Below, piece after piece: positions 1 to 64,000 of a DNA stretch of 64,000 nt. Made by a program: the position numbers and the translations under genes. Below the pieces are notes generated by a model that was not told where the DNA came from, searched no databases, and worked only from the letters and a program-made list of their open reading frames with translations. The DNA is from Escallonia rubra (taxonomy: Eukaryota > Streptophyta > Magnoliopsida > Escalloniales > Escalloniaceae): NCBI GenBank assembly GCA_033065855.1, contig JAVXUO010001194.1, forward strand, positions 208,501-272,500. Reading direction: 5' to 3'. The stretch's first letter is position 1. Each line of letters starts with the position of its first letter.

Positions 1-300
1 ATGGCGATCTACACTCCCCCTTTTCCCTCCAAAAAGTCAACCGACGACGGCTATAGATCGGTGCCTGACTACAACATTTTTTTTTGATTTGATGTCTGCA
101 GCCAAGAGTGAAGAGCCAGACATCTCAGTCCCTCCAAAATCCAAGACGATACTGTGTAGTTAATATACAAGGGTAAAAATGTCTTTTTGCGTCCTACCGT
201 TAACACCGTCAAAGAAATGGAGTGGAGTGCAATTTTCAAAGATAGAAGGGTCCTTGTGTAATTTAGGGCAAACATCAGGGGTGCCGTGTGTAATTAACCT
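1..300. mobile_element. Right-end fragment of a Mutator-like element
   Basis: The last 45 or so bases (about 256-300) are an imperfect copy of the terminal inverted repeat of the Pack-MULE at 7403-8586. Positions 101-226 match that element's right subterminal stretch (8419-8545), including the start GCCAAGAGTGAAGAGCCAGA. A roughly 34-base subterminal piece present here is missing from the right end of the other copy. The left half lies outside the window, so neither the target duplication nor the cargo can be checked. A poly-T run (300-318) follows directly, then the first recognisable ValRS exon. Confidence 0.7.
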
Positions 301-350
301 TTTTTTTTTTTTTTTTTTGTTATCTGCTCAGTGCCTGATTTTCTTCATAT

Positions 351-1080
351 AAGGCACAAGAGACTAATGCCTCGAAAACTGGTAAAAGAAAGAACGTAAA
401 GAGGGATGAAGAACACAGGGAAGATTATGTTGATCCAGAGACTCCATGTGGCAAGAAGAAGTTGCTTTCTCCTCAAATGGAGCTGCAGTTGAGAAGTCGT
501 GAGTTTTTGTTGAATTGCTTTCCATGGTATATGCAGAAATCCGTGCTTGTTGTTCTGGAATCCTCATGTTGGAATTGATGATGTAGGTGGTATTCATGGT
601 GGGAGAAATCAGGTTTTTTTCTTGCTGATTCTTGCAGCTGCGAGTCTCCATTTGTGATGGTGAGCATCTCTCTGGACTTAATGCACGAAGTGGTCTGTTG
701 CTTACTTCCTGAGATTTACTTGAGGTGACTTGGCGAATCGCAGGTCCTGCCACCTCCTAATGTGACCGGAGCCCTACACATAGGTCGTGCCCTTACTGCT
801 GCTATCCAGGTCTATTCCTCTCTTCATGTATTAATTTCCTTGGAAGGAGTATTATCATTATCAAACGTTAACCTTTCTCCAAGAAGAGTTGTGCTATGCC
901 CCCACCCCCCGTACCCCTGATCCCTTAGTGCAAAAGTGTCCCCTAGTGATCACAATTGGAGTTTGATTTGTAGCTTATTTATCTCAGCTATCATTGACCT
1001 TTATTGCTTCCAGGATACAATCATTCGCTGGCGGAGAATGTCGGGTACCCGGGATGGACCATGCTGGGATTTCAACACAG
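351..1080 (+). pseudogene. ValRS exons 1-4 remnant (N-terminus and HIGH region)
   Basis: The first piece reads a Lys-rich linker ending DYVDPETPCGKKKLLSPQM. Next come AAVEKS joined across an intron (499-586) to WYSWWEKSGFF, then VLPPPNVTGALHIGRALTAA in exon 744-809. In exon 1014-1080, DTIIRWRRMSG is followed by a deletion of about 16 bases where YNALW should be, so the correct frame (VPGMDHAGISTQ) resumes only after a shift. The usual eukaryotic N-terminal extension is not visible upstream; the MULE fragment at 1-300 lies there instead. Confidence 0.85.
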
Positions 1081-1118
1081 GTTCTACATAGTTACGTCTG
1101 CATATAGTTATTTGTCTA

Positions 1119-1296
1119 TGTTAATAAACAGCCTGTATAGTTGACTTACCAAGTATAGAATGCTAATTTGTAGGCAACTAATTTCTAGGAATTCTTGTCT
1201 ATTTCCTAGTATAGATCATGTAACTTGTATAAATTGTCTTCTATTCAGATCAATGAGACATGGAATATGAGTATATTTGCTCTCTGACTTATTTCA
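1119..1296 (+). repeat. 5' LTR of the Copia element
   Basis: It begins TGTTAATAAACAGCC and ends TTATTTCA, directly followed by the primer-binding site. The 3' partner is at 6144-6321. Confidence 0.95.
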
Positions 1297-1309
1297 TGGT
1301 ATCATAGCA
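1297..1309 (+). other. Copia primer-binding site
   Basis: TGGTATCATAGCA begins at the first base after the 5' LTR. It resembles the initiator tRNA-Met complement used by many plant Copia elements (TGGTATCAGAGC), with one difference in the core. Confidence 0.85.
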
Positions 1310-1910
1310 ATTGGCTCGATTTTTCTGGGGTTTTCTTTTGGGTTCAAGGGTTTTGTTTTTCAATCTCGGAACTGATTTGGTGTCGTCACCAACTCCGGTG
1401 ACAGTTTAGTCTCATAACCACCCCAGGGAGGTGCGTACGGTGGTTTCCGGCCAGTCCTCAAAGTCCGGTGGCTGGGTTCCCGGCGAGTGGGTCTCACGCG
1501 CCAGCCAAAAGAAATCTGTCCTTCTCTCACACGGGACTGATTTGGTGCCGTCACCAGTTCTGGTGACAGTTTAGTCTCACCACCACCCCAGGGAGGTGCG
1601 CACAGTGATTTCCGGCCATTCCCCAAAGTCCGGTGACTGGGTTCCTGGCGAGTGAGTCTCACGCGCCAGTTGAAGGAATCTGTCCTTTTCTCACGCGCCG
1701 GCGAGTGGAGGCGCGTGGCTGTTCCGATCAGCATCAGTTTCTTCCTCCGACGTCGCTCCGACGTTTCCGGCCTATTTCCGGTGGTACTTTCCTGTTCCGA
1801 TATCTTTTGAAGGTCGTCTTTATCTTGTGTCCTTCGGTACACGACTTGTGCTTTACTCCAGTTTTATCTGCTTATCTTTTGGGTTGTTCTTCGACACTGT
1901 GTATTGAACA

Positions 1911-4900
1911 ATGACCGATAATAAGGTTCAAGTAGGTGAGGTGGTTCCAGTATTGTCTAAAATTGCTGAAAATAAGCTAAATGGCACTAATTACTTAGAT
2001 TGGAGCAAAACTGTTAGAATATATATGCGTAGTATTGATAAGGATGAACATTTGAGTAGTGATCCCCCAACTGATGACACCAAGCGATTGTGGTTAAGAG
2101 AAGATGCACGTCTCTGTTTACAAATTCGTAATTCCATTGACAGTGAAATTCTTGGCTTGATTAATCATTGTGAATTTGTGAAAGAACTTATGGATTATCT
2201 TGAATTCTTATACTCTGGGAAATGCAATATATCCCGGATCTATGACGTCTGTAGGGCTTTCTATCGTCCTGAGAAGGAGACTAAAACTCTCACAGCCTTT
2301 TTCATGGATTTCAAGAAAACTTATGAGGAATTGAACATCCTGCTGCCTTTTAGTAAAGATATCAAAGTACAGCAGGCTCAAAGGGAACAAATGGCGGCGA
2401 TGAGCTTTTTGGGTGCACTTCCACCTGAGTTTGACACTGCTAAATCTCAGATTCTCTCCGGTACTGATATTACCTCTCTTCAAGAGGTGTTTAGTCGAGT
2501 GCTCCGCACAGAGTCCACTTCATCTAATCAGCAAAGCAGTGTCCTTGTTGCTAACAGAGGAAGGGGGAGTGAAGCTGGCAGAATGAATAATAACAGAGGA
2601 GACAGAGGAGGTGGAGACCGAGGGGGTCATAATGGAGGAACAAGTGAAATTGTGTGTTATTATTGCAAAGAGCCCGGACACACAAAGCGTTACTGTAAGA
2701 AATTATAGAATCGCAACCAGAGACCTCAGACTACCACTGCCACTATTGCTACAACTTCCAGTTCATCTTCTGAGAAAACAATCATAATCTCAGTTGATAA
2801 GTATGCCAAATTGTCTCAGCATCAAGAATCAGTTGCTGCTTTTGCTGAGTCAGGTAAAAAGTGTCTAATATCCTCCTCAAACAAATGGGTCATTGATTCT
2901 GGTGCCACAGATCATATGACAGGTAATCCCAAAATCTTTTCCAGTTTTCGGTCTCACACAGCTCCATCTCCTGTAACAATAGCTGATGGGTCCAATTATA
3001 CTATCAAGGGATCCGGGACTGTAAAACCCACTTCTTCTATTACCTTATCTTCTGTACTCAGTTTACCGAGTCTTGCTTTCAATCTGATGTCTGTAAGCCG
3101 CCTCACAAAAGACCTTAATTGTTGCATCTCATTTTTTCCTGATCACTGTCTTTTTCAGGATCTTATGACGAAGCAGACTATTGGTAAAGGGCATGTATCT
3201 GATGGTCTTTATATTCTGGATGCATGGGTGCCTCGTTCCATTGCCTGTTCTGGAGTTGTGTCTCCATTTGAAGCTCATTGTCGGCTGGGTCATCCTTCTT
3301 TGCCAGTGTTGAAGAAGTTGTGTCCTCAATTTCATGATATATCTTCAGTGGATTGTGAGTCGTGTCATTTTGCAAAACATCATCGAAGCTCGCTGAGTCC
3401 TAGAGTTAATAAGCGAGTTGAGTTTGCTTTTGAGTTGGTCCTTTCTGATGTTTGGGGGCCGTGTCCTATTTTGTCTAAATCTGGGTTCAAATATTTTGTT
3501 ATATTTGTGGATGATTTCTCTAGAATGACTTGGATCTCTTTTATGAAAAATCGTTATGAGGTGTTTGCTCATTTTTCTGCTTTTTGTGCTGAAATCAAAA
3601 CTCAGTATAATGTGCATGTGCATATATTAAAGAGTGATAATGCTAAAGAATATATGCCATGATCTTTTCAGAATTAGATGAACCAACATGGCATCCTTCA
3701 TCAATCATCTTGTGTTGATACTCCTGCCCAGAATGGAGTTGCTGAGAGGAAAAATAGACATCTCCTTGGGACTGCTCGGGCATTGTTATTTCAAATGAAA
3801 GTTCCTAAGCCATTTGGGCAGATGCTATCTCCCCAGTTTGTTTTCTGAACAATCGTATGCCCTCTACAGTTCTCAACGGAGATGTTCCTTACAGTGTCCT
3901 TTTTCCTACCAAGCCTCTGTTTCCAATAGAACCACGAATATTTGGGAGTACTTGCTTTGCTCGTGATGTGAGGCCTCATCTTACCAAACTGGATTCTAAA
4001 ACCCTTAAATGTGTCTTTTTTGGCTATTCACGGCTTCAGAAGGGAAACTGGTGCTACTCTCCTGACCTCCACAAATATTTGGTGTCAACAGATGTTGTCT
4101 TTTCTGAGCACAGTCCATTCTTTTCCTCAAAATTTCATTCTAGCAGTAAGGGGGAGGATGATGACTGGTTGATGTATGAGATCTTCTCTTCAGTACCGAT
4201 TGAGCAAGCAATTTCTGAGGATAGAACCCTTCAGGATAGTCTGTCTGCTCTTGTTTCCGTTCCAGTTGAACCATCTAATGCTATTGATGGTGCTAATTCT
4301 GGTGTTGCACAATCAGAGGATGTGGATTGTTTGGGCGAGTAGGCTATTATTCCTTCAGCTCCTGTGAAGCCACCTATTGTTCAAGTCTATTCACGGAGGC
4401 GAGAACACCATGATACATGCCCTGCACCAGCTCCTTCGTCATCTGATCCGCCATCCAATGATCTTGACTTACCCATTGGTCTTCGTAAAGGTAAACGCCA
4501 GTGCACCCTTCCTAAATATCCCATTGCTAATTTCATTTCCTATGATCACTTATCTTCAGCTTCTAGCTCTTTAATTGTTTCTCTAGACTCTGTTTCCATA
4601 CCAAAGACAGTTAAAGAAGCTCTATCCCATCCGGGTTGGCACAATGCCATGCTTGAAGAGATACAGGCTCTGGATGATAATCATACATGGGATCTTGTCA
4701 ATTTACCTGAAGGCAAGAAGGCAGTGGGGTGCAAGTGGGTTTATGCTGTTAAATTTAATGCAGATGGCTCAGTGGCTCGACTTAAAGCCAGATTGGTGGC
4801 CAAAGGGTTTGCTCAGACGTATGGAGTTGACTACTCTGACACTTTCTCTCCTGTGGCCAAACTCACCTCTGTTCGTTTGTTCATCTCTTTAGCGGCTTCC

Positions 4901-6136
4901 CAGAATTGGTCTTTACATCAGCTAGATATCAAGAATGCCTTTCTGCATGGTGACCTTGTGGAAGAGGTGTATATGGAGCAACCACCAGGTTTTGTTGCTC
5001 AGGGGGAGTATGGCAAGGTATGTCATTTGAAGAAATCTTTGTATGGCTTGAAGCAAAGTCCTCGTGCTTGGTTTGGAAAATTCAGTGAGGTAGCTCAGGA
5101 GTTTGGGTTACAGAAGAGCAAGTGTGACCATTCAGTCTTCTACAGAAAGTCCAATGCTGGGGTTATCCTACTTGTTGTTTATGTTGATGATATTGTCATT
5201 ACAGGAGATGATTGTACAGGAATCACTTCTCTCAAGAAATTTCTACAGACCAAGTTTCATACCAAAGACTTGGGTCAGTTAAAATACTTCTTGGGAATAG
5301 AAGTGACTAGAAGCAAGAAGGGAATCTTTCTATCTCAAAGGAAGTATGTTCTAGACCTGCTTGTAGAAACTGGAAAGGCAGGAGCCAAGCCGTGCAACAC
5401 ACCAATGAATCCTAGTGTTCATCTTACAAAGGATGACGGTGACCGCCTTGATGATCCAGAGAAGTATAGAAGATTGGTTGGGAAGTTAAATTATCTCATA
5501 GTGACTCGTCCAGACATTGCCTATGCAGTTAGCACTGTTAGTCAATTTATGTCTGAGCCCACTGTTAAACATTGGGCAGCTTTGAAATAGATTATGTGCT
5601 ACTTAAAGGGTGCTCCAGGCTTGGGCTTGCTATATAGCAACCATGGACACTCTTGCATTGAGTGCTTTTCAGATGCTGATTGGGTTGGATCAAAACTTGA
5701 TAGAAAGTCCACTACAGGCTACTGTGTTTTTGTTGGTGGGAATCTAGTCTCTTGGAAAAGTAAGAAACAAAGTGTCGTCTCGCGGTCTAGTGCAGAATCA
5801 GAGTATAGAGCTATGGCTCAATCCACTTGTGAGGTTATGTGGATTTGTCACCTATTAGAAGAAATCAGTTTGAAGCCTCCCTTACCAGCAAAACTTTGGT
5901 GTGATAACCAAGCTGCTCGTCACATAGCCTCAAATCTTGTTTACCATGAGAGGACTAAACATATTGAGGTAGATTGTCACTTCATTCGAGAGAAAATTCA
6001 GGAGAATTTGATCTCAACCAGTTACGTGAAGACAGGCGAGCAATTGGGGGATATTCTCACAAAGTCCTTAAATGGGACTCGGGTTGAGTATCTTTGTAAC
6101 AAGCTGGGCATGATCAATATCTATGCTCCAGCTTGA
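1911..6136 (+). pseudogene. Copia gag-pol polyprotein, interrupted
   Basis: The gag part (1911-2708) ends in a CCHC zinc knuckle (CYYCKEPGHTKRYC). After an in-frame TAG (2706-2708) the same frame continues through the protease site DSGATDH near 2895. It goes on to the GAG-pre-integrase HCRLGH and CESC motifs and the integrase core up to about 3825, with further stops at 3660-3662 (TGA) and 3675-3677 (TAG). A frameshift near 3822-3830 moves coding to another frame. That frame carries the integrase C-terminus (3857-4342), reverse transcriptase (4364-5590; WVYAVKFNADGS, YVDDIVITGDD) and RNase H (5594-6136; SDADWVGS, STTGYCVF, SSAESEYRA). TAG stops at 4340 and 5588 separate these parts. With at least five breaks but only about 1.7% LTR divergence, it may have been copied in trans from an already defective parent. 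Confidence 0.93.
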
Positions 6137-6143
6137 GGGGGAG
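6135..6143 (+). other. Copia polypurine tract
   Basis: GAGGGGGAG lies immediately before the 3' LTR, as expected for the plus-strand primer. Confidence 0.9.
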
Positions 6144-6321
6144 TGTTAATAAACAGCCTGTATAGTTGACTTACCAAGTATAGAATGCTAATTTGTAGGC
6201 AACTAATTTCTAGGGATTCTTGTCTATTTCCTAGTATAGATCATGTAACCTGTATAAATTGTCTTCTATTCAGATCAATGAGACATGGAATATGAGTATA
6301 TTTGCTCTCTGAATTATTTCA
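6144..6321 (+). repeat. 3' LTR of the Copia element
   Basis: It is the same length as the 5' LTR, with three substitutions. It is followed by the GTCTA target duplication at 6322-6326. Confidence 0.95.
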
Positions 6322-6804
6322 GTCTATAATCTGAAGTATACATAGATGAGGATGAGCCTTGGCACAATGAGTAGTTGCTCTAATTGTTACGGGTTTGAAA
6401 TGCGAAAACAGCCTCTGTTCAAAGTTGGGAGCGTTTTGCACTGGGCTACCCGTTTGTTATTGTTATGCTCATTTCTGTCATTGTGAGCATGCATCTTTAG
6501 GGTAGATTAGGTATTGTACAAGGGATATATAGAGTGCTGATTGCCCATATGTTATGCCACGAGAAATTAAACGTACGTGAGTGCAACAGTCAGACTCATC
6601 CTGCATATGCACACCCAAAAAGATTATAGCGTATTTGGCATGAGATTTGGTGTATGATTGATTGTGGGTTCCTGCTGCATGTGTTGTTACCAGGTTTCTC
6701 ACGTTGCCTGCTTGTGTCACGCTCTATTTAGCAACATATACTTATGCTTAGTACCTTACAAATGAGGATTTTGTTTGATAAGTGATCAAATTGTTGCTTC
6801 GTAG

Positions 6805-7319
6805 GTAGTTGTTGAGAAAAAGATCATGCGCGGGAGGCAATTAACCAGGCATGACGGATTTGTATCTGAAGTGAGTTTGAGCTGTTGTGAACTCTCTCCA
6901 GTTAATTATAATAACTCCTGCATATTCAAGTTTATGCCCATTTTAGTGAGGTTTCATCAGAGGAAATGTCATTTGTATCGAATATGTTGATCATTTGTGT
7001 CAATTAACTTTTTGATGATAGGTATGGAGCTGGAAGAATAAGTATGGGGGAACCATATTGAAACAATTGCGATCCATGGGTGCATCCCTTGATTGGCCGC
7101 GTGAGGTATGTATTTGGTAAAGTTGTTGTAGGGACTTGCGCTTGAAACTGTCAATAGTGTTGAATGCAGTTCCCTTTGCTTCTTTTTTTTGAGTCTCCAC
7201 GATATGAGATTGTTGTGACAGTTATTTTGTCCTACCAGTCCTTTACAATGGGACGACAAAAGATCAAAGGCTGAGACAGAGGCATTTGTTAGGCTTCATA
7301 AAGAAGGTCTTATCTATAG
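6805..7319 (+). pseudogene. ValRS exons 5-7 remnant
   Basis: After the Copia insertion the gene resumes with VVVEKKIMRGRQLTRHDGFVSE (6805-6870). That exon is about five codons short where RHD-VGREE is expected. It then gives [20 protein letters not shown] (7022-7105). Exon 7239-7319 preserves the nucleotide pattern for FTM...AFVRLHKEGLIYR, but indels put TGA and TAG in frame. Intron borders are intact. Confidence 0.85.
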
Positions 7320-7402
7320 GTAATCTTCAAGTTCAATAGCATGTTGTTATCCTTCAAACTCTCAGTGATGCTGTTATAGTTTTGTATTTGCATTTAACAG
7401 TT

Positions 7403-8586
7403 GGGTTAATTACTCACGGCACCCCTGAGGTTTACCCTAAATTACACACGGACCCCCTGTCTTTTGAAAATTACACTCCGCTCCCCCAGGTTTGTACCCG
7501 CATTTCACGGAGCCCCACAAAATTGACGAGAACCCTAACTCTGTCTAAAGATTCTCTGACACCTTACTTTTTGGATTTTTCATCCCCAAATTGCCCTCCC
7601 TTTCTTGAAAAATCATCAACCTTTGAGGATTCACCAGGAACGGCGTAAACTTGGTCACTGCCTTGGTCCCCTCAGAAACGGCGTGCTTGGCTAATTCACC
7701 GGGAAGCACAGGCCTAACAACGGTCTGGATCTCGCGGGAGGTGATGGTGGGCTTCTTGGTGTACATGGTGAGCCTGGAAGACTCTTGGGCCAGCTTCTCG
7801 AAGATGTCGTTGATGAAGCTGTTCATTATCCCCATGGCCTTGCTTGAGATCCCTATGTCCGGGTGGACCTGCTTCAAGACGTTGAAGATGTAGATCTTGT
7901 AGGTCTCGACGGACTTCTTGGACTTCTTCTTCTTTTTGTCTCCGGCAGCGGCGGAGCCAGCCTCCTTGGGGAGCTTCTTGCCGGCCTTGGGCTTCTTCTC
8001 GGCGGGGGCCTTCTCGGCGACTGTGGGCTTCTTCTCCTCTGTCGGCTTCTTCTCCAGCGATGGACTCCGGCGTCGCCTACAGTGTACACCACGACACAAC
8101 AGCGGCGACCACCGCGCCGCAGCCACCACTGCGTGGGATTTATCATCTGCGCCATCTCCGACTCCATCTTCGGTGCCATCTCGTGGTCAACCACCCTTCA
8201 TTCTCCGGCCACGCCCCTCACCGGAAGTACCGCCCAACACCCCCGCGCACCACTGCGACACCGAACACCGCACGACTTCATCACCGGTGAACCCAAAGCC
8301 GCATGCCTGACACCGTCGCCCTCCATTGGAAGCACCGCCCGCCGCAACCTCCAAAACAGCCATGGAATCACTACTGTCGGCAGCGTATCCGGTCCCCGAT
8401 GGCCGATTCCGGCCAGTGTAGCCAAGAGTGAAGAGCCAGACAGTCCCTCCAAAATCCAAGACGATACTGTGTAGTTAATATACAAGGGTAAAAATGTCTT
8501 TTTGCGTCCCACCGTTAACACCGTCGAAGAAATGGAGCGGAGTGTAATTTAGGGTAAACCTCAGGGGTGCTGTGAGTAATTAACCC
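7403..8586. mobile_element. Pack-MULE carrying a histone H2B segment
   Basis: The terminal inverted repeats are 45 bp (7403-7447 and 8542-8586, one mismatch), starting GGGTTAATTACTCAC. Both sides carry the identical 9-bp duplication TTAACAGTT (7394-7402 and 8587-8595), the length typical of Mutator-like elements. No transposase is encoded. The interior holds a captured H2B coding sequence on the minus strand and about 360 bp of further GC-rich captured DNA (8055-8418). It sits in a ValRS intron. An element fragment with the same ends lies at 1-300. Confidence 0.95.
7644..8054 (-). pseudogene. Captured histone H2B coding segment in the Pack-MULE
   Basis: About 137 codons read as plant H2B without interruption. 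A Lys/Ala/Pro-rich tail is followed by [52 protein letters not shown] and [14 protein letters not shown]. The normal start is missing and the frame opens into unrelated upstream sequence. The C-terminus runs into MULE subterminal DNA instead of ending after TKFTSS. Substitutions at normally fixed histone positions (TMYTKK for [15 protein letters not shown] for AVRLVLPGE) argue against use in nucleosomes. Histone genes lacking introns would be easy to capture whole. I read it as a pseudogene fragment, though a chimeric transcript is possible. Confidence 0.9.
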
Positions 8587-8595
8587 TTAACAGTT

Positions 8596-9306
8596 TTGGC
8601 TTTCGCTCATATATTGCTTAAAGAGGAATGACTCTCGTTACGCTCTGGTTGTCACCCCGGGGTCACAATTCTTTTTCTTTTCCTACCCTCTCTTTTTTAT
8701 AGTTTATTCGTGATCAGAGTGCTTTTACTTGCTTTATTTGGTTGACCAGCCCATTTGGTTTTGCTCTATTCTTGGCCTTAGGAATGTACTTCTGCCACTT
8801 GTTTATGTAGGTGATTGTCTCCTTTTTGAAATTTGAAGTATAGTTTGACAGCTTACATGGCCTACGAATGCACCTATATAGATATTCAGCTCTTGCTGTA
8901 GTTTTTATGTTAATAGTGGACTGGTTTTTTCCTCTGTTTTTTTTTAGAAGTTTGTTCTAGTGCTTTCGATGATTCAAATATCTGAAAACTTTGTTTTAGT
9001 AGGTTTCTGGTAATTACTATGAACCCGAATTCACTCCATAAATGGTCATAAAGATCTTAGTATAGTTTCCGAGAAACCATATTTGTGTAGAATTTCCACT
9101 GATTATCTACTTCTTTATGAAATGCCATTGCTTGGTCTAATGGTTTTGGGTTGGAGGAGGTGCTGGCTATCGCCATTGCTTCTTTCTTTTAAGAATGGTT
9201 TTATTTTACTGCATTAGCTTTTAGTTGGTTAGTTATTCAATCACTGTCCTTTAATATGATGACTTCCTGCATAGAAATTTATTTACTTTTATTGCCATTG
9301 TTTCAG
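8596..9306 (+). other. Remainder of the ValRS intron, nothing else seen
   Basis: T-rich intron sequence between the Pack-MULE duplication and the next ValRS exon, ending TTTCAG at 9306. I see no coding or structured feature in it. Confidence 0.6.
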
Positions 9307-12139
9307 GGATATACGGCTAGTGAATTAGGATTGTATCTTGCGAACAGCTGTATCAGATATCAAGGTAAGTCCTGGCATTTGACTTGTATATGGCACTGTC
9401 GGAAGATTAGTTCATATTCGAGGAAGTTGTTTGGTATATGTAGGTTGTACATCGTGCTATCAAAGAGAGTACACCGTTAAAGGTTCCCGGGTATGACAGG
9501 CTGGTGGAGTTTGGTGTGTTGACATCGTTTGCTTACCCCCTGGAAGGAGATGATGGGGAGATTGTTGTGGCAACTACTAGAGTGGAGACAATGTTTGGTG
9601 ATACTGCTATTGCTGTACATCCTGATGACCCAAGATATAGCCATATTCGTGGAAAATTTGCCATTCATCCATTCAACGGAAGAAAACTTCCTATTGTTTG
9701 TGATGCAATTCTTGTTGATCCGAAGTTTGGGACTGGTGCTGTTAGGGTACAAATTATTTTTGAATACCAAAAAATTTGTCCATGCTTTCGTTTCCATATC
9801 CAGTGTTGTTGTTTGTTGGTGCTAAAGTGTCACTCTTGCAGATAACGTCAGCCCATGATCCAAATGTTTTTGAGGTTAGGAAGCGTCATAAACTTGATTT
9901 TATCAACATTTTCACAGATGATGAAAAAATTAGTAGCAATGGTGGGCCGCTCGCACGGATGCCACGCTTTGAAGCTCGTGTGGCCGTGATTGCAGCTTTG
10001 CAGGAAAAGGTATTGTTGCTACACCAGAATCAAGTGCTCTTGGGTCCAAGGTTGGGGAAATTTACATGCATTCCCTTCTTCGCATGCCAATGGTTGTCTA
10101 TATGTTTTAAGATTTAATCTGTTCTTGAATACCCGCAAAGAAAAAAATACGAAGTAGCTGTTCTTGGATAATAAAAGATTAAATACTACAAACTCATTGG
10201 CATTTGTATTCTCCTTGTGTTTAGGGATCTATAGGGGAGCTAAAGCTAACTAGAGATGCGCCTTGGCCTTTGTTCAAGAACCAATGATGTAGTGGAATCC
10301 CTGATAAAGCCTCAGCGGTATGTCAACTGCGGTAGCATGGCCAAGTATGCTCTTGCTCCTGATGCTGTCTTTACTGATAAAGGCAGGAAGATAGAGATCA
10401 TTCCGAAAGAATATGCTGCTGAATGGAAGAGGTACTTCTACATATGATCTTACCTGCTTAATCCAAAATGCTAAATATTGCACTATGGAAGCAATTAAAC
10501 AAAGACTGTGATTAAGAGTTCTGTCCTAAGTTTACCATATGCATTCAAATCTTGACATTTTGTGCTTTCAGCCTTTTCATGTTAGATAGCATGCTATATA
10601 TCTAGTAGTTCGTAGATATGAGATCTGTTACAAATAGCTTGTCCATTTGCTGGCTTCTAACATTTAGGCAACTTATTTAAGGCTTGTTCAGTACTTGTTT
10701 ACGGGTAAGTTCTTGACTTTATACTTCTAAAGTCTATTTTACTGGCTTCTGGGTTTCATATGCCACAGGTGGCTTGAGAATATTCGTGATCGGTGCATTT
10801 CAAGGCAGCTTTGGCGGGGTCATCGAATTCCTGCATGGTATGTGCAGCTGGAGGATGACAAACTGACGGAACTTGGAGCATACCCCGACCACTGGGTGGT
10901 TGCTAGAAACGAGGAAGTGGCTCAGGCGGAGGCTAGACAGATATTTGGTGGGAAGAAATTTCAGCTGTCTCAAGATCCTGATGTTTTAGACACCTGGTTT
11001 TCTTCTGGTCTTTTCCCATTATCGGTCTTAGGGTGGCCCGATGAAACACAAGACCTGAAGGCGTTTTATCCAACGTCTGTACTTGAAACTGGGCACGATA
11101 TCTTATTTTTCTGGGTTGCTCGAATGGTAATGTTGGGAATTAAGCTTGGAGGTGATATGCCTTTTACACGGGTGAGTAATATTGGCTTACTAAGTTTCTT
11201 TACCCAGATTTGTAGAAGCTTGATATTACGCCATCAGCCTTTTGTCTGGTGCTATATATTTAAGTTTTCTGTGCATTCTGTTTACAGGTCTATTTGCATC
11301 CTATGATTCGTGATGTACATGGACGGAAGATGTCCAAGTCTTTGGGCAATGTTAATGATCCTCTTGAAGTGATAAATGGAATATCCATGGAAGGTCTTCA
11401 CAAGAGACTCGATGAGGGTAACTTGGACCTTACTGAATTGGAGGTTGCCAAAGAGGGACAAGCGGAGGACTTCCCTACTGGTATTCGTGAATATGGTGCA
11501 GATGCTCTTCGGTTTTTGCTAATCTCGTACACAGCTCAGGTTTACGGTTCTCTTTCTTTTTTAGCTTCGGCTCCCCAAAATGCGATTTTACTTGCTCTTG
11601 AAATATAATACGATGTGCCATTTTTCGTTTTAGTCTGATAAAATAAATTTGGATATAGACCGGGTTTCTGGGTATCGTGATTGGTGTAACAAGCTGTGGA
11701 ATGCTGTACAATTTGCCTTGAACGAACTTGGAGACAACTACACCCCTCCAGCAGAGATTGTCCAGGCTACATTGCTATTTAGTTGCCAGTTGATGCTCTC
11801 AGTACTAAACAAAACCATATCCAAAACTGTGTCATCACTCATCTCTTGATTCCTATGAGTTCTCGGATGCGGCCACTGCGGTATACATGGTGGAAATACC
11901 AATTCTGTGGCATATACATTGAAGCAATCAAGCCTTATTTCACCAATAATGATCCAACATTTGCATTTGCAAGGAGTTCTGCTCAAGACACCTTGTGGGT
12001 ATGTCTGGATAATGGACTACGCTTGCTCCATCGTTTTATGCCTTTTGTTACGGAAGAGTTTTGGCAGCGTCTTCCTTCATGAAAGGATTTTACATAGAAA
12101 GAATCTATAATGTTATGCGAGTATCCATCAATCATAGAG
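9307..12139 (+). pseudogene. ValRS exons 8-14 remnant (editing and catalytic core)
   Basis: This is the best preserved part. Exon 9307-9364 has a TAG in place of Trp in RLVNW (9326-9328). Exons 9444-9746 and 9842-10009 are open and cover the editing domain. Exon 10225-10431 has TAG and a one-base shift before MRLGLCSRTNDVV. Exon 10769-11171 is fully open over 134 codons. Exon 11288-11539 is open and holds KMSKS at 11327-11341. Exon 11634-12139 covers the anticodon-binding domain and is broken by TGA at 11847, a shift near 11888, TGA at 12080 and TAG at 12095. Confidence 0.88.
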
Positions 12140-12963
12140 GTGAGATCCAGCGTATAAATTGGGCTCCCTGTTTTATTTTACTTTTTTACATGGATTATAT
12201 GTACTAGCCAATACTAACTTTCTGGCCCAGCTGATTGGTTTTTTATGGATTAAATGTACTAGTGGTTTTACTGAGATCGAGTGGTTTATAAATAAGAGAA
12301 AATGGACAAGTAATCTCAAGTATCAAGGGAATACAGTCTTGTCAAGCAAGTAGATAGCTCCTGATAAACATATTAGTAACTAGAAGTCTAAGACTAGGTA
12401 AATGGCTCATATATAGTCCAGTTGGTGCGTAATGGATGAATGATATATGAGAGTGAAATATGGGACTTGTTTTGCCTTTGTAAGTTACTTAATAGTTAAT
12501 ACTTATCGGCAAGTCTAACAAAGTTTTAGCCCATTTTGCTTTTGCAATTTCTTACACTGTTAGGCTGCACCTTTATAACTTCGCCTGTATAACATGTCTA
12601 TCCTACTGATTGAGATTGTTCTTGGTACCTTATTGACTTCTGTATCTTTCTTCTTCTCTTTTTTTTGCTTCTTTTTTTGTGTATTTTGGGATAGGTGCGT
12701 AATTACATATTGGCCAGGTGTAGTTTCTACCAGGTCCAGCTGGCATCAGGATGCTATTATACTAACAAAGGTGCTCTTTGATCAAGAGCCATGCAGATTC
12801 TAAACTATCTTTAAAAGTTCCAACTGATCCTTTTGTTTAAAAATAGAGTAGAATGATCATGGGCAGATGGTGGGGTCTGTCCCCTTTATGTACGAGCAGT
12901 GTAGTAATAAAGACCTTGAACTCATCGTTTGAGAATGATGCTCTACATGTTATACTTCTGCAG

Positions 12964-15900
12964 AGCTGGACAAATGCAAGGATAGAATCTGAGATGAATA
13001 TGGTCGATACTGCAGTGAAATCACTTAGGAAACTGAAGGAAAAGCTGCCTGGCAAGGAAAGAAATGAAAGGTAATGGTTGAAGTGATATCTATCTGTCAA
13101 TGTCGTATTTTTGCATACGGAAGTACTACACTGATTCTTGAAAAAGTACTATGAATTAACATTTGTTCTTATAGAGCATCCATAAAAATATAAAAAAATT
13201 CTATGTATGACGTTAGACAGTTATAAGAGCTTAGCACAATGCTGTCTACCTATGAAGCATTAATACGCCAATTTGGCCGGAGTATCAGCCGTTGCAGGTG
13301 CGGCTGGATGCGTACCAGGTACAGCCATATGAGGTATCTTTTTTTAGTATTGGCGTCTCATATAGTGGAGGAATACGTTTCCGACCTGTATCAGGTGAGT
13401 GGGTTGAGATTACAATTTTAAAGCTTCCTATGAGGTTGTTCTATTGTAATGTTTTGTCAATGTACTTCGATGAAAAAGACAAAAGGGGCATGTGGGCGAA
13501 GGCTAGGGCTCAGTTTGTAGATGCCAGACAAAGACCTCTGCATGCACCGTCAAGCATCAAAACTAAGCGACAAGAGAGGTAAAGGGAAGTTTCTAGTCTC
13601 ATAGATGTAAAGGATCGGAAATGGTTTCGGTTTGTTATAGCAAGTGAAAATTTGGTGGAGCTGTATACTTAGGAGCTTGATTTATGATTCAAAAAGTACG
13701 ACATCTTAATGTTTCAAATGAAAGGCCTAAGGTTGTGGTGATTTGGTTAAAGCTATCAGTTATGGCCATTGGACTTAAAAACTGTTAGGGGTCATGGATC
13801 GGTTATAAGTGAAATCTTGTAAAGGTGTGGGAAGAATATTCTGCAAATGTTACCTGTGAGATTCCTTCAATCTCATTTCTACAACGGAAAAAAAAATAAA
13901 AAATTGAAAGATACTCGAATGCTTTCTGTAGATTAACAATAAGGTGGTGCACGCATAACACAGCCAGTTTGATGTTGTGTGCATATTGCCCGCTGACAAA
14001 GGGATGCTTGACTTTACATAATTAGTGTGTGCGTTTTAAATATCTTGTTAAGTTTTAATGGACTTAGCTTTTAGGGTTGGAACTAGATGAGATTGCCAAT
14101 TGTGTCTCAGAGTGAGAGGAGTCCTATAATCATAACTTGCATTACAGAATTCAGGTTTCTTTAATGCACTATGTGGAGTACCTACGCAACAAAAGTGGCA
14201 ACCTTTGTTGATTCTCACTGATTATGTGCCTTGCATGGTCATATTTGTTATTAAAAAAAATCATTTTACTTCTGGTTCCTCTTTCCATTCACCAGTTTTA
14301 GTGTTTTTTCCTATACATGTTTAGTTAGTCATTGATTGCAAAAGGTTAGTTGCTTAAAAGTTGTTGCCGTCACTTCATACTCTTTGGATGCGAGTTTTAT
14401 ACTCCATATGGTAAGTGTTCCTTTCTTTATATATGGCAGATACACTGAGGATAACTTCATTGGGTTCTCATGAATTCAGTAAATGCTGCTTTAGATTTGA
14501 TTGATTCAATTCTTTTTCTGGTCTGCAGGCGGGCAGCTTTTGCACTTTGCCAAACCGATGAGATCTCAGATATTATCAAATTGCGTGAACTAGAGGATTT
14601 CAACCCTTGCCACTCTATCTTCTCTAACAGTATGCTTGATAGATCTGGCATTTGAATTATAGTACCCCCTTTGCCTGTTTATTGGGGTTGCATCTAATCT
14701 CTCAGAACAAAGAATTGACTCCTTTTAAGAGTATGTTGTCTTTAACCATCGATTCGCAACTATAAGATACTTCCTATATCTTTTTTTTCATAGTTTGGTT
14801 GAGAGCATTTGGTGCTGTTAGTTTATATTGTGAACTGTATTTGAAATCATTTTTTCGTGGCTAAAATACAACATTAAAATCCTCTTTTGATTTTGATCTT
14901 TATACTGATGGATATTTGAATTTTCTGTCTTAGCGCGCTTACCTTTCTGTCTAAACGACTACCTTTCAGTTGCAACTGATTGGCCATCGGTCGCTACCCA
15001 TAAACAGCTGTCAATTTCAAAGTACTTTTTCACACTTTTCTCTATCTCCCTTTAAATGCTACCTTCTAGCAAATTTCAGAACAACAAGAACACCATGATC
15101 TTCCCACTTCACTTTTGAACTAGCCCACTCCAACACAAAAGGATTTTTAAAGTGTCAAGGAAGTGCAAGTATGAGCATTACGAAAAAAAAGCAAGTAGAG
15201 TGGGCTATGCAGAAGTGGAATTGGGATATCACACAAGATTTCATCTTAAATTGCCTGATGAGAGTGCAAGTGTGTTATCTTTTTCAGCTTTTACCATGTG
15301 GACTAGCCAGTGTCTGAATCTATATAAAGACATTGGGGAGAGCAGTATTACTCGAGATAGATGAATACCTTAATTCGAACAGGTCATGTATACAAAAGTT
15401 AAGGATGACTATATTGTGCTTTGTATTTGTTTTGAAGATCACCCTTTTGCTTCTCCCACTGTATTTCCTTTCTTCTGATGTATATTGTTCATGAGGTCTC
15501 CTATTGATGGATCATGCACACAGTCAGCTCAGCAGACACAACAGCAAATCAAAGTGTATTAATATTGGCGGTAAATGATAGGGATTTAAGAAACTTGTTT
15601 GTGGCTAACCCAAAGTCGCGGACGAGAACCCTCTTCTGGATTAAGGAAACATTAAACATACAGTACAATCGTGTATGAACATCTTCCTGAACTTGGTTTT
15701 GTTAGAAACCGAAGGGATCGTTTGCATTTAATTGTTGCAATCATCCCTTTTTTTTAAAAATGGTTACTTTCCATGGGTTTATACTGTCAATTCTAGTTTC
15801 CATACAGTAATTGTACTTCTTACTCGTTTAATATCATTCTCCAGGTTCTAAGTAAGAGTGATGATGCTCCAGCGGAAAGTACTGCCTCTGACGTGAATGC

Positions 15901-16420
15901 TGATCTTAGCGTTTATTTAGAACTTAAACCAGCAGAAAGTACTGTGTCTGACGTGAATGCTGATCTTAGCGATTATTTAGAACTTAATCACCGAACATGA
16001 AAGGCTAACCGTTAATTAGAAGTGGAAAGTGAGAGCTCAAGAAACAGATGGAGGAGATACAGCGTAAGCTGCTTATCTATCGTTATCTTGATGGATGCTT
16101 TGTTACTATGAAACGAATGGAAACTTTTTAAAAATAAGTCCCATAGCGATTATTACAGTTGTACTGGCCTAAATGGGCTGATTGGTAGCACTTTGTTCTG
16201 ATATATCTTGAAGCATAAATTTTCTTTAATGCCTCTGCTTGACTATTTTATATGCTGGTCTAGTAGTCAAAGTGTGCTGCAGGCAACGGGGTTCTGGCTA
16301 CCAAGAGAAGGTTCTGACCCCATCTTCATAATGAGAAGACTGCGAAGCTTGGGAGGCTTATGGAACAACTTTTGTGCGGTGAAGAAGGCACTTAACTTCT
16401 GGAAAGTGATACTGTAAAGT
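12964..16420 (+). pseudogene. ValRS C-terminal exon remnants
   Basis: Exon 12964-13070 encodes SWTNARIESEMNMVDTAVKS, and 14529-14630 encodes RRAAFALCQTDEISDIIKLR; both match the ValRS tail in order. At 15845-16063 VLSKSDDAPAES is followed by a 60-bp tandem duplication (15871-15930 and 15931-15990). Next come stops and the remnant of the C-terminal coiled coil. A heavily shifted GYQEKV remnant lies at 16283-16420. The two large introns (13071-14528, 14631-15844) contain nothing else I can support. Confidence 0.7.
15871..15990 (+). repeat. 60-bp tandem duplication within a ValRS exon remnant
   Basis: Two adjacent 60-base copies each start CCAGC(G/A)GAAAGTACTG and differ at only a few bases. 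Each encodes a variant of PAESTxSDVNADLSxYLEL, so the duplication kept frame. It lies in the C-terminal region of the pseudogene. Confidence 0.85.
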
Positions 16421-17175
16421 TTGCGATTGAAATTTTACTAGCAACTAGCAGCCAAGTAGCATTACGACATGGGAATGATTATTTTTCTGTGTCAACATTC
16501 TCGTAAAATTGCAGAGACACCGCTGCAACATGTGCAATTGGAATCAGTTCTCACGTAAGTATCTACAGAAAGTCAGAAAGAGCTCATATTCTTGTCTTTC
16601 ACAAGGCAAGTTTTCCCCCCGAGTTGAGTACAAGTTCCAACTGCTAGTCCACAATACCACCAATTCTGGCCAGTGCAGGATACCCTTTCTTCCCCTTTTC
16701 CTAGTTCTTAACCTATACATCCATCTAATGAAGGACCATCAACGGATGTTGCCCAAAACAACACCATCGCTGCAAGAAACCTTGGGGGCCGATGCCCCTA
16801 GTAAATCGATCTGAGGCAGTAGCAAAGCCGTCGGTTTGTTGTAACCTAATTAAGGTATGTCATTCTCAGGGGAACAAGGCGAAGGTACGTGCAAAATTTG
16901 CAATTAACAAAGTTCTTACTATTCCTAAATGCACATGTGCCAGAGTATATATCATTATCATATAGAACTTACATTTGCTCTTTCACTTGACGATCCTCGA
17001 GGCTTTCAGCTCAAACAAATCCTCACTCGTTTCTTTTGCAAACTCATTTAAGATGCCCACTAAATCCAGTTCCCTCTGGAGCTACCCGTACTTGCCAAAA
17101 AAAAATCAAGTACGGAACCCAAACTTCCTTACACAGGGCTACTACTAACTACTAGACTATCATACATCAACATAC
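16421..17175. other. Intergenic spacer between the ValRS pseudogene and the first CBF gene
   Basis: No supported gene. The part nearest 17175 should be the 3' untranslated region and terminator of the minus-strand CBF gene, but I see no decisive signal. Confidence 0.4.
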
Positions 17176-17886
17176 TTATACAGAATAGCTCCATAAAGAC
17201 ACATCCGCATCAAATTCCAGTTCATCGTAACCGTAATTGTACCCTCCATCTCCACCTATACAGTGAGGTGGTGGCACCATCAGCCCTTCCGCCAAATTCT
17301 CCAGCAATCCCGGCATCCCGAAAACCGCCTCATCGTCCATGTAAAACGCCTCCTCCGGCAATGCCGCCGTCCCGCATTCCTCCTCCTTCGCTTCCTCCTT
17401 ACACGTCGTCGCCGGCCTGAAAGCCTCCGCCGCCTCTGCCGCCGCCTTCTGAATGTCCTTTGCATCCGGTGAAGCCGGAACCGGCAGCCGCCAGGCCGAG
17501 TCAGCAAAGTTAAGGCAGGCTGCCCTCCCTTTTAGAGCTATAGCGGCCACGTCATGAGCCCTAGCTGCCATCTCGGCTGTGGGAAACGTGCCCAGCCAGA
17601 TTCTCGTCTTTTTCTTGGGTTCTCGGACCTCGCAGACCCACTTGCCCGAATTCCTTCTCCTCACGCCCCGGTAAACCGGGTGCCGGGTCTCGCAGAACGT
17701 CTTCCTCCCAGCTCGCTTCTTGGGGTTGCTTGACGCCAGCAACACCTCCTTGTCCGAGAAATTAGCTGGTCTTGAAGTGCTGCTGGCGTCTGACACTGGC
17801 GAAGATGCTTCGGGTACTTCAAGTGGCCCGGGATACGACCCATATGGAAAAGGGTCAGAGAAGTAGTCCTGAGAGAAGTTATCCAT
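17176..17886 (-). CDS. DREB1: DREB1/CBF transcription factor, copy 1
   Basis: A 236-residue intronless AP2/ERF protein of the DREB1/CBF type. This family binds CRT/DRE (CCGAC) promoter elements in the nucleus and switches on cold-acclimation genes. I choose the MDNFS start (ATG at 17886-17884) over an ATG 20 codons upstream. All paralogs share MDNFS or MDSFS, and a TATA box at 17953-17960 lies too close to the upstream ATG. The pre-AP2 signature spans about residues 55-70 but is altered here ([10 protein letters not shown]; the others have [10 protein letters not shown]). The AP2 domain is about 71-128 (VYRGVR...WVCEVREP...[20 protein letters not shown]), followed by DSAWR at 129-133. An acidic C-terminal region ends in LWSYSV. 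It is the most diverged intact copy, and its promoter lacks the CCGCGT motif of the others. Confidence 0.93.
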
Positions 17887-17952
17887 CAGCTGTAGCAGTG
17901 ATGAGCTTTGAGTTGAGTTTGCTTTTGGGAGGCAAGTCAAAACCAAAAGTGT

Positions 17953-18018
17953 GTATATATGGGGAGGGAAATGGTAAAATATACTTGTAGCATAAGTAAG
18001 GCTACGTTTGGGACACGG
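17953..18018 (-). promoter_or_regulatory. Core promoter of CBF copy 1
   Basis: A TATATAT box lies at 17953-17960, about 67-75 bp upstream of the ATG. At 18013-18018 the + strand has ACACGG where copies 2, 5 and 7 have ACGCGG. In gene orientation this turns the CAMTA-type CCGCGT core into CCGTGT, a change that methyl-CpG deamination would produce. Confidence 0.55.
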
Positions 18019-18837
18019 GATGATGAGGAGACAGGCTGGGCATTATGCAACTTTCTGTAGAAAGTGGAAAACGATTTGGTACCAGCTGTGTATGGGGGAG
18101 TGGGGAACTGAGGCTCTGGGCTTATGTACTGCTAACACGTGTGTAGTGCGTGGTGATGTTGACTATTTGTTGGTTAACAAATGTTATTTTGACCAAGAAG
18201 AAAGCCAGAATCGGTTCGTACATATCCCAATCCAGCAAAAGAATAAGGTTTGATTAAGTTTATGGAATTTTTTAGTAGGTCAATGGTCAAGGAATCCTTT
18301 TCTACTGCGTGGGAGTTGTATGTATGTACATTCCAACACGTGGATAGTTCCCCCTTTAAAGAAACAAGAAGTTAGTTTGACTTTTTTCTTTTCTTTTCTT
18401 TTTATTTTGAACATGGATAATTTGAGGGGGAACAATATATTGCACTAAACAAACTCAAAACATATTTTGAAATGCGAATCAGCTAAAACATCTAAACGGG
18501 AGCATTTTTATGGTATACTTTCTACATTTTTTTATTCATTTCTCTTTTTACATTTAACATTCCACTTACTCATTTTCTCTCTTCTGACCCATTTTCTTCC
18601 CCTCTTCTCTTAAGTGTAAAATGTGAAACACACAATATATCAATACGAGTGAAAAAAGTTTATCAAATTATATGAGACGTAGAGAGTACGATGAAAACAT
18701 TAAATATCAAGACTGGAAAATAGAGGGTTAATGAACCGAAGATTATATGAAATACTAACACTGAATCAATGAAGACAGTGGTTCACCTTTAAAATCAACC
18801 GAAAGAAATTCATAAAATAGGGCAAAGAAATTGCCAG

Positions 18838-19310
18838 AAAATCAAGAAAATAAATTCTCTAAGGAAGCTGCGCGGAGATGGGGAGGAGTGCCAGCTTGCA
18901 GCAAACGTGGCAGACAGGAAGCTGCGAAGTGAAGTGATGGGGACAAAGTGCCAGCTTGCAGCAAACGTGGCAGAGAAGAGACAAAAGTAGCTTTTTGGAA
19001 GTGACGACATTGTCTGCCTTCGGACAAAGACCCAAATAATAAAAGACACACACGGGTTGGACAGTTGATAACCGGACTGGAGGGCATGCACCCGTCTCAG
19101 TCTCTGTACTGAGCATCATATCATCTCACATGTAGAAAGCGCGTGGACCACGTGCGAATTCGAAATAAACCAACTCTTGGGCGCTCCTTTCTTGTTTGGG
19201 ACCAAAAGGAAGTTATGAGGGAAACCGATTGTGTCCCTGTCCTTTATTTTCGTGGCATCCAAACGCAGAACAAGCGGAGCTAGTGGCCTTTACTGGGCTA
19301 CTTAAAAAAA
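18838..19310. repeat. CBF-cluster upstream duplication block, copy near CBF 1
   Basis: This block recurs upstream of the other CBF genes (26600-27010, 38505-38860, 40690-40885, 61945-62210). Shared phrases include AAGCGCGTG(GACCACGTG)CGAATTC, TTGTTTGGGA and GTGGCATCCAAACRCRGAAC. It carries a G-box-like CCACGTG near 19148. A short internal repeat (GCCAGCTTGCAGCAAACGTG, twice within 18890-18972) is private to this copy. No coding potential is convincing. Confidence 0.7.
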
Positions 19311-22300
19311 TCTGCATTATTTCTGTGGCTTTACTATATACAGTATGGACGTAGGACTTGGCCCTTCGGGTGTGACTTGAGAGCTTAGTATAATAAAAAA
19401 ATTGGGTCAAAAAGTGTTTTCTTTGAGTGGCATTGACGTCACCCAATGGCCTTAGTTTACGAAGGAAATGGGAGAGAATGTAATTTGTCATTTATCACCC
19501 CTTACTCCGTGTTTGTTTTAAGTGGTGTCCAAACACCAAACAAGTGGAGTCAAGTCATCCAGGACGAGTGACTTGACTGCTAACCAATAAGGTGGTTTGA
19601 TTTTGACGGCTGACTAAGATCAAGGTGGTTGTTTGGTGGGTGTTGGCAGTGGCAGGTGTGCAAGTTGGTGGTGGCGGCAGTGGTGGGTCTGCAGATTGGT
19701 GGTGGCAGATGTGGGCATGCAAGATGGTGGTTGCGATCATGATGGAGGCTGCGATCATGATGGAGATTGAGGTGGATGGAATTGAGAATGGTGGCTTTAG
19801 GACGATAAAGTATGGTGGCAGCAAAGGAGGTATATATAGTGGTGGGTTTCTTGCTCCAATCGTCGACCTCCGTAGCAATTTCTCACCCACAGACAGCAAC
19901 ACAATCTAACTCCTCAAGTCCGTCGCCACCGTTTTCAATCCTAAATCGAGCACATCAATTTAGTGTTGCTTACAATTCTAATCAACGATATTCATTTACA
20001 CGATTCTAGATATATACTTACAATGTAATATGCAATTCGACTTTTTGAGCTTATCTTTGGGTTAGACGGTGGTGGTTAGGAGGAGGTCATGGGTAATATG
20101 TGATGGGTGTGGGTCTAGGTAGAAGAACTTATGGTCTTTTGCAAGAAAGGGTGAGGTATTTTAGGAGAAGGAGACAACCCCTTATAAACTAAATATAGTA
20201 TGAGGGTCTCCCATAACACTGTGGCGTATATATGCACTGAAAGAAGATTAGGAAATATATAACTCTCTGTCTGTCTGAAGAACAGAAACGAGCAAAAATA
20301 TTACTCAAATACAAGAATGTCATATTCTTTAAACTATTTTTTTCTATTAAACTTGCGGCCTTCAACAATGAGGCACAAATGAGAATCGTACTTGTGTTGG
20401 ACTTTTTCTGTCTTGTCATAAGTCATTAGGTATTATAAAACCTGTTATAGTTTGCCAACTGTAGAGCTCAAAAGTACCAAGAAAAAGCTGTGGTCAACTA
20501 ACCCCATCATGACCAGATGATCAAAACACCCAGGTTGTTGACAGTTAATAACTACTAACTGCTGAAGATAACGAAAAATGCTGTCTAGGAAACGCGTAGA
20601 TGACGCGCCCTTTTGTACAAGCCCACGATCTAAAAAATGCCCCCATCTAGCTGTCCTTATGTCAAGGCCCTTCCGGTGTGTGTTCTCTCTCCCTTATATG
20701 ATCCCCAAATTATCAAATCCATACTACTGTTTTATTTTCTTTATTTCTTTTATCTTATTTATTTATTAAAAAAAAAAAATTCTTGGACGATAAGCGGTAT
20801 CGTCGGGCCAGCTTTAACATCAACCGATACTAAGTCTCCTCTTCGAACGATCTTAAGGGTGCATCCCTCACATTTACCTGGTGCACTTAGAGGAACATGA
20901 TACAAGAATGAGTACATTGAAAAGCAATATAACATGATACTGCATTCTCGACAGAGTTATCTCAGATAAGGAGCAGCACAAAGCCCAACCTCCTTATAAA
21001 TGCGAGAGCAGTAAAGGAATAAATGACTTCAATGCCGAATAACTCCGATCGACACCTACGTACCTGCATACAATGTTAATGTGCCTTTGCGCGAACCATG
21101 ATACTCACTGTAAACAATGACCACAAACAATCCTGTCGCGAAGGAACCCAACGCGACATAGAATACGAAGCAATCCATACACCAATTTGAAAGAACAAGA
21201 TAACAAAAACAATAAAAAAGATAAAGCCGAACAAAAGAGATAATGAAAACAACCCATCAACACCACATGTCAGCACAACAAGCTCCACATGTTAACACCA
21301 ACTCCACGTGCCCCGAGACCATCACTGCCCAGGCACATCAGCACACGTAAACACCACAGACTGTTGAGCGGTAAACCATCGCCACCGTCGTTCCAACACA
21401 CTACCGTCGACCACCTTAGGATGCAAACAACTACCGGACTCACTTCCAACCTGTGAGACCTCTTATGTCAACCACCACAACTCACGGCATATCCACACGC
21501 TCAACTGTAACCACGACCGTCATTAACCAGCGCCACCCGTCCGGCCCACAAACCACCACCACCATGATTAGTTAGTTTTCTAAGTAACTAACAATGAAAC
21601 AACCAACACCTTAAAATACCTCAAAGCTCTACCAACGCGCCTCCCTACGCCAGACCATCAAACACTCGCCCATAAGCCCTACCAATCGAAACCCAAAGAA
21701 GCCCTCCCTCACTTACCAATCTTCAACCATCGTTACCAACATGCCCACAAATTCACATGGAGGTAACAACCAAAATCTCTTACCACCCACTAACCGACAT
21801 AAGTGTTCCCCTAACAAACCTAGACATACTTACCCATCCAAACCTTGAACTCCATGCTCCGAAGCCTATTGCATAGAGAGCAACCAACAACCACATGCAA
21901 TAGATTGAGCATCAGAAAGCAAAGGGCAACCACTGCAAGATTCCAACCACAAAGTGTCCCGAATAAACATTTAACACACCCACAAGAAAATATACATACC
22001 AAAAGAGAAAATTGCGCTACCACGCCGCCACAGGCCGGAGGAACCCGACGGTGGTGACGAGGGACGAAGAAAGTATAGTTGTGTTTTGTAGAGAGCTCTT
22101 GCTCTTTGATCTTGCAATATCAAGCGTGAAGTGAAACTCTGTAACAAGTATCCGAGACTGTTTCTAAATTAGGAAGTTGCTTTCCTTTTTGCTTTGTGCT
22201 TTTATTACTGAATATGTTAGAAGTTTGTCACTTCCATTGCTAAATTCCCCCGTGCTTTTATTTTTAGAAAGAAAGCATATAAGCCTTATGAGCCTCCACT

Positions 22301-22655
22301 CTCATTACTAATTAGTTTTGAGTTGGAATAATAGTAATTGGTCTTTCAATATATAATATTGCGAATCTCTTTTCTCATTGTTAATTAAGTTTGATTTGAA
22401 TGATTTCACACTCCGTTGCCCCTTCGCTCTCGTTTCCCTCCCAAATTAACTAATTAAAAAGACAAAATCGTCGAACATCTTGTTTTTATTGAATATATAC
22501 AATTACATGGACTCTTCACCTAAACAATCGAACTCATACCATTTTCCACTCAAATTGAGCCCCTGCCTTGAGCTACCCGTACTAGTCAAAAAGCTTAAGA
22601 ACGGGGCTAAAACTTCCGCACACACTTCTGCAAGGCCAAACTATCACACACACGA
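19311..22655. other. Intergenic region with a strand-asymmetric A/C-rich stretch
   Basis: No supported gene. From about 21000 to 22060 the + strand is strikingly A/C-rich, with many CCACCA and CAACA runs. It resembles in style the DNA flanking the hAT element at 41045-49501, so it may be the untranslated part of an old retroelement, but I see no ends. From 22200 to 22440 the sequence matches the 3' flank of another CBF unit near 34060-34350. It is therefore probably the 3' part of the CBF duplication unit. Confidence 0.4.
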
Positions 22656-23372
22656 CTAAAATTGGGCCGAGTAGCTCCATAAAGACACCTCCTCACCAAA
22701 TTCCAATTCATCGCGACCATAGTTGTAGCCTCCATCTCCACCTACACAGTGCGGTGGTGACACCATCAACCCTTCCGCCAAATTCGCCAGCAACCCCGGC
22801 ATCCCGAAAGCCGCCTCCTCGTCCATATAAAACGCCTCCTCCGGCAATGCAGCCGCCCCGCATTCTTCTTCCTTCACGTCCTCCTCACGCTCCACCTGCC
22901 GGAACGCCTCCGCCGCCTCGGCCGCCGCCTTCTGAATGTCCTTCGCATCCAGTGAAGCCGGAACGGGCAGCCGCCAGGCCGAGTCAGCAAAGTTAAGGCA
23001 GGCTGCCCTCCCTTTTAGCGCTATAGCGGCCACGTCATGAGCTCTAGCTGCCATCTCGGCTGTAGGAAACGTGCCCAGCCAGATTCTCGTCTTCTTGTTG
23101 GGCTCTCGGACCTCGCAGACCCACTTACTCGAATTCCTTCTCCTCACGCCCCGGTAAACTGGGTGCCGGGTCTCTCTGAACTTCTTCCTCCCAGCTCGCT
23201 TCTTGGGGTTGCTCGATGCCAGCAACACCTCCTCGTCGGAAAAATTACAGGGTCTCGAAGTAGTACTGCTGCCGTCCGACACCGGCGATGATGCTTCGGG
23301 TTCTTCAAGCGGCCGGAGACTTGACAGATATGGAAATGGGTCAGAGAAGTAGAACTCTGAGAAATTATCCAT
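22656..23372 (-). CDS. DREB1: DREB1/CBF transcription factor, copy 2
   Basis: A 238-residue intronless CBF-type AP2/ERF activator. The frame is open for 36 codons upstream of MDNFS, but the TATA box (23444-23451) lies inside that extension, so I start at ATG 23372-23370. The N-terminus is [15 protein letters not shown]. The CBF signature is canonical ([16 protein letters not shown]), the AP2 domain is complete with [19 protein letters not shown], and DSAWR follows. The acidic tail ends LWSYSAQF. No lesions are visible. Among the intact copies it has the most conventional signature and also a CCGCGT motif in its promoter, so it is a good candidate for a working cold-response gene. Confidence 0.95.
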
Positions 23373-23443
23373 TAGCAGTGGCAGGGATAGTAGCAGAAGT
23401 AGTGAGGAAAGTGATGAGTTTGCCTTTGGGAGGCAAGTCAAAA

Positions 23444-23501
23444 GTATATATACGAAGGCAAAAGACTCGAGAAGAAGCAAGAGGCTACGGCTGAGACGCG
23501 G
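23444..23501 (-). promoter_or_regulatory. Core promoter of CBF copy 2: TATA box and CCGCGT motif
   Basis: The TATA box at 23444-23451 is about 75 bp upstream of the ATG. ACGCGG at 23496-23501 reads CCGCGT in gene orientation, about 125 bp from the ATG. In Arabidopsis CBF2 the same core is the CM2 site bound by CAMTA factors during cold induction. The role here is inferred from motif and position. Confidence 0.6.
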
Positions 23502-24295
23502 GATGATGAGGAGACAGGCTGGGCGCCCACGGTAGCATTAAGTTGCTTGTCTTTTCGATTAAAAACTCCAAAAAGTGGATAATCATATGCTACCAGCTGT
23601 GCATCTGTGTGGAGGTCTGAGCTTATGTCTGGCCTACACGTGTCTGGTGCGTTGTGATGTGGCATGATGAGCAACGTGATGACATTTGACCATTTCTGGA
23701 AAACGAATTATTTTTTCTTTTCTGTCATTTTTGGACAGTAGCCAAAATTGGTTCGTGCATATGAGGAGGCGGCACATTAGTCTATCATTAGTAGCAGTCA
23801 GAGTCAATGGGTTCATGGATAATGAGCAAGTTCATACTCCGTAGGGATTATGTGGATCTACATTCTAACATGTGGATACTTTCTTAGTTTAATAATATAC
23901 AAGTTGCTGACTATGTTTTCTTTATGTGGTTTATATGAGGGGAAAAAAAGTAAACATGTATTGATTCGCAAAATAATTGTTAGTCAGTTAACCCTGAGTT
24001 TCGCACGTACAATTTAAAATTTGAATTGCTTCTATATCTTGGATAGTTTATTTAAAGTCTAGTGTTCGATCCAAAAGGATGCTTCACGTGTGAAGGAATC
24101 ATCAAATCTATGGGAGGAAAACCCAATGCCCATATGTAGTTGGCGTGAGATTTTAACATACACCCTCACACATAGCGTAAGATGTTAGCCGAAAATCGTG
24201 GGGCATGGACAGTGCTGGTCAGCTCTAATACCATATTAAATCATGTTATTCAACTGAAAAGCACGTGTTTAGAGAATGAAGAGTCCATCGTGTAT

Positions 24296-26499
24296 TAGGG
24301 GTGAGCACGGTTCGGTTTGGGGGTCAAACTGTAATACCCCAAAAATTTTATTTTTCCTTGTGCGAAATTATTATTTTAAGTAAATAAGTTTGTGGTCTTT
24401 TTGATAATATTAAGAAAATGGTTGATAACGTTTCTAAATTTTTCGGTCGAATGAATGGTGGTTTCATTCCAATCAAAATGGGAAGGGTAGTGATGTTTTG
24501 GAATAACTAAAAGATTCGGTCGAATGAAAATATTTTTTGCTTCGAACGGAATGTATTTAAACTCGTGAAGAGCGAGTACTAAAGTTTTCATTCAAATGAA
24601 AAGTATTCATTCGAATGAAAACAGTTTTCGGTTGAAAAAAAAAGTTTTCTTTCGAATTAAAAAGTTTTCATTCGAATGAAAACATGTTTTCAGTCGAATT
24701 GAAAAAAAAAAATTTGAAGAAGCATTTTCACGTCTGCCGGATTGGGTCGAAGGAAAGTCTTTTTCCTTTGAATGAAAACTTAAAAATTTTGTCCCATATA
24801 AATAGTTGTCTTATTTTCTTTCCAACCTTTTTGGGGGTTCTCTGTTCCTTTTTCTTTTGCGATGGAGAGAGAGAGAGAGAGAGAAGAGAAGGCTTGGGAA
24901 GTTCTTGAGTCCTAAGGTGATGCTTGAAGATTTGTTTTTCAAAAACTTGACTAAGGTAAGGGTTTACTTTTGAAATTCGAATCAGCGGTGGACCAATCGT
25001 TCATGTAAGTGCTTAGTTCTTTTGAAATCTGAATTCTTTCGAACCGGGTTAAATTATTCTTCTTCCCCTTTTGTTTGAGCTTCGTTATGGGTAACATATT
25101 TCTCAATGCTATGACTTGTGGAATTCAATTTCCGTCGGAATTGTTTGACCTTAGAATTAGCCATGTTGATATTGTTCCTTTCAGTGATTAATGATTGTCA
25201 TTATTTCGTAAACTCCGCTTATTGTTTGACAAGTCCATTATTTGATAATGTTCTTTTGAAGTCTTTGTTTCGGTAACTATATGAGCCATGTCACAGTGTA
25301 TGTGACTTATTTCTGACTTACCCACGTGGATTGGAATGTGGGCTAGCTCAATGGGATTGAGCTAGAGATCGCGATCTTTCTTTCTGAACCGGCCTCATAT
25401 GTCAGTAATGACGTATGTGACCACTTTCTGGATGGCTCTCTAGTGTCTGTCTTCGTACTCAGATATATTTTGGCATTTGATATTTGGTCTGACCTCTGTT
25501 CAGTTGAAACTTGTGTGCCTCTGAAATCTTGTCTCTCATATATCTTTGCATTCTTTTGATTGGTCCTTTGAGCGACCTTATTGGGCATTTGGCTCATTCC
25601 CTTATTATTTTTCGTTTCTAGTGATCAGTAGGTGGGACTTTGGGATTAAATGGCTAGCTGAGTGATCAAGAGTTAGTTGCCTTTGTTTCAGAGTTAGTGC
25701 TGATATTTTAAGTGTAATTATTAAGACAATTTGACATTACTTAGGTTTTATTTTGAAACTCAGTGTTGGAGAAATTTTGGATTGTATAAAAGCTTTAGTC
25801 CATCTTGACAGTTATTGATATACTTTTGGGAATTATTAGTGCATGCTCTGATTTACCATTTGGGAGACTTCTGATAATTTTAAGGTTTTCTCTGATTTCC
25901 GTTTATTCAACATTAACGCTCCGGGAATAAATTTTCGGAGCGTTACACAAACCGCAAACTGAACCGTTACCTCTCGGTTTGAAAAATTATGAACCAAACC
26001 AAACACCATCGGTTTAGACGGTTTGGTTTGGTCGGTTTAAACGCTTTGCGTTAACTTAAAAACGGTGTTCCTTTACACACTACTATTGGATCTAATAATA
26101 ATTAAAAATTGAAGTTATATATTTTCTAAATTGCATATAATCTTGTTACAATTGTTATATAAGTGCTCATTGATGTATGCGAAAGAATGAGTAAGTATAC
26201 AATAGATATTAGTCAGGAATTTTTTTGTGTTATAATTGTTCTCATTATTTTCTTTTCTCTTAACTTTCAAGATTTGTTTATTTAGATTTTCTTAGTACCA
26301 TATATATGAAATTATCAATGAATGTTACTAAAAATATATTAACATATCATAAGTCGGTTCGATTCGGTTTGAAATCAGTTTAAAAAATGTGAACCGAATC
26401 AAGATCGGTTTGAAAAATGTGAAACCGTACCGTTAAGATCTTTGAACAATTCAAATTGAATTGATTTGGTATGATCGGTTTAAGCGGTGCTCCTCTCTA
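24296..26499. mobile_element. hAT-like DNA transposon with a nested solo LTR
   Basis: The ends are TAGGGGTGAGCACGG (left) and, inverted, TAGAGAGGAGCACCG (right). The 8-bp duplications are TCGTGTAT (24288-24295) and TCGGGTAT (26500-26507), a 7/8 match. Subterminal regions are full of CGGTTTGGTT-type repeats in both orientations, as in many non-autonomous plant hAT elements. Without the nested LTR it is only about 580 bp and encodes nothing. Confidence 0.85.
24330..25947. mobile_element. Solo LTR, Ty3/Gypsy type
   Basis: A 1618-bp sequence begins TGTAATACCCCAAAAAT and ends GGAGCGTTACA, flanked by the 5-bp duplication CAAAC (24325-24329 and 25948-25952). These ends are typical of plant Gypsy LTRs. 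No internal domain remains, so LTR-LTR recombination probably removed it. A (GA)n run lies at about 24868-24892. It is nested in the hAT element and therefore younger. Confidence 0.9.
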
Positions 26500-26599
26500 T
26501 CGGGTATAACAGTCAAACTCAATACTCATTTATATAGTCTAGGTATCACTTTAACGGTACAAATGATAATGGACATAAAGATGTTGTCGGTGTAGATTC

Positions 26600-27010
26600 T
26601 CTATATTAGATCAACCGTCAATTGCCAAAAGGCAGAAAAACAGTTGATGCAATTATCCAGAAAAGAAGTTGAAGGAAGCTGCTGAGTGATGATGTGGGGG
26701 AAGAAAGCTGCAGAGTGCCAACTGGCAAGCATACGTGGCACAGAAGAAGACAAAAGATTACCCAAATAAGAAACAACCGGACTGGAACTGGAAGGCATGC
26801 ACCTGCACCGAGAAAGGAGAGCCGCATATATGTAAAAAGCGCGTGGACCACGTGCGAATTCCAAACAAGCGGATTGTTTGGCCCTCCTACCTGTGTGCTC
26901 CTTCGTTGTTTGGGATCAAACGAAGTTACGATGGAAACCCAGTGTGTCCACGTCAGTTATTTTTCGTGGCATCCAAACGCGGAAACAAGTGGAGCTAGTG
27001 GCTCAATGGG
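26600..27010. repeat. CBF-cluster upstream duplication block, copy near CBF 2
   Basis: It matches the block at 18838-19310 through GGAAGCTGC, GCGTGGACCACGTGCGAATTC-like sequence (26838-26860) and TCGTGGCATCCAAACGCGGAA. Its distance from CBF copy 2 was enlarged by the hAT/LTR insertion. The block carries no convincing gene. Confidence 0.7.
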
Positions 27011-29077
27011 TGACACATCAGATCTTATATGATTTCTGTGGCTTTACCATGTACTCCTTCCGGCCCACCTGGAGGCCAGAGATAGTTTTCTTTGAAATTC
27101 TGCTAATCTTCTCAATGAACTTACTTTCAAAGCTCATAAGAGTCCATTAAGTGCTGTTAATTGAGTAATTGGACCATCGAATTATTATTAGACGTTCAAG
27201 TAACAAATAGAAAGTTTTTGAAAAAAACTTTAATATGATGTCAATTATACTAATATGATGTCAATTATACTAAGACTAGCTTTCAGCCGTAAGGGCAGCA
27301 AGCGCGTCAACCCGTAAGGTATAATCTAAATTCATCACTTCAAGAATTATGCTAATCTGTTATTTCCATTTTCTAAAATTGGTGCCCCTTAATGATTCAA
27401 TAGAGTAAAGATAACCAGTAATTGCAGCATGATTATTATACGCTAAATAATAACAATAATCATGCACGTTAGTACCGAAAATCCACGTGACGAAAATAGT
27501 TAGTTCATCATTTAACATAATAAAATAAATTGAGGGATCAACAATTTATTTTTATGAAAAAGGTAAATACACAAACCTTTTTTCCAAGGAAAATATAACA
27601 TATCACTTATAACCTTCTGTTGGCCCCGATTATTAACATACAAGATTTTTCATCCTTAACAATTTGAAAATCATTACAAGCACCATGAGCACAAATTATA
27701 TCACCATTGAACATAAAATAATTTGACCCATACAACTTATTATTTTCTTTCTTTCCGCTTAAAAATTAAATCGTAATTTTATGCTGGGCCAATTAATATT
27801 CTAATTATTAAGCATAACGTGATGTGATTTTATCATAATCATAACTTATAAAAAAACAATAAACTTCCGTTGAGCTGCTTATTGCTAAAATAAGTAATAA
27901 CCACTAATTATTTCAAGTTCATTATCTTAGTCTAGATATGCCAAACGAAACATAAGGTTTTTGCATGATCTCGTAATTTTAGACTAATTCTTGAAATTAT
28001 AATAATATTAGCACGTTATATTCATCAATATCCCAAAATAAACCAATATTAAAATTATACATGTAATAATTAATAACGTTATTAACAATGCAGGCCCAAT
28101 TAGCAGCTATAGGCCCTCTCCAGAAAAACCAAAAAAGACCCAAAATTTTGTGGCCAATAAAAACCCAATTCGTTAGCCTAAAGGCCTAGACAGCAGGCCT
28201 TTTACGGCCCAATCTTCAACGCGCCAAGGACCAATGCGGCAGCCCATAAACCAGGCCCGAAACAGGCCCAAACAATTTTCTTATGGGCCATTAAACAGGC
28301 CATATTTTTCCATCCCAAAAATTATATCCAGCCTTCATAATCTGGGCCAAAGCCACAGGCCCATATTCATAACCGAATAATTTGGGTAACCGACACCCCT
28401 TTTCGGTGCAAACCTTCGGCGCAACAGCCCCCTTCCACCTTTTCTTTTTCTTTTTTTCCTTACGTTAACATGAAACATAATTTTATCAAATATTCCAAGA
28501 ATCTTAAAGGGGAAGTTCTATATTCATGCAATTGATTAACGTGGCTCTGATATCTCATGTTTGATTATTCATTTGTCTTCACCCCATAATCAAGACTGTT
28601 AGAATCTTACAATAGCGTAAACTTAAGAACAATAGGATTTCGAACTCATCGGAATTAAAGGAAGTCATAAATTGCCAAAAGTTTTATTTCGGTGATGAAA
28701 GAAAACCAAGATGCGGAAGCGAACGTATCTCCTTTGGTATTGATCTTCACAACTCTTCTCTATTATTGATTATGAATGAAATAAAAATGTGTATTTTTTT
28801 ATTTGTGTAGGAGGTAAAAGAGTAGCCAAACCTTATCATGCCCTAGCCTCCAAGAAAGAGAGATATTTATATATAGAGAGTAGTGAGATCAACCCTAAGC
28901 TTGTCAAGTTAAGAGATTATGGTCTATAAGCTTTTTATACACCATAAATTATTAGTGTATTGGATGGTAAAATGAAATAGGCCCATAAAGTTATTTGGTC
29001 AATTTAATTAATTAATGTCCAAGTTAAAGAAATAGTCAACATTAGTATGACTCGTTAGGCCACCTAATTGGATTGAA
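27011..29077. other. AT-rich intergenic DNA with a GGCCCA-rich island
   Basis: No supported gene. At 27226-27270 an AATATGATGTCAATTATACT unit is tandemly duplicated. Between 28090 and 28400 many GGCCCA/TGGGCC motifs occur, and GCTCTGATATC at 28535-28550 resembles an inverted tRNA-Met primer site. Together these suggest a decayed LTR element on the minus strand, but I cannot define its ends. Confidence 0.35.
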
Positions 29078-29607
29078 CCGATCAAATCCAACATAGTAAC
29101 TCCATAAAAACACCTCCACACCAAATTGCAGTTCATCGTGACCATAGTTGTACCCTTTGTCTCCACCTACGCAGTGCAATGGTGGCACCATCAACCCCTC
29201 CGCCAAGTTCGTCAGCAACCCCGGCATCCCGAAAATTGCCTCCTCATTCATGTAAAACTCCTCCTCTGGCAACGTCGCCGGACCGCATTCCTCTTCCTTC
29301 ACGTCCTCCTCATGCTCCGTCGGCCGGAACGCCTCAGTCGCTGCCTTTTGGATGTCCTTTGAATCTGGTGAAGTAGGAACTGGCAGCCGCTAAGCCGAGT
29401 CAGCAAAGTTAAGGCAGGTTGACCTCCCCCTAAGCGCAATAGCGGCCACGTCATGGGCTCTAGCTGCCATCTCGGCGTAGGGAATGTGCCCAGCCAGATT
29501 CTTGTCTTCTTGTTGGGTTCTTGGACCTCGCATACCCATTTGCCCAAATTTCTTCTCCTCACGCCCCAGTAAACCGGGTGCCGGGTCTCGCTGAACTTCT
29601 TCGCTCA
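29078..29607 (-). pseudogene. DREB1/CBF pseudogene, copy 3 (5' truncated)
   Basis: Only the AP2 domain and C-terminal half remain, from about [20 protein letters not shown] to LWSYYVGF. On the minus strand the Trp of DSAWR is TAG (about 29391-29393). A one-base deletion near 29478 shifts the frame inside [13 protein letters not shown]. The 5' half, including MDNFS and the [10 protein letters not shown] signature, is missing. At 29607 the coding homology stops and LTR-like DNA begins. There is no promoter, so it cannot be a working factor. Confidence 0.92.
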
Positions 29608-29629
29608 ACATTATTTTTTTATGCACTGT

Positions 29630-30137
29630 ATAAAATAATAAATTTTATACACCGCATAATTCATTAGAAAATCCTACTACTTCACCATACTTTAGCTAGC
29701 GGTTACTTCCCTAGAAGAATTATTCCAGATCACGTTGTTTTTAATATTTTATAAATGTCACATATAGAAACATTTCTTTTCTGCTTTCAAAAAAATAAAA
29801 TTCTAAAGCTATACAAATCAAAACAGATAACGTCATTAGCTGTTGAAAGATTTACGCTTTGATTTGTATTTTTCTACAATAAAAATATGAGCAACACTAG
29901 GTGATTAGACATAGCAAAATAATAGTAAACAATTGAAAGTAATTCGGTATGAACTATAGATAAATTTATGTAATATAGAGTAGTAAAATGATTAAAAAAA
30001 TAATTGGTCCGTGAGAGTCGGGATATAGTCGATCTCCTAAAGGCGTTGTTGCCATTCTATGTGCAACTGTTGACGACAGATAAAGTTTTCAAGATAAAAC
30101 TCATTTACGCAGTTATGTCTCCTTCATGTGCATGTCT
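29630..30137. repeat. LTR fragment of the TGTTGGAA family, left part
   Basis: It matches the solo LTR 35278-35996, for example GATTTGTATTTTTC, TGGTCCGTGAGAGTCG and ATAAAACTCATT. It is interrupted at 30137 by a hAT element and resumes at 31124 (GCACGTCCACAG...). Confidence 0.75.
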
Positions 30138-31123
30138 TAAAAATGTCAATGGGTCGGGCTTGGGCCGGCCCAGAGGAAAAAATGGGCCAGACCGGGTTTT
30201 GGGCCACAGGGAACCAAGTCGGGCCCACTAGGAGATATTAGGGCCCGCTTCAAGTCCAGGGCTTGTGCATATCCAGGCCCGGGCCTGAATAATTTTTTTA
30301 AAAAAAAATATTTTTATTCATGTTTTGTGTTGCGAAAACAAAATACCCATTATATTATGTTATCAACCCTTTTGCTCCAACTTGATTACACATTTTCAGG
30401 ATGAGTGTGAAACGAGAAAATAAATGCTAAAAGGTTGCTCCTATTAAGAAAGCTCAAAATGTAAACCACATATTATCCAATTATATGTATGAAAGCCACT
30501 TCATACTATATGTACCTTGTTGCATTAACTACATACAAATTGTTCTAAAAAACAGTATCAATAATAAATTACAACAAGAAAACCATAATTTCTCATATAT
30601 GTGGAAAATGCTCAAAATGGTAACACATAAATAGTCTTAACCAAGAAATAAACCGAGGAAGCTATAAATATACAATTAAAGCCACAACAAGTACCATTAA
30701 GAGAAACAAAACAAAATCACAAATGACAAAGCAAATCCTATAACAGAAACATTAAATGAAAGCTTACTTAGAAATCATAAAAAACGCGTCTCTGTCAGCA
30801 CACACCCACACTTCACTGCGTATGTTAAAAAATACACTAATCAGATGAACTCAATAACACCTCCAAAACTATTTTAACCAAAAAAATCCAAAACGCCAAA
30901 AAAAAATAAAAAAAAATTAAGATGGAACTTCAAAAAAAGAAAAGAAAAAAATATATAAAAGGTCAGGCCAGACTTGGGCTGGGCCCATTTTCCAAATCCT
31001 TCGGCCTGGCCCTCTGCCCTATGTACTAGGGCTGTACGGTTCACCCTTTGAGGCCGGGCTGGCCCGGGCCATTTTAGGGCCAGGTCGGCACGGCGGGCCG
31101 GCCCAGACCTTTTGACACCTCTA
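30138..31123. mobile_element. hAT-like element rich in GGGCC motifs
   Basis: The left end is TAAAAATGTCAATGGG and the right end, inverted, is TAGAGGTGTCAAAAGG. Flanking 8-mers GCATGTCT (30130-30137) and GCACGTCC (31124-31131) match at 6 of 8. The LTR sequence runs across the insertion, which confirms the boundaries. Subterminal regions are palindromic GGGCC/GGCCC repeats. It is 986 bp with no coding content, so non-autonomous. Confidence 0.8.
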
Positions 31124-31191
31124 GCACGTCCACAGTAAAAAGGTATGAATCAGTCAACGATCACGTTGCGTAAATGTGTGTGCGCGCGTGC

Positions 31192-31227
<36 letters not shown>

Positions 31228-31228
31228 G

Positions 31229-31460
31229 AGTTGATCCGTTGACCGCGCGGACAACTTGAGTTAAGTTACTCGTGCAATCCGGTCGTCCATGTTTGATATG
31301 TGGACAGTCCAGATCTTTTTTTTACGTTTTTTTTAAGTTCGTCCGCTACGTTATGTAACAGATGATTTTTTAGCCTCCAGCTCCATCCACTACATTATGT
31401 AGCGGATCAGTAGACAATACTTTTTTTCTATTTCTCTCTCCTTGCTCTCATTAATTTTCA

Positions 31461-31463
<3 letters not shown>
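31229..31463. mobile_element. One-ended copy of the (TA)n-dwelling hairpin-module element (E0)
   Basis: Just after a (TA)n tract it begins GGGAGTTGATCCGTTGA, the family terminus. Two modules follow near 31340-31415 (GTCCGCTACGTTATG..., CATCCACTACATTATGTAGC). A second (TA)n tract starts at about 31464. The right arm is absent, so it is truncated. Confidence 0.7.
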
Positions 31464-31510
<47 letters not shown>

Positions 31511-31969
31511 ATCAATGCTTGTGTATCTTTCTTTCTCCTTCCTCTCATCAATATTCTATCTCCTTTCTCTTTCTCTCTCTTTTCTCTCACCACTTTTTAT
31601 TTTCTCTCTCATCCTCTCTCTCTCTCTCATGATCCTCTTACAAGCTTTCGAGTTTTGAGCACCTGCTCTTCTCTATCTGCTTTGCACTTTTCTCTTCCTC
31701 TTCCCTTTTCTTTCTCTATCTTGCCAAACACGATCCTAAAATATATAAGTTTTCTGTCTTTCGTGAGCAATGGCCCGGAATCTCGCCAGAGGCTCGCCGT
31801 CCCTTACCGTGAAATTTATATTTATCCTTATCTGAGTTTTCTGTACCTGACGTAAAGTTCCGAATTGATTTCTTCTAATACTGACACGAGTTAGTACCAC
31901 GTTTCTGTCCCTGTATTGAGGCCTAACTGGAGGAGTGCCAGTAACACGGCTGGTCACTTTTTAATCCGC

Positions 31970-32144
31970 AGGTGTTGGCGCAAATCAAGTCTCCATGATA
32001 AAACTCATTTACGTAACTATGTCTCCTCCATGTGCACATACAAAATAAGATGGTATGAACCCTTCCACGATCACGTTACCCAAATATAGAATATATAATA
32101 GATATAAAGGAAAATACATTGTGATAGTAGAGTAGAAAACACTA
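31970..32144. repeat. LTR fragment of the TGTTGGAA family, interrupted
   Basis: It matches the middle of solo LTR 35278-35996 and continues at 33486-33800 after a Harbinger-like insertion. Confidence 0.7.
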
Positions 32145-33482
32145 GGAGTGTGTTTGGAACCATGAAATTGATGGCATTTCATTTCAAATCCTCAAAATTT
32201 ATTGTTTGGAACATTAAAAAAAGGAATTGGAATTGGATTTCATGGGATTTGACTAGATTTGTTTCTATAGTGTGAAATCCGATGAAAAATGGTCAGATTT
32301 CATGGGATTTCGATTTACTTGAATTAAAAGTAATTATTTACCTATCTTATCCTTTTTTCTGGATCTGTCCAACAATGAACACACCACCACCATCTTCATT
32401 GCCGCTACCGCCATACCACTTTTACTACCACCACCGGTACCCACTACTGCCACCACCGCCACCACTACTACCACCATTACTGCCACCACCACCGATACCA
32501 CTGTAGTCGCCACCACCACCACCACTGCCACCGCCACCACTATTACCACTGTTAATGCCATCACAACCACCGCCACCACCACCACCACTACAACCGCCAC
32601 CATCGCCACTGCATCCTTCACCACCGCCGCCAGTACTGCCACAACTACCACCGTCACTGCCACTACTGCCACCACTACCACCAATGCATCCCCTACCATT
32701 ACAGTCACCGCCGTCGCCAGTACTGCCACTACCACTGCCACCACTGCATCCCCCACCATTACAGCCACCGCCACTGCCAGTATTGCCACTACCACTGCCA
32801 CCACTATTGCCACCACCGCCACCACCACTGTTGCCGCCACAGCCATCACCACCAATAATGCCACCATAACCACCACCGCCACCATCACTGTTGCCGCCAC
32901 AACCATCACCACCAATAATGCCACCACCGCCGCCGCCACCACCACTACTGCCACCATTGATTCTGTCGTCGCTACTGCCACCACTACTACCGCCACTACC
33001 ACCATCACCGCCGCCACCACCACTACTGCCACCACCACCGCCAACATCACTACTGCCACCACCGTCGCCACCACTATTGCCACCACTGCCACCATTACTG
33101 CCACCGATATCACTATTGGCGTCAGTTGACAACCATCGGTTACACCTCAATACCACCACTACCATCATTACCATCACTTGACCACCCCACCACTTCCACT
33201 GTCGATGTTGTTACCTCGTGCAGTGCTGCCACCACCATCACCACCATGCGGTGGCACTAGCATACTTGAAACCACTTATCGTAATTTATTTTTCATCGTA
33301 AGTCAATGATATAATTGTCTAAAAATTTATTACATTTCCATTTTCTCTGTTCTCCAAACACAAAATTAGAATCCCGTGATTTGATCTCCCTTTCGTTCCA
33401 AACAAAAAAAAAGTGAATTGAATTTCAAATCCAATTCCAAATCTGAAATCCAAATCCTAAAAGAATTGGTTCCAAACGGACC
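32145..33482. mobile_element. Harbinger-like element with a large (ACC)n-type tract
   Basis: The ends GGAGTGTGTTTGGAACCA and, inverted, GGTCCGTTTGGAACCA fit the PIF/Harbinger-type GG..TGTTTGG pattern. Flanking trinucleotides are CTA and GTA. LTR sequence on both sides is contiguous when the element is removed. About 32382-33250 is a degenerate CCACCACCG-type minisatellite, open in several frames but of low complexity. No transposase is present. Confidence 0.55.
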
Positions 33483-33485
33483 GTA

Positions 33486-33800
33486 AGTTTGGAAGTATAG
33501 TAATTTCAAGTATATTTCTATGTTGCATCCCAAGGCTATATATATATATATATACATGGTCAATCATTATGGATTTATTAGCCACATAAGTAAGTTTATA
33601 AGTTTTGTAGCTTATAGAATAATCAAAATCATTCTCAATAATGCCAAATAATAAAGTGTACTATACACAAGATAAATCAAAATGAATTAATGTTACTCAT
33701 TATTGCATTTGTAACTCATTTCATAATTTACATATAATTAAATACCATATAGCCATAATTGCAATACAATTATAATGTTATAAGATACATTTTATTTTAT
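33486..33800. repeat. LTR fragment of the TGTTGGAA family, right part
   Basis: It runs to AATATTCCAACA near 33800, matching the LTR end at 57105 and 35996. The following bases (TTTTGATAAAATAAAAATGA) also follow the LTR at 57106, so both keep the same internal junction. Confidence 0.7.
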
Positions 33801-34670
33801 TATAATATTCCAACAACCCTCCATTATTTTGATAAAATAAAAATGATAATTTAAAATTCTTAAAAGGCGATTGATGAAATGTTTTAAAGTCTCACAATTT
33901 CAACAAAATATAAAATATTTAAAAAAATCAAAACGAATATGCACATATCAATGAAAATCATGATACATTTAAAATTTGTGCTTTCATTACTAAATATGAT
34001 TGAAATATGTCACTTTCGTTGCTAAATTACTTTGCGCTTCCAATACTAAATATATATGTTTTAACTTTCATTGCTAAATTCTTTGCGCTTTTGTTACAAG
34101 AAAAAAACATAAGCCTTGTGAGCTTGTACTCTTATTGTCAATTATTTTTTAATTTGATATAAATAACTTATCATATTTCAATATATGAACCTTGTAGACA
34201 TCTCTTCTCATTGTCAATTAACTAGAAGAAAAAAAAACATAAGCCTTGTGAGCATGTACTCTTATTGTCAATTATTTTTTAGTTTGATATAAATATATAA
34301 CTAATATTTCAATATATGAACTTTGTAGATCTCTCTTTTCATTGTCAATTAACTTCGAATTGGATGGTTTCACGGTCCATTACTGATTCGTGCTCGTACC
34401 GATGAGACTCAATGGATCCCTTCCACATTCACCTATGAAACAGACACAAATGTCCAATATCTTGTTTTTCTATTTTATATACACACACCCACAATTGCAT
34501 GGACATACACTTCACCTATTCACCTAAACAATCTAACTCATGTCATTGTCCATTAAAAATCCAGCCCCCGTCTTGAGTTGTCCGTACTTGTAAAAAAAAC
34601 ATAAGAAATAGAGCTAAAACTTCCGCACACTCTTAAATCTGCAAGACTAAACTTTCACACGCGTGACTAA
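33801..34670. other. AT-rich spacer, 3' flank of CBF copy 4
   Basis: No gene. A unit of about 125 bp containing CATAAGCCTTGTGAGC and GTACTCTTATTGTCAATT is tandemly duplicated (about 34105-34228 and 34229-34352). It resembles the 3' flank of CBF copy 2 near 22270-22400, so the duplication unit reaches well beyond the coding sequence. Confidence 0.5.
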
Positions 34671-34675
34671 AATTG

Positions 34676-36100
34676 GTCGGAGTAACTCCATAAAGACACA
34701 TCCGCACAAAATATCAGTTCATCGCGACCATAGTTGTACCCTCCATCTCCACCTACACAATACGGTGGTTGCACCATCAACCCCTTCGCCAAATTCGCCA
34801 GCAATCCTGGCATCCCAAAATTTGCCTCCTCGTCCATCTAAAACGCCTCCTCCGGCAATGCCGTCGCCCTGCATTCCTCTTCCTTCACGTGCTCCTCACG
34901 CTCCGTCGGTGTTCCGCCGCCTTGGCTACCACCTCCTGAATGTAGTTTGAATCCGCGGAAGTCGGAACTGGCAGCCGCCAAGCTGAGTCAGCAAAGTTAA
35001 GACAAGCTAACCTCCCCCTTAGCGCAATAGGGGCCACATCATGGGCTCTAGCTGTCATCTCGACGGTAGGGAACGTGCCCAGCCAGATTATCCTCTTCTT
35101 GTTGGGTTCTCGGACCTCACAGACCCATTTGCCCGAACTCCTTCTCCTCACGCCACGGTAAATCGGGCGCCGGGTCTTTCTAAACTTCTTCCTCCCAGCT
35201 CGCTTCTTGGGGTTGCTCGATGCCAGCAACACCGCCTCATCCGGAAGATTACAGGGTCTTGAAGTATTACTGCTGCCTGTTGGAAAATATAGGTTTTGAT
35301 TTGTATTTTTCACAACAAAAATATTAACAACGCTAGGTGATTAAACATAGCTAACTATTAATAAATAATTGAAGGTAATTTTGTATGAACTCTTGATAAA
35401 ATTCTATAATCTAAAGTAGTAAAAGGATATAAAATAGCTGGTCCGTGAGAGTCGCGACAAAGTCGCTTTCCTAAAGACGTTATCGCCTCCCTACGTGCAT
35501 GTGTTGACGGCAGATAAAGTCTCCAAGATAAAACTCATTGACACAACTATGTCTCTTCCATGTGTACGTCCACAGGAAGACGGTATGAACCAGTCCATGA
35601 TCACGTTGCCCAAGTATAAAATATATATAATAGACATATATGAAAATACATTAGGATAGTAGAGTAAAAAACATAAAGTTTGGAAGCATAGTAGCTTCAA
35701 GTTATTTCTATGTCACACCACATGACCTTATATAGATGACCAATCATAATCCATTTATTAGCAACACAAGTAAGTTTAAAAACCTTTGTAACTCATGGAA
35801 TAATCATAACCATTCCCGATAATGCCAAATAATAAAGTATATTATATACACCATAAACACATTTGAGTTAATAACACTCATTATTGCATTTGTAACTCAT
35901 TTCATAATTTACATGTAAGTAAATACATATAGTCATAAATTGCAATATAATAACAATGCTATAATGTACATTTTATTTTATTAAAATATTCTAACACTGC
36001 CTACTGACACTATGGGTGATGCTTCGGGTTCTTCAAGCGGCCCGAGGCTTGACAAATATGGAAATGGGTTAGAGAAGTAGGGGTCAGAGAAATTATCCAT
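34676..36100 (-). pseudogene. DREB1/CBF pseudogene, copy 4, split by a solo LTR
   Basis: The start MDNFSDPYFSNPFPY lies at 36100 and runs to 36002. Coding then resumes at 35277 after a 719-bp LTR insertion. The second part has [20 protein letters not shown] (signature changed from ETRHP), a recognisable AP2 domain with several unusual changes ([22 protein letters not shown]) and an intact DSAWR. Downstream there is a small deletion with frameshift near 34905-34920, and TAG replaces Tyr at 34838-34840. The LTR alone would prevent a normal product. The further lesions show relaxed constraint before or after insertion. Confidence 0.94.
35278..35996. mobile_element. Solo LTR inserted in CBF copy 4
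   Basis: It starts TGTTGGAAAATATAGG, ends TATTCTAACA and is flanked by the 5-bp duplication CTGCC (35273-35277 and 35997-36001). The paralogous CBF genes show the empty site CTGCC followed directly by TTCTGACAC. This copy defines the LTR family whose fragments recur at 29630, 31970, 36380, 52250, 53545, 56247 and 59350. Confidence 0.95.
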
Positions 36101-36379
36101 TAGTAGTGGCAGGTATAGTAGCAGAAGTAGCGATGAAAGTGATGAGTTTGGCTTTGGGAGGCAAGTCAAAAGTATATAAAGACTAGGAAAGAAACCAAGG
36201 CTACGTCTGATCATATTTTAAAATGATACTTCCTCGTTCCCTAAAAAACTGATCATATTTCAATATTTGATCGTCCCACAAAAAGTTATCACTTCCAAAC
36301 ATGGAAAGATTCTATAGGTATTTTAACATACTTACCTTTTTTATATAATTTTTATTCTATTTTCCTCACCACATTTAAT

Positions 36380-36465
36380 TCTCATGTGCATGTACAGAAT
36401 AAGATGATATGAATCAGTCTACGATCACTTTGTTCAAATATAGAATATATAAAAGATATAAAGGA
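36380..36465. repeat. LTR fragment abutting a truncated CBF start
   Basis: It matches the solo LTR family and ends AGATATAAAGGAAATGG at the junction with CBF DNA. The same junction recurs at about 59605. Confidence 0.65.
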
Positions 36466-36507
36466 AATGGATAAGGAAGTAGGGGTGAGAGAAATTATCC
36501 ATTAGTA
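36466..36507 (-). pseudogene. DREB1/CBF 5' fragment
   Basis: Only the first dozen or so codons survive (MDNFSHPYF on the minus strand, ATG at about 36507-36505). A one-base shift follows, then LTR-family DNA. The leader, TATA-like AGTATATAGAAAGCATGC and upstream sequence run on to about 37020, so a CBF promoter is kept without a gene. Confidence 0.85.
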
Positions 36508-37030
36508 GTCGCAGGAATAGTGATGAAAGTGATGAGTTTGGCTTTGGGAGGGAAGTCAAAAGTATATAGAAAGCATGCAAAAGACTAGGAAAGATGCCAA
36601 GGCTGCTACCTCGGAGACGCGCGATTGTAAGTAGACCGGCTTGATAATCATATGGGACCAGCTTTACATTTGTGTGGATGTCTGAGCTTGTGTTTCGCCA
36701 TTTCTGGAAAAGAACTACTACTTTTTTCTCCCTTATCTTTTTTGTCATTTTAGGGAGACAAAAAATAAAGGAGATATTTTCATGTGACCCCACCGAAATT
36801 GGAGGAAGAAAAGGACCTTTCAGGTGACAAGACAACCTTGAGGAGATATTTTTCGATACGTCAAGTAGGAGCAAACATGGTACACAAGAAGACAAAACAA
36901 CCTATTAGGAAGTGACATCGTTTATTATCCGTGGACACTGACCCAAATAAGCAAACAACCGACGGACGGACTCTGGGACAAGGCATGCACCTACGGCCTA
37001 CCTCTCTGACAAAGGAGATCCGCATATATA
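36508..37030 (-). repeat. Orphan CBF promoter and upstream block
   Basis: It aligns with upstream DNA of other CBF copies: GAGACGCGCGAT (about 36614), CTTGATAATCATATGGGACC and the GGAGGAAGAAAAGGACC segment. It lies upstream of the truncated CBF start at 36466-36507 and is paralogous to 59650-60003 and 60238-60660. Confidence 0.7.
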
Positions 37031-37207
37031 TTTTTTAAAAATAATACAAAATAAAAATTTTAATTGATAAGTAACGACCTACAAAAAATATTTATTTTTA
37101 CAAGTTAAAATTTATTAAAAAATATAGTTAAAAAATTTTAAATGTCACGTACGTTTGATACATTTTTTTTCTTTCTTGTTACTCAAAATTCATTTTATTG
37201 AATATGA

Positions 37208-37924
37208 TTAAAATTGGTCGGAATAACTCCATAATGGCTCCTCCGCACAAAATTCCACTTCATCGTGACCATAGTTGTGCTCTCCATCTCCACCTGCACA
37301 GTGCGGTGGTGGCACCATCAACCCCTCCGCCAAATTTGCCAGCAATCCTGGCATCCCGAAATCCGTCTCCTCGTTTATGTAAAACGCCTCTTGCGGCAAT
37401 GCCGCCCCCCCGCATTCCTCTTCCTTCATCTCTGCCTCACGCCCCGCCGGCCGGAACGCCTCCGCAGCCTCGGCCGCCGCCTTCTGAATGTCCTTTGAAT
37501 CCGATGAAGCCGGAACCGGCAGCCGCCAAGTCGAGTCAGCAAAGTTAAGGCAGGCTGACCTCCCTCTAAGCGCAATAGCGGCCACGTCATGAGCTCTAGC
37601 TGCCATCTCGGCGGTAGGAAACGTGCCCAGCCAGATTCTCGTCTTCTTGTTGGGTTCTCGGACCTCGCAGACCCACTTGCCCGAATTCCGTCTCCTCACG
37701 CCCCGGTAAACCGGGTGCCGGGTCTCTCTGAACTTCTTCCTCCCAGCTCGCTTCTTGGGTTTGCTCGATGCCAGCAACACCTCGTCATCCGAAAAATTAC
37801 GTGGTCTTGAAGTGGTATTGCTGCCATCTGACACTGTGGTTGATGCTTCGGGTTCTTCGAGCGGCCTAAGGTTTGAAAAACATGGAAATGGGTCGGAGAA
37901 GTAGGAGTGAGAGAAATTATCCAT
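37208..37924 (-). CDS. DREB1: DREB1/CBF transcription factor, copy 5
   Basis: A 238-residue intronless CBF-type AP2/ERF protein, intact from [15 protein letters not shown] to LWSYSDQF. The open frame extends 45 codons further upstream but crosses the TATA box at 37987-37995, so ATG 37924-37922 is the likely start. The signature [13 protein letters not shown] and the AP2 domain are canonical. The post-AP2 motif reads DSTWR instead of DSAWR, a change shared only with copy 7, which marks the two as sisters. The promoter carries both a G-box and a CCGCGT motif. Probable role: nuclear activator of CRT/DRE-containing cold genes. Confidence 0.95.
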
Positions 37925-37986
37925 TAGCAGTCGAAAATATAGTAGCACAAGTAGTGATGAGTTTGGGTTTGAGAGGCAAGTCAAAA

Positions 37987-38029
37987 GTATATATAAGCAG
38001 GCAAAAGAGTGGCCACGTGTAAGACGCGG
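37987..38029 (-). promoter_or_regulatory. Promoter of CBF copy 5: TATA, G-box, CCGCGT
   Basis: TATATATAA lies at 37987-37995, a CACGTG G-box at 38014-38019, and ACGCGG at 38024-38029 (CCGCGT in gene orientation). The compact order is identical in copy 7. The G-box could bind bHLH/bZIP factors such as PIFs, and the other site CAMTA factors; both roles are inferred from motif alone. Confidence 0.6.
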
Positions 38030-38504
38030 GTTGTTAAAGGAGACAGGCTGGGCTTCCACGGTAGCACTACTAATTTTTTTTTTTTGGTTACAAGTAGCAA
38101 GATGTATATCCTAACAAGTTGTTGATTATGTTCTTTTTATGTGTTGTATACGAAGGAAAAGGTAACATGTAATTTTTGTTAGTGAGCTCCCACGAAGTTT
38201 AATACGTATAATTAAAAACGTGATTCAGATAGTGCATTTGAAGTTTATTAGTTTCTCATAAAAAAATTATGTCTTACTGGAGAACTAACCCATCAAATAT
38301 AGCATTAGATTTTAGGTGAAGACCATGGACAAGAGCAGTGTCCAGCTCTAATACCATGTTAGATCCTAGTATCTAATTCAAAAATATCCATTAAAGAGGC
38401 CATCAAATATAATAATCAAACTCAATAATTTATATAGAGTGGATGTATAACTTTAATAATACAAATAATTAAGAACGTAAAGAGTAAAGATTCTTTACAC
38501 TAAA

Positions 38505-38860
38505 TCAACTTGAAATGAAGGAAAGCAATTGATGACCTATTTGATGACGAAGAAAAGGAGGAAGAAAAGGACATTTTAGAAGACAAAACAACCTATTTGA
38601 GGCATGCACCTACCTGCCCTGAGAAAGGAGAGTCACGTATGTATAAAGCGCGTGCGAATTACGCTGAGAAGGGAGAGCCATATATGCATAAAGCGCGTGC
38701 GAATTCTAAATAAACGGAGTGTTTGGCTCTCCTACTTGTGTACTCCTCTGTTGTTTGGGGCCAGAGAAAGTTATGAAGGAAACCCAGTTTGTCAATATCA
38801 TCGATTTTTGTGGCATCCAAACACGGAACAAGTGGAGCTAGTGGGTGACATGTCTTTTAT
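38505..38860. repeat. CBF-cluster upstream duplication block, copy near CBF 5
   Basis: It carries two AAAGCGCGTGCGAATT units (about 38646 and 38692), TTTGTGGCATCCAAACACGG and GGAACAAGTGGAGCTAGTGG. The paralogous block at 61945-62210 is nearly the same, and both are followed by the same AT-rich DNA up to a (TA)n tract holding a hairpin-module element. Confidence 0.75.
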
Positions 38861-39275
38861 ATTTAGTTGGCCGCTTTTTTTAAAAAAAATATACAAAATA
38901 AAAATCTTAATTGGTAAGCAACGATCTACAAAAATTATTTTAGTTTTCACAACTTAAAATTCATCATAAAATATAATTAAAAAAATTTAAAGGGTCACGT
39001 TTGATACGATAATAATATTTTGCTAACTTATTTTTAAACACGTATGGCTAACTCATTTTTCTGTTATTTAAGATTCATTTTACTGAATATGATAATAAAT
39101 AACTACACACGATGTTTGATTTTTTTTTACACAAAATTTATAATATTAATTTTATTTTTACACACGCATCGCGTGCGTCACAATGACTCATATATATATA
39201 TATATGTATACATATATACATATATATACATGTATCTATATATGTATATATGTATATATATATATATATATATAT

Positions 39276-40134
39276 GGGAGCTGATCCGTTGAGAGCGCTA
39301 GCAAAATAGGAGATCTTGCAAACGCGATCTGGCCGTCCATCCTGAAAGATGGACGGCCCAGATCGCGCCTTTTTCGAATACTGTCAGTCGTCCGCGACAC
39401 TATGTCGCGGACGGACTTTTTTACCTTTTTGCCCCTCCACCCGTCCGCTACACTGTATCGCGGACGGTCCAAATCTTTTTTTTACGTTTTTTTAAGTACG
39501 TCCGCTACATAATGTAGCGGACGATTTTTTTAAAAAAATACCCTCCTGTTCCATCCGCTACATTATGTAGCGGAGGAGTAGGCAGACATTATTTTTTTTC
39601 TGTCCTTTCTTTCATTAAAACTCTGACACGTTTCTCTCTCTCTCTCTCTCATTTCTCTCGTCAATTTCTGACACACTCTCTTTCCTCTCTCTCTCTCTCT
39701 ATCTGGTGCTGGTGCCATATTATTATGTCCTGAGCTCCGAAGAGAGATGTGATTCTGGTTTGATAGCCACACCATTTGAAGATTCAAGATGTGCTTTTTT
39801 CTTTTAATGATGGCTCCACTTTCTAGACTACAGCCTTGCTTCACGAGATTCATGGTAGTTGTTGGTGATTGCGGGGTAAACCACATTCTCCGCTGGAAGA
39901 ATTGCTTGACATCTTAGAAGCTGACACACATAGGTAAGCAATAAGATTTGGCCCTTCAGCCTTCCCCAAAGCAACATATTTTTGTCAATGGTAATTTTAT
40001 TCGTGGTTGATTTCAAACACCAGTTGGACTTTGCTTAAAGAATGGCTCCTTTACAGACACTTTCTCTCTCTTTTCTCTCACCATGTTTGCAATCCCGTTG
40101 GAACTGTCAAGGTTTTAAACAACAAATTATGCTC

Positions 40135-40169
<35 letters not shown>

Positions 40170-40635
40170 AACCCTCCACTTCTTCTTCATCCTCTGTTGC
40201 TGTTGCTGTGGTTGAGGAAGAATAGGAAAATGAGGACAGTGAGAGAAACGAGAGAGAGAGAGATAGAGAGAGAGATGTCAGAAGGACAATGAGAGAAAGG
40301 ACAGAGAAAGAGAAAAAAAAAGTAGTGTTTGTCTACTCGTCCGCTACATAATGTAGCGGATGGAACATGAGGGTATTTTTATCAAAAAATAGTCCGCTAC
40401 ATTATGTAGCGGACGTACTTAAAAAAACGTAAAAAAAAGATTTGGACCGTCTGCGATACAGTGTAGCGGACGAGCGGAGGGGTAAAAAGGTAAAAAAGTC
40501 CGTCCGCGACATAGTGTCGCGAACGACTGACAGTATTCAAAAAAGGCGCGATCTGGGCCGTCCATCTTTCAGGATGGACTGCCAGATTGCGTTTGCAAGA
40601 TCTCCTATTTTGCTAGCGCTCTCAACGGCTCAGCT

Positions 40636-40638
<3 letters not shown>
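39276..40638. mobile_element. (TA)n-dwelling hairpin-module element E1
   Basis: Terminal inverted repeats of about 330 bp begin GGGAGCTGATCCGTTGAG, with (TA)n outside both ends. Each arm holds about four short palindromes. The first (39390-39412) is GTCCGCGACA, a 3-base loop, then TGTCGCGGAC. The filler, about 39640-40290, is unique-looking DNA with (CT)n and (GA)n borders and no convincing gene, perhaps captured host sequence. Any target duplication is hidden in the microsatellite. Confidence 0.9.
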
Positions 40639-40689
<51 letters not shown>

Positions 40690-40697
<8 letters not shown>

Positions 40698-40900
40698 AGC
40701 GTGTGTGTAAACTGCGTGCAAGTTCGAAATAAACGGATTGTTTGGGCCTCATACTTGTGCACACCTTTGTTGTTTGGGATCAAAGGAAGTTATTAAAGAA
40801 ACCCAACGCGTCCTTGTCATTGATTTTTGTGGCCTCCAAACACGGAACAAGTGGAGCTAGTGGCCTCTCGGGTGACACACCTTATTATATTACTATTACT
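40690..40900. repeat. CBF-cluster upstream block, partial copy
   Basis: Right of E1 and its (TA)n tract the block reappears (AAGTTCGAAATAAACGGATT, GTTGTTTGGGATCAAAGGAA, CCAAACACGGAACAAGTGGA). This suggests a further, now gene-less, duplication unit. Confidence 0.65.
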
Positions 40901-41665
40901 ATTTATGTGGTTTTACCATCTAGAACGTAACGACCGCACCACCTTCGGCAAACAAGCCCCCAACCTTTCGGGGGCGGGGGAAGGGGAGGGGAGGAGAATA
41001 CAAGCCTAGAGGAAAAAGCCTATGCAATTTCCGTCTACCAAGCCTAGAGATGTCAAAAGGGCCGAGCAGCCTGCGGGCTGGCCCGGCCCAGCCTGTTTTT
41101 TGCCCGGGCTGGCTCGGCCCGGAAAGTGAATAGTAAAGGCCCTAACCCTTAGGGCCTTGGGCCAGGGCTAGGGCCAGGCCACTTTTTTCCCAGATTATCC
41201 AGGCCCGGCCCCGCTCTAAAAAGGCCTGGGTCAGGCCCTAAAAAACAAGCTGGCCCAAAACTGGCCCTTTTTTTAGGGCTGGCCAGACCCGGCCCTCTTT
41301 TGGCCCAAATTCTGGCCTTACACACAGGCCCTATACCCTGTGACAATTTTATCTTCATTTTGGCCCTACACACTGTGACAAATTTATCTTCAATTTAAGT
41401 ACATCAATTATTATCACCTTATACCGTAAATGATGTATATTGCATATTGTTCTTTAGTATATAAATGATATTTTAACAAAAAAAGAAATAGTTTGGTGAA
41501 ATTTCTTTAACGTTAACTCGATAAAAAGATTTAGACATATCTTTAGACCAAAAAGGGATTAAAAGACTACGACATTTTAAATCCTAGCATTAGTAAACCG
41601 ATTAAGATTATTATTTTTTTTAATATTTGAATGTCAGAAATATTATTGTCCACACACACACACAC

Positions 41666-41699
<34 letters not shown>

Positions 41700-42179
41700 G
41701 AGCTGGTCCGTTGAGAACGCTAGCCAAATAAGAGATTTTGCTAGGGCGATCTAGCCGTCCATCCTCAAAGGATGGACGGACCATATATATTTTTTTCAAA
41801 AGCTGTCGGTTGTCCGCTACATAGTGTAGCGGACGGTCTTTTTTACCATATTGCCCCTCCCTCCTCGTCCGCTACATAGTCTCACGGACGACTTTTTGAT
41901 CCTGACAACCGTTAGTCAAAAAGTTATCCACTACACTGTGTAGCGGATGGTTTTTTTACTGACAGTGGTCAAGTCATCCACATCCCCCCTGACAGTTGTC
42001 ACATCAGTCATGTCGCCCCACGACTATAGCGATCCTCTGTCCGCGACACTGTGTAGCGGACAGTATTTAAATAAATACTAAATAATTTCTATCCGCTTTG
42101 CTGTGTCGCTGACGGTTTTATTGTCCACCTTACTATGTAGCGGACGGTTCATATATATACACAAAAACCTAACTTCGAA

Positions 42180-42394
42180 ACTCTATTTCATTCTTTCTTC
42201 TCACAAAATTTTTTAGCGGGCGTTGGCAAGCAGATCTGCGCAATTTCTTCCCAAGAAATCCTTTAATCGTCTCATCAATCACGTGTAAGTTTACAAACCA
42301 ATCATTTATTTGTTCATAATCTAAAGTTGTTATGAGTATTGCGGCTTATATGCATGGTTTGGAATATGTATTGAGCATGTACTAGCGTTTGTCA

Positions 42395-42456
<62 letters not shown>

Positions 42457-44008
42457 GAGAGCTGATCCGTTGAGAGTGCTGGCAAAATTAATTAAGTTGC
42501 TAGCGCGATCTGGCCGTCCACGCGCGATCTGTGGACGGTCCAGATCTTTTTTATGCATTTTTTTAGAGTCCGTCCGCTATATTATGTAGTGGACTATTTT
42601 TTGCATTTTTTTGACAATAATACCCTCTGAGTCCGTCCGCTACATAATGTAGCGGACAAGTTTTCAGACTTTTTTCTCTTTCTGTCATTAATGCTCTGAC
42701 TTTTTTTTCTTTCTCTCATCCGCTACATTACATAGCGGACTAATTTTCTTATATCTTTTTCTCTCTCTCTCTCCCTTCATTAGTGCTCTGACTTTTCTCT
42801 CTCTCTCTCTCTCTCCTTTCTCCCTTCATGTCAAGCCAGAAAGAAATTCGACAGGGAAGTGGTTGTAACAACAGCCCTGCCACCACCACCACCACCAACC
42901 CACAAAACCACCACCGTTGTCACCACCACCCTCGTCATCCTCACCCAGATCGAATCAAAAACCCAATCCCAACAAATTACTTGATTGATATTGTAAATTG
43001 ATAAAATAGCTTTCCGATCTGCAATAGTGTTTTCAGTTGATAATGGATTTACTTTCTAACAGTGGTGAGAGTGGTTTTGGGTGGTGGTTGCGTGGTGATG
43101 GGTTTCAGCTGTGCTCAAGACAGGGTCTGGTGGTGGAGTTGCAAATGGATGAACCAGCTGTACTCGACAAAAATGAACAACGACTGGTCCACCTAATCCT
43201 TCCCCCACCGAGACTTTGCCGGCGTGGACTTCGCCGGAGCCACCGGAGGCGCAAGCAGGCACGGCCAGGCCGGTGCGGAGCCGATCGGCACAGCGGCGGA
43301 GAAGGAGGAAGAGGAAGACGGTGGCATGATCGGTGGACAGAAACGACAACGACAGGTCCACCTAATCTTTCCCCCATCGAGTCTTCGCCGGAGCAACCAG
43401 AGGCGCAAGCAGGCATGGCCAGGCTGGTGCGGAGCCGATCAGTACAGCAGCGGAGAAGGAGGAAGAAAATGGCATGATCGGTGGCATGGAAGAACACTAT
43501 GTACATAGCTGCCGCCGCCGTCGTACATAGCTGCCGCTGTCGGAGAGAGAGAGAGAGAGAGGAAGTCTTACCCAGATCTGAAAGTGAAAAGAGTCTCTGC
43601 ACACTTTGGGTCGTCATTTATATTATGTCCGCTACATAATGTAGCGGACAAACTAAAGTGCACAACATGTCAGGAGAGAAAAAGAGTCTGCCTCTGTCCG
43701 CTACATAATGTAGCGGATAGATTTATGTCAAAAAATTATCCGCTACATAATGTAGCGGACATGAAACATGTCAGAAAATTAATCAGATAAAGGAGAGAGA
43801 AAAAAAAAGTATTGTCTCTGTCCGCTACATAATGTAGCGGACGGAGCTGGAGGGTATTTTTGTCCAAAAATCGTCCACTATATTATGTAGCGGACAGACT
43901 TAAAAAAAAAAGCAAAAAAAAGATCTGAATCGTCCACAGATCGCGCGTGGACGGCCAGATCGCGCTAGCAACTTAACCCAGTTTGCTAGCGCTCTCAACG
44001 GATCAGCT

Positions 44009-44068
<60 letters not shown>

Positions 44069-44193
44069 CATGTGATTTTATGTGAACACATGCTAGCGTT
44101 GTATGTATTATGCATGTGCTAGGGTTGGATGTTTGAAAGCGTTTGATAAAAGCTTCCAACCTTACCGTTTTTTCATAATTTCAGTTGCAAAAA
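42180..44193 (+). other. Putative 5' UTR exon and intron of the E2 gene
   Basis: TATATATAC at about 42150-42158 could be a TATA box. A possible leader exon ends CACGTG at a GTAAGT donor near 42284, and the acceptor TTTCAG at 44179-44184 lies 9 bases before the ATG at 44194. The intron hosts the nested element E3 in its own (TA)n tract. This model is inferred from splice-like signals only. Confidence 0.4.
42457..44011. mobile_element. (TA)n-dwelling hairpin-module element E3, nested in E2
   Basis: It starts GAGAGCTGATCCGTTGAG and ends CAACGGATCAGCTCC-C, with (TA)n on both sides. There are several near-identical modules (GTCCGCTACA...TGTAGCGGAC at about 42637, 43627, 43697, 43738, 43820). The GC-rich filler at about 42830-43540 includes an imperfect tandem duplication of about 165 bp (about 43187-43350 and 43355-43490). 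It looks captured and has no recognised domain. Confidence 0.85.
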
Positions 44194-45715
44194 ATGGATT
44201 TTAACTCTGGACCAGAAGATCCCTCCGTATTATACGACCAAACAAATTATATCAGTACGCTCATACGGGATGGTGGAGTAAGATACATTATTTATCAACT
44301 TTCTTATTCTTACGAACGTTGTATACCGTTTGTTTTGCTTAAATTATACTTATTAATTCGTAGGAAAGAGTATTTCTCACCACCGTAGAGGTATCCGTTA
44401 ATTTCAAATTGTGGAAAATGAACAAATACCAGAAAAAATTACTGCGTGGAATTGGTTTTGGGATTTTCACGCATGGACAGATCTTTCAACACCTTGACCG
44501 ACACTTAATAGGTGCCCTTGTTGAAAGGTGGAGAAGTGAAACTAATACGTTTCACTTCCCTTTCGGAGAAATGACAATTAACCTAGAAGATGTAGGGTTC
44601 ATCTTAAAGTTACCAGTGACGGGGTGGCCGGTAATTGCTCCTCCGCCGGAAGCAACGAATAAAAGAACCGCTAGGGATTTCTTCACTTCGATACCCTAGA
44701 ATCAATTTAACACTGGTGGTATAAAGTTAAAGTGGTTGGTAGATACCTACAAATCTTTGCCCGAAAACTATACGACGAGATGCTTGTGCTGTACACACAA
44801 GCCTTCCTCTTGTGGGTGATGGGGGCAATTTTATTCCCAACGACGTCGAAGAACATGGTCAGCGTGAAATATTTACCGTTGTTGGGTAACCTGCGGGAGG
44901 TTGGGGATTATGCCTGGGGTGCAGCAACTCTTGCGTAGCTGTACCGAGCATTGCACAAGGCAACGAGGCCCGACTCCAAAGCTATATGTGCATGTTTGTC
45001 GCTATTGCAGGTGTATCATATAAATCTTGATTACGTGTTCATTTTTTTTGTTGAATCGACAATAAATTTTGACGATACTTCATATAATTTGTCGTTGCTC
45101 TCAGGTGTGGTCTTATGAACATCTTGCTACCGGCGCACCCAGGTGTAGGGACGAAACCGATAATGTGTGGCCTCGGTTGTGCGCCTAGGAGTACAACCGG
45201 AAGGACAGCCACTACCCGAGGAGAGACGATCATCATCACAACATTACGTACTATCGATCTCCGGGCCAAATGCGTTGGGCACCGTACAAACGTTTGGCGC
45301 GACGAGTCGGAGAGTCGTTCCTCTTCATGCTCTCCGGGTTGCAACGCACACCCATGATCCACTTCGAGATCGCAGAGTGGCAGCTGCTAGATCGCGCTAT
45401 GCGCCATTTTGACTGCTTGCAGGGATTCCCAACCGATGCCCCGGATATGAGGGTTAACAGGAACCCACCGGGTTTCGGATGGTTTGGCAAGGCGAATGCA
45501 AACAACTTGTGTGCACAAGAAATTGAGGTTTGGAATTCCTGGCAAGACACGCTGGCGGCCATTGTCTCGGAGCCTGACCCCGTGATCAGCACCGAATAGT
45601 ACAATGAGTGGTACTACCACATCTCCCTGAGGAGAGTATCCCCAGTACGGTTTGAACGCGGGAAGAGGTATGCGCCTATGGGTCAGATCGATGAGCGTAT
45701 GGCATGCGATCTGGT
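44194..45715 (+). pseudogene. Plant mobile domain (PMD) gene, decayed, in E2
   Basis: Exon 1 (44194-44277) begins MDFNSGPEDPSVLYDQTN. Exon 2 (from 44364) gives IGFGIFTHGQ, LIGALVERWRSETNTFHFPF and GEMTINLEDVGFILKLPVTG. These are hallmarks of the plant mobile domain found in MAIN/MAIL1 proteins and in several transposon groups. A TAG (44697-44699), a frameshift near 44780 and another TAG (44936-44938) interrupt the part reading VKYLPLLGNLREVGDYAWGA. Exon 3 (from about 45106) has a stop at a Trp position, then MRWAPYKRL, HFEIAEWQLLDRAMRHFDCL and YNEWYYHISLRRVSP after another stop (45597-45599). It is not translatable as one protein. The role of PMD in transposons is unclear. Confidence 0.85.
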
Positions 45716-45875
45716 AAGTTGCTCAACAACTGTTTTTAATTGAATTTGACGATTCTAAGTGTGTGTTTGAAGTTACTTATATATTATCTCTTTGGGGATG
45801 TAAGGTAATGCCTCGCTCACCTTCTTCCAGAAGTTGAGCGAGCGGAGGGATCTGCTGGATGCAACGGGCGCGGAG

Positions 45876-46376
45876 TGTAATATCACACATCGGTTGTGGG
45901 GGAGTTTACAATTGGCCTTATAAGACCCTGCCTATGAACTCATAAGTACCTACTTGACTAGCCCTTTTGAGGGAGGCAATGCTCTTTGATGGGGCCGTGG
46001 ACCGGGTTGTTACAGATGGTATCAGAGCCAGGTTCTCGAAAGCTCGGGCTGGGCTGTCCAGTCGGGTTGCCAATGGTTGGGGGAAACGAAGGCAAGCCCC
46101 GGTATATCCCACATCAAGAAGATTGTTGGGGCAACGAAGGGTGAGCCGAGTATATCCCACATTGGCTAGAGAGGAAGATTCTGGGCTATGTGTGATTGAG
46201 CCTTAGCGAGGACGCAAAAGGAATAAGGTGGGGAGATTGTAATATCCCACATCGGTTGTGGGAGAGTTTGTGATTGGCCTTATAAGACCATGCCTATGAA
46301 CTCATAAGTACCTACTTGTCTAGCCCTTTTGAGGGAGGCAATGCCCTGTGGTGGGGCCGTGGACCGGGTCGTTACA
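45876..46376 (+). mobile_element. TRIM (miniature LTR retrotransposon) inside the E2 gene
   Basis: Two 139-bp LTRs (45876-46014 and 46238-46376) start TGTAATATC and end GTTACA. Between them lie a tRNA-Met-type primer site (TGGTATCAGAGC at about 46017) and a purine-rich tract before the second LTR. The flanking 5-mers CGGAG and CAGAG match at four of five. I count about 11 differences between the LTRs (about 8%), so it is old. No coding capacity. It splits a reading frame that joins ...RRDLLDATG to LRQQANALAFG. Confidence 0.92.
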
Positions 46377-46736
46377 CAGAGCTTCGCCAACAGGCTAATG
46401 CGTTGGCGTTTGGCTGTGGGAATTTTTTGAACCAAGCATCGGGACAGCCTTCGGGCGTCAGCCCGGGAATGGGTTATCCGGGGTAGCAGGCCCCTTACGT
46501 GAGCGAGGGATACGGTGATCCCTCGGGACAGACTTTAGGGGTGAGCCAGGGATACGGTGGTCCCTCTGTGTATCGAGAATGGGTGGTGATTGGGGATCGC
46601 CAAGCACCATGGGCCATGCTCAAGCGCCGTGGGAAGAGTTCAGTGCGCCCTCGTTCACTTTGCTTCCGGACTCGGAACCCCAACCGCTTTCTAAGAGTCA
46701 AGTCACATTAGTGAACGAGTCCTGTGGGCGGGACCA
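46377..46736 (+). pseudogene. Linker between the PMD and protease parts of the E2 gene
   Basis: After the TRIM the frame continues LRQQANALAFGCGNF, then a Gly/Ser/Pro-rich low-complexity stretch (SVSPGMGYPG, SQGYGGPSVY types) with a TAG near 46484. Such disordered linkers are common between PMD and downstream domains in transposon proteins. Confidence 0.5.
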
Positions 46737-47612
46737 TTGGTAGCCGAAGGAGGGCAATATCCCCCGGTCAATCCCTGTGGGCAATATCGCAAAGGGCATC
46801 CATTGAAGCCCCTAAAGCTGCATAAATGCCAAATAATCCAAGAGCATTATTTGAGCGGGGCCCTCCGAGACAAAGCGTCGTATAGTGTGGATCACCCGGA
46901 GGGTGTGGATTACTGTTGCTTATGGGGAGAAATGTCATCCCTGGCTCTAGGGGATTGGTTAGACAACGGTGTCATCTCTACCTACGTGGAGATTCTGAAG
47001 CAAAGGGGTCGGGAGCGGCTGAACGACTATTCGACCGTTTTTTTGGTGGATGCATTTTTTTATGGTTTCCTAGTAGCTAAATGGCGTGAGTGGGTCAATA
47101 AAAGGGAAAAGAAAAAGTTGAACGACTGGAGACCGTCCGCTAACCTACGAGCGTATATTATTAGGAATAGTCCAGTGAGCGCAAGGCTCGTCGACGTGTT
47201 TCTAATCCCATTTTTAGGAGATAGCCACTGGTACTTGGTTTGCTATGAACCAACTGAAAAAATTGTATCACTCATCAATAGTCTCCACAACGATACCATC
47301 CAGATGCCTGTGTTGGACATGTACAGAGCCCAGTTGGATGCTATGGTAATCTTACGATTGTTGTTTAATCATTATTATAACTTGCCGATTGTAAATGTTA
47401 ACTCGTTTCGTACGCCGTTTTCTGTTTCTTGCAGAATCTATTTTGTGCTATGGTCCACAGAATCCGTGATATAAGTGTACCGGCGTGGCCAAAGCTCCAA
47501 TTCTGATTGAAAAAGATGAGGTCCAAGCAACGTAATACTTCGGACTGCGGCGTCTTCGTCTGCATGTACATGGATTCCATTTGTCGGGGTGAGAGCCTCA
47601 AGGCGGCCGTCT
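46737..47612 (+). pseudogene. Ulp1/C48-type cysteine protease domain, decayed, in E2
   Basis: The frame to 47474 carries features of transposon-borne Ulp1-like (SUMO-protease fold) domains: LGDWLDNGVISTYVEILKQ, FFYGFLVAKW, VFLIPFLGDSHWYLVCYE with the catalytic His, and IVSLINSLHND where the family usually has Asp (here Asn). An intron-like stretch follows, and then a further exon near 47519-47612 with QRNTSDCGVFVCMYMD, containing the Gln and catalytic Cys. The two parts are in different frames, the Asp is lost and there is no upstream continuous frame, so activity is unlikely. Ulp1-like domains are known cargo of some plant Mutator-like elements. Confidence 0.8.
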
Positions 47613-47619
47613 AGAGTCA

Positions 47620-48780
47620 AGAATGCGTGAATGGCTTTAGATATAGGATAGATTGGCAAATTATGAAAGGCCGGCCTAGAGCGGTTAGGTTTATTGAAAA
47701 TCCGTCTGAAGACGAGCATCCGGCTAAATATGAAGACCCCAGTTGAAATTGTAACATTTGAATTAGCTTTTTTTAATAAATCTTGATTATTTTTATGAAA
47801 GTTGTCATTGGTTTGATTTGATTTGTGTTGAGATGCGCTGATTTGTGTTGAAGATGATTGATTTGACAAATTTTTGTTGAAATCAGTTGACATTTGATTT
47901 GACCTGGCAATTCGTGGGCGCAAAGCAGTCCCGTTTTCTACGTGAATATCCTATTTCATCATCACTTTCATTGTTGCCTACGTGTGTCTCATTTTACAGT
48001 GAGTGTCTGCCCCTATGACACTCGTACAAGCGAGAGCGTATTTTTTTTTCGTTATGTTGCTTGTTTTTGTAGTCTTTATTCTAATGCCAAAACCAACCCT
48101 CAACGAAGACGCTCAAAAACATTTTTCGGCTTCTTCCAATGTTTGAAATGTTCGTCCTAGATACGGATCACTAGCATCTACGGGGGTGTTGGAGCTCGCC
48201 ACGAAATCAAACATTACGAAACAAGACCTATGTAAAAATAGACTACGCTTAACAATCAAATGACATTTCTAACTGAAAATATTACCTCAAAATTATCTTG
48301 GCGAATAGACGAATTTAGGATGACAAATATACCATATACATAATCTTAAAAGTGTATCCAATTTAACAATTATTAATTTATTGAACATAAAAAATTAAAA
48401 TTACTAAGATAAATAGACAAATTCGTCATGCCAAAATACAACAAACATATCTCAAAAAATTCGAATTTAAATAGGATAAAATTTTCGAAGTTAGCGAACC
48501 TCAAAAAAATTGAATTTAACTATAATGAATTTGTTTAAAGTTAACAAATTAATTTCTAGAACATCACAAATTGATTTCTAAAACATCACAAAAAATCTAT
48601 ACTTTTTTGTCCAAAAAAAAAATTAAACTTTATCAGTTATTCCATAAAGAAAACCTCACCATTCACAAACTTATCTTGCTTGAGTGAAGTTTGAAGCAAG
48701 TGTTACTCGAAGCTTGAAGGAAGCTGAAAATGGAAGCAAGTGAGTCTGAAGGAGAAGAAAATTGTGCTGAAAGAGCTGAG
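47620..48780. other. Downstream non-coding part of E2
   Basis: AT-rich DNA, including TGATTTG-type repeats at 47805-47900. Nothing coding is supported. The hairpin modules of the right arm begin at about 48785. Confidence 0.4.
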
Positions 48781-49509
48781 AATCTTTTGGGGATAGGCAA
48801 TACTGTCCGCGATACTGTATAGTGGATAACGTTGGCGACAACTTTCACGTGTGCAGAAATAAAGGTACAAATATTAATGGAAGTGTGTCAGTCCCGTCAG
48901 TCGAAAAGCTGTCCGCTACACAGTATCGTGGACGGCTTTTTGACTGATGGTTGTTAGGATCAATCAGTCGTCCGCTACACAATATAGCGGACAAGGTGGG
49001 AGGGGCAATATGGTAAAAAAGATCGTCCACTACACTATGTAGAGGACGACCGACAGCTTTTGAAAAAAAAAGATCTGGTCCGTCCATCCTTTGAGGATGG
49101 ACGACTAGATCGCGCTAGCAAAATATCATATTTTGCTAGCGCTCTCAACGGATTAGCTTCCTATATATATATGTGTGTGTGTGTGTGTCTGTGTGTGCGC
49201 GTGTCTAGGCATTTTTAGTTGATTGCATATACATATATTACTACATGTACAAAAATTTTGGAAGGAAACCGCAATTCAAGTTTTAAATTTGAATAACTAG
49301 AATTTTTGGAATAAAAACAAATAAAAAGGGCCTGAGCCCGGCCCAGAATATTGGGCCTAGGGCCAGGGCTTGGACTGGGCCTAGATATCCCATTCGTTTG
49401 GCCTGGCCCGGCCCAATTTCCACCCTACTTGACCTGGCCCGGCCCTTTTTTTCACGTCAGGCCATCTGGGCCCAGACTGGGCCGGCCCATTGACACATCT
49501 AACCAAGCC

Positions 49510-51613
49510 TAACACCGTCGAGCAATCCAACAACGACCAACCCCAAATTCGGCAGCTTTCAACCCAATAATCTTTGTCATCCAAACCTAATCCCTTACCA
49601 AATCACGACCAGTCCTAAAAGCCACCACTTATCCATAGCCCAGCGCAGCAATCGATCGGGGTCGGAGATCATTTGACAATCGACGATGGAACCACCTCAA
49701 ACTCAAACAGAAAATAAACATGATCACAACAACAACAACCAAAAACCACACAACTGTATGAAAACTTTCTAACACACCACCACACGTCCGTGTAAGCCGA
49801 CAGTGGCGGCGAAGATGCGGAGATTATGTCGGGGAGTCAGTGGGGGGAGGGGGGTTCTTCAGGAGAGAGTTCTATTGAACTTGTAGCTGTATATATTATC
49901 ATCTGCGGTTAGACGCTGAACAGATAACATTATTTAGTATAGTTGATGTTCACCGTGTAGAAAAATCGTAGATTTTTTTTTTTTGTTATCAAAGTTTCAA
50001 TCAAAATCTTTCCTTGATATGTATAATATCACTATATGTACACGCACGAAAAATGTTAAAATATGCTTAAAAATTAAGAACATACTATTGATATGTATAT
50101 ATTCTTTCATACTATTGATATGTATATATTCCTTACGACGTAAGATCTTCTTTTCATCAAGTAACTAAAGTAACTAAAATTTTCATCATATCATTTACCC
50201 CCACAATTCGTTGTCATGCATTTATCAAAGAATTTAGCATTGAAATTTGGATTTCTATTTTTTTAACAAGTTTATCTAACAAGATTTATTTCATAGACAC
50301 TTAGCAAAATCAAATCAGCTTCAAGTTACTTGTTTTACCAAAATGAATAATCCCATGAAAATTTTCCTCTCTTAAACGAGAACTCCATAAACTGACTATA
50401 GGTGGTTTACCAAACTATAACTTTGTGTATACAATCTCAAAATTTCATTTTTCTTTTTCAAACCAAAGCCATGTGTTGAAAATTAGAAAAGAATCAGTGT
50501 ATGGATTTTCCAAGATACAACTACTTGCAGACAAACATAATAATCTACAAGTAAAAGCATAAGTGTTATTGTCACTAAATATTATATTCTGAAAAGGTCA
50601 TAATATGGTATCGCTATATCTTATAGTATTAGGTTTTTATTTACTTTAGCCTAAACTTGAAAACTATTTAATTTATTTCCAAAACTGCATCAAACTAATA
50701 TTTTAAATTCTGAATCCAATTCATACACACAAAAATATCTAGCAAAAGTTCAATTTATTTTTTCTTTGCTTTTCGCCATTTAATATCCACAAAACTGAGA
50801 GTTAGACGAAAGTGGTAGCTCAAGCAACATCCAATGCAAGTAAGAGATGTACCCTCATCGTGCTTAGAAAATTTTATCCCTTCATTTAAAACATAATACT
50901 TTTTAAATCACGTTGTTAGCATTATTCCCGACATTAAAAAACACTAAAGTTAAATTATTTTATGATTTATAACATATTTTATAAGTACAACTATCAAAAC
51001 AAAACTGGTCTTAATGAAGCCTCATTTTTTCCCTAAATATTTTTATCAAATGAAAAAGTGTTCCTTTTAAATACGACCGTTATAAACTATTTTTACGTGG
51101 TCGTGAAAACTAAATTTTCACGTAATTTTCAGACACTAGTAAATTGAGGTGATTAGCACAAAGGTGAAGTCCAAGAAAATTGGCAAAAATAAAAAAATAC
51201 ATCATACAAACTGAATAGACATAGACTATCACACAAAAGTGACTTGATTCGAGAAGTCAAATCAATTACCCTTTTAACCATAAAACTCCTTGTCACGCTA
51301 CCAAAATTAGTAACTCAAAAATCACTTCCATGTGTAATTAGCAAGAAACCCACACTATATCACATAATGTCAATTCAAATAATTATAACTAGATAATATG
51401 GCCACAAACAACACAAGATCTATGCTAAAACAACTTGCACAAGTAGAAAATATTAGATAACCCATACATCCTTAATTTTTTCCTTTGCAATATGACGTGC
51501 ATTTCATATTACTTATGAAACTTATGAAACTATCAACTCCCGATAATATTACATCTTTCTTGGGATGCTACTCTAAATAAATGAAAGCTTTAGAACTATT
51601 ATTATTCTTCTAA
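49510..51613. other. Intergenic DNA, A/C-rich then AT-rich
   Basis: Positions 49510-49870 continue the sequence left of the hAT insertion (before 41037). This part is A/C-rich with CAACAACAACC runs and a GC-rich end, possibly a retroelement untranslated region. The AT-rich remainder contains no feature I can support. Confidence 0.4.
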
Positions 51614-52285
51614 CCGACGTACCAAAATGATCCTAATTGTAACGGACACAATGGAACCATTGCTCTAAAAGCACAATTCATGCATATTTTCTTATTCATT
51701 TTATTGCCATACATATGCAGGTATCAAATGTGCAAGAAGACTAATTACAAGTTCGAACTTACCTCAATGTGGTATGAAAATATCACAATTTCATACTAGT
51801 ATTCAGTTTTATAGTGTCCTCAAGGTGATATGAAAATATCACTGTTTCATGCCAGTATTCAGTTTTATAGTGTTTGGAGATTTTCATGACCCACATAAGT
51901 GATCTTTTGCAGCAAGTGCCACCATTTGAACTTTGCATCGTAGACTTCGATGCCTTGTACCTCGACCCTTGTGTGCATAAGAAAATTAAAGAATTAGAGA
52001 ACTCTTTACATTTATCTACACAAACTAATAAAATGTTTTTTTATACTGTAGATTTAGACAAGACAATACAATTTTTTTCTAGCTTTGTTCGCAAAATATA
52101 TTTTCTACTTAAAGGTAGCAAACTAGTTATATAAATCATTCATTTTGTTGTATTTTCATTTTTATTTATTGCCATGACATTTACCTAGAAAACACATAAA
52201 ATCAGTGAAAAGCTTCGAGTATCTCAAAATAGATTGCGACAACAAACACACCAGTAAGGATAAAACAATAAATCTTATTGTTTTA
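51614..52285. repeat. Unknown repeat, copy A of three
   Basis: It begins ACCAAAATGATCCTAATTGT. It contains a 56-bp internal tandem duplication (CCTCAAGGTGATATGAAAAT type) and TTTGAACTTTGCATCGTAGA, and ends near AAGGATAAAACAATAAATC. Copies B (52904-53545) and C (55709-56240) follow in the same order, each running into TGTTGGAA-family LTR sequence. It may be the internal 3' part of that retroelement. Confidence 0.7.
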
Positions 52286-52465
52286 GCGAGCAGTTACTTC
52301 ACTAGAAGAATTACAACAGGTCACGTTGTTTTTAATATTTTATAAATATATTAGACACTTTCACCACTTCACCATACTTTTGGCTATGATTTGTATTTTT
52401 TTACAACAATAATATGACCAACATTAGGTGATTAAACTTAGCAAAATAATAGTAAGAAGTTTGTT
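52250..52465. repeat. LTR fragment of the TGTTGGAA family
   Basis: It matches 56290-56480 (GAAGAATTACAACAGGTCACG, TTTGTATTTTTTTACAACAA) and breaks off at 52465. Confidence 0.65.
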
Positions 52466-52903
52466 TGAATTTATAAAAAATAACCCAATTTTTTTTTTTG
52501 CTTTTTAGCGAGGAATTTCGTCGCTAAAAGTCCTCCTACATATCAATAAACGTTTTAAAGAGACATTTTTAACGTCAAAACTAATGTTCCTAAAGACTTT
52601 GCAACGTCTTTTAGCGACAGAAAATTCGTCGCTAAAAGTTTTTGAAAAACATTCAAAAATTAGTCAAAATATAAAAAATACCTTTAGCGACGGAATTTCC
52701 GTCGCTAAAAGTAATCAATTCCGTCGGTAAAAATTGAATTTTTAGGGACGGACAACCAAATTCCATATCTAATCTTTTAGTGACGGGGTTGTCACCAACG
52801 GACTTTTAGCGACGGATAGTCCGTCGCTAAAAGCCTTTACTGACGGAATACCCACTTTTTGAGACGAAAAATTCCGTCAATAAAAGTGAATTTTCTTGTA
52901 GTG
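52466..52903. mobile_element. CACTA-like element end with GCGACGGAA hairpins
   Basis: The right end TTTTCTTGTAGTG is the inverse of the CACTACAAGAAAA terminus of plant CACTA elements. Internally the motif TTTTAGCGACGGAA and its inverse occur repeatedly, including an almost perfect hairpin at about 52680-52712. The left terminus is not recognisable, so it is probably truncated. It lies between an LTR fragment and repeat copy B. Confidence 0.6.
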
Positions 52904-53545
52904 CTAATTGTAACGGACACAATGGAACCATTGCTCTAAAAGCACAATTCATGCATATTTTCTTATTCATTTTATTAACATACATATGCAGGTATCAAAT
53001 GTGCAAGATGGCTAATTATAAGTTAGAACTTACTTCAAGGTGATATAAAAGTATCACAGTTTCCTACCAGTATTCAGTTTTATAGTGTCCTCAAGGTGAT
53101 ATGAAAATATCATTGTTTCATACCAGTATTCACTTTTATAGTGTTTGGAGATTTTCATGACCCACATGAGTGATCTTTTGCAGCAAGTGCCACCATTTGA
53201 ACTTTGCATCGTAGACTTCGATGCCTTGTACCTCGACCCTTGTGCGCAAAAGAAAATTAAAGAATTAGAGAACTCTCAACATTTATCTACATAAACTAAT
53301 AACATGTTTTTTTATACTGTAGATTTAGAAAAGACAATACAATTTTTTCTAGCTTTGTTCACAAAAATATATTTTCTACTTAAAGGTAGCAAACTAGTTA
53401 TATAAATCATTCATTTGTTGTATTTTCATTTTTATTTATTGCCAAGACATTTAGCTGCAAAACACATAAAATCAGTTAAAAGCTTTGAGTATCTCAAAAT
53501 AGATTGCGACAACAAACACATCAGTGAGGATAAAACAATAAATCT
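52904..53545. repeat. Unknown repeat, copy B of three
   Basis: It starts CTAATTGTAACGGACACAAT and closely follows copy A, including the internal tandem duplication. Confidence 0.7.
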
Positions 53546-54010
53546 TATACACCGCATATTCATTAGAAACTCTCACCACTTCACCATACTTTAGGGAGCA
53601 GTTACTTCCCTAGAAGAATTACAACAGGTCACGTTGTTTTTAATATTTTATAAATTCATTAGACACTCTCACCACTTCACCGTACTTTAGGCTATGATTC
53701 GTATTTTTCTACAACAAAAAATATGACCAACATTCGGTGATTAAACTTAGCAAAATAATAGTAAGTAATTGAAAGTAATTTTGTATGAACTCTAGATAAA
53801 TATAGAGTAGTAAAATGATATAAAAATAGATGGTCCGTGAGAGTCGTTACAAAGTCATTGTGGTAAAGATGTTGTCGCCTCCATACGTGCAGTTGTTGAC
53901 GTAAATAAAGTCTCCAAAATAAAACTCATTTACGTGCTATATCTTCTCTATGTGCATGTACACAATAAGATGCTCTGAATCAGTCCACAATCACGTTGTC
54001 CAAATATATA
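53545..54010. repeat. LTR fragment of the TGTTGGAA family
   Basis: It matches the LTR family (TGGTCCGTGAGAGTCG, TAAAACTCATTTACGTG, CACAATCACGTTGTCC) and is interrupted by GC-rich DNA at about 54010. Confidence 0.7.
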
Positions 54011-55708
54011 TTGATGTCAAAGAAAGTGGGTTCGCAGTCGACGTGGAGGTACCACAAGGAATGTAATCTGAGTCAGATGCCAAGTATGTTGATGATGGAC
54101 ACATCAAGGTGGAATAAGGGCAGAGACCAAGGGCTTCCCAGACAGAGCCTGAGGGTGGCAGTGCTGCGAGACTGATGGCGTAGAATGAATATACGACGAC
54201 AGTCACAGTCCGATGCTAAGATCCAGAGTAAGGGTCCTGTATGTTTCTCTCTTTAGGATTCCAGAGTGAGAAAGTGAAAATGTGAGAGTCCTCCAAATGA
54301 ATTCTCAAGACCTCTATTTATAGAGATTTAGATGATGATGTCATTAACCAACACGTGGCACTCCCCAGGAGTGACACGTCACCGGGGGGTCCACAGGTAC
54401 CGGTGCTCCACGAATTGTCGGATCCCATATTCACACGGCCTACCCCGCACAGTGTCGCTCTGTCTGTCTGGAAAGACTGGCTCCCACAGCGTCGGTGTGG
54501 CCAGAGAACCCCCTTGATCTAGCCTCATATCCAAGCCCTTGCAGAGTCCCACAGGCCTGGCAGCAGAGAGGAAGACCCGACGCCCTATTGCCAGGTGAAC
54601 TAGGCGCGATGTCCTCGGAAGACCTGCCCGGCGGTCATAGTCCCTAGGGGTGCCGACACAAGCCCCCAGTGCCGGAACACGTAGGCCAGTCACGCAGGCA
54701 CCCTGGCAGAGATAGTGTTTCGGAGGAGTAGCCTATTTCGCCGGCCGAGGTAACATCCCGGAGGAGCTGTCTACCTGGCAGAAGGGGAGTCTTCGTGCCG
54801 GAGCACTTAGAGCACCCTGGCAAAGATAGTGTCCCGGAGGAGTCGTCTATCCCCGCAGGTGAGTCCTTGTGCCGGAGCACTCGGAGCGCGTCAAGGTACC
54901 ATTCCGGAGGAGCCGTCTACCTGACAGAAGGGGAGTTGAAGAGCTCCTTGGCGGAGATAGTGTCCCGGAGGAGTTGCTTATCCCCGTGGGTGAGTCCTTG
55001 TGCCGGAGCAGTCGGAGCACGTCAAGGTAGCATCCCGGAGGAGCCGTCTACCTGACGGAAGGGGAGTTGAAAAGCTCCCTAGCGGAGATAGTGTCCCGCA
55101 GGAGTCGCCTATCCTCGTGGGTGAGTCCTTGTGCCGAAGCACTCGGAGCGCGTCAAGGTAGCATCCCGGAGGAGCCGTCTACCCGACTAGCCGAGGTAGC
55201 ATCCCGGATGAGACGTCTACCTAGCGGAAGAGGAGTTGAAGAGCTCCCTGGCGGAGATAGTGTCCTAGAGGAGTCACCTATCCTCGTAAAATGTTGCACG
55301 CTCCGGAGAGTGGGTCGAAGCATGTTCCACGACCAAGGCAAGGTGCGCATGGTATGGAGAATGAGTGTGGTGCCCGGGGGGCATGTAATAAGATTGTGGC
55401 GCATGGGCGCGATGAAGTGAGTAAGGTGTCGGGGGCACGTCTGTGTGAGAGAGAGCCTGGGGGGACGGCTGTATCAGCGGCGCACGGGCGCACGGGCGCG
55501 GCAGAGTGTTGGAATGCGGCCCCCGAACGTCAGTGACGGTGGTCGCGGAGACGACATCCAGGCGACGGATGACGACCGTCGCGGAGTTGGCCTGCGGGCG
55601 ACGTCCGGACGACGGGCGACTGGGGTCGCGGAGTGACGACCGGGCGACGGGGTCGTGGAGTGAAGTCCGGGCGACGGGGTCGCGGAGTGAAGTCCGGGCG
55701 ACGGGGTC
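54011..55708. repeat. GC-rich insertion with minisatellites
   Basis: This GC-rich block contrasts with AT-rich DNA on both sides. From about 54650 to 55290 a unit of roughly 100-150 bp recurs, with GATAGTGTCCCGGAGGAGTC, GAGTCCTTGTGCCGGAGCA and AGCATCCCGGAGGAGCCGTC. From about 55560 to 55708 a shorter unit recurs (GAAGTCCGGGCGACGGGGTC). Several frames are open through base composition alone. It may be part of an LTR element, but I found no ends. Confidence 0.6.
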
Positions 55709-56240
55709 GACATACCAAAATAATCCTAATAGTAAGCGAACACAATTGAACCATTGTTCTAAAAGCACAATACAATGAAGATTTTGTTACTCATTTTATT
55801 GTCATACACATGCAGGTATCAACTGTGCAAGATAGCTAATTACAAGTTAGAACTTACCTCAAGGTGATATGAAAATATCACAGTTTCATACAAGTATTCA
55901 GGTTTATAGTGTTTGGAGATTTCCGTGACCCACAGAAGTGATCTTTTGTAGCAAGTGCCACAATTTGAACTTTGCATCCAAGACTTCAATGCCTTTGTAC
56001 CTCGACCCTTGTGCTCAAAAGAAAATTAAAGCATTAGAGAACTCTCTACACTTATCTACATAAACTAATAACATGTTTTTTTATACTATAGAATTAGACA
56101 AGACAATACAATTGTTTCTAGCTTCGTTCACAAAATATATATTCTACTTAAAGGTAGCAGACTAGTTATATAAATCAGTCATGTGTAATATTTAGCTTTC
56201 GAGTATCTCAAAATAGATTGCGACAACCTACACATTAGTA
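55709..56240. repeat. Unknown repeat, copy C of three
   Basis: It starts CGACATACCAAAATAATCCT and is more diverged than A and B. It lacks the internal 56-bp duplication and continues into LTR sequence. Confidence 0.65.
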
Positions 56241-56246
56241 AGGATA

Positions 56247-57105
56247 AAAAAATAAATTTTATACACTACAAATTCATTAGAAACTCTCACCACTTCATCA
56301 TACTTTAGCGAGCATTTACTTCCCTAGAAGAACTATACCAGGTCACGTCGTTTTTAATATTTTAAAATTTCATTAGACACTCTCACAACTTCACCATACT
56401 TTAGGCTATGATTTGTATTTTTCTACAACAAAAATATGAGCAACATTAGGCGATTGAACATAGCAAATTAATAGTAAGTAATTTGGTATGAACTCTATAT
56501 AAAATTATGTAATATGGAGTAGTAAAAGGATATACAAATAGCTGGTCCGTGAAAGTCGCTATAAAGTCATTGTCGTAAAGATGTTATCGCCTCCATACGT
56601 GCAGGTGTTGACGCAAATAAATTCTCCAAGCTAAAACTTATTTACGTAGCTATGTCTGCTCCATGTACAATAAGATGGTATGAACCAACCCACGATCATG
56701 TTGCCCAAATATAGAATATATACTAGATATAAAGGAAAATACATTGTGATAGTATAGTAGAAAATACTAAGTTTGGAAGCATAGTAACTTCAAGTATATT
56801 TCTATGTCGCACCCCATGGCCTTATATATATATATATATATATATATGGCCAATCATTATGGATTTATTGACCACATAAGTAAGTTTAAAAGCTTTGTAG
56901 CTTATAGAATAATCATAATCATTCTCATTAATGCCAAATAATAAAGTGTGCTATACACAAGATAAATCAATATGAATTAATGTTACTCATTATTGCATTT
57001 GTAACTCATTTCATAATTTACATATAAGTAAATACCATATAACCATAACTTGCAATACAATTATAATCTTATAAGGTACATTTTATTTTATTAAAATATT
57101 CCAAC
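56247..57105. repeat. Long LTR copy of the TGTTGGAA family
   Basis: The most complete copy besides the solo LTR, ending AATATTCCAACA at 57105. It contains a (TA)n run at 56822-56847 and continues into TTTTGAGAAAATAAAATGAT, as at 33800. Confidence 0.7.
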
Positions 57106-57189
57106 ATTCCCCTACTATTTTGAGAAAATAAAATGATAATTTAAAATACTTAAAAGACCATTGATGAAATGTTTATATAGTTTAAATTA

Positions 57190-57760
57190 CAAGTTGTTGA
57201 TTATGTTCTTTTTACGTGGTGTATAGGAGGGAAAAGTAAGATGTATTTTTGGTTAGCCAGCTCACACGAAATTTCATACGTATAATTAAAAACGTAAATT
57301 GGATAGTGCATTTGAAGTTTAGTTTCCGATAAAAAATTATGCCTTACTGAAGAAATAACCCTTCAAATATAGCATTAGATTTTAGGCGAAGACCATGAAC
57401 ATGAACTGTGATCAACTCTAATACCAAGTTAGATCCTAGTATTCAATTCAAAAATATCCTTTAAAGAGATCATCAAATATAATAATCAAACTCAATATTT
57501 ATATATAGTCTATGTATAAATTTAATAATACAAATAATTAAGGACTCAGAGGCAGCGCACTTGTTGAACTGTGAGTAAAGATTCTTTATATTAAATCAAC
57601 TTGAATAGAAGAAAGAAATTCATAACCACATTGAAAAAGGAGGAAGAAAAGGACCTTTCAGGTGACGAGATAACCTTGAGGAGATATTTTCCCATATGTC
57701 AAGTAGGTGCAAACATGGCACACAAGAAGACAAAATAACCTATTAGGAAGTGACATCGTT
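57190..57760. repeat. CBF upstream-type duplication block
   Basis: It matches DNA upstream of CBF copy 5 (38095-38600: TTGTTGATTATGTTCTTTTT, CGTATAATTAAAAACGT, AGCTCTAATACCA) and then the GGAGGAAGAAAAGGACC segment. It lies on the 3' side of copy 6, so duplicated units abut here. Confidence 0.65.
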
Positions 57761-57875
57761 TATTATCTGTGGACTGAAATTTTTGCTAAAGTGTCTTTAG
57801 GAAGTGACAACCGACAGACTCTGGGACAAGGCCAATGCGTAAACTGACTAAAATTGGACGGAGTAACTTCATAAA

Positions 57876-58046
57876 GACACTTTCACAAAAATTTCAGTTC
57901 ATCGTGATCATAATTGTACCCTCTATCTCCGCCTACGCAGCGCGGTGGGGGCACTATCAAGTTGACGGTGCCACCATCGCGCTGTGTAGGCGGAGATAGA
58001 AGGTACAATTATGATCGCGATAAACTGGAATTTTGTGCGGAAGACA
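57876..58046. repeat. Fold-back inverted duplication at the 3' end of CBF copy 6
   Basis: Left arm about 57876-57953 and right arm about 57967-58046 are imperfect inverse copies of the CBF C-terminal coding segment (GTACC(C/T)TCTATCTCCGCCTA in one orientation and TAGGCGGAGATAGAAGGTAC in the other). About 13 bases separate them. The left arm keeps normal orientation and the natural 3' flank. The right arm is the extra, inverted copy. Confidence 0.9.
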
Positions 58047-58647
58047 CTTCCGCCAAATTTGCCAGCGATCCCGACATCCCGAAATCTGCCTCCTCGTCCA
58101 TGTAAAACGCCTCCTCCGGCCATGCCGCCACCCCGCATTCCTCTTCCTTGACGTCCTCCTCACGCTCCGCCGGCCGGAATGCCTCCGCGGCCTCGGCTGC
58201 CGCCTTCTGAATGCACTTTGAAACCGGTGAAGCCGGAACCGGCAGCCGCCAAGCCGAGTCAGCAAAGTTAAGGCAGGCTGACCTCCCCCTTAGCGCAATA
58301 GCGGCCACGTCATGGGCTCTAGCTGCCATCTCGGCGGTAGGGAACGTGCCCAGCCAGATTCTCGTCTTCTTGTTGGGTTCTCGGACCTCACAGACCCACT
58401 TGCCAGAACTCCTTCTCCTCACGCCCCGGAAAACCGGGTGCCGGGTCTCGCTGAACTTCTTCCTCCCAGCTCGCTTCTTGGGGTTGCTCGAAGCCAGCAA
58501 CACCGCCGCATCCGGAAGATTACAGGGTCTTGAAGTAGTACTGCTGCCTTCTGACACTATGGGTGATGCTTCGGGTTCTTCAAGCGGCCCGAGGCTTGAC
58601 AAATATGGAAATGGGTCAGAGAAGTAGGAGTGAGAGAAACTATCCAT
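58009..58647 (-). CDS. DREB1: DREB1/CBF, copy 6, with rewritten C-terminus
   Basis: A 212-residue frame starts [15 protein letters not shown] (ATG 58647-58645). The signature region reads [12 protein letters not shown], the AP2 domain is complete and DSAWR is intact. After [10 protein letters not shown], where paralogs read GLMVPPPHC...LWSY, the frame enters an inverted copy of its own 3' coding DNA and ends in [12 protein letters not shown]. The acidic tail and LWSY motif are therefore lost. Its promoter also lacks the CCGCGT stretch. It could still bind CRT/DRE as a weak or competing factor, or be on the way to a pseudogene. I cannot tell whether it is expressed. Confidence 0.85.
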
Positions 58648-58740
58648 TAGCAGTCGCAGGTATAGTAGCAGAAGTAGTGATGAAAGTGATAAGTTTGGCT
58701 TTGGGAGGCAAGTCAAAAGTACATATATAATATAAAGCAT

Positions 58741-59200
58741 GCAAAGGACTAGGAAAGCAGACAGGCTTGATAATCATATGGGACCAGCTTTACATTTGTG
58801 TGGAGGCCTGAGCTTGTGTCTGGCCTACATGTGTCTGGTGCGCGCTGATGGCATCATTAGCAACTAGATGATATTCGGTCATAGGACCATTTATGGGAAA
58901 GAACTAACTTTTTCTCCCTTATTTTTTTTGTCATTTTCGGGTGACAAAAAAAGCAGATATTTTCGGGTGACCACACCGAAAATGGAGGAAGAAAAAGATC
59001 TTTGCGGTGACAAGACAACCTTGAGGGGATATTTTCTCATATGCCAAGTGGGAGCAAACATGGCCCACAAGAAGACAAATAACCAAACAAGCAAACAGTG
59101 GACACTGACCCAAATAAGTAAACAGCTGACGGATTCTGGAACAAGGCATGCACCACCTATCTCCCCTGAGGAAGGAGAGTCGCACATATTTTTTTAATAA
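58741..59200 (-). repeat. Upstream block of CBF copy 6
   Basis: It aligns with the other CBF upstream blocks (CTTGATAATCATATGGGACC, GGAGGAAGAAAAAGATC, AAGGCATGCACC). Relative to 59720-59790 it is missing the short stretch with GAGACGCGCGA. Confidence 0.65.
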
Positions 59201-59349
59201 ATTATACAAAATAAAAATTTTAATCGGGTAAGTAAGTATTTTGAAAAATATAATTTTCAAAAGTTAAAATTTATCAGAAGATATAATTAAAAAAAATTTA
59301 AAAATTACGTTTGATACGATAATAATATTTCGCTAACTTCTTATTAGAC

Positions 59350-59605
59350 ACGTTATTTTTAATATTTTAAAAATTCATTAATAAAATGATATAAAAATAA
59401 CTGGTCCGTAAGAGTCGGTATAAAGTCATTTTTGTAAAGATCTAATCGCTTCTCTACGTGCATGTGGTTATACAAATAAAGTTTACAAGATGAAACTCAT
59501 TTTCGTAATTATATCTTTTTCATGTGCACGTACACAATAAGATTGTATGAATCGGTATACGATTACGTTGTTCAAATATAAAATATATAATAGATATAAA
59601 GAAAA
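59350..59605. repeat. LTR fragment abutting a truncated CBF start
   Basis: TGTTGGAA-family sequence ends ATATAAAGAAAATGGGTCAG at CBF DNA, the same breakpoint as at 36465. Confidence 0.65.
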
Positions 59606-60003
59606 TGGGTCAGTACGAGTGAGAGCAATTATCCATTAGCAGTCGCAGGAATAGTCACAGGTACAGTGATGAAAGTGATGAGTTTGGCTTTGGGAGGGAA
59701 GTCAAAAGTATATATAATAGAAAGCATGCAAAAGACTAGGAAAGAAGCGAAGGCTACGACGGAGACGCGCGATGGTAAGTAGACCGGCTGGATAATCAAT
59801 CATATGGGACCAGCTTTATATTTGTGTGGATGTCTGAGCTTGTGTTTGGCCATTTCTGGGAAAGAACTACTTTTTTCTCCCTTACTTTTTTTTTGTCATT
59901 TTCGGGTGACAAAAAAAAAGGATATATTTTCATATGACCACACCGAAATTGGAGAAAGAAAAGGATCTTTCAGGTGACAAGACAACCTTGAGGGGATATT
60001 TTC
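59606..60003 (-). pseudogene. DREB1/CBF 5' fragment with promoter
   Basis: Only the N-terminal start region survives (inverse ATG near 59632-59634). The leader, a TATATAAT box at about 59710 and upstream sequence with GACGGAGACGCGCGATGG follow. It is paralogous to the fragment at 36466-37030. The upstream part breaks off at about 60003, where a short piece beginning TAGGAATGGCAATTC, reminiscent of a hAT terminus, intervenes up to about 60235. Confidence 0.75.
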
Positions 60004-60237
60004 TCTAGGAATGGCAATTCAATCCGGATTTAACGGATATCTGTCCCACCCCGCTCCTGTACAAGCGAAATCTTTTAACTATAATCGAGCTAGGTGGCGG
60101 ATTTGATATTTATTTTTAATACTCGCAACGGATACAGGGCGGGTATGGTTTTAAGTTTCACTGCCTCGCTACCTGCCCTGCCCCACTTTATACATTAATC
60201 AAGGTTTAATCTCAACCGTCCATATTCCATCCATCGG

Positions 60238-60670
60238 CAGTAGCAGCAGAAGTGATGAAAGTGATGAGTTTGGCTGTAGGAGGCAAGTCATAAGTATATG
60301 CTCCGTATAATATAAAGCATGCAAAAGACTAGGAAACCTCTGAGACGCGCGATGTTAAGTAGACCGGCTTGATAATCATATGGGACCAGCTTTACATTTG
60401 TGTGGATGTCTGAGCTTGTGTTTGGCCATTTCTGGGAAAGAACTACTACTTTTTTCTCCCTTATTTTTTGTCATTTTAGGCAGACAAAAAAAAAAGGAGA
60501 TAATTTCATGTGACCCCACCGAAATCGGAGGAAACATGGCACACGAGAAGACAAAATAACCTATTAGGAAGTGACATCGTTTATTATACACTGACCCAAA
60601 TTAGCAAACAACCGACGGACGCTGGGAGAAGGCATGCACCTACGGCCTACCTCCCTGACAAAGGAGAGCC
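60238..60670 (-). repeat. CBF leader and promoter fragment without coding start
   Basis: It begins in the CBF leader (GCAGAAGTGATGAAAGTGATG) and runs through AGTATATGCTCCG, GAGACGCGCGATG and the upstream block to about 60670. The coding sequence is missing. Confidence 0.65.
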
Positions 60671-60900
60671 GCATATATTTTTTTAAAAAATAACACAAAT
60701 TAAAAATCTTAATCGATAAGTAACGATCTACAAAAATATTTATTTTTATAAGTTAAAATTTATCAAAAAATATGATTAAAAAATTTTAAATATTACGTTT
60801 GATACAATCATAATAGTTTGCTAACTTATTTTTAGATAAGTGTGGCTATTTTTTTTTTTTTCTTGTTACTCAAAATTTATTTTACTGAATATGATTAAAA

Positions 60901-61611
60901 TCAGTCGGAATAACTCCATAATGGTACCTCCGCACAAAATTCCACTTCATCGCGACCATAGTTGTGCTCTCCATCTCCACCCGCACAGTGCGGTGGTGGC
61001 ACCATCAACCCCTCCGCCAAATTTGCCAGCAATCCTGGCATCCCGAAATCCGTCTCCTCGTTTATGTAAAACGCCTCTTGTGGCAATGCCGCCGCCCCGC
61101 ATTCCTCTTGCTTCATCTCTGCCTCACTCTCCGCCGGCCGGAACGCCTCCGCCGCCTCGGCTGCCGCCTTCTGAATGTCCTTTGAATCCGATGAAGCCGG
61201 AGCCGGCAGCCGCCAAGTCGAGTCAGCAAAGTTAAGGCAGGCTGACCTCCCTCTAAGCGCAATAGCGGCCACGTCATGAGCTCTAGCTGCCATCTCGGCG
61301 GTAGGAAACGTGCCCAGCCAGATTCTGGTCTTCTTGTTGGGTTCTCGGACCTCGCAGACCCACTTGCCCGAATGCCTTCTCCTCACGCCCCGGTAAACCG
61401 GGTGCCGGGTCTCTCTGAACTTCTTCCTCCCAGCTCGCTTCTTGGGTTTGCTCGATGCCAGCAACACCTCCCCATCCGAAAAATTACAGGGTCTTGAAGT
61501 GGTACTGCTGCCTTCTGACACTATGGAGGATGCTTCGGGTTCTTCAAGCGGCCTGAGGTTTGACGAACATGGAAATGGGTCAGAGAAGTAGGAGTGAGAG
61601 AAATTATCCAT
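60901..61611 (-). CDS. DREB1: DREB1/CBF transcription factor, copy 7
   Basis: A 236-residue intronless CBF-type AP2/ERF protein, intact from [15 protein letters not shown] to LWSYSD. The signature [13 protein letters not shown] is canonical. The AP2 domain has [19 protein letters not shown], and DSTWR replaces DSAWR as in copy 5, its closest relative here. It differs from copy 5 by a handful of residues and a two-residue shorter tail. Its promoter keeps the TATA, G-box and CCGCGT arrangement. With copies 2 and 5 it is among the best candidates for a functional cold-inducible activator. Confidence 0.95.
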
Positions 61612-61683
61612 TAGCAGTCGCAGGTATAGTAGCTGAAGTAGTGATGAAAGGTGAAGAGTTTGGCTTTGGGAGGCAAGTCATGA

Positions 61684-61728
61684 GTATATATATAGGCAGG
61701 CAAAAGACAGGCCACGTGTAAGACGCGG
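61684..61728 (-). promoter_or_regulatory. Promoter of CBF copy 7: TATA, G-box, CCGCGT
   Basis: TATATATATA lies at 61684-61693, CACGTG at 61713-61718 and ACGCGG at 61723-61728 (CCGCGT in gene orientation). Spacing is the same as in copy 5. Confidence 0.6.
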
Positions 61729-61944
61729 GATGTTAACGAGAGGCTGGGCTTCAACGGTAGGACTATTGTTGCTTGCCTTATTTATTAAATATATAATAAT
61801 TACTCCAAAAAGTATCCAATCTAAAAATGGTCATCAAATATAATAATCAAACTCAATATTTTATATAGAGTGGATGTATAACTTTAATAATACAAATAAT
61901 TAAGGATGTAAAGAGTAAAGATTCTTTACACTAGATCAACTTGA

Positions 61945-62210
61945 AATGAAGGAAAGAAATTGATGACCACCCTGAAAAAGGAGGAAGAAAATGACATTTT
62001 AGAAGACGAAACAACCTATTTGAGGCATGCACCTACCTGCCCTGAGAAAGGAGAGCCACGTATGTCTAAAGCGCGTGCAAATTACGCTGAGAAAGGAGAG
62101 CCACATATGTATAAAGCGCGTGCGAATTCGAAACAAACGCAGTGTTTGGCTCTCCTACTTGTGTGCTACTTTGTTGTTTGGGACCAGAGAAAGTTATGAA
62201 GGAAACCCAG
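61945..62210. repeat. CBF-cluster upstream duplication block, copy near CBF 7
   Basis: It is nearly identical to 38505-38770, with two AAAGCGCGTG(C)(A/G)AATT units, and is interrupted at about 62213 by a MITE-like insertion. Confidence 0.75.
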
Positions 62211-62216
62211 GCCCCG

Positions 62217-62489
62217 TACGCTTACCATATTTGTTTTCTGTTTTTAGCAATGATAATGAAAAATATTCTTTTGCATTTCTGTTTTCGTTTTGGATAAAAT
62301 TACTCAAATAGTAACAAAAAACTGAAAACACCTAAAGCAGCTTTCACTCAAACTTAACTCAATATAAGAAAAATAGCTAATATTTTTTTTGTCAAAATGA
62401 TAAAAGTACAGGAACGGATTTTCAAACTGAATATGAAAATCGTGAAAATGAAAACAGAAAATAAAAACAGAAAACAAATATGGTAATTA
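62217..62489. mobile_element. MITE-like insertion
   Basis: Inverted ends TTACCATATTTGTTTTCTGT (left, about 62222) and ACAGAAAACAAATATGGTAA (right, about 62468-62487) enclose about 225 bp of AT-rich non-coding DNA. The target duplication is unclear. Confidence 0.6.
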
Positions 62490-62490
62490 A

Positions 62491-62578
62491 TATATAAAAG
62501 ACAAGTCACCCACTGGCTCCACTTGTTCCGTGTTTGTGGCATCCAAACACGGAACAAGTGGAGCTTGTCTTTTATATA
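62491..62578. repeat. Short fold-back hairpin from the CBF upstream block
   Basis: CTCCACTTGTTCCGTGTTT, the 9-base loop GTGGCATCC, then AAACACGGAACAAGTGGAG form a perfect 19-bp stem. The inverted similarity extends outward through AAAAGACAAG/CTTGTCTTTT. The right arm is the normal block sequence (compare 38818-38840). The left arm is an extra inverted copy. Confidence 0.85.
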
Positions 62579-62935
62579 TTTATATATTATATATGTGGCC
62601 GCATATTTTTTTAAAAAAATGATACAAAATAAAAATATTAGATGGTAAATAACTATCTACAAAAATTATTTGAGTTTTCATAAGTTAAAATTCATCATAA
62701 AATATAATTAAAAAAATTTAAAGGGTCACCTTTTATACGATAATAATATTTTGTTAACTTATTTTTAGACACGTATGGCTAACTCATTTTTCTGTTATTT
62801 AAGATTCATTTTACTGAATATGATAATAAATAACTACACGCGATGTTTGATTTTTTTTTTACACAAAATTTATAATATTAATTTTACTTTTGCACACGCA
62901 TCGCTTGCGTCACAATGACTTATATATATATATAT

Positions 62936-63954
62936 GGGAGCTGATCCGTTGAGAGCGTGGGCAAAATAGGAGAAGTTGCAAGCGCGATCTGACCGTCCAT
63001 CCCGAAAGATGGACGTGCCAGATCGCGCCTTTTTCGAAAGCTGTCAGTCGTCCGCCATACAGTATGGCAGACGGGTTTTTTTACCAAATTGCCCCTCCGC
63101 GCCTGTCCGCTAAACTGTACGGCGGAGGACATTAAAGTCCTGATGGGAGACAGCCAAAAGACGTCCGCGATACTGTATGGCGGACGTCCCCTAGGCTGAC
63201 ACATGTCCTTAGGCTGACACCTTTTTGCCCCAACACTTAATTTTTTTTTTCGGCCCTATTTACGTCCGCTATACTATATGGCGGACAGTCAAGGAGAAGG
63301 AAGCCTCCCCAACACTTAGTTTTTTTTCGGCCCTATGTACGTCCGCTAAACCATATAGCGGACAGTCAAGCCGCTATATAGTTTAGCGGACGTACATAGG
63401 GCCGAAAAAAAACTAAGTGTTGGGGAGGCTTCCTTCTGCTTGACTGTCCGCCATATAGTATAGCGGACGTAAATAGGGCCGAAAAAAAACTTTAAGTGTT
63501 GGCTTCGCCTTCCTTCTGCTTGACTGTCCGCTATATAATATAGCGGACGTACATAGGGCCGAAAAAAAAACTAAGTGTTGGGGAGGCTTCCTTCTGCTTG
63601 ACTATCCGCTATATAGTATAGCGGACGTACATAGGGCGGAAAAAAAAAACTTTAAGTGTTGGGGCAAAAAGGTGTCAGCTTAAGGACAGGTGTCAGCCTA
63701 GGGGACGTCCGCCATACAATATCGCGTACGTCTTTTGGCTGTCTCCCATCTGGACTTTAATGTCCTCCGCCATACAGTTTAGCGGACAGGCGCGGAGGGG
63801 CAATTTGGTAAAAAAACCCGTCCGCCATACTGTATGGCGGATGACTGACAACTTTCGAAAAAGGCGCGATCTGGCACGTCCATCTTTCGGGATGGACGGT
63901 CAGATCGTGCTTGCAACTTCTCCTATTTTGCCCACGCTCTCAACGGATCAGCTC

Positions 63955-63956
<2 letters not shown>
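62936..63956. mobile_element. (TA)n-dwelling hairpin-module element E4 (fold-back)
   Basis: It starts GGGAGCTGATCCGTTGAG and ends with its inverse at 63956. The two arms of about 430 bp are nearly perfect inverse copies. Modules differ from E1-E3 (for example GTCCGCCATA/TATGGCAGAC at 63050-63072). The centre holds a tandem array: a unit of about 79 bp with a GTCCGCTATA-type hairpin, GTACATAGGGCCGAAAAAAA and GGCTTCCTTCTGCTTGACT. It repeats about 3.5 times from 63370, with two inverse units before it. No coding content. Confidence 0.92.
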
Positions 63957-63991
<35 letters not shown>

Positions 63992-64000
63992 TCATTGTGA

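Follow-up and report, generated by a model that had tools for sequence, protein, structure and literature searches.

Candidate Mutator-like transposons with arms of inverted half-site pairs in TA microsatellites of Escallonia rubra

Five elements (E1 to E5) in a 64,000-nt stretch of Escallonia rubra DNA have a common terminus, inverted arms, a position in (TA)n tracts and, along the arms, inverted pairs of a 10-bp half-site separated by a 3-nt gap. This stretch, the window, covers positions 208,501-272,500 of the forward strand of contig JAVXUO010001194.1 (assembly GCA_033065855.1). We consider it somewhat probable that E1-E5 are one family of microsatellite-targeting Mutator-like DNA transposons (MULEs), of the TAFT, MuTAnT or SaTar kind, and that the half-site pairs are protein-binding sites. 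Hairpins can form in the arms, but the pattern of sequence change gives no demonstration that they are preserved as such.

The 18-bp terminus, GGGAGCTGATCCGTTGAG, was matched in the window with up to 2 mismatches; plus-strand matches start at the first coordinate of each of the five elements, and minus-strand matches end at the last coordinate of the four two-ended elements (Table 1). The initial annotation had named these five members; all are present, with the corrections that the one-ended member starts at 31226 rather than 31229, and that the members do not all lie side by side, E3 being inside E2. The same scan of the window did not find a right end for E5. All four two-ended members have long terminal inverted repeats, which align, with some TA flank included, over 312-456 bp at 80.8-95.4% (E1, 89.5% over 456 bp; E2, 83.7% over 312 bp; E3, 80.8% over 354 bp; E4, 95.4% over 454 bp). 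An exact 22-base terminus had no match in any of the viral, bacterial and archaeal contig collections, which do not cover plants. At least one terminus or half-site string is present in the full text of 33 papers, but the terminus does not occur in the 20 listed, whose titles are unrelated.

Table 1. Coordinates of the elements, example slots, coding pieces and flanking tracts in the window.
Feature	Position	Strand	Remarks
E5	31226..31463	+	One-ended: terminus, then a B-type arm (modules at 31341 and 31385) and a TA tract
E1	39276..40638		Non-autonomous; each arm has four modules (two A-type slots followed by two B-type)
TA tracts of E1	left 39253..39275; right 40639-40695		Phases fit odd-length target duplication
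Slot A1 of E1	39390..39412	+	10/10 pairs; example of the initial annotation; equivalents 41812-41834 (E2), 63050-63072 (E4)
Slot A2 of E1	39443..39465	+	8/10 pairs; counter-example; halves of CTACA type (left) and CGATA type (right); equivalents 41867-41889, 63105-63127
E2	41698..49161		Largest member; broken up by E3 and a short insert with direct repeats
E3	42457..44011		Nested in (TA)n within E2
Broken plant mobile domain pieces (PF10536) in E2	44364..45596	+	Profile search piece by piece
Broken Ulp1 pieces (Peptidase_C48, PF02902) in E2	46695..47611	+	E 1.7e-05 and 2.1e-04, both above curated cut-off
E4	62936..63956		Ends and visible flank form a single large palindrome

A perfect TA tract adjoins each of the nine visible ends, where the tracts may have grown after insertion; no empty site was seen. 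TA tracts of at least 10 bp number 14 in the window and total 415 bp, or 0.65% of it. Both flanks start in the same TA phase in E1, E2 and E3, three of the four two-ended members; if tracts change by whole TA units, this requires a duplication of odd length, its exact value being hidden in the repeat. We propose that the target duplication would be an odd number of TA bases; target site duplications of MULEs are 8-11 bp long, and usually 9. E4 has an even TA phase, which speaks against a duplication of odd length unless the right end of E4 arose by inverted copying of the left.

A relaxed scan of the window for the 23-bp palindromic module placed 40 of 43 matches inside E1-E5, and the three outside pair at 5/10 positions or fewer; the scan required a 3-nt gap, so the gap itself is no evidence. 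The initial annotation's description of a (TA)n-dwelling transposon family, with palindromic modules strung along its arms, is supported; transposase binding was one of the functions it suggested. Palindromes with 10-bp stems, at least 8 pairs and a 3-nt loop were counted against 200 dinucleotide shuffles, and exceeded them in E1 (7 versus a mean of 0.58, maximum 3), E3 (7 versus 0.62, maximum 4), E4 (9 versus 0.44, maximum 2) and E2 41698-42380 (5 versus 0.19, maximum 2). The architecture first described, 10-base stems around a 3-base loop, holds to that extent, but stems are perfect (10/10) in only 8 of the 39 modules used, with 329 of 390 pair cells matching; the central E4 module at 63369, with 7/10 pairs, is not among these 39, and 42091 and 42123 were omitted from a 37-row module alignment.

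The half-site reads GTCCGC[T/G/C]A[C/T]A. In a profile of 78 halves, positions 2, 3, 4, 6, 8 and 10 carry 1.67-2.00 bits, and positions 1, 5, 7 and 9 carry 1.10, 1.43, 0.80 and 0.74 bits. The least paired positions are 7 (25/39), 9 (26/39) and 1 (27/39); weak pairing at 7 and 9, which lie near the loop, fits degenerate motif positions and is unlike a stem. Only the 18-bp terminus is clearly conserved between elements (difference 0.074). The notion that stems are more conserved than spacers was rejected, since slot A1 stems differ by 0.25 and slot A2 stems by 0.20, as compared to 0.21 for spacers; rate therefore gives no sign of selection on the half-sites, a point against their being binding sites.

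The initial annotation proposed that stem substitutions are compensated hairpin by hairpin, citing a slot (A1) in which both halves had changed together. Slots A1 and A2 occupy the same places in E1, E2 and E4, and the equivalence of the A1 copies (39390, 41812 and 63050) is shown by their spacers; the E4 stem quoted in that proposal has one mismatch (9/10 pairs). Slot A1 does covary: six cells changed on both sides, and its covariation of 0.300, versus 0.143 when shuffled, was reached in 0 of 500 shuffles. The pattern is not general, as the next slot, A2, has no two-sided change and a covariation of 0.013 versus 0.019 shuffled. A1 differs on both sides at two positions; in each of the other four comparable slots, kept two-sided differences are limited to a single position at most. 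If right halves are drawn from each element's own pool in the 5' arms, with the true partner among them, A1 would look coupled at positions 7 and 9 with a chance of 0.13, before choice of the best slot. Given this result and the opposite behaviour of A2, we rejected A1 as proof of compensation.

Paired and unpaired substitutions counted by slot, over the copies in the window, likewise fail to bear out general compensation: comparison of elements at equivalent slots gave 17 one-sided differences and 6 two-sided differences with pairing kept. Of these, 11 one-sided differences and 1 two-sided difference involve E5, which cannot be freed of late changes because it has a single arm. A post hoc recount without E5, to gauge how far these counts rested on it, gave 6 one-sided and 5 two-sided kept differences, all 5 in one slot; it led us to raise slightly our estimate for hairpins kept by selection, and to lower slightly that for a neutral relic. 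When right halves were shuffled within an element, a mean of 2.6 two-sided kept differences was obtained, and at least 5 in 13% of shuffles. The comparison between the two arms of an element drew on 13 slots that could be matched across the arms by their spacers, giving 130 cells (E3 z3 and E4 w5, present in both arms, were left out). Among 17 arm-specific cells, 13 changes are one-sided and 1 is two-sided with pairing kept; 8 of the 130 cells have the same mismatch in each arm.

Selection for compensated structural hairpins, whether as RNA, cruciform or single-strand DNA, is improbable in our estimation. Nine arms fold with z of -3.3 to -14.6, and shuffling over all elements favours true partners, with pairing p values of 0.0006 for all 39 modules and 0.03 and 0.02 for single arms; in the alignment of 37 modules (32 distinct), observed pairing, two-sided cells and covariation were reached by 3, 4 and 5 of 500 shuffles. 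Shuffling within elements, however, leaves total pairing unchanged (p = 0.29 for 5' arms, 0.44 for 3' arms and 0.17 for both), and a half matches its own partner no better than it matches a half of another module in the same element, the lowest subset having p = 0.053. The range was 0.16-0.43 without E5 and 0.19-0.60 with G-T wobble allowed. In a power check on 5' arms, simulations in which the halves were coupled and decay was matched gave p<=0.05 in 200 of 200 cases. Within-element permutation gave no sign of paired substitutions in the stems beyond those common to the element. Mismatches are also common near the loop, and Rfam had no match at gathering scores over 31000-64000. The tempting inference of compensated hairpins is removed, and a control is gained: hairpin selection can be told apart from repetition of a binding motif by matching a half against its partner and also against the element's other modules.

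An unlikely, though still credible, alternative is that the arms are a neutral relic, in which local tandem and inverted duplications copied one ancestral palindromic module along foldback-like arms, leaving modules that now lack a function and are decaying. Stems that evolve as fast as spacers, mostly one-sided arm-specific changes, and module-plus-spacer units of E4 repeated in both orientations (63371-63502 versus 63528-63662 at 93%; 63230-63502 self-inverted at 94.5%) all suit this history, but it does not readily account for the concentration of variation at half positions 1, 5, 7 and 9, or for slots A1 and A2 at the same places in three elements. We note that the modules may all share one ancestry, their palindromy then being simply inherited, which counts against the binding-site reading. 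It is very improbable that the halves are kept alike by palindrome-correcting replication, or by inversion of palindromic cores through template switching or cruciform processing. Some loops look as if flipped at equivalent slots (A1 has CTA in E1 and TAG in E2, and the B1 and B2 loops of E3 differ in orientation between the 5' and 3' arms), but one to three substitutions also explain each flip, and correction has not acted at the cells unpaired identically in both arms. Slightly less probable again is another TA-targeting superfamily, CACTA-like or an unclassified foldback. In its favour, the array of inverted motifs is similar to the subterminal repeats of CACTA elements; against it, the termini begin GGGAGCTG and not CACTA, and a 2-bp duplication is inconsistent with the TA phase of E1-E3, which 3 bp would suit.

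Half-site variants appear to go with the element rather than the slot. In 5' arms, a half matches its own partner at 0.820, other modules of the same element at 0.805 and other elements at 0.777. Agreement between same-element halves from other slots is 30/56 at position 7 and 34/56 at position 9, versus 16/56 at each for same-slot halves from other elements. E4 has T at position 9 in 19 of 22 halves and A in 3, also in slots with spacers common to E1 and E2, and C is found there in 14/16 halves of E1, 13/20 of E2, 13/16 of E3 and 4/4 of E5. A slot-assignment test with 12 possible assignments, for which the strongest attainable result is 1 in 12, ranked the real assignment first for positions 7 and 9 jointly and for 7 alone, tied first at 9 and 8th at the remaining positions. 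We put forward, as a doubtful proposal, that half-sites evolve in concert over a whole element and, if this is general, that each subfamily would have adjusted its dispersed half-sites to fit its own transposase. If true, the co-evolution of transposase and site could be read from the half-sites of a TA-targeting MULE lineage that has a CACTA-like array of palindromic sites. The family is one where subfamily half-site drift could be matched to transposase changes.

Under the preferred reading as MULEs, members would probably be mobilised in trans by a transposase encoded elsewhere. By analogy with TNPA on CACTA subterminal repeats, each half-site pair may bind a dimer of transposase or of an accessory protein that gathers both ends; hairpin-forming ability would be a by-product of placing one motif in both orientations, and the halves would decay independently after insertion. 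No transposase, including mudrA-like/MULE types, was found in a scan of 19 ORF pieces from the window (9 from E2 and 10 other ORFs). E2 carries plant mobile domain pieces at 44364-44696 (E = 8.5e-20), 44711-44935 (7.2e-12) and 45189-45596 (2e-06, below the curated cut-off), and a fourth piece at 0.12. MULEs with Ulp1 cargo have been reported, which favours the MULE reading; against it, the Ulp1-bearing MULEs of Arabidopsis are described, in the excerpted account, as being without TIRs (PMC13317346).

The initial annotation, in regarding the module design as unfamiliar, overlooked TAFT, MuTAnT and SaTar MULEs, as well as the stem-loop subterminal arrays of CACTA elements. The TAFT elements of maize are TA-flanked MULE-type elements, to which E1-E5 are likened by description. 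FARE is a foldback MULE with composite inverted arms and a variable number of internal motif copies. The MuTAnT elements, TA-microsatellite MULEs of Medicago truncatula, resemble E1-E5 in (TA)n insertion, a G-rich terminus start, long modular arms forming a foldback, and short non-autonomous copies; their TIR sequence differs by eye, the excerpted report describes no 23-bp motif-pair array, and a transposase-bearing copy is known for them, in contrast to E1-E5 among the scanned ORF pieces (PMC4486113). SaTar elements, among them rice Micron, which has been re-assigned to MULEs, are also microsatellite-flanked, non-autonomous, TIR-bearing and in several cases clustered; Micron is likened to E1-E5 by class only, and SaTar arrays are uniformly non-nested according to the excerpt, whereas here E2 contains E3, albeit within a TA tract (PMC5907723). 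Tm1, a foldback MULE, likewise has composite inverted arms in which the number of internal motif copies varies, but its repeated motif is ~14 bp and TA targeting is unmentioned in the excerpted text (PMC3169594). CACTA subterminal repeats are recognised by maize TNPA, and those of soybean Tgmt* pair into 14 stem-loops (PMC2613891). As in E1-E5, many stem-loops near the ends arise from a single short motif copied in both orientations, but Tgmt* has other termini, another target site and a 17-bp motif; according to the excerpt, the motif varies between subfamilies, co-evolution with a binding protein is raised as a question, and protein binding to Tgmt* repeats is presumed and still to be determined (PMC2613891).

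Part of the family's value is that a CBF-like gene unit is duplicated here and that the same TA tract of the unit holds E1 in one copy and E4 in the other. Their left flanks are paralogous (38807-39203 versus 62533-62935, 90.6%). Despite this, we think it unlikely that they are one insertion copied with the unit, because no interior match of at least 80 bp was listed and their inner arms differ in type.

The window has plant-like content (six AP2-domain ORFs, which we take to be CBF/DREB1-like, a histone, a tRNA synthetase and copia-type retroelement pieces) and contains a real transposon family, which the initial annotation described mostly accurately. Its five members, E1-E5, have the terminus GGGAGCTGATCCGTTGAG (copies matched with up to 2 mismatches), and perfect TA tracts adjoin all nine visible ends. 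For E1-E3 the TA phase is compatible with an odd-length duplication; for E4 it is even. E4, the TA tracts around it and the visible part of its flank (62910-64000) make up one large palindrome. The right flank of E4 is visible for 11 non-tract bases before the window ends, and these (AGTCATTGTGA) repeat the left 11 (TCACAATGACT) exactly in inverted form, so it looks as though either the right end is an inverted copy of the left end and flank, or E4 lies in a palindromic target. E1 and E4 each occupy the TA tract that follows one of two paralogous segments (90.6%) next to tandem AP2 genes, and are probably independent insertions.

Family members and other repeats (window positions)
Feature	Position	Remark
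E5	31226	single end; terminus match
E1	39276-40638	terminus match
E2	41698-49161	terminus match
E3	42457-44011	within E2; terminus match
E4	62936-63956	terminus match
Paralogous segment before E1	38807-39203
Paralogous segment before E4	62533-62935
Insert within E2	45873-46376	direct repeats 45873-46014, 46235-46376
CACTA-type end	52503-52903	CACTACAAGAAAA exact, - strand, 52891-52903
Inverted half pairs of CACTA-type end	52503/52517, 52609/52625, 52682/52698, 52804/52820
Direct repeats	54743-55287	about 71-81% alike

After the terminus, each arm has an outermost, mostly imperfect hairpin (in E2 and E3, the 3' arm has GCGCTAGCAA...TTGCTAGCGC), then a second one centred on GTCCAT/ATGGAC (GTCCAC/GTGGAC in E3); inward lie modules, each made of a pair of inverted 10-bp halves separated by 3 nt. 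Of 43 matches to such modules, 40 fall within the elements, where the modules outnumber those in shuffles; only 8 of 39 have perfect stems, with 329 of 390 stem positions matching. Nine arms, of which at most the first 330 bases were folded, gave z of -3.3 to -14.6 against 60 shuffles apiece, a necessary outcome because the arms hold such palindromes. Spacers set the equivalence of module slots between elements: A1 and A2 are common to E1, E2 and E4, A3 to E2 and E4, and B1 and B2 to E1, E3 and E5, with both arm types joined in E1. The 3-nt loops of equivalent modules are reversed in some copies (CTA versus TAG, TTA versus TAA; 39390-39412, 42572-42657), as inversion of the palindromic core would leave them.

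The modules had been read as compensated hairpins whose halves changed together. Slot A1 taken alone does covary strongly, but slot A2 does not. An excess of pairing was also found with 37 aligned modules pooled (matched by 3-5 of 500 shuffles) and with right halves shuffled across elements (p 0.0006), both of which mix elements. Shuffling within elements, the fitting control, left no excess in 5' arms (164 observed versus 162.3, p 0.29), 3' arms (165 versus 164.2, p 0.44) or both (329 versus 325.5, p 0.17), so that hairpin-by-hairpin compensation is unsupported. Omitting E5 gave p 0.29, 0.43 and 0.16, respectively, and allowing wobble on either strand changed nothing (p 0.19-0.60). In subsets p lay between 0.05 and 0.44; the 14 modules of 5' arms that belong to spacer-defined slots gave the minimum, 0.053. 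Truly coupled hairpins simulated in the 5'-arm layout reached p<=0.05 in 200 of 200 runs with decay matched to the data, and in 99.5-100% with lower decay. Since simulated coupling is detected and the excess disappears within elements, the likeness of partner halves comes mainly from the likeness of all halves within an element; weak coupling may nonetheless remain in A and B slots.

Direct counts were made in two ways. Arm against arm within elements (13 slots, 130 cells, each one stem pair position), 13 cells have a one-sided difference, and two-sided differences keep pairing in 1 cell and do not keep it in 3; 105 are alike and paired, and 8 alike and unpaired. Between elements (13 equivalent-slot comparisons), 17 cells are one-sided, 6 two-sided with pairing kept, 81 unchanged and 26 ambiguous, slot A1 supplying five of the six. 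Without E5, which has one arm only, 6 one-sided and 5 two-sided kept differences remain, against means of 6.5 and 2.6 for within-element shuffles of the right halves; at least 5 two-sided kept differences arise in 13% of these shuffles.

The consensus over 78 halves is GTCCGC[T/G/C]A[C/T]A, most variable at positions 7 and 9, both near the loop. The clearest element-wide preference is T at position 9 in E4 (19 of 22 half-sites); C prevails there in E1 (14/16), E2 (13/20), E3 (13/16) and E5 (4/4). In A slots, agreement at positions 7 and 9 is 30/56 and 34/56 for the same element in other slots, versus 16/56 and 16/56 for the same slot in other elements. Among 12 assignments in an exact relabelling, the real one ranks first for both positions together, tied first for position 9 alone, and 8th at the remaining positions. 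In these three elements, half-site variants thus go with element rather than slot, a pattern that is suggestive only and worth a whole-genome test. A1 and A2 stems are as divergent between elements (0.25 and 0.20) as spacers (0.21), which counts against simple purifying selection.

No transposase was found among the 19 ORF pieces scanned within the window, and we therefore infer superfamily membership: long inverted arms, a G-rich terminus and TA targeting match microsatellite-targeting Mutator-like elements (MULEs), as excerpts describe for MuTAnT (PMC4486113) and for the SaTar, Micron and TAFT kind (PMC5907723). Within E2 there are broken pieces of a plant mobile domain and of Ulp1; Ulp1 cargo has been reported in MULEs, the Arabidopsis cases in the excerpted source being non-TIR MULEs (PMC13317346). 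The elements are thus of a known kind, distinguished by their module design, which we did not find described for TA-targeting MULEs in the literature searched, as excerpted. Mutator arms contain transposase-binding sites (PMC3310237, excerpt). In CACTA elements, according to an excerpt of PMC2613891, maize TNPA recognises subterminal repeats, and soybean Tgmt* has an inverted-pair motif array in which 14 stem-loops are possible, the motif varying between subfamilies and binding being presumed. By analogy with these subterminal repeats, the modules may be dimer-binding sites, and the hairpin shape would then be a consequence of inverted pairing of half-sites.

A CACTA-type end nearby, from another superfamily, has the same inverted-motif design as the E1-E5 arms: halves resembling TTTTAGCGACGGA make up four inverted pairs, with 1-3 nt between the two halves of a pair. 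The second end of this element was not found. The insert within E2 begins with TGTAATATC, ends with GTTACA and has 142-bp direct repeats (91.5%), presumably resembling a small TRIM retroelement. The direct repeats at the end of the table lie in a stretch of locally high GC content.
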